IMG/VR virus record: IMGVR_UViG_3300037076_000126
Coordinates: 1 to 23,672 of that record
DNA length: 23,672 nt
Source: a virus
Direction: 5' to 3' (one strand)
Shown: positions 1 through 23,672 of the stretch, piece by piece
Numbering within the stretch: the stretch's first letter is position 1
How the letters are laid out: each line of letters opens with the position of its first letter
Notes under the pieces: model-generated
The model's input: only the letters and a program-made list of their open reading frames with translations
Databases searched by the model: none
What the model was told of the DNA's origin: nothing
Translations under genes and position numbers: made by a program

Positions 1-92
1 CATGTATATACATATAAGTCAAAAGTAGAAAACGTTGATTTATTTTCAATTAATATTAAGTTGACATTGGTATAAATTTCACTGTTTTTCAT
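1..92 (-). CDS. Partial CDS, N-terminus of an unknown protein running off the window
   Basis: An open frame starts at an ATG at 92-90 and stays open for 30 codons to the window edge, beginning MKNSEIYTNVNLILIENKS. Its ATG shares a base with the TGA of the glycosyltransferase upstream (TGATG), the tight coupling seen between other genes on this strand, and this is the main reason to believe it. Too little is visible to assign a family. It could be another member of the sugar-modification operon, but that is only inferred from position. Confidence 0.5.
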   Translation of the reverse strand, partial: MKNSEIYTNVNLILIENKSTFSTFDLYVYT

Positions 93-1063
93 CAAATTTC
101 AATAAAACATATGAATGTAAATAATACATCATCGAATTTAGTCGAATATGTATCCCATTTATTATTTTTTAATTCTTTTCTATTTAGATTTGATAATATA
201 TCGACTAAATCATGTCCATCATTATACAGTAATGCTTTCCCATCTAATAACTCTATATGACATTTATCGTAGTTAGGATTTCCACGCCCACTCCACGTTA
301 TAATCGGCTTATTGGCGACTGAAAATTCTCCACATGCTAAACCAAACGTTTCCCCCATACATCTTCCATGTAACATTATATCACACGAATGTATAATATT
401 AAATTTTTCTTCTTCACTTTCAACCCATGGAATATACACTATTCGGTCATGATAATAAAAGGGAGTTGTTGATAAAAAAAAGAATATAATATCTTTTCTT
501 AATTCTAATATCTGTCTTATCGCTTCATGCACAAATGGCAAGTCAAAACTGTCAACCCCACCAATTCTCCCGATTATAATGGTATCCTCCGAAATTCCCA
601 TTTCTTCTCTCACATTTATAGTGGGATTTATATTTTTTATAATATGAGGAACATATAGAGATTTATTGAATTTTTTAGCTAAATATTTAGATACTCCCGC
701 ATAAACAGTTCCGTGTGGCGCAGTCATATTAAAAACACAATACATTCCCGATTTACAGTTAGATGGAATAATATTATCGTTTTCGCCCGATTTGATCATA
801 TGAATAAAATCAATTTTATTAGTATCTATAAAGGACTCTATTTCATGATTTATATGGGATGTATTGTGTGGTTTATGGTCATAATTATAAGTGAATACGT
901 TAAAATTTTCCTTTAGTTTAGTTATACCTTCGTTTTTACTTTTATTCGATGTTATAAAAGATATGTTATGTCCAAGTATGGATTTTAATGCTATACCATA
1001 ATCTAATGGAGCTTTCCCGCTACCCCTCCCATCAAATTGTTCACAGTGTATTGCTATATTCAT
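92..1063 (-). CDS. Glycosyltransferase, GT-B fold (GT4-like)
   Basis: This is probably a retaining nucleotide-sugar glycosyltransferase. The N-terminal domain opens MNIAIHCEQFDGRGSG, a typical first beta strand and Gly-rich loop. The C-terminal domain carries the E-x7-E signature of GT4 enzymes in GETFGLACGEF (Glu about 238 and 246 from the ATG), followed by ANKPIIT. The acceptor and donor cannot be read from the sequence. I chose the ATG at 1063 because AAGGTG lies 7 bases upstream, one of the few good Shine-Dalgarno sites here; an in-frame GTG nine bases earlier overlaps that site. The start lies inside the 3' end of the next gene upstream, so the two are translationally coupled. It is one of several sugar-transfer genes in this minus-strand block, probably acting on virion, DNA or host-surface glycans. 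Confidence 0.75.
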   Translation of the reverse strand: MNIAIHCEQFDGRGSGKAPLDYGIALKSILGHNISFITSNKSKNEGITKLKENFNVFTYNYDHKPHNTSHINHEIESFIDTNKIDFIHMIKSGENDNIIPSNCKSGMYCVFNMTAPHGTVYAGVSKYLAKKFNKSLYVPHIIKNINPTINVREEMGISEDTIIIGRIGGVDSFDLPFVHEAIRQILELRKDIIFFFLSTTPFYYHDRIVYIPWVESEEEKFNIIHSCDIMLHGRCMGETFGLACGEFSVANKPIITWSGRGNPNYDKCHIELLDGKALLYNDGHDLVDILSNLNRKELKNNKWDTYSTKFDDVLFTFICFIEI

Positions 1064-1781
1064 ATGTCGCACCTTTTATTTTTAATTTTTCCGCCCTATC
1101 CACCGTTCCTCTTTTTATAAAATATTCATTCATTTCTTGTTGAGCTAATATATTATAATTTGATAGGTGTGGATTGTCTTTAACCGTGCCATTGCTTATA
1201 TGAATAACTGGAGTCCAGTCACATACTCCAATTTTCCAATTGTTATCTTCACAAATAAATCCGGTCATTAAATCCTGAACCCATCCATATTTACTATCAA
1301 ATGATTTTGCAGTTTCTACAAATTTTCTTTTCATTAATGGACACATATAATCTACGAATGGAACTATTCTTAAATTTGTAGAATTCCAACAATGCATTTG
1401 TTTCCAAAAACACTGAGATTTCTCCGGCTGTATTACACATGGAGAAATTACCATTAAATCGTCTTGTTTGAATAATAAGTCTCTCAATGTTTTAATGAAG
1501 TTATTTCCATGTAAAATAATATCTGAACTATAAAATCCAAATGAATCATATTGGGGATTGTCGATGAATAATTTCATTGCCATATCCAATCCCCCACCAA
1601 AATAAACATTTTCGTCAGATTTATATGTGGAATATTTGCTAGATTTTCCTTCGTCGCTTCCATTGTCTATTACAATTAATTCATAATTTCCAGAATTTTC
1701 ATATGGTTTTAACATTTCATATAATTGATCGGTATATTTGATCGTATTATGGTGGAGAATAACTATTAAGCTTTTTGTCAT
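1041..1781 (-). CDS. Glycosyltransferase, family 2-like (GT-A)
   Basis: This protein of 246 residues has the layout of a small GT2 enzyme. The start LIVILHHNTIKYTDQLYEML and the VIDNGSD strand-loop near residue 40 match the nucleotide-binding half of GT-A domains. A Gly-rich GGGLDMAM segment and a YSSDIIL strand follow, in the position of the usual metal-binding D-x-D, although no clean DxD is visible. The sugar and acceptor are unknown. The ATG overlaps the TGA of the FkbM methyltransferase gene by four bases (ATGA), and the 3' end overlaps the next glycosyltransferase, so three sugar-related genes are read as one coupled unit. Confidence 0.65.
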   Translation of the reverse strand: MTKSLIVILHHNTIKYTDQLYEMLKPYENSGNYELIVIDNGSDEGKSSKYSTYKSDENVYFGGGLDMAMKLFIDNPQYDSFGFYSSDIILHGNNFIKTLRDLLFKQDDLMVISPCVIQPEKSQCFWKQMHCWNSTNLRIVPFVDYMCPLMKRKFVETAKSFDSKYGWVQDLMTGFICEDNNWKIGVCDWTPVIHISNGTVKDNPHLSNYNILAQQEMNEYFIKRGTVDRAEKLKIKGATYEYSNTL

Positions 1782-2515
1782 ACTTGTCGTAAATTTATAC
1801 TTAATTTTTTATCGGAAATATTTATATTTTTTGGAACGCATAAATGATCGCACGGATACTCATTTATTATTTGATATACATCATAATTTAATTGATTTTT
1901 AATAAACTTAGTTAATTCGGTTGTAGTTGTGTTATATCTAGTTAAATGACAATCTTCCATTTCAACAAATAATATAGGATTATGCGTTTTGATAATATCT
2001 AACATTCCATTTAATGCAAATAATTCACATCCTTGAATATCCAGTTTTATAAACTTTATCTTTTCTGTAATAAATCCATCCAATTTTACCATATTAATGG
2101 AATCTCCGGTAGAATTCAAATTAACCCATGTATTTCCGATATTTCCGGGAAGCTGATAGTTAGGAGGTGTTATAGATATAATTTTATTTTCATTTCCTAT
2201 AGCGCAATTGTATGTTGTCACATTACTCAATCCATTGATAAATACATTACAATTTAATTGTTGATATATTATTCTAAGTGGTTCAAACGAATATACTTTT
2301 CCTATATCTCCTACCAATTTCGACATTGTTATTGTGTGAAATCCACAATTAGCACCGGCATCAATAACACGATCTCCTATATTTAAAAATGCATTTACTA
2401 TAGTTCTAAAATGTGGCTCATATTCTTTATTCTTAGCGACCATATTCGTCAATGCATCATTTTCTAACATGATCATTAATCTATCGTCCAATTCAACTTG
2501 GCATATAGGTAACAT
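1778..2515 (-). CDS. FkbM-family SAM-dependent methyltransferase
   Basis: Likely an O-methyltransferase acting on a sugar or glycan. Motif I is clear, VIDAGANCGFHT at about residues 50-61, followed by an acidic residue in YSFEP (Glu78), which binds the SAM ribose. The FkbM hallmark FIKLDIQGCELFALNG lies at about 155-170 (Asp159, Gly162, Glu164). The later VEMED strand is also typical. The length of 245 aa is normal for the family. It sits between two glycosyltransferases and overlaps the downstream one by four bases, which supports a role in capping or modifying a sugar made by its neighbours. No Shine-Dalgarno sequence precedes the ATG. Confidence 0.85.
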   Translation of the reverse strand: MLPICQVELDDRLMIMLENDALTNMVAKNKEYEPHFRTIVNAFLNIGDRVIDAGANCGFHTITMSKLVGDIGKVYSFEPLRIIYQQLNCNVFINGLSNVTTYNCAIGNENKIISITPPNYQLPGNIGNTWVNLNSTGDSINMVKLDGFITEKIKFIKLDIQGCELFALNGMLDIIKTHNPILFVEMEDCHLTRYNTTTTELTKFIKNQLNYDVYQIINEYPCDHLCVPKNINISDKKLSINLRQV

Positions 2516-2520
2516 ATATT

Positions 2521-2736
2521 TTATTCTTTAAAAACCTCAATACACAGCACATTATCGTCATTTATCAAAATCATAACTCCATCAGTGCGGAAAAATTTTG
2601 TAAATTGTCCTTGTTTTATTGATTTTGACAGTATTCCGTTAAATGTTCGTTTTACTCCACCCTTGAAATGTATTATCTGCGTAATTATATCTCCTTGTTC
2701 ACTAACAGATGATTTTAAATTTAATTCATTATTCAT
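2521..2736 (-). CDS. Small conserved-looking protein of unknown function
   Basis: A 71-residue protein of alternating short hydrophobic and polar stretches (IITQIIHFKGGVKRTFNGIL, then VMILINDDNVLCIEVF) that suggests a small all-beta fold. I do not recognise the family. It starts within the last codons of the GT2 gene upstream (four-base overlap) and ends five bases before the methyltransferase gene, so it belongs to the same transcript. There is no signal peptide or membrane segment. A regulatory or structural role is possible but not shown. Confidence 0.6.
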   Translation of the reverse strand: MNNELNLKSSVSEQGDIITQIIHFKGGVKRTFNGILSKSIKQGQFTKFFRTDGVMILINDDNVLCIEVFKE

Positions 2737-3431
2737 TTTATTGTATGCCCCATATTTTCTTCTTTTGTAAATTGCGAATTATAACGTAAATTAGTAGCAA
2801 TTTGAGTTTCTATAGTTTTATCATGATATAATGCCCATTCTTCTTCGGCTGGAAGAAATGAATATTCTTTATATCCAAGTATGCGCTCATGTAATTTTCC
2901 GGTCCATTTGATTCTAGGATAATCATTTTTTAGGATGCGACCTTGAAAATCTGGAAAATTAACCCGTAATGTGTTGTAGGTAGGAGAGTTATCTAATTTC
3001 CACCCCCACTGTTTAGCATGAGTTTCATTAACTCCTTTAAATATATTAATCCGTGACACCCAATATAATTCAATATTTGGATTGCTTTCTAGTAGTAATC
3101 TTAAAGACTCGCCAAGAAGAGAAATTGGAGGCAGTTCATCGGAATCAATATGAAAACAATAATCTTTACTGGAATGTTCTATACACTTATTCTTAAAGGC
3201 GGCATAATCTTTATTGAGAGAATAATAAAATACTTTAAAATTGCCTTCTCTATTATTGGACTTCTGATAATCCAATACTATTTGTTCGGTTTCTTTAGAA
3301 AAATTATCTTTATCAATAACTACTACAATTTCATCTTCCGGTGTAACGTGCATTACCAATGTTATTAATAATTGACGTAACGTATCGGTTTCGTTACATG
3401 TAGTAACACAATATGAAATAGTGGTCGGCAT
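2733..3431 (-). CDS. Glycosyltransferase family 2
   Basis: A 232-residue GT-A enzyme. The N-terminus ISYCVTTCNETDTL with EIVVVIDKDN is the usual GT2 UDP-sugar binding strand pattern. The metal-binding DxD is plain in FHIDSDELPP (Asp96 to Asp98). The later GRILKNDYPRIKWTGKLHERI segment is typical of phage and lipopolysaccharide GT2 enzymes, where a WxGxxHE motif follows the acceptor site. Donor and acceptor are unknown. It is the first gene after a strong promoter at 3445-3473 and leads the run 3431 to 1, so that promoter probably drives the whole sugar block. Confidence 0.85.
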   Translation of the reverse strand: MPTTISYCVTTCNETDTLRQLLITLVMHVTPEDEIVVVIDKDNFSKETEQIVLDYQKSNNREGNFKVFYYSLNKDYAAFKNKCIEHSSKDYCFHIDSDELPPISLLGESLRLLLESNPNIELYWVSRINIFKGVNETHAKQWGWKLDNSPTYNTLRVNFPDFQGRILKNDYPRIKWTGKLHERILGYKEYSFLPAEEEWALYHDKTIETQIATNLRYNSQFTKEENMGHTIK

Positions 3432-3444
3432 CTTAATAATTGTT

Positions 3445-3473
3445 ATTATATTAAATTTTAATCGAAATGTAAA
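3445..3473 (-). promoter_or_regulatory. Sigma70-type promoter for the glycosyltransferase operon
   Basis: On the minus strand TTTACA (3473-3468) is followed after 17 bases by a perfect TATAAT (3450-3445). The expected start of transcription is near 3438, seven bases before the ATG at 3431. The gene upstream ends at 3480, so the promoter fills the gap between the two. Confidence 0.7.
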
Positions 3474-3479
3474 GTTATT

Positions 3480-4088
3480 TTAATCTCTAAATATGATTAG
3501 TCGTATATTCGCTTTACCTTCTCCGTAATATTGATAAACTTCTTCTTTAGTTTTAATCTCGGTAAATTGATTATTATTTTTCATATCAATTATACCACAC
3601 TTTAAATTTTTCGAGAATGCTTCTAAAAATAATTTCTCCCAATACCACTTTCCCTTGGGCGTATGAACTCCATCAGACATGACAAATTCATACTTTTTAA
3701 GTATATTATTAAATATCCAATCTCTTGCTAATCCACGAAAATTCCGACTATTCCAGATGCTATGATTAACAATTCCATTAGAATGATCTAATTTAATTTC
3801 AGAATATGAATGATATAAATGAATGGTCGGTTCATGTTCTTCCATTAAATTTATAAATGTGTTATCTTCTTCTATCTTTTGATATATCCTAAAAGTAAAA
3901 CTCCCATACTTATGATGTCCTATTAAATTACTGTCTTTTTCAATTTTAACTGCTTCACCAGAATTAGCAATCCAATCATCTAATGCAATTGTATAATCCC
4001 GATACATTATCGGAGATTCGGTTAGCCCATACGTTTCTAGCATATATGACTTATAATCGAAGTTATATGCGTCGAATTCTTCGCTCAT
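3480..4088 (-). CDS. GNAT-like acyltransferase-fold protein, paralogue of 9762-10364
   Basis: A protein of 202 aa related to the gene at 9762-10364. Both begin with a YDYKSY/FDYKSY element and share a block HSIWNSRNFRGLARDWIF, then VMSDGVHTPKGKWYWEKLF. The order (R-x-x-G-L-A helix, then a strand with SD-x5-G-x3-W) resembles the acetyl-CoA binding part of GNAT acetyltransferases, and phage-encoded GNAT-like proteins often carry an SD...Q/T...G...W segment. The canonical Q/R-x-x-G-x-G/A is only partly kept, so an active acetyltransferase is an inference. It is followed after three bases by another coupled gene, and its own stop precedes the operon promoter at 3445-3473. Confidence 0.5.
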   Translation of the reverse strand: MSEEFDAYNFDYKSYMLETYGLTESPIMYRDYTIALDDWIANSGEAVKIEKDSNLIGHHKYGSFTFRIYQKIEEDNTFINLMEEHEPTIHLYHSYSEIKLDHSNGIVNHSIWNSRNFRGLARDWIFNNILKKYEFVMSDGVHTPKGKWYWEKLFLEAFSKNLKCGIIDMKNNNQFTEIKTKEEVYQYYGEGKANIRLIIFRD

Positions 4089-4091
4089 AAC

Positions 4092-4685
4092 TTATTGATT
4101 AGTCCGTAATCCTATTACAACATCACCAGCCACATCAGAATTCGCAAATAGATGTTCGATATTATCAGTTGGCGGAACTTCTTTTAGAGTTGCCGTATTT
4201 AAAATGAACAATATGACGCCATCATTGGCAAGTTCAACTCGATTTTTCCACATACTTAACCATATTTTAGATCCCATAACGCTTTGACGATTATCAGATA
4301 ATATGGGACAGTTCCATATCCTTGCCAATTCAATGTATAATGTCGATGCTGCTCGACTTGGATTATCCTGCATTTTATTTATTAATTTAGATTGATATGA
4401 TCCCTTTAGCCACCGTTTCTTATGGAATGTCGCTCCAATATGACATATTAAATCATCATCCTTTTTACTTATGATAGCAGCCCACCGATCACCAATATCT
4501 CCAAGTTCACCAAACACGATAAAATACCCACCGTCTATTTGATATGTATTTAATTTATTATTTTGCAATCTGACATTTAGCATATTAGATAGTGCATCAA
4601 TATTAGACGGAGTCAAATCTTGACAGATTCTAGGCATCTCTAATAATACTTCTTGTAATAACGTTTTTAATTTAATTTTCGGCAT
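4092..4685 (-). CDS. GNAT-like protein, tandem paralogue of 4689-5246
   Basis: A 197-residue protein clearly related to its upstream neighbour at 4689-5246. They share FGELGDIGDRW / YGDLNGLGDRW, then YQSK, PSRAASTLYIELARIWNCPILSD / PEKAASKLYIKLVTLWDCYILSN, then DGV/DGIV plus NTATLKEV / NTATKKEI. The middle holds the SD-x5-G-x3-W segment also seen in the 3480 and 9762 genes, suggesting a shared GNAT-like core. No catalytic function can be assigned. The pair is a tandem duplication that has diverged strongly. Gaps to both neighbours are three bases, so it is part of one transcript probably started at 6013. Confidence 0.5.
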   Translation of the reverse strand: MPKIKLKTLLQEVLLEMPRICQDLTPSNIDALSNMLNVRLQNNKLNTYQIDGGYFIVFGELGDIGDRWAAIISKKDDDLICHIGATFHKKRWLKGSYQSKLINKMQDNPSRAASTLYIELARIWNCPILSDNRQSVMGSKIWLSMWKNRVELANDGVILFILNTATLKEVPPTDNIEHLFANSDVAGDVVIGLRTNQ

Positions 4686-4688
4686 ACT

Positions 4689-5246
4689 TTATAGTTTTCG
4701 CAATCCTACCAATATATTTTCCGAATCAATATTATCAGAAAATATTTCATTGATATTATACTTTTTTATTTCTTTTTTCGTTGCTGTATTGTATACGAAG
4801 GGCACAATCCCGTCATTGGCCGAGAAAGTTCTATTTAATAATTCAATCCACACATTCATCCCATCCCCCGTCATTATACTATTTGAGAGTATATAGCAGT
4901 CCCACAACGTGACTAATTTGATATATAACTTTGAAGCGGCTTTCTCTGGATAAGATGTCAATTTTACTATTGCTTTTGATTGATATGTGATTTTATCATT
5001 TATAATAGATTTTACAAATATACCGCCCATGCAACATTCGTAGTTGCTATTTGTAATAACTACCCATCTATCGCCCAAGCCATTTAAATCCCCATATACC
5101 ACCCAGAAATCTTCTCCGATATTATTTTTTTTAGATAATACTAAATTTAGTTTATCTTGTATAAATAACTCAAAGTTGATGGACGAATTATCATGTGAGG
5201 CTGATAAATCTACTATCAAAGATTTCAATTTATTATCATTAAGCAT
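4689..5246 (-). CDS. GNAT-like protein, tandem paralogue of 4092-4685
   Basis: A 185-residue protein, the second member of the tandem pair. It keeps the GDRW block near residue 60, the AASKLYIKL helix, the ILSN-x5-G-x3-W element and the NTATKKEI stretch, ending in ENILVGLRKL where its partner has DVVIGLRTN. The shared ends show that the two genes are full-length relatives and not fragments. Function is unknown; the GNAT-like assignment rests on the same SD/SN...G...W pattern and is uncertain. It starts nine bases after the coiled-coil P-loop gene, with no Shine-Dalgarno. Confidence 0.5.
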   Translation of the reverse strand: MLNDNKLKSLIVDLSASHDNSSINFELFIQDKLNLVLSKKNNIGEDFWVVYGDLNGLGDRWVVITNSNYECCMGGIFVKSIINDKITYQSKAIVKLTSYPEKAASKLYIKLVTLWDCYILSNSIMTGDGMNVWIELLNRTFSANDGIVPFVYNTATKKEIKKYNINEIFSDNIDSENILVGLRKL

Positions 5247-5254
5247 AATTACAT

Positions 5255-6013
5255 TTACTCTTTATATTCAATTTTAACTTCAATTGATTTTACTTCTCTA
5301 TTTTCGATTAACATATCAACAAGTGGTGATAAGAATGATTTTTGAGATGTTTTATATTCACCTACCAAATCAACAACTCTTCTCTCAGAATCTATTTTTT
5401 CATTTAGTTCTCTGACGCTGGTTAATAATTCTCTATTAATAGTTTGACTGGTGTCTTTATCGGATTCATTTTCTCGATAAGTTAATAATTCATTTTTAAC
5501 TTTCACAAGGGTATCAATTAACTCTTTCTTTTCAGCCTCTAATTTTTCGATCCTTTCATCTAGCTTATATTGGATAGATAATGAAATGGCAAGATCATCT
5601 GTTAATTTCTTATTGAAATGTTCTAATGTAATATTATCTTGTTTATATCGATTAGCATCCGTTGATAAAGTTTCAATTTCAGTTGCGGCTTCTTGAAATA
5701 ATTGCTGTAAGAGACAATTATCAAGTAATATTGGATAATGATGTCCTCTTAATACAGTATCATAATTTGATGAGAATGGAATTGCTTTAATATTTTTCCG
5801 GAAACCGTTAAAATAATCAAGTTTAGTGTTTAAAACTCCGGCGGATTCTGAATTATGTGTCAATATAATGGCCGTATGAGTATCATGAATAACTTCTCCC
5901 GCCGCATACTTAGTATTTGTGGCTCCCATTAACATTCGGGTTGTATGTCCGACTCCTCGATTAACATTGTAATAGTTAACCAACTCTTTTAATTTATTTA
6001 GTATTTCACTCAT
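5255..6013 (-). CDS. P-loop-like protein with degenerate Walker A and a coiled coil
   Basis: A 252-residue protein with two parts. Residues about 18-100 look like the start of a P-loop NTPase: NRGVGHTTRML, a strand HTAIILTHN, then YPILLDN as a candidate Walker B. The lysine of Walker A is replaced by histidine (GVGHTT against GHGKTT in the relative at 12210-12593), so nucleotide hydrolysis is doubtful. From about residue 105 to 220 the sequence is rich in heptad-like K/E/L and should form a long coiled coil, with a short beta tail at the end (SIEVKIEYKE). The role is unknown; a scaffold or oligomer is likely. It has its own near-consensus promoter three bases upstream of the ATG. Confidence 0.6.
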   Translation of the reverse strand: MSEILNKLKELVNYYNVNRGVGHTTRMLMGATNTKYAAGEVIHDTHTAIILTHNSESAGVLNTKLDYFNGFRKNIKAIPFSSNYDTVLRGHHYPILLDNCLLQQLFQEAATEIETLSTDANRYKQDNITLEHFNKKLTDDLAISLSIQYKLDERIEKLEAEKKELIDTLVKVKNELLTYRENESDKDTSQTINRELLTSVRELNEKIDSERRVVDLVGEYKTSQKSFLSPLVDMLIENREVKSIEVKIEYKE

Positions 6014-6022
6014 AATTTAGTT

Positions 6023-6051
6023 ATTATATAATTATTTCAAGGAATTGTCAA
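6023..6051 (-). promoter_or_regulatory. Consensus sigma70 promoter giving a nearly leaderless mRNA
   Basis: Minus strand: TTGACA (6051-6046), 17-base spacer, TATAAT (6028-6023), a perfect match to both boxes. Transcription should start near 6016, three bases before the ATG at 6013. The -35 box lies inside the last codons of the endonuclease gene 6037-7353, so that gene was inserted or kept exactly against this promoter. Confidence 0.8.
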
Positions 6052-7353
6052 GTTATTTGATAATATTTCCGATATTTTCTTCATATCCCAATAAGGAATT
6101 CTTAATAATTTAATATTGTTATTTTTAGCATATTCATCCTTACGACGATCATGCTCTTTTGTTTTTAATAACTGGTCTTCTGTTGTTTTAGTTCCTCCAA
6201 AATACCCCTCACCATAATGCTGTTCCCCATCATACTCAATTAATAAATTCTGAGATGGAACGAAAAAATCGTATCTTAATAGTCTATTTCCAATTCCCAC
6301 TAGCCCATTAAATGTTTTCTGGCGTTGATATTCTAACATATTGATGTCTAAATAAACTCTGACTTTATGTTCTCCACTTGATAATTCGCAATATGGACAT
6401 CTACCATCATTTATATGCTCATATGGAATTTTTGAAAATGTTTTGTTGCATGTATTGCATATTATCTGAACTTGTGTATGTGCATTGATATAATTAACCA
6501 GAGAATAATTAAACAATTCTCCATATGTTGAATGTGCAATTTCAATCCATTTATGAGTAGTATATGGAACATTTCCAGCACATATTCCACATCCATGTCC
6601 TAGCAAATGTTGCATTGGCGTTTGTGGAAATTGTATATTACAAGTGCGGCATGTTATAATTACATGTGTGATTGCATTTGTATATTTCACAAATTCATAG
6701 CCATATAAGTCGCCATGTATGTGTTCAGCACGTTTAATAAAGTCAACTACGTTTGAGTGACAATTACCAGCACATTTTGAGCAGCCAATGCCTTGTAGAT
6801 GGTTAGATGCTCTTATATTGAATTCTCCATGTATAGGACAGATTACAATTCCGCTTGATTTTGAATCTGTATATTTAAATTTATGATAAGAATAGAAAAA
6901 GTTATGAATAATATTGGAACGAGTAATAAATTCTTCGATTGTCATTCGCCTGATATTTCCAACGTGTTCTACACTACATAATGGACACCCTTGACCACGA
7001 AGATGGTTTCCGGCCATTTGACTAAATACCGAATTATGAGAAGGACATATAATATCTATATGTGATTTAATATTTTCCCACTTGACTAAATCATATTTAT
7101 ATTTATTATTATGTATATTATTAGATTTAATTATAAATGTATCTAATGTATACGGCACATGATTAGAACACGCTGGACATCCAATGCCTTGCAGATGGTT
7201 AGATGCTCTTATATTGAATTCTCCGTGATATGGGCATATAACAATTCCTTTAGTATGCGAATCTACATAAATAAAATTGCCATAAGAATAGAAAAAGTTA
7301 TGTTCGATATTTGCTTTATCTATATATTCCGTCTGTGTTAATGGCTTACTCAT
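6037..7353 (-). CDS. Homing endonuclease with zinc-ribbon repeats and an EDxHD (Vsr-like) nuclease domain
   Basis: A 438-residue free-standing endonuclease. Residues about 36-325 hold five repeats, each with paired CxxC or CxxH sites around a pattern like ICPxHGEFNIRxxNHLxGxGCPxC, the DUF723-type DNA-binding zinc ribbon known from phage homing enzymes. Residues about 325-430 form a Vsr-like nuclease: Glu328 (SSGEHK), Asp362 (RYDFF), Glu373 and Asp375 (LIEYDGEQHY), His379 and Asp402, matching the EDxHD family. The protein ends KLLRIPYWDMKKISEIL, a tail also found as a remnant after the polymerase gene. It lies between a glycosyltransferase and a P-loop gene. A structured 5' region at 7357-7450 precedes the ATG, with no Shine-Dalgarno, which suggests translational control. 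Confidence 0.85.
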   Translation of the reverse strand: MSKPLTQTEYIDKANIEHNFFYSYGNFIYVDSHTKGIVICPYHGEFNIRASNHLQGIGCPACSNHVPYTLDTFIIKSNNIHNNKYKYDLVKWENIKSHIDIICPSHNSVFSQMAGNHLRGQGCPLCSVEHVGNIRRMTIEEFITRSNIIHNFFYSYHKFKYTDSKSSGIVICPIHGEFNIRASNHLQGIGCSKCAGNCHSNVVDFIKRAEHIHGDLYGYEFVKYTNAITHVIITCRTCNIQFPQTPMQHLLGHGCGICAGNVPYTTHKWIEIAHSTYGELFNYSLVNYINAHTQVQIICNTCNKTFSKIPYEHINDGRCPYCELSSGEHKVRVYLDINMLEYQRQKTFNGLVGIGNRLLRYDFFVPSQNLLIEYDGEQHYGEGYFGGTKTTEDQLLKTKEHDRRKDEYAKNNNIKLLRIPYWDMKKISEILSNNLTIP

Positions 7354-7356
7354 AAT

Positions 7357-7450
7357 CTGTCAGTGCCTTTTAATTTTAAATAGGAATACTACCTTAACCA
7401 TGAACTGCTTTGTTGGCACTGACAGTTGGTTGTAGTGGTAGTATTCCTAT
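7357..7450 (-). promoter_or_regulatory. Candidate H-type RNA pseudoknot in the leader of an endonuclease gene
   Basis: Two perfect inverted repeats are interleaved. Arm A, CTGTCAGTGCC (7357-7367), is complementary to GGCACTGACAG (7415-7425). Arm B, ATAGGAATACTACC (7380-7393), is complementary to GGTAGTATTCCTAT (7437-7450). The order A-B-A'-B' cannot form nested hairpins but is exactly the H-type pseudoknot order. In the minus-strand RNA the stems are 14 and 11 bp with loops of 11, 21 and 12 bases, the last being A/U only. The final arm ends three bases before the ATG of the endonuclease (7353), covering the ribosome-binding region. A near copy of part of arm A (TGTCAATGCC, 7471-7480) lies further upstream. 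No known riboswitch class was recognised. Confidence 0.7.
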
Positions 7451-7510
7451 AAATTGTTTCTTAGTTATAATGTCAATGCCTTATATTATACATATAAGCA
7501 AAGATAAGAA

Positions 7511-8845
7511 TTATTCAATCTTTTTTAAGGAAGGAAGTTGTATACGTTTTAATTTAGGAAGCACTATAGTCGATGCACGAGGAATCTCTGGTATATACTT
7601 GTCCAATAACTCAAATAGTCTTTCTTCCATTTTCTTTAGATTAAACTTTCCCCTATTCTCCATTCCTAATTTAATTGCTTTATCAATCCTTTCTTGAGAA
7701 TAGTTAAAGAAATAATCTTTCATTTTTTCCGATGCTTTAGCATAATCAACCTCGAACCATTTACTACCGGAAATGATCCATGAATTTACACTTTCTGGAT
7801 GAACATCTACCAACTTACCTTCGAAAAAGTCAGCGTATTTTTCATCCATAAAGTCTAGTTGACCAGAATGTTTTGGAAGCAGTGTCGGTTTTAATGCAAA
7901 TGTAGATGCTAATGAGGAACCGCCCCACGATTCCCCGAATGTGAATGATAAAAATACTTTTACCTTTTCACAAGAATGTAAATATACCATTTCCTTTTCA
8001 CTTAATTGGCCATAAAACAGGTAAATATTTGGGAGTTTAACATTACCACCCAATTGATTCTTAACCATGTTAGTAATCTCATTTAACTTATTGATACACT
8101 CGTGACGATCAACCGTTCCAACTAAAGGTCCATTAGTTTTCAATATTAAACATGGAGGATTATCAATTCCGGCAAATGTTTTGAGGAATGTTTCAATTAA
8201 TTTACCGGTATTTTTTCTATCACTATTCATATTACCACCCCACATACCACTATAGAAAAATGCAAAGGTTTCAGGAATTTTTGCTAATTCTTCATCAATA
8301 GAAGATACTGGCTCAATATTAGCAAATAATTTATCATCTTGTCCCCACATTAAAGTTTCAATTGGTTTATTTAAGACCAATTTTTCACTTGAACCATTAG
8401 GATTCTTTTTAAGATATTCTGTCTTAGTAGCAACTTCTTTATTAAATTCTGACATTAATATATTTAAATTCATATTATTGGAACCTTCGATGAATGTGGC
8501 AGGATACTGGGTAGTCTCTATACCCGCAGAAATTCCAATATTAACATTACCATTAGGTTTAAAGTCGCACGGTAAAGAAATCTGACACCACACGTCGGGT
8601 TTCTTATTTAAATTTTCTCTTAGAATTAATTGTATTAATTCCATTGTTTCTGGATCAGATGCTAACTCATTTATATCACGATTTGAGCAGCTTCCCCATT
8701 GATAAGGTATAAGTTTTAAATTCCAATCTTTCTTCTTACAATACTTGTTGATTATTTTTGCAATTTCTAATGAATATCGGCCATAGCCGCTTGAATTTAG
8801 AGCTGGAGATTGTAAAACTACTAATGGTTTGTTGTTATTTATCAT
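7511..8845 (-). CDS. Glycosyltransferase, GT-B fold (GT4-like)
   Basis: A full-length 444-residue GT-B enzyme. The N-domain starts VVLQSPALNSSGYGRYSLEIAK, with the Ser/Gly loop after the first strand. The C-domain starts near FAFFYSGMWGGNMNSDRKNTGKLIETF, where the Arg-Lys after the strand is in the usual diphosphate-binding place. The signature region is LSFTFGESWGGSSLASTFALKPTLLP (about residues 299-323), with Glu305 as the first acidic residue of the E-x7-E motif and the second replaced. The C-terminus is a basic tail (LKRIQLPSLKKIE). The gene is flanked on both sides by homing endonuclease genes, with only two bases between its ATG and the stop of 8848-9579. Confidence 0.75.
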   Translation of the reverse strand: MINNNKPLVVLQSPALNSSGYGRYSLEIAKIINKYCKKKDWNLKLIPYQWGSCSNRDINELASDPETMELIQLILRENLNKKPDVWCQISLPCDFKPNGNVNIGISAGIETTQYPATFIEGSNNMNLNILMSEFNKEVATKTEYLKKNPNGSSEKLVLNKPIETLMWGQDDKLFANIEPVSSIDEELAKIPETFAFFYSGMWGGNMNSDRKNTGKLIETFLKTFAGIDNPPCLILKTNGPLVGTVDRHECINKLNEITNMVKNQLGGNVKLPNIYLFYGQLSEKEMVYLHSCEKVKVFLSFTFGESWGGSSLASTFALKPTLLPKHSGQLDFMDEKYADFFEGKLVDVHPESVNSWIISGSKWFEVDYAKASEKMKDYFFNYSQERIDKAIKLGMENRGKFNLKKMEERLFELLDKYIPEIPRASTIVLPKLKRIQLPSLKKIE

Positions 8846-8847
8846 AT

Positions 8848-9579
8848 TTATTTTATTTTTAATTCTTTTTCTGTTATTACTTTAAATTTATATCCGTTGA
8901 TTTTACAAAATTTTTCGGCGGCAACTATCTTCGTATATGCATTTTTATAATTCTTTTGTATGCTTTTCATAGGTTTGACCTCTTCTATAAGAGTATCACC
9001 AATCAAAAAATCTGGTATATAATGTCGCAACTTTCCTTCGTCATCGTTGTATGGGATTGCAATTTTATGTCGCTTTGTCCACATAATTCCAAGTTCATCC
9101 AATTGATTCATACGTATCAATTCATATGAACTAGCATAATATTCTGATTTTCCCGATAATTTAGAAGTATAATATCCAGTTTTATAGAATTTAGACCCAC
9201 ACAATCCAAGACTTGCTTTGTGGAGATTTCCGCACATAGGAGAGCAAAATCTCTTGGTTTCTTTTTTCTGAGCATAAAAACTTAAATTACACCATTCACA
9301 TTCTTTCATAGTTCCAGTTCTGGGTCTTGGTGGGTTTGTGTGTTGCCATTTAAACTTACATGTATTTGAGCAGAAGTGATAGTTTGACCTATTTTTATCC
9401 GATTTACATTTTAATAGTTGTAAATTACACCCATGACACATAACAATGTCCATATTTTTATGGATATATTCAGTATAACATTTTTTACAGCAAAATTTTC
9501 CATATCCTTGGAGAACGATATATTTTTTAATATAAAATATATTTTCGCAATTTTTACATGATCGTTTTATCTTTGCCAT
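8848..9579 (-). CDS. Homing endonuclease-like protein, Cys-rich N-domain plus PD-(D/E)xK nuclease
   Basis: A 243-residue protein. Residues 1-120 carry at least four CxxC-type pairs (CKNC, CCKKC, CHGC, CEWC, FCSPMC), expected to bind zinc and DNA. The second half is a PD-(D/E)xK nuclease: Glu153 in SSYELIRMNQLDELGI, then YIPDFLIGDTLIEEVKP with Pro-Asp at 189-190 and Glu200-Val-Lys202, similar to TnsA-like and phage mobile endonucleases. It ends VITEKELK, shared with its paralogue at 12595-13347. It follows a ribbon-helix-helix gene by one base and precedes a glycosyltransferase by two bases, a typical site for an intronless mobile endonuclease. Confidence 0.75.
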   Translation of the reverse strand: MAKIKRSCKNCENIFYIKKYIVLQGYGKFCCKKCYTEYIHKNMDIVMCHGCNLQLLKCKSDKNRSNYHFCSNTCKFKWQHTNPPRPRTGTMKECEWCNLSFYAQKKETKRFCSPMCGNLHKASLGLCGSKFYKTGYYTSKLSGKSEYYASSYELIRMNQLDELGIMWTKRHKIAIPYNDDEGKLRHYIPDFLIGDTLIEEVKPMKSIQKNYKNAYTKIVAAEKFCKINGYKFKVITEKELKIK

Positions 9580-9580
9580 A

Positions 9581-9706
9581 TTATTTCTTAATTTCTTTAA
9601 TTATTATGTTTTCAATAAACCAATTAATTTTAATACCTCGTTCATCGCAATATTTCTTTAATTGCTCGTAAACTTCGGATTTAATGTTAATTGTATTTCG
9701 CTTCAT
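9581..9706 (-). CDS. Small ribbon-helix-helix DNA-binding protein
   Basis: A 41-residue ORF (MKRNTINIKSEVYEQLKKYC then DERGIKINWFIENIIIKEIKK). The pattern of a short beta strand with alternating polar residues (NTINIKS), a first helix (EVYEQLKKYCDERG) and a second helix (INWFIENIIIKEI) is that of Arc/CopG-type proteins, which bind DNA as dimers with the strand in the major groove. The stop lies one base before the ATG of the endonuclease at 8848-9579, so the two form a unit; a second pair of the same kind is at 16030-16194/14924-16033. It may repress its own promoter or the endonuclease. This is inferred from the family and the arrangement. Confidence 0.65.
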   Translation of the reverse strand: MKRNTINIKSEVYEQLKKYCDERGIKINWFIENIIIKEIKK

Positions 9707-9713
9707 AATAATA

Positions 9714-9747
9714 AGTATATGTAAGAATGTTTAAATGCTCATAAATG
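9714..9747 (-). promoter_or_regulatory. Possible -10 box and operator-like repeats upstream of the RHH gene
   Basis: Minus-strand TATACT (9719-9714) sits eight bases before the ATG at 9706, the same distance as the stronger promoters in this window, but no good -35 is seen at 16-18 bases. Just upstream on the plus strand are three AATG elements at 9726-9729, 9734-9737 and 9744-9747, the last two 10 bp apart (one helical turn). Ribbon-helix-helix proteins often bind such short repeats, so autoregulation is possible. In AT-rich DNA this may be chance. Confidence 0.3.
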
Positions 9748-9761
9748 TTCAATTATTTTTA

Positions 9762-10364
9762 TTAATTCTTTTCAAGGACATATCTCATTTGAAATTGTCC
9801 ATTTCCTCTAAATTCGTCCATATCGTTTACTGATGTTATATTTTTTACTATATTTCCCGTTTTAATATTGACTACATACATTTTATGAGAATTAGATGTT
9901 ACATATTCGGAAAATAGTCCTTGCCAGAATTTATAACCGGCATCACTTTGAATTTTATCCGATATGATAGTTGGTTCATTCGGAATAATTTCTTTATTGA
10001 ACCAATAACTTACTAATCCTTTATTATATTTGGAATTCCATATATGAGTATTTTCAATGCCCCTTATAGGTGATGTGATTCTCATGAAGGAATGTTCCAT
10101 GCAAATATAAGGAGAGTCTTTTGATAATAGACTATAAAAATGAGTATCGTCTTCAAATTCATAGAATAATCTATATTCATTCCAATTCTTTAATAATTTA
10201 GCATTTTGCTCAATTCTCATTGCCGCATACGCATTTTTCTCATAATCATTCATGGAAAAGTCAGTTCTCGGTAATTTCTCCGGCATTTCATTTAAATTAT
10301 AATATTCCTTAAAATACGACTTATAATCATATTGATATGGGTCAAATGCCGGAATATTGGTCAT
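9762..10364 (-). CDS. GNAT-like acyltransferase-fold protein, paralogue of 3480-4088
   Basis: A protein of 200 aa. It shares with the gene at 3480-4088 the N-terminal YDYKSYF, the EDDTHFYSLL segment, THIWNSKYNKGLVSYWFN and ISDKIQSDAGYKFWQGLF. The last two blocks resemble the acetyl-CoA loop/helix and following strand of phage GNAT-like proteins. The two paralogues also match in length and in their ends (MRYVLEKN against IRLIIFRD), so both are intact. The substrate is unknown. It is coupled to the dUTPase gene by a four-base ATGA overlap. Confidence 0.5.
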   Translation of the reverse strand: MTNIPAFDPYQYDYKSYFKEYYNLNEMPEKLPRTDFSMNDYEKNAYAAMRIEQNAKLLKNWNEYRLFYEFEDDTHFYSLLSKDSPYICMEHSFMRITSPIRGIENTHIWNSKYNKGLVSYWFNKEIIPNEPTIISDKIQSDAGYKFWQGLFSEYVTSNSHKMYVVNIKTGNIVKNITSVNDMDEFRGNGQFQMRYVLEKN

Positions 10365-10978
10365 TTATCTTTAATTTGATCTTTAATTCTTTGTTCGTAG
10401 GGAACTGGAGTATTTGATTCGTGTTTTTTATATTGTTCCAATATGTTAGGCATCCGTTCTCTCACTTCTTCTTTATTTGTAGGAATTGCTATTTCTCCCT
10501 TGGATGAAGAGTCATATAAATGACTTCCATTTGAAGTTATGGGGATAATATTGTTTTTTGTCGGCAAATCAGACGAACCAAAACCACCATTCCCACGATC
10601 AGTCGTATCTAAATCATCAACCACATTAAATTCTACGTTGGTATATGTTTCAAATATAATCTGGGCAATTTTATCACCTACATTTATAGTGACCGGTTCT
10701 TGTCCTAAATTAATAAGGGCAACTAACAACTCCCCCCTATACGAATTATCAATTACTCCGGCAAGAACATCAATTCCTTTTTTTACGGCCAATCCACTTC
10801 TTGGTGCAACTCTACCATATAAAGTATTGGGAATAGCAAATGAAATATCTGTTTTAAATGCTTTTCTCTCTCCACACTTTAATTCATATGATTCCACAGA
10901 ATAAACGTCGTATCCGGCGTCGGTATTACGAACTTTAGTTGGAATAATTGCCTTTTCGCTTAATTTTTTTATATTCAT
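10361..10978 (-). CDS. dut: dUTP diphosphatase (trimeric dUTPase) with a C-terminal extension
   Basis: Hydrolyses dUTP to dUMP and PPi, keeping uracil out of DNA and supplying dTMP precursor. All five trimeric dUTPase motifs are present in order: DAGYDVYS (20-27), PRSGLA (59-64), GVIDNSYRGE (74-83, with the catalytic Asp77 and Tyr80), GDKIAQIIF (101-109) and the P-loop-like RGNGGFGSS (128-136). The core ends near residue 140, the usual length; about 65 further residues, polar and probably mostly disordered, are an extension of unknown role. Transcription probably starts next to the ATG (TATAAT at 10991-10986). The gene overlaps the following GNAT-like gene by four bases. Confidence 0.95.
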   Translation of the reverse strand: MNIKKLSEKAIIPTKVRNTDAGYDVYSVESYELKCGERKAFKTDISFAIPNTLYGRVAPRSGLAVKKGIDVLAGVIDNSYRGELLVALINLGQEPVTINVGDKIAQIIFETYTNVEFNVVDDLDTTDRGNGGFGSSDLPTKNNIIPITSNGSHLYDSSSKGEIAIPTNKEEVRERMPNILEQYKKHESNTPVPYEQRIKDQIKDK

Positions 10979-10985
10979 GACTTAT

Positions 10986-11014
10986 ATTATAAATTATTGA
11001 TTGTTAAATTCTAA
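10986..11014 (-). promoter_or_regulatory. Probable promoter of the dUTPase gene
   Basis: Minus strand: a perfect TATAAT (10991-10986) eight bases before the ATG at 10978, with TTAGAA (11014-11009) 17 bases upstream as a weak -35. The start would fall at about 10979, giving a leaderless mRNA. The position relative to the ATG matches the promoters at 6023, 11192 and 17838. The -35 box lies in the stop-proximal codons of the small gene 11004-11183. Confidence 0.5.
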
Positions 11015-11183
11015 CACATTGAAATTTATCATCTATACCAGCCGAATCAAATATTAATTCAGCCGCTGCTGTCATTTGTATAGCCAATATAGGATGTATT
11101 ATTTGACAGTCAGTTGATTGTCCATATTCAACTAATAAGTCTTCAATTGCCGAGTGTATTTTGGATTTTAGATTTGTATTCAT
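11004..11183 (-). CDS. Small protein of unknown function (59 aa)
   Basis: An ORF of 59 codons starting MNTNLKSKIHSAIEDLLVEY and ending KFQCVRI. The middle (HPILAIQMTAAAELIFDSAG) is Ala-rich and should be helical. I do not recognise it. It is credible because a near-consensus promoter (TTGATA-N17-TATAAT) is placed so that transcription starts two bases before its ATG, and because the next gene's promoter begins at its end. Confidence 0.55.
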   Translation of the reverse strand: MNTNLKSKIHSAIEDLLVEYGQSTDCQIIHPILAIQMTAAAELIFDSAGIDDKFQCVRI

Positions 11184-11191
11184 ATCGTGAT

Positions 11192-11220
11192 ATTATAACT
11201 TATTGATGATTGATTATCAA
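11192..11220 (-). promoter_or_regulatory. Sigma70-type promoter, nearly leaderless
   Basis: Minus strand: TTGATA (11220-11215), 17-base spacer, TATAAT (11197-11192). Start expected near 11185, two bases before the ATG at 11183. The -35 box overlaps the TGA stop of the upstream ORF. It lies partly in one copy of a 26-bp direct repeat shared with the promoter at 11473-11501. Confidence 0.7.
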
Positions 11221-11232
11221 CTTATTTTATTT
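11207..11232. repeat. 26-bp direct repeat, copy 1 (promoter -35 region)
   Basis: Identical at 25 of 26 positions to 11488-11513 (only base 6 differs, G against A). Both copies contain the -35 element TTGATA (minus strand) and the A/T-rich stretch upstream of it. They look like a duplicated promoter upstream module. Confidence 0.7.
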
Positions 11233-11444
11233 TTTGGTTGTCGGATAATATTGAATTCGAGACGGTCATCAGCACTTTTCCGTGTTGGGATTGCAACAAT
11301 TGGACGCTTCCCAAACATATCCTCTAGTTTATCCATAATATTTTTTATATATGAGTCAACATCTGCCGGGTGTATATGTTTTATATTTACATCTACTATG
11401 ATAGTATCATTTTCTTCTAATTGTATTATATTTATATTTATATT
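11217..11444 (-). pseudogene. Open frame without a normal start, possibly a broken or oddly initiated gene
   Basis: The frame is open from 11444 to a TGA at 11219-11217 and reads QLEENDTIIVDVNIKHIHPA, then VDSYIKNIMDKLEDMFGKRP, then IVAIPTRKSADDRLEFNIIR, which looks like a genuine protein (acidic start, strand-helix-strand, basic end). There is no ATG, GTG or TTG before the internal ATG at 11336, which would give only 39 residues. A promoter at 11473-11501 points at it, and an A/T hexamer run (ATATAA repeated about three times, near 11425-11445) lies at the expected 5' end. A frame joined to AAC TCT AAG just after the promoter stays open until it meets a stop beside the coding frame, so a frameshift within the hexamer run plus loss of the start codon is possible. 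A non-standard ATA/ATT start is the alternative. Confidence 0.45.
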
Positions 11445-11472
11445 TTATTATTAATTTGTTCTTAGAGTTTAT

Positions 11473-11501
11473 ATTATATTCGAATATTGATTAATTATCA
11501 A
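11473..11501 (-). promoter_or_regulatory. Sigma70-type promoter upstream of the start-less ORF
   Basis: Minus strand: TTGATA (11501-11496), 17-base spacer, TATAAT (11478-11473), start expected near 11466. Boxes and spacer length are the same as at 11192-11220, and both share the 26-bp repeat. Unlike the other promoters here, no ATG follows within ten bases. Confidence 0.6.
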
Positions 11502-11513
11502 CTTATTTTATTT
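11488..11513. repeat. 26-bp direct repeat, copy 2
   Basis: Second copy of the repeat at 11207-11232, one mismatch, 281 bp apart. It lies just downstream of the stop codon of 11515-12219. Confidence 0.7.
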
Positions 11514-11514
11514 C

Positions 11515-12219
11515 TTAGTCGGTTAATTGAATCGTATCGATTAATTTTAAACATTCTGCCGGTATATTTGATAAAGTAAATACTCCTCCATTATAATTGA
11601 CATCCTTAAAGTATCTAACATACTGATTATAATCATATAACATAGAAGCATCCAATTCCCATACATCATACGGTATATTTTTCTTAGTGCGTCTTACTAT
11701 AGATTTAACTATATTTCTAACTTTACCTTTATCAAATACAAAATAAATTCTGGCTGGATGTTTTGATATTTTTTCTTTATTTTTAGGACATAACCCAATA
11801 TGTTCTATTTTTTCTCTATTAATCGATGGTGAAACGTGATATAATATTTTATAAGAATCATATTGTTCCGTTGGATAATTTGCTTCTAATTGAAGGGTGA
11901 ATATTTGTCGCTGTTCTTCTATGAATTTATTAGCATCAAATTTCTCCCACTTTCCATTTTTTAATTGTCCCGATATATACCAACCCAACGCATTAATATG
12001 TTCTTGTATATGTTGGATAGTAGATTTTGAAAGTGGACGTGATATTTTTAAATCAACATATATTTTATCATTTGACTCACGAACATCAAAATCTCCATCT
12101 CGAAACCACCATGCTAAATTATGAGCGGCTTCTTTCGTTCCGACTGATTTAGTTAATAATTCGTAGATCATATGATCCGTATCAATTCCGCTTGTTTTTA
12201 ATTTTCTTTTTATTTGCAT
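11515..12219 (-). CDS. Protein with a possible ADP-ribosyltransferase-like C-terminal domain
   Basis: A 234-residue protein. The C-terminal half begins KILYHVSPSINREKIEHIGL, then KHPARIYFVFD, VWELDAS and finally IPAECLKLID. The order LYHxS, RIYF and a closing xPAExLKL resembles the ART fold (ADP-ribosyltransferases and the KptA/Tpt1 type), in which the His and Tyr sit at the NAD site; the third catalytic residue is not certain. The first 110 residues (WWFRDGDFDVRES, LGWYISGQ) are unrecognised. If active it might modify a host protein or nucleic acid, but this rests on short motifs. It overlaps the P-loop gene upstream by ten bases. Confidence 0.45.
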   Translation of the reverse strand: MQIKRKLKTSGIDTDHMIYELLTKSVGTKEAAHNLAWWFRDGDFDVRESNDKIYVDLKISRPLSKSTIQHIQEHINALGWYISGQLKNGKWEKFDANKFIEEQRQIFTLQLEANYPTEQYDSYKILYHVSPSINREKIEHIGLCPKNKEKISKHPARIYFVFDKGKVRNIVKSIVRRTKKNIPYDVWELDASMLYDYNQYVRYFKDVNYNGGVFTLSNIPAECLKLIDTIQLTD

Positions 12220-12593
12220 AAGATCTTACTCATTAAATTATTAATACATTGTGCCGGAGATTTTCCAATAGGAGTGGCGGCATAATATCCTTTAAAAGTT
12301 AACCATTCCGGATTAATCTTATCAATATAATAATCAAAATCGTCATAAAGAAACATACTCTTATTCAGATTCATTATTTCCGAATTAGTTACTTTATCAA
12401 TTTTATCAAATTCAACGATATCAAACAAATCAGAATTACATTCTTTCAAGGATAACTTTAATTTATTAATATGGATATCAGATGGTAGAATAATTAAACA
12501 GGGCTTGTTAACATTTATTCGAGATCGGGCAAATTCAACTAATCGAGTAGTTTTGCCATGTCCATGAGATGATATATCAAGTATAAAACTCAT
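12210..12593 (-). CDS. Small P-loop NTPase-like protein
   Basis: A 127-residue protein with SSHGHGKTTRLVEFA at residues 8-22, a Walker A in which only the first Gly is changed, a strand CLIILPSD, and SMFLYDDFDYY (79-89) as Walker B with Asp84/Asp85. It is far shorter than a helicase or packaging ATPase, so it may be a stand-alone nucleotide-binding module. It appears related to the first part of 5255-6013, where the Walker A lysine is lost. It lies between the endonuclease at 12595-13347 (one base gap) and the ART-like gene (overlap), with no Shine-Dalgarno. Confidence 0.6.
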   Translation of the reverse strand: MSFILDISSHGHGKTTRLVEFARSRINVNKPCLIILPSDIHINKLKLSLKECNSDLFDIVEFDKIDKVTNSEIMNLNKSMFLYDDFDYYIDKINPEWLTFKGYYAATPIGKSPAQCINNLMSKILCK

Positions 12594-12594
12594 T

Positions 12595-13347
12595 TTATTT
12601 TAACTCTTTCTCCGTTATTATTCTATATTGATAATTATTTAATTTACAATATTCAATGGCGGCATCATATTTCAAATTGTTATTATCAACTTTACTCTTT
12701 ACTAAATTACTCGGTTTAACTTCTTCAATTATATTACTACCAACTAGAAAATCAGGAACGTAATTTCTCGTATTCCCAACTGGATCAACGTAGGGAATTC
12801 TAATTCCATGCTTCTTCGTCCATTTAATATTTAAATTATCCAATTGTTTCATTCTTTTTTCTTCATATGATGATCCAAACCATTCATCGTTACCTGTTAC
12901 AGTTGAATGATGCCATCCCTGCTTATAGAAATTACGTTTAGGATTGCATTTTCCTTCAGCTATTAATTTAGAACGAGAAAGGGACATATTAGGATTATAT
13001 TTTCCTCGCTTAAATTGTCCGGCACATTGTATCGAACAACATTTCTGAGTTACATGGCACTTTTTAGTATAAAACACTGTATTACAAAAGGCACATGTTT
13101 TATATTCTCCTAATTGTTGAGTCTTTCTCAAGTATTCTTTCCGACATTGTTTAGAGCAGTATTTATTAGCATCTATTAATAGTTGACTGTGCTGAGTTGA
13201 TGTGAACTCTTTATTACAGCATAAACAATTCTTTGTTCGGTTGAATCTGTTATATGGCAATTTTAATGATTTGTGATAACAACTATGAGAACAATATTTT
13301 CTGGATGATTTTATATCCATGTTACATGTTTTACATTTATTATTCAC
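12595..13347 (-). CDS. Homing endonuclease-like protein, paralogue of 8848-9579
   Basis: A 250-residue protein with the same plan as 8848-9579. The Cys-rich half has pairs CKTC, CLCC, CSKQC, CAFC, CCSIQC. The nuclease half has SSYEEKRMKQLDNLNIKWTK, then YVPDFLVGSNIIEEVKP with Pro-Asp at 198-199 and Glu209-Val-Lys211, and ends RIITEKELK. The two proteins match closely in the nuclease half and diverge in the zinc half, as expected for enzymes that have changed target. The start is a GTG that overlaps the TGA of the glycosyltransferase fragment upstream (GTGA), so translation is coupled to it. Unlike its paralogue it has no ribbon-helix-helix partner. Confidence 0.75.
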   Translation of the reverse strand: MNNKCKTCNMDIKSSRKYCSHSCYHKSLKLPYNRFNRTKNCLCCNKEFTSTQHSQLLIDANKYCSKQCRKEYLRKTQQLGEYKTCAFCNTVFYTKKCHVTQKCCSIQCAGQFKRGKYNPNMSLSRSKLIAEGKCNPKRNFYKQGWHHSTVTGNDEWFGSSYEEKRMKQLDNLNIKWTKKHGIRIPYVDPVGNTRNYVPDFLVGSNIIEEVKPSNLVKSKVDNNNLKYDAAIEYCKLNNYQYRIITEKELK

Positions 13348-14333
13348 ATTGCATCAATTCTGGTTTGAATTTTACTTCTGTCAATTTTAGGTATTTCGAA
13401 TCCTAGTTTACCTCTTGTCATTGTATTGCCGACATGATCTTTAACGGAATAAACTCCAAATGCTTTAGGCTTAACCCAATTATTAAATACAAATTCCATA
13501 CAGTTAACAAACTGTTCTCCCATGTTTTTTGCATTGATTCCACCAGCCCCCAGTGCCCATTCCCTACCTTCCTTGCCATATTGTTTACGAGTTTTATGAG
13601 GAGTCATATACCAATACATAAATCCCTCGGCAAAATCCTCAAACTTTGCAATTTCGTCGAATATATAAGGCGTAGGAATACTTCCTTGAACCATTCTTGT
13701 TGCTGGCCATACAGGATATGCCCAATTACCACATTTCTTATATTTTCCATCGCTATTACTTCCCCAATCACCGGTAAATTTTAATGGATTTCCAGTATCA
13801 TCTACAAAGCCCATTTGATCTTGAAGCCCCCCCGTTACTGTTGCAATTATAGGAGTTCCGGCCATAACACTCTCAGCCGTAGAAAGTCCGAATCCTTCTG
13901 AACTAGAAGCACATACAACAACGTCGGCACAATTATATAACAGGTTTAAATCGGTGGGAGAAAGCTTTCCCGGTGAGAATAATATATTATAATTAGGGCA
14001 TAGAGATTCTTTTACAGCAACTAAATTAGTTCCGGCATCAAGTGCAATCTCGCAATGTAGAACTAATAAAATTCTAGATGCTTCTTCCGGAGTTAAATTA
14101 TCACAAAATTGTCGGTAGGCTAATATTATATTACTTGTTCTTTTTCGTTGAATATTTCGAGAATTATATAATAATATAAAATTATATTCTTTACCTTGCG
14201 TTAATTTTTTACGAAATTCAATAAAGGCAGGATCAGTATGCGCTATTGGCTTAAATGTCGTTGATGATATACCATGAGGAACGGTATGAATTAGTTTCTT
14301 ATTTACTATTTGATTATTAAGTTTGAATGCCAT
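13344..14333 (-). CDS. Glycosyltransferase GT4, C-terminal (nucleotide-sugar) domain as a separate protein
   Basis: A 329-residue protein that starts at the point where an intact GT4 enzyme would cross from its first to its second Rossmann domain: LIHTVPHGISSTTFKPI (residues 14-30). Next come FILLYNSRNIQRKR (donor phosphate-binding Arg/Lys) and ASSSEGFGLSTAESVMAGTP, with the E-x7-E pair Glu146 and Glu154. The N-terminal acceptor domain is missing here but is encoded just upstream at 14347-14922. The two ORFs are 13 bases apart and in different frames, so this is a split glycosyltransferase whose halves probably assemble. A homing endonuclease follows with a four-base overlap. Confidence 0.75.
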   Translation of the reverse strand: MAFKLNNQIVNKKLIHTVPHGISSTTFKPIAHTDPAFIEFRKKLTQGKEYNFILLYNSRNIQRKRTSNIILAYRQFCDNLTPEEASRILLVLHCEIALDAGTNLVAVKESLCPNYNILFSPGKLSPTDLNLLYNCADVVVCASSSEGFGLSTAESVMAGTPIIATVTGGLQDQMGFVDDTGNPLKFTGDWGSNSDGKYKKCGNWAYPVWPATRMVQGSIPTPYIFDEIAKFEDFAEGFMYWYMTPHKTRKQYGKEGREWALGAGGINAKNMGEQFVNCMEFVFNNWVKPKAFGVYSVKDHVGNTMTRGKLGFEIPKIDRSKIQTRIDAM

Positions 14334-14346
14334 ATTATTTATTTAG

Positions 14347-14922
14347 TTATTTGGTTGTTATTAAATTTCCATCTTGGTCAAATTCTCCTTCTAATGATAT
14401 ACAATTTAAAGGATCACATACATGTTTCGCTACGTTATTTGATTGTTGCGATATAGCAAGGAGCGCATCGACGGAATCATAACTGGGACGATTCCATTGC
14501 GGCATCATTTGTGAATCCCAAATATGCCAATACACTAGTGGTATTCCCATTGCATGAATTTGTGCCTCAATTGCAAAAAGCCACATATACTGCCTCGGAT
14601 CTGTAATTGCCGCTATTGCGTCTGGTTTCTCAATTTCGATTATTTGAAATAAAATATTGGCGTCACCATAACCATTAACCGGATATAATTTACAATAAGC
14701 ATCTTTAATATTTGCTTCTTCGTTGAAGTGTTGCGACATATCACAAATCTTACCTAATTCCGGGTGCCCATTCGCCCCTCCCAATAAAGTATAGTCATAT
14801 TTATGCACAGTTTGCTTAACCATTTCCTTTGTTGCGACACTTACGCCTGAAAAAAATCTTATATCATCGGATATAAAAAGTATCTTTTTTTTCTTATTGT
14901 TGTTTGTATTATTGTTATTCAT
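14347..14922 (-). CDS. Glycosyltransferase GT4, N-terminal (acceptor) domain as a separate protein
   Basis: A 191-residue protein. After an Asn/Lys-rich start (MNNNNTNNNKKKK) it reads ILFISDDIRFFSGVSVATKEMV, the first strand and Gly/Ser loop of a GT-B N-domain, then PDAIAAITDPRQYMWLF, IPLVYWHIWDSQMMPQW and VDALLAISQQSNNVAKHV. The last is the segment that in whole GT4 enzymes stands 15-30 residues before the VPHGI motif beginning the C-domain, found in the next ORF. It ends with a short tail (DQDGNLITTK) and TAA. It is preceded by an endonuclease gene one base away. Confidence 0.7.
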   Translation of the reverse strand: MNNNNTNNNKKKKILFISDDIRFFSGVSVATKEMVKQTVHKYDYTLLGGANGHPELGKICDMSQHFNEEANIKDAYCKLYPVNGYGDANILFQIIEIEKPDAIAAITDPRQYMWLFAIEAQIHAMGIPLVYWHIWDSQMMPQWNRPSYDSVDALLAISQQSNNVAKHVCDPLNCISLEGEFDQDGNLITTK

Positions 14923-14923
14923 A

Positions 14924-16033
14924 TTATTTATTGATTAATTCTCCTTTTCTGTTAAATATCATTTTTCTATAGTTATATCCGGCATCGATAACGGCGGCTT
15001 CCTTTAAATTTAGATATTTTGTGGTTTTATTTGTCCAATCCGACTTAACCTCGACTATTAAATTGTCTTTTTTGATATATGCATCTGGATAATATCGACG
15101 AGATATTCCGTCTGGGGAGGTGTAACGTAATATGGGCATATCCTTATAAGACGTTGTTATATCATGTTCCGAATAAGTTTTAAGTAATTCATCTAAGCCA
15201 AATGGTTCATATCCTTGGACTTTAATGATCTTACCGGATGGCAAAGTATAAGATTTTCGTTGATGTGCTGCTTTTTGTTGTTTTAATATAATTTCTGGAC
15301 AGTGCATCGGACTTGATACTCCGTAGTTTTTAAGGCATGTTTGTCTTGATTTCTCTTTAACTTCTTCTGTCTGATTGGCGTTCTCCACTCCATATTTTCG
15401 CAAACACGTTTGTCTTGATTTTTCTTTAATTTCCGGAACTTGAAACCCATTGCTTACTCCATATTTAAGAAACATTGTATTTTTATATGCGTCAGTCATA
15501 TGCTTTACGTTTTCTTCAGATTCCCATCTTTTTGACGTAAGTCTGGACATATTTTTAAGCCTGTCATCTGTTTCCTTAGTCTGTCCTTTATTCCATATGA
15601 ATCTATTTTTATGTATGTTAGCAATTCTAACGTCAGTTTCTTTAGTTAGGCCGGTGTTCCATTTTGGATCGTGTCTGCATATATAGGTATGATACCCAAT
15701 GTCTAAATTTTTAAATGACGGGGTTCTTCCGCATCCACATTTACAAGTTGGTATATTTCCCAACAATACAAATTCGTTGTAGTAGTTATGTGAAGTCATA
15801 TTATGACATTTATCAAGATGACATGAAAATCTAGTTGCATTTTTAATTATTCTATTGCAAATTTTACATTGATGTGGGGTTTGTTTTGGTGTCCTTGTTC
15901 CGATAGGAGCGGCTGGAAATTGCTTTATATACTCTGCAAGTGTGATATCATGAACACGTTTCAAATGAGAACCATTAACTCTCGTTTTCATATTCAAGCC
16001 ACAAATTTCACATTTTATAAAAATATAATTCAT
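14924..16033 (-). CDS. Homing endonuclease with C2H2/C4 fingers, NUMOD-like repeats and PD-(D/E)xK domain
   Basis: A 369-residue protein. Residues 1-80 contain two zinc fingers (CEICGLNMKTRVNGSHLKRVH and CKICNRIIKNATRFSCHLDKC) and residues 97-120 a further Cys/His cluster. About 185-245 is a three-fold repeat of LKYGVxN...EIKEKSRQTC, typical DNA-recognition repeats of phage mobile endonucleases. The C-terminal domain has GYEPFGLDELL (Glu276), YYPDAYIKKDNLIVEVKSDW (Pro-Asp 316-317, Glu328-Val-Lys330), a PD-(D/E)xK nuclease. Its ATG overlaps the TGA of a ribbon-helix-helix gene. It sits directly before the N-half of the split glycosyltransferase. Confidence 0.8.
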   Translation of the reverse strand: MNYIFIKCEICGLNMKTRVNGSHLKRVHDITLAEYIKQFPAAPIGTRTPKQTPHQCKICNRIIKNATRFSCHLDKCHNMTSHNYYNEFVLLGNIPTCKCGCGRTPSFKNLDIGYHTYICRHDPKWNTGLTKETDVRIANIHKNRFIWNKGQTKETDDRLKNMSRLTSKRWESEENVKHMTDAYKNTMFLKYGVSNGFQVPEIKEKSRQTCLRKYGVENANQTEEVKEKSRQTCLKNYGVSSPMHCPEIILKQQKAAHQRKSYTLPSGKIIKVQGYEPFGLDELLKTYSEHDITTSYKDMPILRYTSPDGISRRYYPDAYIKKDNLIVEVKSDWTNKTTKYLNLKEAAVIDAGYNYRKMIFNRKGELINK

Positions 16034-16194
16034 ACTTTAGTTGGTGTATTATTGCTACTTCCACTAATGGCTTGTCGAATGGCAATCTCAGTAAATCCTG
16101 ATAATTTATAGCCATGTTCCTTGCAAAATTTATGTAAATCTTTACTAATTTCTTCGGAAATTTGTATTGATAATTTGGTATTTTTCTTCTTCAT
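16030..16194 (-). CDS. Ribbon-helix-helix DNA-binding protein
   Basis: A 54-residue protein: MKKKNTKLSIQISEEISKDL, then HKFCKEHGYKLSGFTEIAIR and a polar tail. The strand TKLSIQIS and the helices EEISKDLHKFCKEHG and LSGFTEIAIRQAI match the Arc/CopG pattern, including the small residue-rich turn before helix 2. An upstream in-frame ATG at 16206 would add four residues (MYNG); neither has a Shine-Dalgarno. The TGA overlaps the ATG of the endonuclease 14924-16033, so the two proteins are made together. An imperfect palindrome ACGA-gaaaa-TCGT (16227-16239) upstream may be its operator. Confidence 0.65.
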   Translation of the reverse strand: MKKKNTKLSIQISEEISKDLHKFCKEHGYKLSGFTEIAIRQAISGSSNNTPTKV

Positions 16195-16206
16195 ACCATT
16201 ATACAT

Positions 16207-16312
16207 ATATGCAAAAAATTGAAAACACGAGAAAATCGTAGAAATCTAATATTTATTTTTCAACTCCTCTAAAATATAATAAGTTTACTATGGGATTGTA
16301 TTCTGATATAGT
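16207..16312 (+). promoter_or_regulatory. Divergent promoter region; plus-strand promoter at 16284-16312
   Basis: This gap separates the minus-strand and plus-strand gene blocks. TTTACT (16284-16289, within GTTTACTA, which resembles the T4 early -35) is followed after 17 bases by TATAGT (16307-16312). The start would be at about 16319, the A of the ATG of the nuclease gene, so again leaderless. A second candidate -10, TATAAT at 16275-16280, lacks a good -35. No strong promoter for the minus direction was found. Confidence 0.5.
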
Positions 16313-16318
16313 GTGCTG

Positions 16319-17200
16319 ATGTCTGAACCTATAAAGAAAAAACAAATATCATTTAGTCAATTTTCGACCTATTTCGCATGTGGTTATAAATGGTTTCGTG
16401 ATTATGTTAAGAAGGATAAGAAGTTTGAGGATAATTTAAATATGAGTATGGGTTCTGCCGTGCATTTTGCCCTTCAAACATATTTGACTCTATTGTATAA
16501 TGAATCAGAAGCCAAAGCAGAGGCACTTGATATTGTCGATATTTTCATAAAATCATTTCGTGGAGAAATTACGAAGAAGGGAATTAAATCTTCCGAAGAA
16601 GAAATCGACGAGTTCATAACCGATGGAAGTGCTATTCTAAGAGAATTTATCCGGCCTGAAAATAGAAAGAGATATTTTCCCCGTGAAAAGTATGAACTAC
16701 TTGGAATTGAAATGTCATTAAATGAACCAATTTTTAATAACCTGAATATTGTAGGGTTTTTGGATTTAGTTTTAAAAGAGAAAATGACGGGAAATATTAA
16801 AATTGTTGATTTTAAAACCTCAACGAGAGGATGGTCTGCATCAGAGCAGGAAGATTTTACAAAATTAGCTCAGTTGAGACTCTATAAGGCTCTTTATAGT
16901 AAGAAGCATAATCTTCCGCTGAATAAAATTCAAGTTGAATTCTTTATATTAAAGAGAAAACTATATGATGAATCTAAATGTAAATTTCCCCAAACTAGAT
17001 TAAAGATATTTACTCCGCAATCATATAAAAATGATATTGAGGAAACATTGGTCGAGATCAGTAAATTCATAAAAGCATGTTTCACGGAAGACGGTGAATT
17101 TATTCCTAATAAGGAACATGAAAAACTTCCCTCCACAAAAGCATGTAAATATTGCCAATATGCCAAAGACGGAACCTGTGATAAGAAGAAAAATAAATAA
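16319..17200 (+). CDS. Cas4/RecB-like nuclease with an iron-sulfur cluster motif
   Basis: A 293-residue PD-(D/E)xK exonuclease-type protein, probably acting in phage DNA replication or recombination. Motifs in order: SFSQFSTYFACGYKW (Cys21), MGSAVHFAL (His49), LGIEMSLN (Glu131), IVGFLDLVL (Asp149), KIVDFKTS (Asp164, Lys166) and QLRLYKAL (Gln185, Tyr189), which is the full RecB/Cas4 series. At the C-terminus CKYCQYAKDGTC (276, 279, 287) together with Cys21 gives the four cysteines that bind a 4Fe-4S cluster in AddB and Cas4. No cas genes or CRISPR array are present, so it is not an adaptation protein here. I chose the ATG over a GTG six bases upstream. It is the first gene of the replication block. 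Confidence 0.85.
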   Translation: MSEPIKKKQISFSQFSTYFACGYKWFRDYVKKDKKFEDNLNMSMGSAVHFALQTYLTLLYNESEAKAEALDIVDIFIKSFRGEITKKGIKSSEEEIDEFITDGSAILREFIRPENRKRYFPREKYELLGIEMSLNEPIFNNLNIVGFLDLVLKEKMTGNIKIVDFKTSTRGWSASEQEDFTKLAQLRLYKALYSKKHNLPLNKIQVEFFILKRKLYDESKCKFPQTRLKIFTPQSYKNDIEETLVEISKFIKACFTEDGEFIPNKEHEKLPSTKACKYCQYAKDGTCDKKKNK

Positions 17201-17202
17201 TT

Positions 17203-17388
17203 ATGATTGATTTCGCCAAAGCTAATACAAAAGAATTTCGGGAATTTTTAAAAAATGAAATCGATGCCGATATATTTTCTCAAATAGCAAATAAAACAAA
17301 AAATAAACATATTAAGAATAGATTAGTCGAATGTGCTAAATCGCTGATTGATAATAATAAATCTATTTTAGAGATTGAAAATAACTAA
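17203..17388 (+). CDS. Small Lys/Asn-rich protein of unknown function
   Basis: A 61-residue, mostly helical protein (MIDFAKANTKEFREFLKNEI, then FSQIANKTKNKHIKNRLVEC). It follows the nuclease gene by two bases and precedes the next by three, so it is cotranscribed. No family recognised; no membrane or signal segment. Confidence 0.55.
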   Translation: MIDFAKANTKEFREFLKNEIDADIFSQIANKTKNKHIKNRLVECAKSLIDNNKSILEIENN

Positions 17389-17391
17389 ATT

Positions 17392-17598
17392 ATGAAGAAA
17401 AAACAAAAAATTAAAAAGATAAATAAATTCCCATCCGTTAGAATAACGAAATCATGGGTAAATTCCTGTGATCATTGTATTCATCAAGAAGCCGGAGGTC
17501 ATTATTGTAATTTTAGAGGTGAACCCATGAAAAATATGGATATAAAAAGATGTGGTGCCTTCGAAGATAAACTTGATAGTAATAATTTGAAGTATTAA
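17392..17598 (+). CDS. Small Cys-containing protein, probable zinc knuckle
   Basis: A 68-residue protein with a basic start (KKKQKIKKINK) and four cysteines in SCDHC (26, 29), YCNF (39) and RCGAF (54), spaced like a small zinc-binding domain. Phage genomes often carry such one-domain proteins, some binding nucleic acid. The role is unknown. It lies in the run of closely spaced small genes leading to the polymerase. Confidence 0.6.
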   Translation: MKKKQKIKKINKFPSVRITKSWVNSCDHCIHQEAGGHYCNFRGEPMKNMDIKRCGAFEDKLDSNNLKY

Positions 17599-17601
17599 TA
17601 T

Positions 17602-17808
17602 ATGGACGAAATGCGATATAATATTCATGGGGTTATTGTGACAGTGGAACCGAATGGGGAAGTGTGGTTAAAATTTAAAAGCTTAAAAGCAACAGATGGT
17701 AGCTTAGTTAAGAGATGTCGACAAATTGTAGATTATATGATTTCCGAGGCGTTTATCACGGATGACCAAGTAGAGTATATTAATATCGACGGAGTCACAA
17801 TTCGATAA
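17602..17808 (+). CDS. Small protein of unknown function
   Basis: A 68-residue protein: YNIHGVIVTVEPNGEVWLKF (two beta strands), then a helix VKRCRQIVDYMISEAFI and a last strand VEYINIDGVTI. The alternating pattern suggests a compact alpha/beta fold, but I do not recognise it. It is three bases after its neighbour and is the last gene before an internal promoter. Confidence 0.55.
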   Translation: MDEMRYNIHGVIVTVEPNGEVWLKFKSLKATDGSLVKRCRQIVDYMISEAFITDDQVEYINIDGVTIR

Positions 17809-17815
17809 TATTTAA

Positions 17816-17843
17816 TTGACAATTGAAATTAAACTGATATAAT
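17816..17843 (+). promoter_or_regulatory. Consensus extended -10 sigma70 promoter
   Basis: TTGACA (17816-17821), 16-base spacer, TATAAT (17838-17843), with TG one base before the -10 box (extended -10). This is the best promoter in the window. Transcription should begin near 17850 and the next ATG is at 17852, so the transcript that runs into the DNA polymerase would be practically leaderless. Confidence 0.85.
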
Positions 17844-17851
17844 GCGGTAAT

Positions 17852-18235
17852 ATGTTATCATCAGAATTCATACAATCATTAAATGAAGACGAGATGAGTC
17901 TATTACTATATTTCGTAAATGTAGTTGGTCGACCTTTATCTCACAATATCCCATTTGAAGTTAACGATTTGAAATTTTTTAGAAAAGATATTTTAACGAA
18001 GAAATTATTAGATTCGTTTAATAAATTGACACCGGACGGACATCCAATATTTGTTTCTCTCATGGAAAAGTTTGGTGTTAAAGTTGAAATTAAACAGGAA
18101 GAACCTAAGAAAATCGAAGAACCAGTATTACCAATAACAAGTTCAGTTGAACAGATTGTTTCTATTCAACCGGAAGTTTCTCAATCGGCAGAAACTCCTA
18201 AAACTGAAACAACTGGCTCGGCAGAAATAAAATAA
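17852..18235 (+). CDS. Unknown protein with a disordered acidic tail
   Basis: A 127-residue protein. The first 80 residues (EFIQSLNEDEMSLLLYFVNV, then FFRKDILTKKLLDSFNKL) are predicted to be helical. From about residue 85 it changes to a Glu/Pro/Ser/Thr-rich tail (EEPKKIEEPVLPITSS and onward) with no fixed structure. It is the first gene after the strong promoter at 17816-17843 and lies two genes before the polymerase; a replication accessory role is possible but not shown. Confidence 0.6.
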   Translation: MLSSEFIQSLNEDEMSLLLYFVNVVGRPLSHNIPFEVNDLKFFRKDILTKKLLDSFNKLTPDGHPIFVSLMEKFGVKVEIKQEEPKKIEEPVLPITSSVEQIVSIQPEVSQSAETPKTETTGSAEIK

Positions 18236-18237
18236 TT

Positions 18238-18555
18238 ATGAAGACAAAATATTTAATAGTAACCATGCCTGACGATTCTCAATGGAGAATTTCGGCAAAT
18301 TATATAGCAGCACAGAGAGCAGAATATTATGCTACAGGAGATTTTGAAAAGGATAAAACTATTCCATATACAACGCTTTTTCAAGAAGAAATGGAATATG
18401 CTTTAAAAAATGATGATGAACTTGTTGATTGGGCATCTAATAGCATGAATTGGTCACATGTAAAAGATATCGCTACAGAATTGCCTAGTAAAAAGAAAGA
18501 ATTGGATTTTGAAGATAAATGGCCTAATGCCAATAAGGAAATTGTTGAATTGTAA
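18238..18555 (+). CDS. Unknown small protein upstream of the DNA polymerase
   Basis: A 105-residue soluble protein: KYLIVTMPDDSQWRISANYI, AAQRAEYYATGDF, then an acidic helix FQEEMEYALKNDDELVDWA. The beginning looks like a beta hairpin followed by helices. I do not recognise the family. It starts two bases after the previous stop and ends three bases before the polymerase, so it is translated from the same mRNA. Confidence 0.6.
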   Translation: MKTKYLIVTMPDDSQWRISANYIAAQRAEYYATGDFEKDKTIPYTTLFQEEMEYALKNDDELVDWASNSMNWSHVKDIATELPSKKKELDFEDKWPNANKEIVEL

Positions 18556-18558
18556 TCT

Positions 18559-20298
18559 ATGTTTAAAGCAATTTTTAATGATAAATTAAACGGAATCGTG
18601 CATGTGCTTGATGATAGTGATGATCGCTGGCAACAATACCCATCATCTGATTTCCATTATGCTTATAGAAAATCTACTACGGGAACTTTTACATCGATTT
18701 ATGGTGATAAACTTGAAAAAATAACTTCTTTTGATGAAACAGATACCGGCTTATTTGAATCCGATTTAAATATAGAAATGAAGGTATTATTAGATTTGTA
18801 TAAGGGTAATGAAGAAGTCAGTAAAGGCCATAGAATTGTTATTTACGATATTGAAACGTCAACTCTTGGTGGTTTCCCGAATGTAATGCTCGGCGATAAA
18901 GAAATCACAGCCATTGCATTATATGATTATGCAACCGATAAATATTATTCCCTTATTCTTGATAAAGAAAATAAAGTCCAAAATAAAATTGAGGGTAATC
19001 AAACTTTAAGAGCCTTTGAAACGGAAGTTGGATTATTATCTAATTTTCTAACCCTCTGGAGAGAATTAAATCCTACTATAATTTCCGGGTGGAATATTTG
19101 GAACTTCGACGATCCGTATATTTATAATCGAATTAAAGTAGTTCTCGGTAAGAAAGCAACTTATAAATTATCACCTCTAGGAATCGTTTACCAAAATCAA
19201 TTTAATAAAAAATTAGTTATTGGTGGAGTATCTTCTTTGGATTATATCGAATTGTATAAGAAATGGTGCCCCGTGATGAAATCATCATATTCATTAGCCA
19301 GCGTTTCCAATGATGAAGAATTAGAACATCGAAAATTAACTTATAAAGGAAATTTGGATGATTTGTATCGTGATAATATAGAACAGTTTATAAATTACAA
19401 TTTAGTTGACTGTAAAATTATTGTTGACATCGAAAAAAAGTATAAATTCATCGAGCTTGCGATTTCTATTTGTCACAAGGGACATGTGAATTACGAAAGT
19501 TTTCGTATGAGTTCTAGGTGGATTGATGGTGCTATTTTAGATTATCTTCATACTGAGATGAATGTCATCGCCCCAAATAAACCAGCCGAAGGACGCCAAA
19601 ATTATGAAGACATGATTAAATCGGATGAAGAAGGATTTGAAGGTGCGTATGTAAAGGTGCCCCAAGTTGGAATTCATAATGATATAAGCGCACTGGATGT
19701 GCAGTCATTGTATCCGTCGATTATACGCACATTAAATATTAGTCCAGAAACTAAAATTGGCAATATAAAAAACTGGGATTGGGATGAATATAACAATGGT
19801 AATTTAAAAGAAATTCAACTGAATGAAATGGTTTATACTATGGATGAATTTAAGCGTATGATTTCAAATCACACCATGTCAATATCGGGGTGTGGAACGT
19901 GTTATACATTATCAAAGATAGGAGTAATTCCTGCTATATTAACTCAATGGTTTGAAGAACGATTAAAATATAAGAAACTTCAGCACGATTATAATATATC
20001 AGGGGACAAAATTAAAGAAGAATATTATAATTTAATCCAAAATAGGACTAAGGTGTTCCTCAATACATGTTATGGAATTTTGGGCCTACCTATCTTTCGT
20101 TTCTACGACCTCGACAACGCAAAATCTACCACGATTTCTGGGCAAATTATCATTAAAAAATCAGAAGCATTTATCAATGCAAAGTTCCAAGAAAAGTTGG
20201 GTAAGAAATATAAAGTTACATATGAAGACGGGACAAATGAAGTAGTATATAAAAACCAACTCGATCTGAAAGAACGAGGAATAATTATAAACCTATAG
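18559..20298 (+). CDS. 43: DNA polymerase family B, N-terminal part (exonuclease, fingers, motifs A and B)
   Basis: First 579 residues of a T4 gp43-like replicative polymerase. The 3'-5' exonuclease has Exo I YDIETS (Asp97, Glu99), Exo II SGWNIWNFDD (Asn179, Asp184) and Exo III YNLVDC (Tyr280, Asp284). Polymerase motif A is SALDVQSLYPSII (Asp380), motif B is NRTKVFLNTCYGILG (Lys498, Asn502, Tyr505, Gly506). The second catalytic aspartate pair (motif C) is missing because the ORF stops at TAG 20296-20298. It continues, in another frame and from a new ATG at 20309, with the residues leading to YCDTD. The last ~30 residues (KYKVTYEDGTNEVVYKNQ and onward) form a beta-like insertion that seems to be cut in the middle. 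This piece alone cannot polymerise; it must pair with, or be joined to, the rest. Confidence 0.9.
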   Translation: MFKAIFNDKLNGIVHVLDDSDDRWQQYPSSDFHYAYRKSTTGTFTSIYGDKLEKITSFDETDTGLFESDLNIEMKVLLDLYKGNEEVSKGHRIVIYDIETSTLGGFPNVMLGDKEITAIALYDYATDKYYSLILDKENKVQNKIEGNQTLRAFETEVGLLSNFLTLWRELNPTIISGWNIWNFDDPYIYNRIKVVLGKKATYKLSPLGIVYQNQFNKKLVIGGVSSLDYIELYKKWCPVMKSSYSLASVSNDEELEHRKLTYKGNLDDLYRDNIEQFINYNLVDCKIIVDIEKKYKFIELAISICHKGHVNYESFRMSSRWIDGAILDYLHTEMNVIAPNKPAEGRQNYEDMIKSDEEGFEGAYVKVPQVGIHNDISALDVQSLYPSIIRTLNISPETKIGNIKNWDWDEYNNGNLKEIQLNEMVYTMDEFKRMISNHTMSISGCGTCYTLSKIGVIPAILTQWFEERLKYKKLQHDYNISGDKIKEEYYNLIQNRTKVFLNTCYGILGLPIFRFYDLDNAKSTTISGQIIIKKSEAFINAKFQEKLGKKYKVTYEDGTNEVVYKNQLDLKERGIIINL

Positions 20299-20308
20299 AC
20301 TACACAAT

Positions 20309-20731
20309 ATGAAGAAAATAATTAAAATTGAAGAAGTAGAACACGATGATTATGTTCAATACTGCGATACGGATAGTGTGACCGGAGATTGTTTGATTTC
20401 GATCAACGGAATTGAGTCTAAGATAGAAGATATATGGAACACTATAAATACAACAAAAGAAATCGTTGATATTTCGGGTCGATATTACAAATTTCCCACA
20501 TCTACAACATTACCATATTATGATGAGACTAATTCGGTAGTTAAAATGGGTGGTGTGAAGTATATAGAGCGTCACAAAACACGTAAAAAAGTCTTTCTAT
20601 TAAAAACATCTCTTGGAAATTCAATTAAAGTAACGGAAGACCATTCTATAATGATAGTTGATAAAAACGGGAAACTTATTAAAAAGAAGCCAAAAGAATT
20701 AAATAAAGGAGATAAATTGATTTCTATTTGA
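20309..20731 (+). CDS. DNA polymerase middle fragment fused to the N-half of a split intein
   Basis: A 140-residue ORF in two parts. Residues 1-22 end DDYVQYCDTD, the start of polymerase motif C. From Ser23 the sequence is an intein N-half: block A SVTGDCLISING, then a long beta-rich stretch, and block B GNSIKVTEDHSIMI (Thr109, His112). It ends GDKLISI-stop after 118 intein residues, the normal place for a split. Ser1 followed by VTGD is what is seen in archaeal polymerase inteins inserted at the same DTD|S site. The matching C-half is at 21866. The ATG follows the previous stop by ten bases with no Shine-Dalgarno (a GAGGA at 20276-20280 is too far), so reinitiation after the TAG is likely. 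Confidence 0.9.
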   Translation: MKKIIKIEEVEHDDYVQYCDTDSVTGDCLISINGIESKIEDIWNTINTTKEIVDISGRYYKFPTSTTLPYYDETNSVVKMGGVKYIERHKTRKKVFLLKTSLGNSIKVTEDHSIMIVDKNGKLIKKKPKELNKGDKLISI

Positions 20732-20733
20732 TA

Positions 20734-20767
20734 TTTATATAGATACAACACTATGTATCTATATGAA
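20734..20767 (+). promoter_or_regulatory. Hairpin that contains the start codon of the endonuclease gene
   Basis: ATATAGATACA (20737-20747) is perfectly complementary to TGTATCTATAT (20754-20764) across a six-base loop; three more pairs (one G-U) extend the stem to 14 bp, 20734-20747 with 20754-20767. The ATG of the endonuclease (20763-20765) is in the 3' arm, so the initiation region would be closed in a long transcript. There is no U-run, so it is not an intrinsic terminator. Occlusion of an endonuclease start by a hairpin is known for T4 I-TevI. Confidence 0.7.
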
Positions 20768-21890
20768 AACAAAACAACTTAAATTAAAACGTAATCGATT
20801 ACAATATTGTGAGAAACTATTATCTAAAGGATTGACTGAGCGTGAAATAATACCATTACTCAATACTTTCTCGGTAAGAAATAAGAACTATTGGTTAGAG
20901 CGAGATTATTCAATTGAAGAATCGGTCATGATGGCAAGGTCTAGAACGCCAGGAACAATTGAATATTATAAGATATATAAAAATCTATCGGAAGAACAGT
21001 CGAAAAAGGCGGTAATCGAGTATCAGTCTAATAAAGTAAATACATTGGAAAATTTTATTAGGAAACACGGACAAGAAGAAGGAGATAAAAGATTCAAATC
21101 ATATTGCGAAAAGCAAGCGTATTCGAATACTCTAGAATATATGATCAAAAAATATGGAGAAGAAGCCGGAACTAATAAATATTACACAGCCAATAAAAAT
21201 AGAGCAGTTACATTAGAAAACTGTATTAAAAAGCATGGCAATGAACTCGGAGCACAAATTTACAGTAACTATGTTAAGAAGCAGCGGACGAATGGGAAAT
21301 CATTAGAATATTTTATACAAAAACTAGGAAAAGATGCAGGAACATGTAAATATATAACTTTAAATAAACAAAAGGCACAGACATATAATAATTACTTGAT
21401 TAGAAATAATGGAGATGTAGAAAAGGCTGCCGCAGCATTTGATACTTATTGTAAAAACAGATACAATTCAGTTACCACTAAACGTGGAGTTTCTGCTTCA
21501 TCTCAAGATTTCTTTGGAAAATTACATATGGAATTAATTAAGCTTGGTATAGAAAAGATATTCTATGCATCATATAATCAAGAATGGATAATTAATATTA
21601 TAGGTAAGCGAGTAGTATATTTGGATTTCTTTGTTAAGAGTCTAGGTAAAGTTATAGAATATAACGGGGATTATTATCATGCAAATCCGACCAAATTTAA
21701 ATCGACAGATAAAATAAATTGCTATGGAAAGGAGCGTCTGGTAGAATTGGTGTGGAGTGATGAGAAATCACGCTTGGATGATATACGAAGTGTCCCATAT
21801 ATAAAAGATATACTTGTAATATGGGAAGGTGAAGTAAATGATAATGAACATGAGGTTATAAAAAAATGCATACAATTCCTTTTAAAATAG
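20763..21890 (+). CDS. EDxHD (Vsr-like) homing endonuclease between the two split-intein halves
   Basis: A 375-residue free-standing protein. About residues 94-207 hold four tandem repeats of roughly 28 aa with the pattern LExxIxKxGxExGxxxYxxxxxK, probably reading DNA. Residues about 247-355 form a Vsr-like nuclease: Asp288 (VVYLDFF), Glu299 (VIEYNGDYYH), Asp303, His306 and Asp333 (WSDEKSR). This endonuclease class was first described inside fractured genes with split inteins. Its product should cut a polymerase gene lacking the insert and so spread the cassette. The ORF ends 25 bases inside the following intein-C/polymerase ORF (different frame), and its start codon sits in a strong hairpin, so expression is probably limited and coupled. 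Confidence 0.85.
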   Translation: MKTKQLKLKRNRLQYCEKLLSKGLTEREIIPLLNTFSVRNKNYWLERDYSIEESVMMARSRTPGTIEYYKIYKNLSEEQSKKAVIEYQSNKVNTLENFIRKHGQEEGDKRFKSYCEKQAYSNTLEYMIKKYGEEAGTNKYYTANKNRAVTLENCIKKHGNELGAQIYSNYVKKQRTNGKSLEYFIQKLGKDAGTCKYITLNKQKAQTYNNYLIRNNGDVEKAAAAFDTYCKNRYNSVTTKRGVSASSQDFFGKLHMELIKLGIEKIFYASYNQEWIINIIGKRVVYLDFFVKSLGKVIEYNGDYYHANPTKFKSTDKINCYGKERLVELVWSDEKSRLDDIRSVPYIKDILVIWEGEVNDNEHEVIKKCIQFLLK

Positions 21891-22885
21891 ACGAACTAGA
21901 AGAAATTATAGAATTGGGCGAACTGGAAGAATATTTTTATGATATTGGGATGGAAGACACCCCACATACATTCTTTGCTAATGATATTTTAGTTCACAAC
22001 AGTAATTTTTTCTCCATTACGCCCCTATTAAAATGCAATTCTATTTCGGAAGAAGGGAAACAGGAATATTGCATTGACACTACAAAAGAGTTGGCGGCAG
22101 GAATTAATAAGTTGTTCGAGTATATGATGCCGAAGGTATTCAATGTTCCAGCTAGTAAAAATAAGATTAAAATTGTGCCAGATATCATAGCACAAAGAGC
22201 AATATGGTTTTCTAAGAAGCGTTATGCATTATTAACTACTTTCAACTTTGAAACGGGGAAACCTATCAAAGATAAATTGGGAAATGTAGGTAAAATTAAA
22301 ATTAAAGGTGTAGATTCAGTGCGTTCCTCATATGCGCCGAGATTTAGAACATTGCTCACAGAATTAATAGAACAACTGTTAAGGGGTAAAGACACTAGTC
22401 AAATTGACCAAGAAATAATGGAATTTGAAGAAAACATAAATAATCTTGCGCCGGTTGAGTTGTGTAAAACATCATCAATTAAATTTATTAGTATGAAAGG
22501 TGATAAGAATTATAGCAAAGGACGAGAACCATTTGGAACAATAAAAGGATCGCCAGTTACAGCAAAAAGTGGCAATTTCCATAATGATTTATTAAAGATA
22601 TGGAAATTGGATAAGACATATGAGATGATTAAACATGGTGATAAGTGTAAATGGGTGTATTTGATGCCGAATCCATATAATATTGATTCGGTTGCATTTA
22701 GGGGAGATCAATTGGATTCTGAAAAATTGATGGAATTTATTTCAGAATATATAGATAAACAAAAGATTTATACTAAAGAATTAAAAACCAAATTAATTGA
22801 TATATATGCCGCAATTAATAGGAATTTCCCTAATCGTGGGTCTGAATATGCGGCCAAAATATTTAATTTTAATGAAGAGTGGTAA
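21866..22885 (+). CDS. C-half of the split intein fused to the DNA polymerase C-terminal part
   Basis: Residues 1-45 are an intein C-half ending in block F/G: EYFYDIGMEDTPHTFFANDILVHN, with the penultimate His44 and the cyclising Asn45, then Ser46 as the +1 nucleophile. From Ser46 the chain is the rest of a family B polymerase: SNFFSITPLLK completes motif C (ligated YCDTD-SNFF), then FSKKRYALL (Lys-x-Tyr, palm), IKGVDSVRSSYAP and the thumb up to AAKIFNFNEEW. Protein splicing would release a 163-residue mini-intein. Polymerase residues total 579 + 22 + 294 = 895, close to T4 gp43 (898). The start has GAGG ten bases upstream, inside the endonuclease gene that it overlaps. Confidence 0.9.
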   Translation: MHTIPFKIDELEEIIELGELEEYFYDIGMEDTPHTFFANDILVHNSNFFSITPLLKCNSISEEGKQEYCIDTTKELAAGINKLFEYMMPKVFNVPASKNKIKIVPDIIAQRAIWFSKKRYALLTTFNFETGKPIKDKLGNVGKIKIKGVDSVRSSYAPRFRTLLTELIEQLLRGKDTSQIDQEIMEFEENINNLAPVELCKTSSIKFISMKGDKNYSKGREPFGTIKGSPVTAKSGNFHNDLLKIWKLDKTYEMIKHGDKCKWVYLMPNPYNIDSVAFRGDQLDSEKLMEFISEYIDKQKIYTKELKTKLIDIYAAINRNFPNRGSEYAAKIFNFNEEW

Positions 22886-22971
22886 GAATAAATAATATTG
22901 ACTTATTACGAATTCCGTATTATGATATGGGAAGAATAGCGGAAATATTGAAAGAAAAATTAAAATTATGA
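22885..22971 (+). pseudogene. Remnant of a homing endonuclease C-terminus
   Basis: Reading the frame that ends at TGA 22969-22971 gives RINNIDLLRIPYYDM, then GRIAEILKEKLKL. This matches the end of the endonuclease at 6037-7353 (NNNIKLLRIPYWDM, then KKISEIL) at most positions. There is no start codon or nuclease core; the polymerase stop is just upstream. It is therefore the tail of a lost EDxHD/DUF723-type endonuclease that once lay between the polymerase and the next gene. Its TGA still overlaps the ATG of that gene (ATGA). Confidence 0.7.
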
Positions 22972-23672
22972 ATATATATGATTGTATAAGAGAGCCACTG
23001 ATAGATACTGATTTCAATCAGGAAATAACCCCCATCTTTTTAGACCAACTCAGATTGTCTATTATAAAGCGTTTAGCACGACATCCAGCACTCAGTAATC
23101 ATAAATTCGAAGTTTCTAATATTTCTTCGTGTTTAGCACAAGCAATAAATGATACACCATATTATAAGTCGGGACATTGTGTGTGGGGAGACGTATATGT
23201 TACCTTAAATGGAGAATCGGAATCGGGACGATTGGGATTTTATATGACACCAACAAAATCGATTTCATTCGAACCAAATCTTATAATCCCCAATTGGGTT
23301 CGGCGATTGGAACCCGATGAATACAATGACAGCTTACAACGATTTAAAGAGAGATGTAGAGCCGATGCGGCTGAATTAAGAATTAAAAAATTAGAAATTG
23401 AAAATAGTAAATTGAATGATATTAATAAAACACGAGAAGATTTGAATGATAGTTTGGATGAGATTATGATTTCTGACTCGTTTGAGGCGGCTAGACTCAG
23501 TCGTGAAGCTGTAAAATTGGCGGATAGACTTCTTCAATCTGAAGAAGATGAAACAATAAAATACACTCAAGATGAACTTATTCAACTTTGTGCCGCTATC
23601 GAAAAATTAAATAAAATGGATAAGAGATTTCTCGTTGATTATGGATATGGAAATGCGGTAGAAATAGCAAAC
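22968..23672 (+). CDS. Unknown protein with a coiled-coil C-terminal region (partial, runs off the window)
   Basis: The frame is open for 235 codons from ATG 22968 to the end of the window. The first ~130 residues (MNIYDCIREPLIDTDFNQEI, CVWGDVYVTLNGESESGRLG, PNLIIPNWVRRLEPDEY) look globular with beta strands. From about residue 130 to 215 the sequence is rich in Glu, Lys, Arg and Leu (RIKKLEIENSKLNDINKTRE) and should be helical or coiled. No family recognised. It overlaps the stop of the endonuclease remnant. A possible promoter TTGACT-N17-TATGAT (22898-22926) lies within that remnant but may be chance. Confidence 0.65.
   Translation, partial: MNIYDCIREPLIDTDFNQEITPIFLDQLRLSIIKRLARHPALSNHKFEVSNISSCLAQAINDTPYYKSGHCVWGDVYVTLNGESESGRLGFYMTPTKSISFEPNLIIPNWVRRLEPDEYNDSLQRFKERCRADAAELRIKKLEIENSKLNDINKTREDLNDSLDEIMISDSFEAARLSREAVKLADRLLQSEEDETIKYTQDELIQLCAAIEKLNKMDKRFLVDYGYGNAVEIAN

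Follow-up and report, generated by a model that had tools for sequence, protein, structure and literature searches.

The window analysed here, a stretch of 23,672 nt (23.7 kb) from an IMG/VR virus record with a G+C content of 31%, carries six promoters close ahead of ATG codons, all of which were located where an earlier note had placed them. Promoters were scored out of 12 letters against the combined -35 and -10 consensus, TTGACA/TATAAT. On the plus strand, a 12/12 match (TTGACA-16-TATAAT, 17816..17843) with a TGA ahead of the -10 lies 8 nt from the ATG at 17852, which opens a predicted leaderless gene of 127 aa (17852..18235) with no function assigned and with a 57% identical orthologue in a related 43-kb record, G001. 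A weaker promoter on the same strand (TTTACT-17-TATAGT, 9/12, 16284..16312) lies 6 nt from the ATG at 16319 of a predicted leaderless PD-(D/E)XK nuclease gene (16319..17200; PF12705, E 9.5e-23). The remaining four are on the minus strand. TTAGAA-17-TATAAT (10986..11014), which has a poor -35 (3/6), stands 7 nt from the ATG at 10978 of a predicted leaderless dUTPase gene (10361..10978; phrog_135, E 1.2e-51), and TTGATA-17-TATAAT (11192..11220, 11/12) stands 8 nt from the ATG at 11183 of a predicted leaderless small gene of 59 aa (11004..11183; 47% identity to its G001 orthologue). The 12/12 match TTGACA-17-TATAAT (6023..6051) is found 9 nt from the ATG at 6013 of a predicted leaderless gene of 252 aa (5255..6013), whose N-terminus is conserved in the G001 orthologue, and TTTACA-17-TATAAT (3445..3473, 11/12) is found 13 nt from the ATG at 3431 of a glycosyltransferase-like gene (2733..3431; phrog_2456, E 2.4e-05) with a very short predicted leader. 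The -10 therefore ends 6-9 nt before the ATG in five cases and 13 nt before it in one; the short spacing described in the earlier note is real, although the 7-10 bases given there become 6-9 for the five. The predicted leaders are 0-3 nt for these five promoters and about 7 nt for the gene at 3431, which has its promoter where it had been described but would not be strictly leaderless.

Three of the six promoters, those ahead of 17852, 16319 and 10978, are kept in position in both G001 and a 354-kb relative, G008, with diverged spacers. At the first location G001 has a 12/12 match at 8 nt and G008 has TTGACA-16-TATCAT at 5 nt; at the second, G001 has a promoter with a weak -10 and G008 has TTTACG..TATACT at 6 nt; and at the third, G001 has TTGATA-17-TATAAT at 6 nt and G008 has TTGAAT..TATACT at 8 nt. 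With its poor -35, the dUTPase promoter is credible mainly because the relatives keep it. The G001 orthologue of the gene at 11183 lacks a promoter of its own and lies directly behind a promoter-bearing gene, and no counterparts of the promoters at 6023..6051 and 3445..3473 were seen ahead of the orthologous genes in G001 and G008.

Using 34 selected ATG starts of the window, called by a simple longest-ORF rule, a -10 ending 5-13 nt before the ATG was found at 6, 4, 4 and 2 starts at score levels of at least 9/12, 10/12 and 11/12 and of 12/12, respectively, and order-1 resampling of the same upstream sequences gave means of 1.51, 0.26, 0.01 and 0. Taken alone, the count of six at the lowest level equals the resample maximum (6) and so lies within the random range. 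No start had a -10 ending 14-22 nt away at any score level, and four had one ending 23-31 nt away at 9/12 or better, with none at 10/12 or better. Counting -10 boxes without a -35 was abandoned for the window as too noisy (5 seen, 4.4 expected). The whole window contains 36 matches of at least 10/12. Seven, on both strands, reach at least 11/12, of which four precede leaderless or short-leader ATGs and three were found elsewhere by the consensus scan, at 4620-4647 and 11568-11597 on the plus strand and at 11473..11501 on the minus strand. The last of these (TTGATA-17-TATAAT) is an exception with no ATG in reach; the open frame downstream of it lacks an ATG close to its beginning, and tblastn with this frame found no match in G001, G008 or two further records, G041 and G011. 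SD-like tetramers precede 1 of the 34 window starts against a background of 6%, in line with the earlier note's remark that nearly all of its promoter-bearing genes lack a Shine-Dalgarno (SD) sequence.

It had also been proposed that short-leader or leaderless initiation is systematic rather than accidental, with a wider distance-to-ATG histogram expected to show a peak. With a threshold of at least 10/12, shifted genes as the null and a peak zone 5-10 nt before the gene ATG, this peak appeared in G001 (16 of 67 promoters; null 0.32, maximum 3) and in G008 (77 of 591; null 2.72, maximum 9), which upholds the proposal, and was absent from T4, here always its first 100 kb (0 of 83, with nine at 21-40 nt), and from Microcystis phage Mel-JY01 (1 of 183). 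A more distant relative, G041, has 27 of 174 promoters in the zone (null 1.14), and G042, which has promoters in common with G001 letter for letter, has 8 of 31. Farther from the ATG, the 11-20 nt range holds no promoters in G001 and 15 in G008, which has a further 21 at 21-40 nt. The promoters are of the sigma70 type (TTGACA/TATAAT, 16-18 nt spacing), and the spacer of the leaderless-placed ones is 16 nt in 15/16 (G001) and 57/77 (G008) and mostly 17 nt otherwise. When codons 5-11 nt after the -10 were compared with a control zone at 20-26 nt in G008, ATG was found 90 versus 18 times, and TTG (9 versus 7) and GTG (2 versus 3) were not enriched; in G001 the ATG count was 16 versus 0, and this ATG-only enrichment is biased because the gene caller accepted ATG starts alone. 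SD frequencies are at background in G001 (5/78, background 6%), G008 (25/542, background 5%) and G041 (28/382, background 7%), while in T4 86 of 158 starts (54%) have an SD against a background of 6%; G011 retains it at 22%. A promoter pattern scan for further records matched 62 stretches.

The idea that TATAAT-like strings, plentiful at 31% G+C, are followed by ATGs at random can draw on the 36 window matches and on the two promoters of only 9/12, whose inclusion leaves the count within the resample range, but it is refuted for the group by nulls of 0.3 versus 16 and 2.7 versus 77 and by the conserved orthologous positions, so that it has practically no probability left, although a single weak window site could have arisen by chance. 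Scarcely more probable is that the true start codons lie farther downstream and that the leaders are ordinary. Starts were called as longest ORFs, and the genes at 16206 and 1063 likely have another start than the one so called. However, the proteins starting at 17852, 10978, 6013 and 11183 align with their G001 counterparts from Met1 with conserved first residues, the protein starting at 16319 begins level with its counterpart even though residues 3-7 are divergent, and SD sequences at the called starts are not above background. The start at 3431 is two residues longer than in G001.

It is also improbable, though a little less so, that the short gaps simply reflect packing of a compact genome, which would trim leaders without special meaning, with ribosomes loaded through AT-rich sequence or in an S1-dependent manner. 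The noncoding stretch ahead of the promoter-bearing genes has a median length of 45 nt in G008 and of 23 nt in the three window genes counted, and the sequence upstream of genes is AT-rich, both of which fit this explanation. Against it, more than 60 nt of noncoding sequence are free upstream of 32 of the 77 promoter-bearing genes in G008 and 9 of the 16 in G001, yet the gap is still 5-10 nt, and G001 leaves the 11-20 nt range empty. Packed starts are no commoner in G008 (209/542) than in T4 (62/158), and T4, with this equal share, has no promoter in the 5-10 nt zone but nine at 21-40 nt. Moreover, S1 would presumably have no landing site on a leader of 0-4 nt. The unused upstream space thus largely refutes packing as the cause.

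A second, late-like box is placed in the same manner. In G008, 54 genes (null 1.36) have ATATTTAT ending 3-9 nt ahead of their ATG, 5 nt being the commonest distance; the enriched box reads ATATTTAT(A), and the same placement was found 12 times in G011 (null 0.14), 6 times in G001 (0.14) and 5 times in G041 (0.31), with none in T4 or Mel-JY01 and none before any called start of the window. TTGAC occurs within 30 nt upstream of 8 of the 54 G008 boxes, which marks the box as -10-only, with no -35. In the window, ATATGTAT at 16201..16208 on the minus strand, ahead of the ATG at 16194, is a tentative candidate for a box of this second class; the G001 orthologue of this gene carries ATATTTAT in the corresponding position, and 16194 is the start indicated by aligning the proteins. 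Early promoters of T4 are of the sigma70 type, and its late promoters have the sequence TATAAATA and depend on gp55. In G008, TATAAATA shows no peak close to the ATG, and comparison of the T4 ORF set with G008 at 1e-5 matched 11 proteins, none of them at the gp55 position. Ten large genes of the 54 were scanned, of which two match tail or baseplate families, four match other families and four match nothing. The ATATTTAT box is probably a late promoter, and would be leaderless also. Five G001 ORFs (46-55 aa, MGR start) have ATATTTAT and, after it, an SD-like motif within a longer leader, and two of six similar ORFs in G008 likewise combine ATATTTAT with a longer SD-bearing leader. We had considered SD-bearing ATGGG starts as starts of endonuclease genes, and this was rejected; each opens an ORF of its own, 45-55 aa long (91 aa in one case) and mostly out of frame with the larger gene downstream.

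The PolB parts of the window are 62% identical to those of G001, 56% to those of G008 and 29% to T4 PolB, and the clamp loader of G001, G008, G041 and G011 is 31-38% identical to that of T4. By these proteins the label 'T4-like' used in the earlier note is apt in the broad sense, but the lineage is distant and jumbo-sized; nothing found points to the enteric host mentioned there. The histogram has no peak in G002-G007, distant relatives sharing the GT4 gene, so the spacing rule does not follow this gene. Among PolB relatives at 35-40% identity (80 loci kept from at least 514), 72 loci lacked a promoter at 5-10 nt ahead of the gene, which binds the rule to one lineage. No relatives of the GT4 protein were found in genome contigs (25 pattern-matching stretches). 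A bacterial promoter scan gave at least 118 stretches, and in 50 genomes chosen from 80 listed, gaps of 5-9 versus 25-29 nt were counted. Over whole genomes, a short-gap bias was seen in a Stahlbacteria MAG (68:21), Brocadia (28:3), a goat-gut bacterium (29:5) and a Planctomycetota MAG (18:8); ten Patescibacteria pooled show little bias (37:23, with up to 10 of the 37 due to selection itself), and some Clostridia are biased the opposite way (G098, 7:16). We rejected these genomes as host evidence, every one having been chosen for a match and none being linked to the phage.

A rule that is real but not driven by the host, for example a lineage idiosyncrasy in which phage factors steer ribosomes to leaderless mRNA, is unlikely, but it survives better than the explanations above. 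It would fit the like placement of the late-like box, which a phage factor presumably recognises, and the tRNAs and tmRNA present in G008. On the other side, no factor of this kind came to light in the analysis, and further IMG/VR records, mostly picked for the pattern and perhaps unrelated to this phage, carry many such promoters, which would fit host adaptation.

The promoters, their spacing, their conservation and the absence of SD sequences are read directly from the DNA; from them we infer the transcription start sites, initiation at a 5'-terminal AUG, re-initiation, the assignment of the second box as 'late', and adaptation to a leaderless-translating host. It is highly probable that the window's lineage starts transcription at, or about 0-4 nt before, the start codon, from two promoter classes. 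Sigma70-type promoters (TTGACA, 16-17 nt, TATAMT, with a TGA frequently preceding the -10) would serve early-looking genes, and the -10-only box would serve another gene set, probably late. A transcript starting 0-4 nt before the AUG would have no space for an SD, and the ribosome would recognise the AUG at the mRNA 5' terminus; translation of many downstream genes, which are packed against the preceding stop and also have no SD, would depend on coupled re-initiation. Within the lineage, leaderless initiation has the look of a rule, covering about half of the unpacked starts; those with neither box, about half or more, weigh against it and number 174/333 in G008, 19/39 in G001, 11/16 in the window and 180/257 in G041. 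The chances are about even for the fuller proposal that a whole T4-related jumbo lineage does without SD initiation, with a host-read early and a phage-specific late promoter class both leaderless, downstream genes coupled, and an uncultured bacterial host that translates mainly leaderless mRNAs.

The 'TA-led' leaderless genes of bacteria, as outlined in the relevant passages of Zheng et al. (2011; PMC3160421), lack an SD and carry a -10-like signal whose first T lies about 12 bp ahead of the start codon. The genes described here resemble them, the first T of the -10 lying 12-16 nt upstream (gaps 6-10 nt) and SD being at background; they differ in that TA-led genes, as outlined there, are bacterial and chromosomal, whereas here the arrangement is phage-wide and includes complete TTGACA boxes as well as a second class of box. 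As in T4, a sigma70-type class stands beside a -10-only class; unlike the lineage studied here, T4 in its first 100 kb lacks promoters in the 5-10 nt zone ahead of an ATG and has an SD at 54% of starts. The T4-like late sequence is given in an excerpt of PMC9004378 as 5'-TATAAAT-3', which differs from the ATATTTAT box. Mel-JY01 (PP395634), the nearest annotated phage by PolB (41%), shares T4-like replication genes and a glycosyltransferase block with the window, but has no leaderless peak and has an SD at 28% of starts versus 3% background. Leaderless initiation is mentioned for lambda in a passage of PMC3160421, and phage transcripts 'are often leaderless' according to a statement in PMC5312081, which tempers the novelty of our findings. 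In single phage genes such as those so mentioned the mRNA begins at the AUG, as predicted here, while here a genome-wide rule is combined with SD at background. Among the matches listed in open-licence PMC, no paper describes leaderless initiation across the genome of a T4-like or jumbo phage.

Leaderless translation is already known from single phage genes and some bacterial chromosomes. In genomes such as these, starts may be put in the wrong place by gene callers that look for an SD. The sequence signature could be of help in finding the hosts of uncultured jumbo phages, and two promoter classes that appear to converge on the AUG would provide a natural test of whether the ribosome preference of a host shapes viral promoters.

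Sigma70-type promoters had been placed by the earlier note directly before the ATGs of six genes of the window (3431, 6013, 10978 and 11183 on the minus strand, 16319 and 17852 on the plus strand), and all six are present there. In this order the gap between the end of the -10 box and the ATG is 13, 9, 7, 8, 6 and 8 nt; if the sigma70 transcription start is taken as seven nt past the -10 box, leaders of about 7, 3, 1, 2, 0 and 2 nt are predicted. Scored against TTGACA/TATAAT, the promoters fall into three pairs of 12/12, 11/12 and 9/12; one member of the 9/12 pair has a poor -35. Among 34 window starts that we chose ourselves, promoters of at least 11/12 with a gap of 5–13 nt number 4 versus 0.01 in resampled sequence, and those of at least 9/12 number 6 versus 1.5, which is inside the resample range.

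The window, a complete IMG/VR virus record of 23,672 bp and 31% G+C, has no megablast match among 50,697 phage records. Its DNA polymerase is T4-like, with Microcystis phage Mel-JY01 (41%) as the closest annotated phage. Among its IMG/VR relatives are G001 (IMGVR_UViG_3300029985_000073, 43 kb), whose best matches to window proteins have 39–81% identity, and G008 (IMGVR_UViG_3300031884_000002, 353,772 bp), with 62% and 56% for the PolB parts and 71% for GT4; a search of G001 proteins against G008 gave 44 hit lines. More distant relatives are G041 (215 kb; PolB 39% and 34%) and G011 (76 kb; PolB 42% and 31%). Judging from the length of G008, the window is most likely part of the genome of a jumbo-sized phage related to T4. 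PolB, a single unbroken ORF in G001 and G008, is interrupted in the window (18559–22885, +): the exonuclease and first polymerase part (18559–20298) are followed by a profile match to the intein splicing domain PF14890 (20309–20731), a separate 375-aa ORF (20763–21890) and the last polymerase part (21866–22885), all on the plus strand, an arrangement suggestive of a split intein into which a further gene, perhaps for an endonuclease, has been inserted. G041 and G011 each have a single, larger gene that matches both GT4 and its adjoining gene (13344–14922, -), so the two appear fused or split among relatives. Nested inverted repeats at 7357–7449 (CTGTCAGTG at 7357 with CACTGACAG at 7417, and TAGGAATACTAC at 7381 with GTAGTATTCCTA at 7438) adjoin an HNH endonuclease gene (6037–7353). 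G008 encodes a tmRNA (L426:15248–15637, -; 83 bits against Rfam RF00023) along with a predicted set of 25 tRNAs, of which one is uncertain; a tRNA with anticodon CTA (L432:11456–11530, +), labelled tRNA-Pyl by ARAGORN, is a possible amber suppressor, and TAG is still the stop codon of 28 of 491 called genes.

The distance histogram proposed in the earlier note, run on the window and its relatives with promoters of at least 10/12, spacers of 15–19 and one simple ATG-only gene caller for all genomes, does peak at 5–10 nt. Promoters at this distance (shifted-gene null in brackets) are 3 of 36 in the window, with one more at 13 nt (0.15), 16/67 in G001 (0.32), 8/31 in G042, a 19 kb relative with five promoters letter-identical to those of G001 (0.21), 77/591 in G008 (2.72), 27/174 in G041 (1.14) and 6/52 in G011 (0.20); at 11–20 nt there are 0 in G001 and 15 in G008. 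The first 100 of the 169 kb of T4 have 0/83 at 5–10 nt and 9 at 21–40 nt, Mel-JY01 has 1/183, and six distant records sharing the GT4 gene (G002–G007) have no such promoter at 11/12 or better and no more than 2 per record at 10/12 or better. In G008, ATGs 5–11 nt past a -10 box number 90 versus 18 at 20–26 nt, a comparison biased by calling genes from ATG alone; no clear enrichment is seen for TTG (9 versus 7) or GTG (2 versus 3).

A Shine–Dalgarno (SD) motif, scored as GGAG, GAGG or AGGA within -18 to -4, precedes 1/34 starts in the window, 5/78 in G001, 25/542 in G008 and 28/382 in G041, rates no higher than at random sites of the same genomes. It exceeds background in G011 (20/92), Mel-JY01 (65/235) and T4 (86/158). 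Alignment to G001 begins at Met1 for the proteins from 17852 (MLSSxFIxSL), 10978 (MNIKxLxEKA), 6013 (MSxILNKLKEL) and 11183; that from 16319 is level with its relative at the start, with divergent early residues, and that from 3431 is two residues longer. Free intergenic space upstream of the predicted leaderless starts is often present and unused.

A second, -10-only box was found in the relatives. Among 8-mers preceding G008 genes, the strongest are ATATTTAT (58 genes) and TATTTATA (54 genes), with about 3 expected each. ATATTTAT stands 3–9 nt before the ATG of 54 genes in G008 (null 1.36), with a gap of exactly 5 nt in 26, and of 12 in G011 (0.14), 6 in G001 (0.14) and 5 in G041 (0.31), but of none in Mel-JY01, T4 or the window. 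No -35 element is evident upstream of it; the layout resembles the T4 late promoter, although the letters differ. Ten large genes of the 54 comprise two tail/baseplate families, four other families (transposase, ligase-like and two weak ones) and four without a match; eight of the ten largest of 71 genes behind sigma70 boxes match families and two do not. The sigma70-box genes include an NAD-dependent DNA ligase, a tRNA nucleotidyltransferase and two RNA ligases, one of them classed as tail in PHROGs. We infer that the second-box class is late.

The promoters of 17852, 16319 and 10978 keep their position across the window, G001 and G008, their spacers having diverged, but those of 6013 and 3431 are absent at the G001 and G008 orthologues, and the G001 orthologue of 11183 sits downstream of another leaderless gene. 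Further promoters are common to G001 and G008 (for example g45, g48, g52 and g71, gaps 6–12 nt), as is the second box of g1 and g70. From the promoters kept and missing among these three genomes, it appears that promoters are gained and lost along with gene order, yet take up similar spacing.

Of starts not packed closely against an upstream stop, either box precedes 159/333 in G008 (shifted control 6%), 20/39 in G001 (14.5%), 77/257 in G041 (5.6%), 5/16 in the window (10%) and 2/96 in T4 (8%); those without a box may have weaker boxes or wrong starts, or be internal operon genes. Packed starts make up 18/34 in the window, 39/78 in G001 and 209/542 in G008 and rarely carry an SD (0/18, 3/39 and 14/209), which suggests that these genes may be reached by coupling without an SD. 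T4 has a similar packed share, but with an SD at 30/62. Apparent exceptions are small basic ORFs (MGRKK...RYY..K; 45–55 aa, one 91 aa) that follow ATATTTAT and a longer leader. Five in G001 (4191, 6127 and 9816, -; 28940 and 31274, +) begin MGR, have 46–55 aa and carry an SD-like motif; six in G008 have 45–91 aa, two with such a motif. One leader is similar between the two genomes, and 8 of the 11 ORFs overlap a larger called gene starting 19–40 nt later in another frame. These would be leadered genes inside a mainly leaderless genome and, since larger genes nearby have homing-endonuclease matches, may travel with mobile endonucleases.

In three bacterial genomes picked for holding a promoter match, a Stahlbacteria MAG, a Brocadia and a goat-gut bacterium (G082, G096 and G105; loci L356, L387 and L379), promoters 5–9 nt from ATG far outnumber those at 25–29 nt, which suggests that leaderless genes may be common there. 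The leaderless placement may, as the earlier note suggested, reflect the host's translation system: by whole-genome counts some bacterial genomes also favour short spacing, but no link to the window's phage was found. Six IMG/VR phage contigs of 29–55% G+C (L051, L124, L079, L104, L048 and L150), selected by a pattern already containing such a site, have 3–5 promoters, nearly all 6 nt before the ATG, and are perhaps other leaderless phages. No description of a phage-wide, two-class leaderless system in T4 relatives was found among the literature matches listed. Based on box placement, conservation and background-level SD, the best reading is that both promoter classes would yield leaderless mRNAs, working like the TA-led leaderless genes described in bacteria (PMC3160421), that the ribosome would recognise the 5'-AUG, and that packed genes would be translated by re-initiation.

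Follow-up and report, generated by a model that had tools for sequence, protein, structure and literature searches.

The leader of a homing-type endonuclease gene in a 23,672-nucleotide stretch of viral DNA (the whole stretch is hereafter called the window) is probably not accidental and probably acts as a control switch. Two long helices interleave in this leader, and a near copy of one arm lies further upstream. Judged from sequence, RNA control of nuclease translation is likely, and a switch worked by competing pseudoknots is plausible. The reading we favour, and consider moderately probable, is that a free-standing homing-type endonuclease cassette has this stretch as its 5′ leader, which would control nuclease translation as RNA.

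Architecture of the leader

The endonuclease open reading frame (ORF) is on the minus strand. Read on the plus strand, CTGTCAGTGCC (7357-7367) is the exact complement of 7415-7425 over 11 nt, and ATAGGAATACTACC (7380-7393) is that of 7437-7450 over 14 nt; the arm sequence is A-B-A′-B′, that is, interleaved. In RNA order, which sets the arm names used from here on, the arms run B (7450-7437), A (7425-7415), B′ (7393-7380) and A′ (7367-7357), followed by ATT and ATG. This was the sole interleaved pair with exact arms of at least 10 nt found in the window.

An initial reading made from the letters of the window (the sequence-only reading) had described the two exact arms and their order, an A/U-only last loop and a last arm ending three bases before the start codon. 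All of this is borne out, including the coordinates: the 12-nt loop 3 precedes A′, A′ ends at 7357, and ATT and then ATG (7353-7351) follow. The two interleaved repeats were thus read correctly and incompletely, as a third arm copy, U, was missed; the leader was rightly placed before an endonuclease, and its place within an insertion was missed. With U included, the RNA order of the leader is U-B-A-B′-A′-AUG, and its features are:

7485-7501, minus strand: promoter-like TTGCTTATATGTATAAT, common to the second leader copy (alignment, motif scan); putative promoter
7471-7480, minus strand: U, GGCATTGACA, which nearly repeats the start-proximal arm further upstream; pairs with A
7437-7450, minus strand: B, 5′ arm of the 14-bp stem; exact inverted repeat
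7426-7436, minus strand: loop 1, 11 nt, between B and A
7415-7425, minus strand: A, central arm; complements A′ (exactly) and U (with one G-U)
7394-7414, minus strand: loop 2, 21 nt, between A and B′
7380-7393, minus strand: B′, 3′ arm of the 14-bp stem; exact inverted repeat
7368-7379, minus strand: loop 3, 12 nt, A/U only, between B′ and A′
7357-7367, minus strand: A′, start-proximal arm; 3 nt between arm end and ATG
6037-7353, minus strand: endonuclease ORF, 438 aa, ATG at 7353-7351; PF14311 and PF05265 above cut-off, and PHROGs matches
6014-7510, minus strand: inserted cassette, leader plus endonuclease, flanked by a glycosyltransferase-like gene and the gene that follows it; 3 nt in the relative L012

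U lies upstream of B and matches A′ at 9 of the 10 positions of a 10-mer (shuffle p 0.00015). Its pairing with A comprises 10 pairs, one of them G-U (−15.1 kcal/mol); A-A′, with 11 pairs and −19.9 kcal/mol, is the stronger. Each of the two pairings interleaves with B-B′. The presence of U suggests a switch more than a plain lock.

The leader and the nuclease form one inserted unit. In L012, where the protein of the upstream gene is 72% identical, only 3 nt separate that gene from the orthologue of the next gene, at the place where the window has 7510-6014; by this comparison with an uninterrupted relative, leader and nuclease are a single insertion. The ORF matches phrog_559 ‘HNH endonuclease’ (7e-82) and phrog_9084 ‘homing endonuclease’ (2e-29), and on this similarity the unit is a predicted free-standing homing endonuclease cassette.

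Initiation in the window seems to be independent of Shine-Dalgarno pairing. Of the 22 larger window ORFs, just 1 starts no more than 20 nt from an AGGA, GGAG or GAGG, and pairing beside the AUG should accordingly matter. The endonuclease start has none of the three within that distance.

Scans for sigma-70-type promoters found none in window 7340-7640; ahead of the third leader, described below, the correct strand has none either. TATAAT is common to both homologous leaders just before U, and if this box is a promoter, U would lie at or near the 5′ end of the transcript. The T4-type late promoter TATAAATA, which may not be the promoter type of this phage, is absent from the minus strand of 7353-7520. 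Several genes of the window, G001 and G002 have a TTGCnTATATnTATAAT-like motif near their starts, with 4 window matches against 1.0 expected (at most 2 mismatches); the sites of this motif include window 7485-7501 and 16198-16214 (both minus strand), L044 8901 and 11235, and L041 2214 and 19245.

Further nuclease-like insert candidates in the window lie at 8848-9579, 12595-13347 and 14924-16033 (minus strand), all within 23.7 kb; two have TnsA-like N-terminal domains (PF08722) and one is a DUF7487 protein (PF24308). Two other nuclease-like ORFs are preceded by a small ORF instead of a structured leader (9580-9761 and 16030-16200, minus strand). One of these small ORFs matches PF10723 (RepB-RCR_reg, E 6e-5); the other, like the small ORF before the L002 nuclease, gave no match above cut-off. 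L003 and L007 likewise have a small ORF, by eye. A family B DNA polymerase (18559-22885, plus strand) is split across several ORFs, and its interruptions at 20309-20731 and 20763-21890 are intein- and endonuclease-like by eye.

Tests against chance

A chance origin of the window leader is excluded. Scored in bits, with arms weighted by base composition, the window pair reaches 52.2; among 300 second-order Markov copies of the window (7.1 Mb) the highest score is 40.3. Of 200 first-order copies, 2 contained an interleaved pair in which each arm was at least 11 nt long. The judgement of the sequence-only reading that chance was very unlikely stands. For the second contig, G002, 25 second-order Markov copies (3.47 Mb) produced nothing at 44 bits or more. 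Scores of 44-46 bits do occur in real phage DNA as simple sequence: the 190-kb Microcystis phage Mel-JY01 has two such places, made of poly-C/poly-G and AT runs and away from annotated starts, and further interleaved pairs of up to 42.0 bits.

A homologous leader before a different nuclease

One further leader, in G002 (138,917 bases), came from scanning viral contigs for the pattern. It is 88% identical to the window leader over 136 query positions and includes U (exact GGCACTGACA) as well as the upstream TTGCTTATATnTATAAT. The ATG 2 nt beyond the end of its A′ opens another ORF, 224 aa long, which has no Pfam family at cut-off and matches PHROGs named endonuclease and HNH endonuclease, together with annotated phage HNH genes. 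Besides the leader, the only tblastx similarity above 60 bits between the window and G002 is one homolog of the window nuclease at another place in G002.

The arms have been conserved. Between the two copies the four arms have 0 substitutions in 50 positions, and the rest of the sequence between U and A′ has 10 in 58 aligned positions, plus 6 gaps (Fisher p 0.0016 for substitutions, 5e-5 with gaps included). U differs at 1 of 10 positions, by a change that retains a G-U pair. The loops are partly conserved.

The two phages may have more in common than the leader and one nuclease. The proteins of window 11515-12219 and L038:5873-6625 (both minus strand) are alike by eye in their second halves (HVSPSINREKIEHIGL and HITPYQRRENIENIGL), with no tblastx match above 60 bits between them.

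A third leader with unrelated arms

A letter-blind scan of G002 for interleaved arms led to the third leader:

L039:2337-2437: U AGCGTAGAA, B AATTCCCTAATAAG, A TTCTACGCTT, B′, A′ AAGCGTAGAA, aactt, ATG

The layout U-B-A-B′-A′-ATG is the same and the arm sequences are unrelated. U is here an exact 9-nt copy, which was reached in 0 of 20,000 shuffles, and loop 2 is 2 nt long (21 nt in the window leader). A′ ends 5 nt before the ATG of a 129-aa ORF that matches part of the profile of PF02945, endonuclease VII. The larger ORFs beside this leader run in the opposite direction, and it is preceded by two small ORFs on the plus strand (60 and 66 aa); its promoter is probably, not certainly, close by.

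G002 also holds an orphan pair of exact interleaved arms of 13 and 14 nt (L040:2736-2834, that is G002:82736-82834; 49.9 bits), with no nuclease ORF downstream on either strand. In its minus-strand reading a partial U of 8 nt precedes it (p 0.016). The orphan may be a remnant, or an unrelated structured RNA or something else.

Specificity and distribution

Nuclease leaders head the ranking of ORF leaders in these three contigs. When the 130 nt before each ATG-started ORF of at least 90 aa in the window, G001 and G002 were scored (255 leaders; G-U and one mismatch allowed), the three nuclease leaders came out on top with 64, 62 and 56, and the fourth, before a gene that is RNase H-like by eye, scored 45. 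Among 2465 distinct ORF leaders in the other loci (that is, apart from L001, L012-L045, L052 and L132, the loci of the window, G001 and G002), none reaches 56, six reach 50 and the best is 55; both counts concern ATG-started ORFs of at least 90 aa with at least 130 nt upstream.

The interleaved element is rare, even among nuclease leaders. Only two of 106 distinct leaders of nuclease relatives reach 56, both of them G002's own, and the best of the other 104 has 47.5; the 106 come from 138 loci after setting aside one without an ATG, six with less than 150 nt upstream and 25 duplicate leaders. Across 128 loci from two nuclease queries (606 kb), scores of at least 44 occur only in L052 and L132, which are G002 itself; L146 follows with 43.7. 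Seven further viral records (1.1 Mb) gave 42.6 at best and no further member. Ten viral relatives of the window nuclease (L002-L011) have no interleaved pair of at least 38 bits in the fetched stretches, and six stretches of phage-collection records with related nucleases have no score of 37 or more. Two leader queries against the DNA of the phage collection returned short, weak matches only (E 0.1 or worse). Genome contigs contained no match to the pattern; nine stretches fit the peptide pattern, none of them a relative. Rfam 15 at gathering score has no match in the window and, in L039, L040, L041, L043 and L044, two tRNAs and nothing else.

Several candidates were discarded. A search model built from sequence only, without structure, gave two weak matches in 30 viral records (E 0.004 and 0.04); a weak match of this model at L040:12142-12193 was dropped on inspection. 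In viral contigs the exact A-A′ pattern turned up in the known copy and in L034 and L035, with the same arms; the one in L034, inside a 718-aa ORF, was read as chance, as was a B-arm match in G001 inside an ORF (L012 1056-1499). A candidate at L038:5167-5322 (41.9 bits) also lies inside an ORF. Of three places inspected in the seven further viral records, the one in L215 likewise falls within an ORF, and that in L209 stands 29 nt upstream of an ORF that by eye is not nuclease-like. The third, in L193 (39.0 bits), 34 nt before an ORF that is GIY-YIG-like by eye, is a strong hairpin with a T run after it, terminator-like, with a crossing arm of only 7 nt.

Start-adjacent inverted repeats are more frequent before nucleases. 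In the loci examined, exact inverted repeats of at least 11 nt ending at most 12 nt from the ATG are present in 7 of the 107 distinct nuclease leaders, compared with 4 of the 2648 leaders of other ORFs (Fisher p 3e-8, in a count where related sequences are not independent). The seven are those of the window, the G002 HNH gene, L145, L135, L004, L109 and L166. L145 and L135, relatives of the G002 HNH gene, have plain hairpins of 14 and 13 bp flush with the ATG. Perfect repeats of 11-14 bp were seen 0-2 nt from the ATG of nuclease-frame ORFs at L145:2300-2530, L135:2380-2540, L004:2900-3020, L109 before 1515 and L166 before 2432; the hairpin loops of L145 and L135 are AT-rich, and L109 has AGGAGAG within its 3′ arm.

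Folding and proposed mechanism

Prefix folding places U first. As long as the 3′ end of the transcript is at A or within loop 2, A pairs with U in all three leaders (10, 10 and 8 pairs), and B-B′ dominates once B′ is present. At full length the nested optimum of ViennaRNA has B-B′ and a small inner hairpin instead of A-A′; the program does not score pseudoknots, and A-A′ can be added only as one. With A′ ending 3, 2 and 5 nt from the ATG in the three leaders, pairing can reach the translation start.

We propose that the leader RNA would control the timing of nuclease translation. During transcription U would take A first, leaving A′ and the AUG open; B′ and then A′ would arrive and displace the U-A pairing, giving the closed state. 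In the finished RNA, B-B′ and A-A′ would together form an H-type pseudoknot whose last helix stands 3 nt before the AUG, and initiation would be blocked. Each transcript may thus be open briefly and then shut, or a factor favouring one of the two pairings, U-A or A-A′, may tip the balance. In this model the block of initiation by the pseudoknot on the finished RNA is a fairly confident prediction. A U-based switch or timer during transcription is a more tentative part, which we would put a little short of an even chance.

Relation to known systems

Sealing of phage endonuclease starts is known. The starts of T4-type endonuclease genes (I-TevI, II and III, segB and Aeh1 mobE) are described in PMC2988022 as sealed by hairpins, with late promoters so placed that the late, shorter transcripts escape closure. 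The likeness lies in a phage homing endonuclease leader with pairing that reaches the translation start. In that account, however, the structure is a single hairpin over the Shine-Dalgarno site combined with a late promoter, whereas the window leader has two long, exact helices that interleave, a competing upstream arm and no Shine-Dalgarno-like site.

The sequence-only reading had compared the leader with the gene 32 pseudoknot of T4, and the comparison fits poorly. Both are H-type pseudoknots in phage mRNA leaders thought to act on translation. According to PMC3014915, the pseudoknot of T4, T2 and RB69 lies 67 nt upstream of the start and nucleates binding of gp32 over unstructured A+U-rich RNA. 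The window pseudoknot instead abuts the AUG, its last arm ending 3 nt away, and the gene is an endonuclease.

Early local pairing as a timer has precedents in mechanism. As outlined in PMC6582335, pairing near the 5′ end of the MS2 maturation-gene leader delays the final closed fold, and metastable folding sets the timing of hok mRNA. The predicted early U-A pairing would work in a like manner. To our knowledge, neither MS2 nor hok has an endonuclease leader or a pair of pseudoknots with an exactly repeated arm. Another pseudoknot RNA upstream of a nuclease gene is ToxI of type III toxin-antitoxin systems, in which a short pseudoknot is repeated in tandem ahead of an RNase; the window leader, in contrast, is a single copy without tandem repeats, and its ORF matches DNA-endonuclease families.

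Alternative explanations

The sequence-only reading had offered a translational switch or other structured RNA as one option among several, and it is now the best-supported one, with the same layout before three nucleases of different families and, in one case, unrelated arms. It had also named a lack of covariation in relatives as a point that would speak against it. The leaders answer this as far as three cases can: two of the three are homologous, and there is no covariation in the usual aligned sense.

The closest rival is that the pseudoknot merely keeps the nuclease start closed as the T4-type hairpins do, with U a functionless by-product. The start-hiding structures of the T4-type genes (PMC2988022), the plain hairpins flush with the ATG of the L145 and L135 HNH nucleases and the greater strength of A-A′ all fit such a lock, yet it requires neither U nor the interleaved B stem, and U is kept in both homologous leaders and, in other letters, in the third. 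We regard it as unlikely, at perhaps a one-in-several level of belief. The folded leader might instead be an operator bound by the endonuclease, a phage RNA-binding protein or a small molecule, which we find improbable. Loops are partly conserved in the two homologous leaders, and in T4 the proteins gp32 and gp43 act through leader structures as repressors of their own translation (PMC3014915), but a layout common to three nuclease families and two unrelated arm sets, with a loop 2 of 21 nt in the window leader and of 2 nt in the third, makes a common sequence-specific binder unlikely. The suggestion that the arms are a binding site for the endonuclease itself loses appeal on the same grounds of differing nuclease families and unrelated arms.

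A role as DNA, whether as a set of operators, as a site of recombination or insertion or as the target of the nuclease itself, is more improbable still. U, A and A′ are near-identical, alternate in orientation and are nearly evenly spaced (7471, 7415 and 7358), and I-TevI represses itself at a DNA operator (PMC2988022). Two instances nevertheless share layout and ATG position without sharing arm sequence, and two independent DNA inversions, the other origin that had been considered, would not explain the sequence-unrelated instance. We know of no DNA site that requires exact 14-bp interleaved complementarity. That the leader is a by-product of chance or mutation with no role seems very improbable: interleaved repeats do arise in simple sequence, as at 44-46 bits in Mel-JY01, but 0 of 300 window nulls exceeded 40.3 bits, the layout recurs before three nucleases and the arms are conserved.

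Significance

Our preferred reading thus remains RNA control of nuclease translation. The function, sealing of the start, belongs to a class already known; what is new is the interleaved design with its doubly claimed arm. In open-licence papers, searched by title and the beginning of the abstract, we found neither a pseudoknot leader of a homing endonuclease nor a description of the present layout. We suggest, as a possibility that we rate somewhat below the timer itself, a new class of RNA switch on mobile endonuclease cassettes. Two copies of the same partner, the first close to the 5′ end and the second at the start codon, would successively take one central arm, while a second long helix interleaves with both pairings; two mutually exclusive pseudoknots in succession would leave a short window for translation. 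Such a layout could be rebuilt from unrelated letters, and the module could move between nuclease families.

Selfish endonucleases need to be expressed at the right moment without harm to their own phage. If the proposal is true, two competing long pseudoknots would provide compact control by RNA alone. The layout would offer a test system for the co-transcriptional folding of long, exact pseudoknots, and a sequence-independent signature by which further members may be found.

What the first reader, a model, noticed from the sequence alone, without database searches (positions are those of the whole stretch)
20270..20330. A second, non-intein break in the polymerase about 20 codons before motif C
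The N-terminal ORF stops at TAG 20296-20298, and the residues preceding motif C begin at an ATG ten bases later in the +1 frame. The two ends look like one beta insertion cut in the middle (KVTYEDGTNEVVYKNQ... and IKIEEVEHDDYVQYCDTD). After trans-splicing the polymerase would still be two chains (579 and 316 aa), as in the split gp43A/gp43B of phages such as Aeh1, unless +1 frameshifting or reinitiation joins or balances them. The frames overlap for only a few bases (20291-20295), with no good slippery site, so reinitiation looks more likely than frameshifting.
Basis: partly seen in the sequence, partly recalled or inferred. Interest (0 to 1): 0.7.

Follow-up and report, generated by a model that had tools for sequence, protein, structure and literature searches.

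The report
Phage polymerase split before active site
A phage DNA polymerase gene is cut in two just before its catalytic motif C, at a spot where related phage polymerases have been cut several separate times, often by a homing-endonuclease gene, and in some relatives the cut ends carry short tails that look like leftover halves of a split intein and may clamp the two chains together.

Summary
The break is real in the sequence: the N-chain (18559-20298, 579 aa) ends at TAG, and 10 nt later an ATG in the +1 frame starts the chain that carries motif C and the split intein. Its closest relatives (L013, L014) are intact and have no insertion here. Among relatives the polymerase is cut at this same point in about six lineages; a tree forces at least five changes. 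Three of these breaks hold a gene related to the VSR-type endonuclease that in the window sits in the neighbouring motif-C split intein. In L066, L159 and LR756508 the N-chain ends in a ~43-aa tail related to the block B-N4 part of that intein's Int-N (hhalign E 2.5e-7; a fold look-up's three best rows are inteins, at low Z), without block A or the block-B His. The C-terminal tail of T4 gp39, at the mobA split of topoisomerase genes 39/60, is weakly similar. I read the window's break as such a fission after loss of the endonuclease, giving a two-chain polymerase held by a beta module. The window's own tail is too short to show intein origin, and an assembly error cannot be excluded.

The parts
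18559..20298 (+). N-chain of family-B DNA polymerase (exonuclease, motif A, motif B), 579 aa, TAG stop 20296-20298
   Evidence: Pfam DNA_pol_B_exo1 4.7e-20 and DNA_pol_B 1.4e-24; ORF
20206..20295 (+). C-terminal tail of the N-chain, absent from closest intact relatives; predicted hairpin KYKVTY/NEVVY and helix KNQLDLKE
   Evidence: not significant against the Int-N profile on its own (536 of 5000 shuffles as good)
20299..20308 (+). 10-nt intercistronic gap; no Shine-Dalgarno-like motif upstream of ATG 20309, as for most genes of the window
20309..20374 (+). Start of second chain: extension MKKIIKIEEVEHD plus polymerase strand up to motif C (YCDTD); N-extein
20375..20731 (+). Int-N of the motif-C split intein
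   Evidence: Pfam Intein_splicing 3.2e-10; solved relative 9hth, E 7.2e-10
20763..21890 (+). VSR-type homing-endonuclease-like ORF between the intein halves; relatives sit in the second break of L066, L159, L232
21866..22000 (+). Int-C of the motif-C split intein, ends ILVHN
22001..22885 (+). C-extein: polymerase from Ser of motif C (SNFF) to the end, 294 aa

Best explanation
The break is a real fission of the polymerase gene at a recurrent insertion point about 20 codons before motif C. Most likely a mobile endonuclease of the VSR-type family (the same family as in the neighbouring motif-C split intein) once entered here, and the endonuclease was later lost, leaving the stop and a new start 10 nt apart. 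The two chains are translated separately (inferred). The second chain is then joined to its C-terminal part by the split intein (inferred from intact blocks). The mature enzyme is a two-chain polymerase of 579 and 316 aa, whose palm is rebuilt non-covalently with help from a small beta module: a hairpin and helix at the end of the N-chain and a strand at the start of the C-chain (predicted). In related breaks the tail resembles the second half of an Int-N without its catalytic parts. So in that family the module is probably a splicing-dead remnant of a split intein that still does the docking job of intein halves (inferred).
For: Break confirmed. Sisters L013 (68% identity) and L014 (62%) are intact without an insert, and the window nests with them at SH-aLRT 99 and 100. 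The same break point lies on scattered branches: 5 changes, all forced by starred branches, 6 changes (5 forced) with L232 added. Endonuclease-like ORFs stand in the breaks of L066, L159 and L232, related to the window's ORF at 72.8, 15.8 and 20.2 bits among 11 sequences (L232 read). Tails of L066, L159 and LR756508 against Int-N ends: hhalign probability 93.4%, E 2.5e-7. Among 2503 ORF ends the first five non-seed hits of the tail profile are all Int-N ends. 0, 1 and 0 of 5000 shuffles reach the real score. A model of the L159 tail, built without intein sequences, has three inteins as its best three rows. The L159 layout is 100% identical over 1580 nt in IMG/VR records from 5 metagenomes. AlphaFold2 read-through model of the window: pLDDT 82.9, cut in a segment under 50, C-chain strand IIKIEE near 80.
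Against: The window's own tail is not significantly like Int-N (536 of 5000) or like the other tails (1906 of 5000; pairwise p 0.24-0.42). No endonuclease lies in the window's second break. The Int-C likeness of the C-chain start is inconclusive: native polymerase segments score nearly as well (6.9 against 7.1 bits). The tail profile found no intein among PDB sequences, and a single-tail search found nothing. Z is only 2.2-2.7 on a model of pLDDT 48.8. The 19 marine loci and L232 break at the site without such a tail. L232 sits on a long branch, and warns about long-branch joins. No reads or protein data were available.
Confidence: 0.68

Rival explanations
1. Assembly or sequencing indel: the true gene is continuous and carries an in-frame beta insertion of about 40 residues before motif C.
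For: No second assembly of the junction was found. In-frame insertions at the same point exist in L020-L022, L039, L046, L049 and L041. The read-through folds into a plausible module.
Against: Such an error would have to fall exactly in the place where about five other lineages are broken, next to an ATG that gives an extension like those of split relatives. The sister phages L013 and L014 have no insertion.
Confidence: 0.17
2. Recoding: one chain is made by +1 frameshifting or short ribosomal bypassing across the stop.
For: Only 10 nt separate stop and start. An 8-nt direct repeat AATAATTA at 20280-20287 and 20317-20324 (read) lies in the right register. L066 and L159 have bypass-like 8- and 5-nt inserts further on, at motif C.
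Against: Frames overlap for 5 nt only and no slippery heptamer is seen there. The repeat is AT-rich and may be chance. In L066, L159, L232 and LR756508 the chains are separated by 0.5-3 kb with other ORFs, so two chains suffice there.
Confidence: 0.1
3. Decay: the phage or this allele is dying and the polymerase is a pseudogene.
For: Two interruptions within 450 nt.
Against: Both halves keep long open frames and the catalytic motifs. The intein keeps its block-B T..H, its HN and the following Ser. In relatives such breaks persist through a diversified marine clade (19 loci).
Confidence: 0.05

Closest known systems
Split gp43A/gp43B of T4-related phages (Aeromonas phage 25, 44RR, Aes508, Acinetobacter phages)
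   Same: Family-B polymerase made as two chains; for phage 25 the chains co-purify and are active (PMC2988022, passages read); homing endonuclease in or near the break in some
   Different: There the cut lies before motif B (gp43A 498 aa in Aes508); here it lies after motif B, about 20 codons before motif C
Motif-C split intein with a VSR-type endonuclease ('fractured gene': Aes508, Tenacibaculum PTm1; PA5oct/MIJ3 with another endonuclease type)
   Same: The window has this arrangement 66 nt downstream of ATG 20309, with an endonuclease of the Aes508/PTm1 family
   Different: The second break has no block A or block G, no nucleophile and no splice junction; it is not an intein
T4 topoisomerase genes 39/60 split by mobA, with the gene 60 bypass
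   Same: Homing-endonuclease fission of an essential replication gene; the last 43 aa of gp39 are absent from unsplit homologues (match stops near residue 77 of 120 in most listed rows); gp60 starts MKFVKID, like MKIKKIK/MKTKKIK
   Different: Different gene and endonuclease; similarity of the gp39 tail to Int-N and to the polymerase tails is weak
Split NrdA of phage Aeh1 (mobE)
   Same: Genes-in-pieces enzyme that keeps its function (PMC2988022, passages)
   Different: Different gene; whether its tails resemble these was not tested
Split archaeal PolB (Methanothermobacter; Nanoarchaeum) - recalled, not tested
   Same: Two-chain family-B polymerases
   Different: Archaeal; the Nanoarchaeum one is joined by an intein

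Membership tests
Homing-endonuclease-split (genes-in-pieces) phage enzyme | Two adjacent ORFs together cover a protein that is one ORF in close relatives | tested here: met
   L013, L014 intact
Homing-endonuclease-split (genes-in-pieces) phage enzyme | Endonuclease gene in the break | tested here: inconclusive
   None at 20299-20308 in the window; related ORFs stand in the same break of L066, L159, L232; the window's ORF is 465 nt downstream of the stop
Homing-endonuclease-split (genes-in-pieces) phage enzyme | Chains assemble into an active enzyme | not testable with these tools
   Needs expression
Split intein (at this break) | Block A with Cys/Ser/Ala nucleophile at the N-junction and block G (HN + Cys/Ser/Thr) at the C-junction | tested here: not met
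   No such blocks at the end of the N-chain or the start of the C-chain
Split intein (at this break) | Block B T..H | tested here: not met
   Present in 6 of 6 Int-N ends, absent from 3 of 3 relatives' tails and from the window tail
Aeh1-type gp43A/gp43B split | Cut before motif B | tested here: not met
   Window N-chain contains motif B (FLNTCYG); Aes508 gp43A does not
Programmed frameshift or bypass | Slippery site, or matched take-off and landing codons with a stop after take-off | tested here: inconclusive
   No slippery heptamer seen; CTA TAG context; 8-nt AT-rich repeat only

The most novel reading that the evidence does not exclude
Mobile endonucleases that break phage genes leave behind, as docking clamps, the half of a split intein that normally captures its partner (blocks B-N4 of Int-N on the upstream chain, the first strand of Int-C on the downstream chain) without the splicing half. 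The same device would hold together broken DNA polymerases in several phage lineages and the classic gp39/gp60 topoisomerase of T4. This would answer how genes-in-pieces proteins find each other.
Probability: 0.38. Interest if true: 0.88.

Novelty: new variant of a known kind. Interest (0 to 1): 0.7.

Why it matters
A 2010 review (PMC2988022, passages) calls how split phage polypeptides reassemble a fascinating structure-function question. A break that arose repeatedly at one spot of a replicative polymerase, with recognisable intein-like tails in three lineages, turns that question into a direct test: delete the tail, or the strand, and ask whether the two chains still meet. It would also show an intein turned from parasite into clamp, and it gives a second polymerase fission point that tolerates a cut next to the active site.

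Tried and rejected
Rejected: an intein at the second break (no A/G blocks, no nucleophile); the Aeh1-type split (other place); an ancestral beta insertion (intact sisters lack it). Inconclusive: Int-C likeness of MKKIIKIEEVEHD (native polymerase segments score as well). Led nowhere or negative: scans of viral contigs with the window's N-chain alone and with LR756508's N-chain found nothing usable; tblastn with the L066 tail found nothing; with the L159 tail 7 records at E 7-8, 6 of them Pseudomonas jumbo phages, placed by coordinates in the polymerase Int-N, suggestive only; tail profile against PDB sequences gave no intein, single tail none; hhalign of gp39 tails with the polymerase tails is poor (probability 3.6%) and with Int-N weak (41%, E 2.8e-4), with shuffle counts of 31, 3 and 270 of 5000 for T4, Proteus and Campylobacter gp39 tails against Int-N and 57, 17 and 441 against the polymerase tails. 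In one search the Int-N profile ranked the three tails 10th, 12th and 13th of 2503, above the first clear non-intein (16th, E 0.046); the rows between were other Int-N-like ends. Paper searches for this break site, for intein-like tails and for gp39/gp60 structure listed no report of them by title or abstract start; the library lacks most subscription journals, and Dassa 2009 was not held. Not tested: Aeh1 NrdA tails, phage 25 43A tail, reads.

Full report
Observation. The window is a 23,672-base virus record. The polymerase N-chain, 18559-20298, has 579 aa and stops at TAG 20296-20298; ATG 20309 opens the +1 frame, and the frames share only 20291-20295. Pfam finds the exonuclease and polymerase domains in the N-chain and an intein splicing domain in the next ORF. 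The C-chain runs MKKIIKIEEVEHDDYVQYCDTD into Int-N of an intein placed at DTD|S. A VSR-type endonuclease-like ORF (20763-21890) and the Int-C/C-extein ORF (21866-22885) follow. The motif-C split intein with an endonuclease is a known layout: Aes508, PA5oct, PTm1, MIJ3 (PMC6892783, passages). A relative has a solved structure, 9hth.

Is the second break special? Of the 80 loci, 5 could not be judged, 55 are intact at this place and 20 are broken (own count; L072 counted intact because its reading ends later, in its motif-C Int-N). Of the 80 loci, 78 are intact and 2 (one phage, L159 and L162) are broken. The closest relatives L013 and L014 are intact and carry no insertion. In one search, 74 further loci with the motif-C Int-N were fetched: in 68 the reading runs at least 100 aa upstream of Int-N, 5 are short and 1 runs off the contig; one short one, L232, proved to be broken at the same place with an endonuclease-like ORF in the break.

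Origins. From 179 N-chain stretches nine duplicates were dropped and near-copies removed, leaving 133; these were thinned to 79 for the tree. The broken state needs 5 changes, all forced by starred branches: the window, L066, L159, LR756508 and a marine clade. With L232 the count is 6, forced 5. The tool warns that long branches meet (L066 with L054; L232 is a long row). Gains and losses cannot be told apart by the count, but the window, L159 and LR756508 each have an intact sister.

What lies in the breaks. L066: an endonuclease-like ORF of 285 aa. L159: a shorter one. L232: one of 354 aa. All three are related to the window's ORF (72.8, 15.8, 20.2 bits). LR756508: 3 kb with several other ORFs. 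Marine clade (19 loci): nothing, a small ORF, or ORFs that by eye look like Smr or SET domains; in several the two chains overlap by 4 nt. Window: 10 nt.

Tails. The N-chains of L066, L159 and LR756508 end in 43-44 aa that intact relatives lack. Aligned almost without gaps to six Int-N ends of motif-C inteins, they keep the beta pattern, R-[ND]-G and the closing L...D, and end where Int-N ends, but lack T..H. Numbers: hhalign 93.4%, E 2.5e-7; tail profile against 2503 ORF ends, first five non-seed hits all Int-N, E 3.4e-4 to 0.11; shuffles 0, 1, 0 of 5000. The L159 tail modelled with L066 only (pLDDT 60-67 over most of the tail, 48.8 overall) is EEEE-H. Of 772 PDB chains re-aligned, 6 reach Z 2 and the best three are inteins (Z 2.7, 2.6, 2.2), two of them aligned at chain residues 68-116 and 78-126. 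This is weak alone but no intein sequence went into that model. Against it: no intein in the PDB sequence search with the tail profile, and for the window's own shorter tail no significance at all.

C-chain starts. MKIKKIK, MKIKQIR and MKTKKIK fit a pattern found in 1 of 3185 ORF starts; the pattern was made after seeing them, and the window's start does not fit it. Int-C likeness is inconclusive.

Model of the window. The read-through reading, folded with 42 intact homologues, gives the palm at high confidence, a new hairpin and helix, a disordered stretch at the cut, and the strand IIKIEE leading to motif C. Foldseek returns RB69 gp43 and archaeal family-B polymerases. This is a construct: it shows that the cut falls in a flexible link, not that the chains bind.

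T4 link. Row 5 is T4 topoisomerase (8yo4, residues 476-517). In T4 the last 43 aa of gp39 (NC_000866) are missing from unsplit homologues: 107 of 1814 records cover 80% or more of the 120-aa query, and most listed partial rows stop near residue 77; KVP40 runs straight on. Proteus SJ_PmiM and Campylobacter IBB_35 gp39 keep the tail; in SJ_PmiM an endonuclease follows and the annotated gene 60 is again in two pieces. Similarity of gp39 tails to Int-N is moderate (E 2.8e-4; 31, 3 and 270 of 5000 shuffles), and directly to the polymerase tails poor. T4's split and the gene 60 bypass are described in PMC3014915 (passages) and PMC2988022 (passages).

Reading. The best-supported account is gene fission at a recurrent endonuclease insertion point, a two-chain enzyme, and a beta module across the cut. 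Shown: break, recurrence, endonuclease relatives in three of the breaks, tail similarity in three lineages. Predicted: the module in the window. Inferred: loss of the endonuclease from the window's break, separate initiation, docking, intein origin of the window's own ends. Block names follow PMC6892783; capture of split-intein halves by this part of Int-N, the mobA/bypass cassette idea and the archaeal splits are recalled.

Noticed in passing
L066:9670-9730 and L159:8260-8300: The short C-chain ORF ends inside motif C: GAC ACC TGAAG ACC GAC (L066) and GAC ACT TG ACT GAT (L159), then the polymerase goes on in another frame as TDS. Matched codons around a stop suggest ribosomal bypassing as in T4 gene 60; an NTG overlapping the TGA would also allow reinitiation. 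L159 is identical in records from 5 metagenomes; L066 is one contig.
   Followed up: partly
L187:3778-5328 (T4 gene 39), L188:1301-2845, L189:1813-3324: gp39 tails of split topoisomerases are absent from unsplit homologues and weakly resemble Int-N ends; gp60 starts MKFVKID (T4) or MKFSKID (Proteus phage).
   Followed up: partly
L069-L092 (19 broken loci): Uncultured marine-type clade with the polymerase stably split at the same site; intervening ORFs look by eye like Smr and SET domains, others unknown; several overlaps of 4 nt.
   Followed up: partly
window:13344-14922 (minus): A glycosyltransferase seems to be in two pieces (191 and 329 aa, 13 nt apart; the second matches Glycos_transf_1, the first has no Pfam match), flanked by endonuclease-like ORFs 14924-16033 (DUF7487) and 12595-13347 (TnsA-like): perhaps another broken gene.
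   Followed up: partly
window:8848-9579 and 12595-13347 (minus): Two paralogous TnsA-like/PD-(D/E)XK ORFs with Cys-rich starts (phmmer 111 bits).
   Followed up: no
L005:864-3917 and 6923-8788: LR756508 polymerase seems to have a further intein in motif B, and a motif-C intein at a site shifted from the window's (YxD|TDS); read by eye.
   Followed up: no
window, 27 gene starts: Only 2 of 27 starts have an SD-like motif within 20 nt; AT-rich SD-less leaders are the rule.
   Followed up: no

What the first reader, a model, noticed from the sequence alone, without database searches (positions are those of the whole stretch)
20309..22885. Fractured DNA polymerase gene rejoined by a split intein at the catalytic DTD|S, with a homing endonuclease in the gap
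The sequence shows polymerase motif C interrupted right after YCDTD by an intein N-half (Ser1, block A, TEDH block B) ending in a stop. A separate endonuclease gene follows, then an ORF starting with an intein C-half (VHN) followed by Ser and the remaining polymerase. Active polymerase can form only by trans-splicing of two proteins. Fractured genes with split inteins and EDxHD endonucleases are known from metagenomic phage sequences (helicase, reductase and others). Here the essential replicase is held at its active site, at the same position used by archaeal polymerase inteins. The short halves (118 + 45 aa) are the sizes of fast split inteins.
Basis: partly seen in the sequence, partly recalled or inferred. 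Interest (0 to 1): 0.95.

Follow-up and report, generated by a model that had tools for sequence, protein, structure and literature searches.

The report
Phage DNA polymerase gene broken twice
A phage's main DNA-copying enzyme is encoded in three separate genes: two are predicted to be stitched together by a self-splicing protein, as already known from other phages, and the third probably only docks, possibly through the remains of an older splicing element.

Summary
A T4-type PolB gene is cut after YCDTD by an N-intein half (118 aa, Ser1, TEDH). A free-standing HEG follows, then an ORF starting with the C-intein half (45 aa, VHN|S) and the polymerase rest. The novelty claim does not hold: fractured PolB genes with split inteins at DTD|S and the same endonuclease family are published or annotated in Aeromonas, Campylobacter, Tenacibaculum and Pseudomonas phages. 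I found 38 such loci among 74 IMG/VR relatives. Aes123 PolB1, the closest solved structure, is proven to trans-splice.

ORF 20309-20731 carries only 22 polymerase residues; exonuclease, palm and fingers lie in a separate gene (18559-20298). That break, between motifs B and C, has a 32-aa tail and a 12-aa head that uninterrupted relatives lack. Two other phages (L160, L120/L121) are broken at the same spot with similar tails and heads, and megaphage LR756508 with a similar tail. Their tails resemble the second lobe of PolB N-inteins without catalytic His and Ser1. Best reading: three genes, one trans-splicing event and one non-covalent join give one polymerase. Whether the join is a decayed split intein kept as a dock is the open, interesting part.

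The parts
18559..20298 (+). Polymerase piece 1 (579 aa): exonuclease, palm with motif A, fingers with motif B
   Evidence: PF00136 and PF03104, phrog_262 E=2e-113; AlphaFold model pLDDT 83.7, best PDB match RB69 gp43
20200..20295 (+). Tail of piece 1, 32 aa (GKKYKVTYEDGTNEVVYKNQLDLKERGIIINL), absent from uninterrupted relatives; predicted beta-hairpin at low confidence
   Evidence: similar to tails of L120 and L160
20296..20308 (+). First break: TAG stop of piece 1, then 10 nt, then ATG of piece 2 in another frame
20309..20344 (+). Head of piece 2, 12 aa (MKKIIKIEEVEH), similar to the head MKIKKIIKNENVEI of L160
   Evidence: strand in AlphaFold model
20345..20374 (+). N-extein DDYVQYCDTD: polymerase motif C strand up to the catalytic DTD
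   Evidence: alignment with L083 and L160
20375..20731 (+). N-intein, 118 aa from Ser1, with stop; TEDH (N3) and ERH (NX) motifs
20734..20767 (+). Hairpin (14-bp stem) whose 3' arm contains the start codon of the endonuclease gene; analogous hairpins in relatives
   Evidence: -15 kcal/mol, z=-5.5; relatives
20763..21890 (+). Vsr-like (EDxHD-type) free-standing homing endonuclease, 375 aa; D288, E299, D303, H306 invariant among 18 relatives
   Evidence: phrog_22677; relatives annotated VSR endonuclease; alignment
21866..22000 (+). C-intein, 45 aa, ending VHN; overlaps the endonuclease ORF by 25 nt
   Evidence: TIGR01443
22001..22885 (+). Polymerase piece 3 (C-extein, 294 aa from Ser+1): rest of palm and thumb
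   Evidence: phrog_262 E=5.5e-28; 43% identical to L083

Best explanation
A T4/RB69-type family B DNA polymerase of a tailed phage is encoded in three genes. Genes 2 and 3 carry the halves of a Ser1/Ser+1 class 1 split intein at DTD|S. After translation the halves associate and trans-splice, giving a 316-aa chain (22 aa with motif C plus 294 aa of palm and thumb). The gap between the intein genes holds a Vsr-like homing endonuclease that presumably spreads the element and has its own start-codon hairpin. Gene 1 (579 aa) is not spliced. It joins the spliced chain non-covalently, probably helped by its 32-aa tail and the 12-aa head of gene 2, to form the active polymerase. Shown by sequence: the three genes, the intein motifs and site, the HEG family, conservation of the polymerase, and recurrence of the first break in other phages. 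Inferred: splicing, non-covalent assembly, mobility, and control by the hairpin.
For: Intein models and structure match; all intein key residues present, including the NX [R/K]H motif of Ser1 inteins. Aes123, CP21 and LCGC14 PolB split inteins trans-splice or were characterised for it. Same layout in 38 of 74 IMG/VR loci. The polymerase is conserved across all three pieces, 49% identity. L160 and L120/L121 have the first break at the same junctions with a gene in between, so no frameshift can bridge it there. Head similarity to L160 (P=0.002) and tail similarity to L120 (P=0.001). Precedent for active polymerase from two unspliced chains: phage 25 gp43A/43B (PMC2988022).
Against: No protein data. 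Tail and head similarities of the window to the other cases are short and modest, and not significant for every pair. The break at 20298/20309 is known from one contig only, and an indel there cannot be excluded.
Confidence: 0.75

Rival explanations
1. The upstream break at 20298/20309 is a sequencing or assembly indel, or a programmed +1 frameshift. Pieces 1 and 2 are then one polypeptide with an inserted loop of about 45 aa, and only the intein fracture is real.
For: The gap is only 10 nt and a one-base shift near 20290 would join the frames. One contig only.
Against: L160 and L120/L121 are broken at the same junctions with other genes between, and LR756508 too. The ATG of piece 2 aligns with the ATG of the L160 head. 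Lack of a Shine-Dalgarno site is normal for this phage. Adjacent two-ORF enzymes are real in this lineage: the glycosyltransferase at 13344-14922 is split with a 13-nt gap here and a 10-nt gap in Mel-JY01.
Confidence: 0.15
2. The tail and head of the first break are not intein-derived: they are ordinary loop extensions, or an unrelated beta-rich docking element, that arose when the gene was split.
For: Pfam, PHROGs, NCBIfam and PDB profiles do not recognise the tails. The window's own tail has only 3.4 bits to the N-intein HMM, beaten by 105 of about 5,000 shuffles. L041 is broken nearby without such a tail.
Against: The profile of the three complete tails hits only PolB N-inteins among 20,123 ORFs at E<=0.1 (32 of 32), in register with their second lobe at the ORF end; hhalign probability 94%.
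Confidence: 0.5
3. The locus is a decaying polymerase: the gene is broken and the phage uses another polymerase.
For: The contig is a 23.7-kb fragment, so a second polymerase elsewhere cannot be excluded.
Against: All pieces lack internal stops. Exonuclease and motif A, B and C residues are kept, and the whole is 49% identical to an intact relative. The intein catalytic residues are intact.
Confidence: 0.06

Closest known systems
Aes123/Aes508 PolB1 split intein locus of Aeromonas phages (engineered as the CL/CLm inteins; PDB 9hth)
   Same: PolB in three coding pieces; split Ser1 intein at DTD|S; VSR-type endonuclease between the halves
   Different: Its first break is between motifs A and B, with a Seg endonuclease in the gap, and an annotated group I intron lies in 43B-1. 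The window breaks between B and C with no gene between; inteins about 30% identical
CP21 PolB1 and other phage/metagenome PolB split inteins (PMC12707363)
   Same: Split Ser1 PolB intein; CP21 also has the same HEG family
   Different: Sequence only about 35% identical in the N-half
MIJ3/PA5oct PolB (PMC6892783)
   Same: Split intein in PolB with an endonuclease gene between
   Different: Endonuclease in the gap annotated HNH; piece 1 is continuous up to the intein
Phage 25/44RR gp43A + gp43B split polymerase (PMC2988022)
   Same: PolB encoded as separate chains that assemble without splicing
   Different: In the related phage Aes508 the 43A/43B break is between motifs A and B; here it is 22 codons before the intein
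Fractured genes of Dassa et al. 2009 (cited; paper not held)
   Same: Essential enzyme broken by a split intein with a Vsr-like endonuclease between
   Different: Here with an additional, non-spliced break

Membership tests
Class 1 Ser1 split intein, PolB DTD|S allele | Ser1 directly after DTD, and HN followed by Ser+1 | tested here: met
Class 1 Ser1 split intein, PolB DTD|S allele | Block B/N3 TxxH and NX [R/K]H motifs | tested here: met
   TEDH and ERH, both His conserved in all 30 aligned sequences; NX defined in PMC10189870
Class 1 Ser1 split intein, PolB DTD|S allele | Hint fold of the N-half | tested here: met
   AlphaFold pLDDT 85.5; 9hth TM 0.70
Class 1 Ser1 split intein, PolB DTD|S allele | Protein trans-splicing | not testable with these tools
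   needs co-expression
Fractured gene (split intein plus free-standing endonuclease) | Conserved enzyme broken by split intein halves, endonuclease ORF between them | tested here: met
Vsr-like (EDxHD) homing endonuclease | Family homology and conserved catalytic D, E, D, H | tested here: met
   phrog_22677, relatives annotated VSR, invariant D288, E299, D303, H306
Vsr-like (EDxHD) homing endonuclease | Match to a solved Vsr/EDxHD structure by sequence | tested here: not met
   phmmer against PDB, nothing significant; a weak test because the family is divergent
Vsr-like (EDxHD) homing endonuclease | Site-specific cleavage and homing | not testable with these tools
   needs an assay
gp43A/gp43B split polymerase of Aeromonas phages | Break at the same place (between motifs A and B) | tested here: not met
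   window break is between motifs B and C
Decayed split intein (for the first break) | Tail homologous to an N-intein lobe, without catalytic residues | tested here: inconclusive
   For. Against. The window's own tail is too short to decide

The most novel reading that the evidence does not exclude
The break at 20298/20309 and its counterparts in L160, L120 and LR756508 are relics of a second, older split intein that lost its first lobe, Ser1, catalytic His and C-terminal Asn. What remains (second N-lobe as tail, first C-intein strand as head) no longer splices but serves as a docking clasp that holds a permanently split replicative polymerase together. A selfish splicing element has thus become a protein-assembly part, next to a still active split intein in the same enzyme.
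Probability: 0.3. Interest if true: 0.75.

Novelty: new variant of a known kind. Interest (0 to 1): 0.45.

Why it matters
The intein part adds a divergent natural split intein to the PolB set now used in protein engineering, where cysteine-independent ones are few. The other part makes testable whether a dead split intein can survive as a docking module. If so, it would show one route by which single genes become lasting multi-subunit enzymes, and a replicative polymerase built by one splice and one clasp.

Tried and rejected
Direct viral-contig scans with piece 1, or with the C-intein/polymerase ORF, found nothing; a profile with Mel-JY01 and L010 worked. A genome-contig scan with the tail profile and a viral scan with the LR756508 tail found no further tails. 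A group I intron in the first gap was rejected: the gap is only 10 nt. An alternative code reading TAG through was rejected: it adds only a few residues before TAA. A PDB search for the HEG gave nothing significant. The absent Shine-Dalgarno site was considered as evidence against the start at 20309 and rejected, since other starts of this phage lack one too.

Full report
What is there. The window is a 23.7-kb linear virus record. Four ORFs on the + strand together encode a T4/RB69-type family B DNA polymerase and an endonuclease: 18559-20298 (579 aa), 20309-20731 (140 aa), 20763-21890 (375 aa) and 21866-22885 (339 aa). The second starts with 22 polymerase-chain residues ending YCDTD and continues with a 118-aa N-intein. 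The fourth starts with a 45-aa C-intein ending VHN, followed by Ser and 294 polymerase residues in all. Intein models hit both halves, and polymerase families hit the flanks in the right order. Joined in a script, the three polymerase pieces align end to end with the uninterrupted 856-aa polymerase of contig L083, 421 identities over 855 aligned positions.

The intein. The window has the features of Ser1/Ser+1 class 1 inteins: Ser1, TEDH, HN|S and the NX [R/K]H motif described for cysteine-independent inteins. The closest solved structure by sequence (E=1e-9) and by fold of the AlphaFold model (TM 0.70) is 9hth, the Aes123 PolB1 split intein, which sits at the same DTD junction and is known to trans-splice. 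Related PolB split inteins from CP21 and marine metagenomes were published in 2025, and MIJ3 in 2019.

The endonuclease. It belongs to phrog_22677 and to the family annotated as VSR endonuclease in Aeromonas phages and PTm1. D288, E299, D303 and H306 are invariant among 18 relatives. Its start codon lies in the 3' arm of a strong hairpin (z=-5.5). Many relatives have analogous hairpins around the same start, several with AGGAG in the loop. This resembles, from general knowledge, the hairpin control of T4 homing endonucleases.

How common it is. Of 74 IMG/VR loci with this N-intein, 38 have split halves with this HEG family in the locus, 22 are split without that HEG, 4 are contiguous, and in 10 no C-half was found within the locus. 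The described arrangement is therefore a known and widespread kind, and the window is a divergent member of it.

The ORF at 20309 is not the polymerase N-part; motifs A and B and the exonuclease are in the gene before it. Of 80 close relatives of piece 1 found with a profile, nearly all are uninterrupted here (for example ...NKELKTDDIDYVQYVDTDS). The exceptions are L160 and L120/L121; the latter two are identical over 8,584 bases and count as one phage. In L160, piece 1 ends ...NKELGYEVIVKMEDNSTRTYYSNNFISIMRNGILTKVKASELLETDDIV; a glycosyltransferase-like ORF (judged by eye; no Pfam hit) follows; then the rest starts MKIKKIIKNENVEIDHVQYVDTDS. In L120 a NUMOD3 endonuclease lies between. Megaphage LR756508 (L164) has a similar tail, three kilobases of other genes, and then a start MKTKKIKNIPESK. 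In the window the junctions are the same (LG | tail; head | DDYVQY), with a shorter tail and no gene between. Similarity of the window's tail to L120's (P=0.001) and of its head to L160's (P=0.002) is modest but significant by shuffling. Its tail does not align significantly with L164's, nor its head with those of L120 and L164. The tail HMM prefers the window's tail over all but 7 of about 4,700 scored shuffles. Position, start codon and sequence together make a true split more likely than a sequencing error, though for this single contig an indel cannot be excluded.

What the second break may be. A profile of the three complete tails searched against 20,123 ORFs from all loci finds, besides the tails themselves, 32 hits at E<=0.1, and all 32 are PolB N-inteins, matched mostly at their C-terminal lobe just before the ORF end. 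Hhalign gives 94%. The catalytic TxxH and the first lobe with Ser1 are missing. This suggests a decayed split intein. Against it, curated libraries and the PDB do not see the similarity, the ORF set is enriched for N-inteins, the idea was formed on the same sequences, and the window's own tail is too short to tell. I rate the relic reading at 0.3. Some non-covalent join of piece 1 to the spliced chain is needed in any case, unless the break is an artefact.

Mechanism. Shown by sequence: three genes, a split intein with intact catalytic residues, a HEG, a conserved polymerase. Inferred: translation of three polymerase chains, trans-splicing of chains 2 and 3 into a 316-aa chain carrying motif C, then docking with the 579-aa chain. 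Precedents are Aes123 for splicing and phage 25 gp43A/43B for assembly without splicing. Aes508 and PTm1 also have PolB in three pieces, but their first break is between motifs A and B.

Verdict. Observation confirmed; interpretation right about the intein but overstated on novelty and incomplete on anatomy. New variant of a known kind.

Noticed in passing
window 13344-14922 (- strand): A glycosyltransferase is encoded as two adjacent ORFs with a 13-nt gap. Microcystis phage Mel-JY01 has the same two-ORF form with a 10-nt gap, while Flavobacterium phage immuto has one fused gene.
   Followed up: partly
window 6037-7353, 8848-9579, 12595-13347, 14924-16033 (- strand): Four more ORFs that look like endonucleases or zinc-finger/PD-(D/E)XK proteins by eye (14924-16033 hits DUF7487, E=1e-48), next to glycosyltransferases: a heavy load of possible mobile endonucleases in 24 kb.
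   Followed up: no
L120 about 3839-3860, L121 about 8782-8803: Motif C carries an extra TAAT (GACACG-TAAT-GGATTCC), which stops the head peptide after DT and opens a new ATG (MDSVFVSC). Either motif C is split between two chains or this is a null allele. The two contigs are one phage.
   Followed up: partly
L164 (LR756508) 6411-8288: Intein junction reads YTD|...VHN|TDSVF, so the intein appears to sit two residues upstream of DTD|S; the polymerase halves are about 3 kb apart with unrelated genes between.
   Followed up: partly
L041 2197-6341: PolB broken just before motif C by a free-standing zinc-finger/Vsr-like endonuclease ORF without tail homology, followed by a contiguous DTD|S intein.
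   Followed up: partly
window gene starts 16313-22968: The genes lack Shine-Dalgarno sites and several have an AATT-ATG leader, which hints at a Bacteroidota-type host.
   Followed up: no
window 20734-20767 and IMG/VR loci such as L053, L059: Hairpins that hide the start codon of the endonuclease recur across the family, often with AGGAG in the loop and an ATAAATA upstream that resembles a T4 late promoter.
   Followed up: partly
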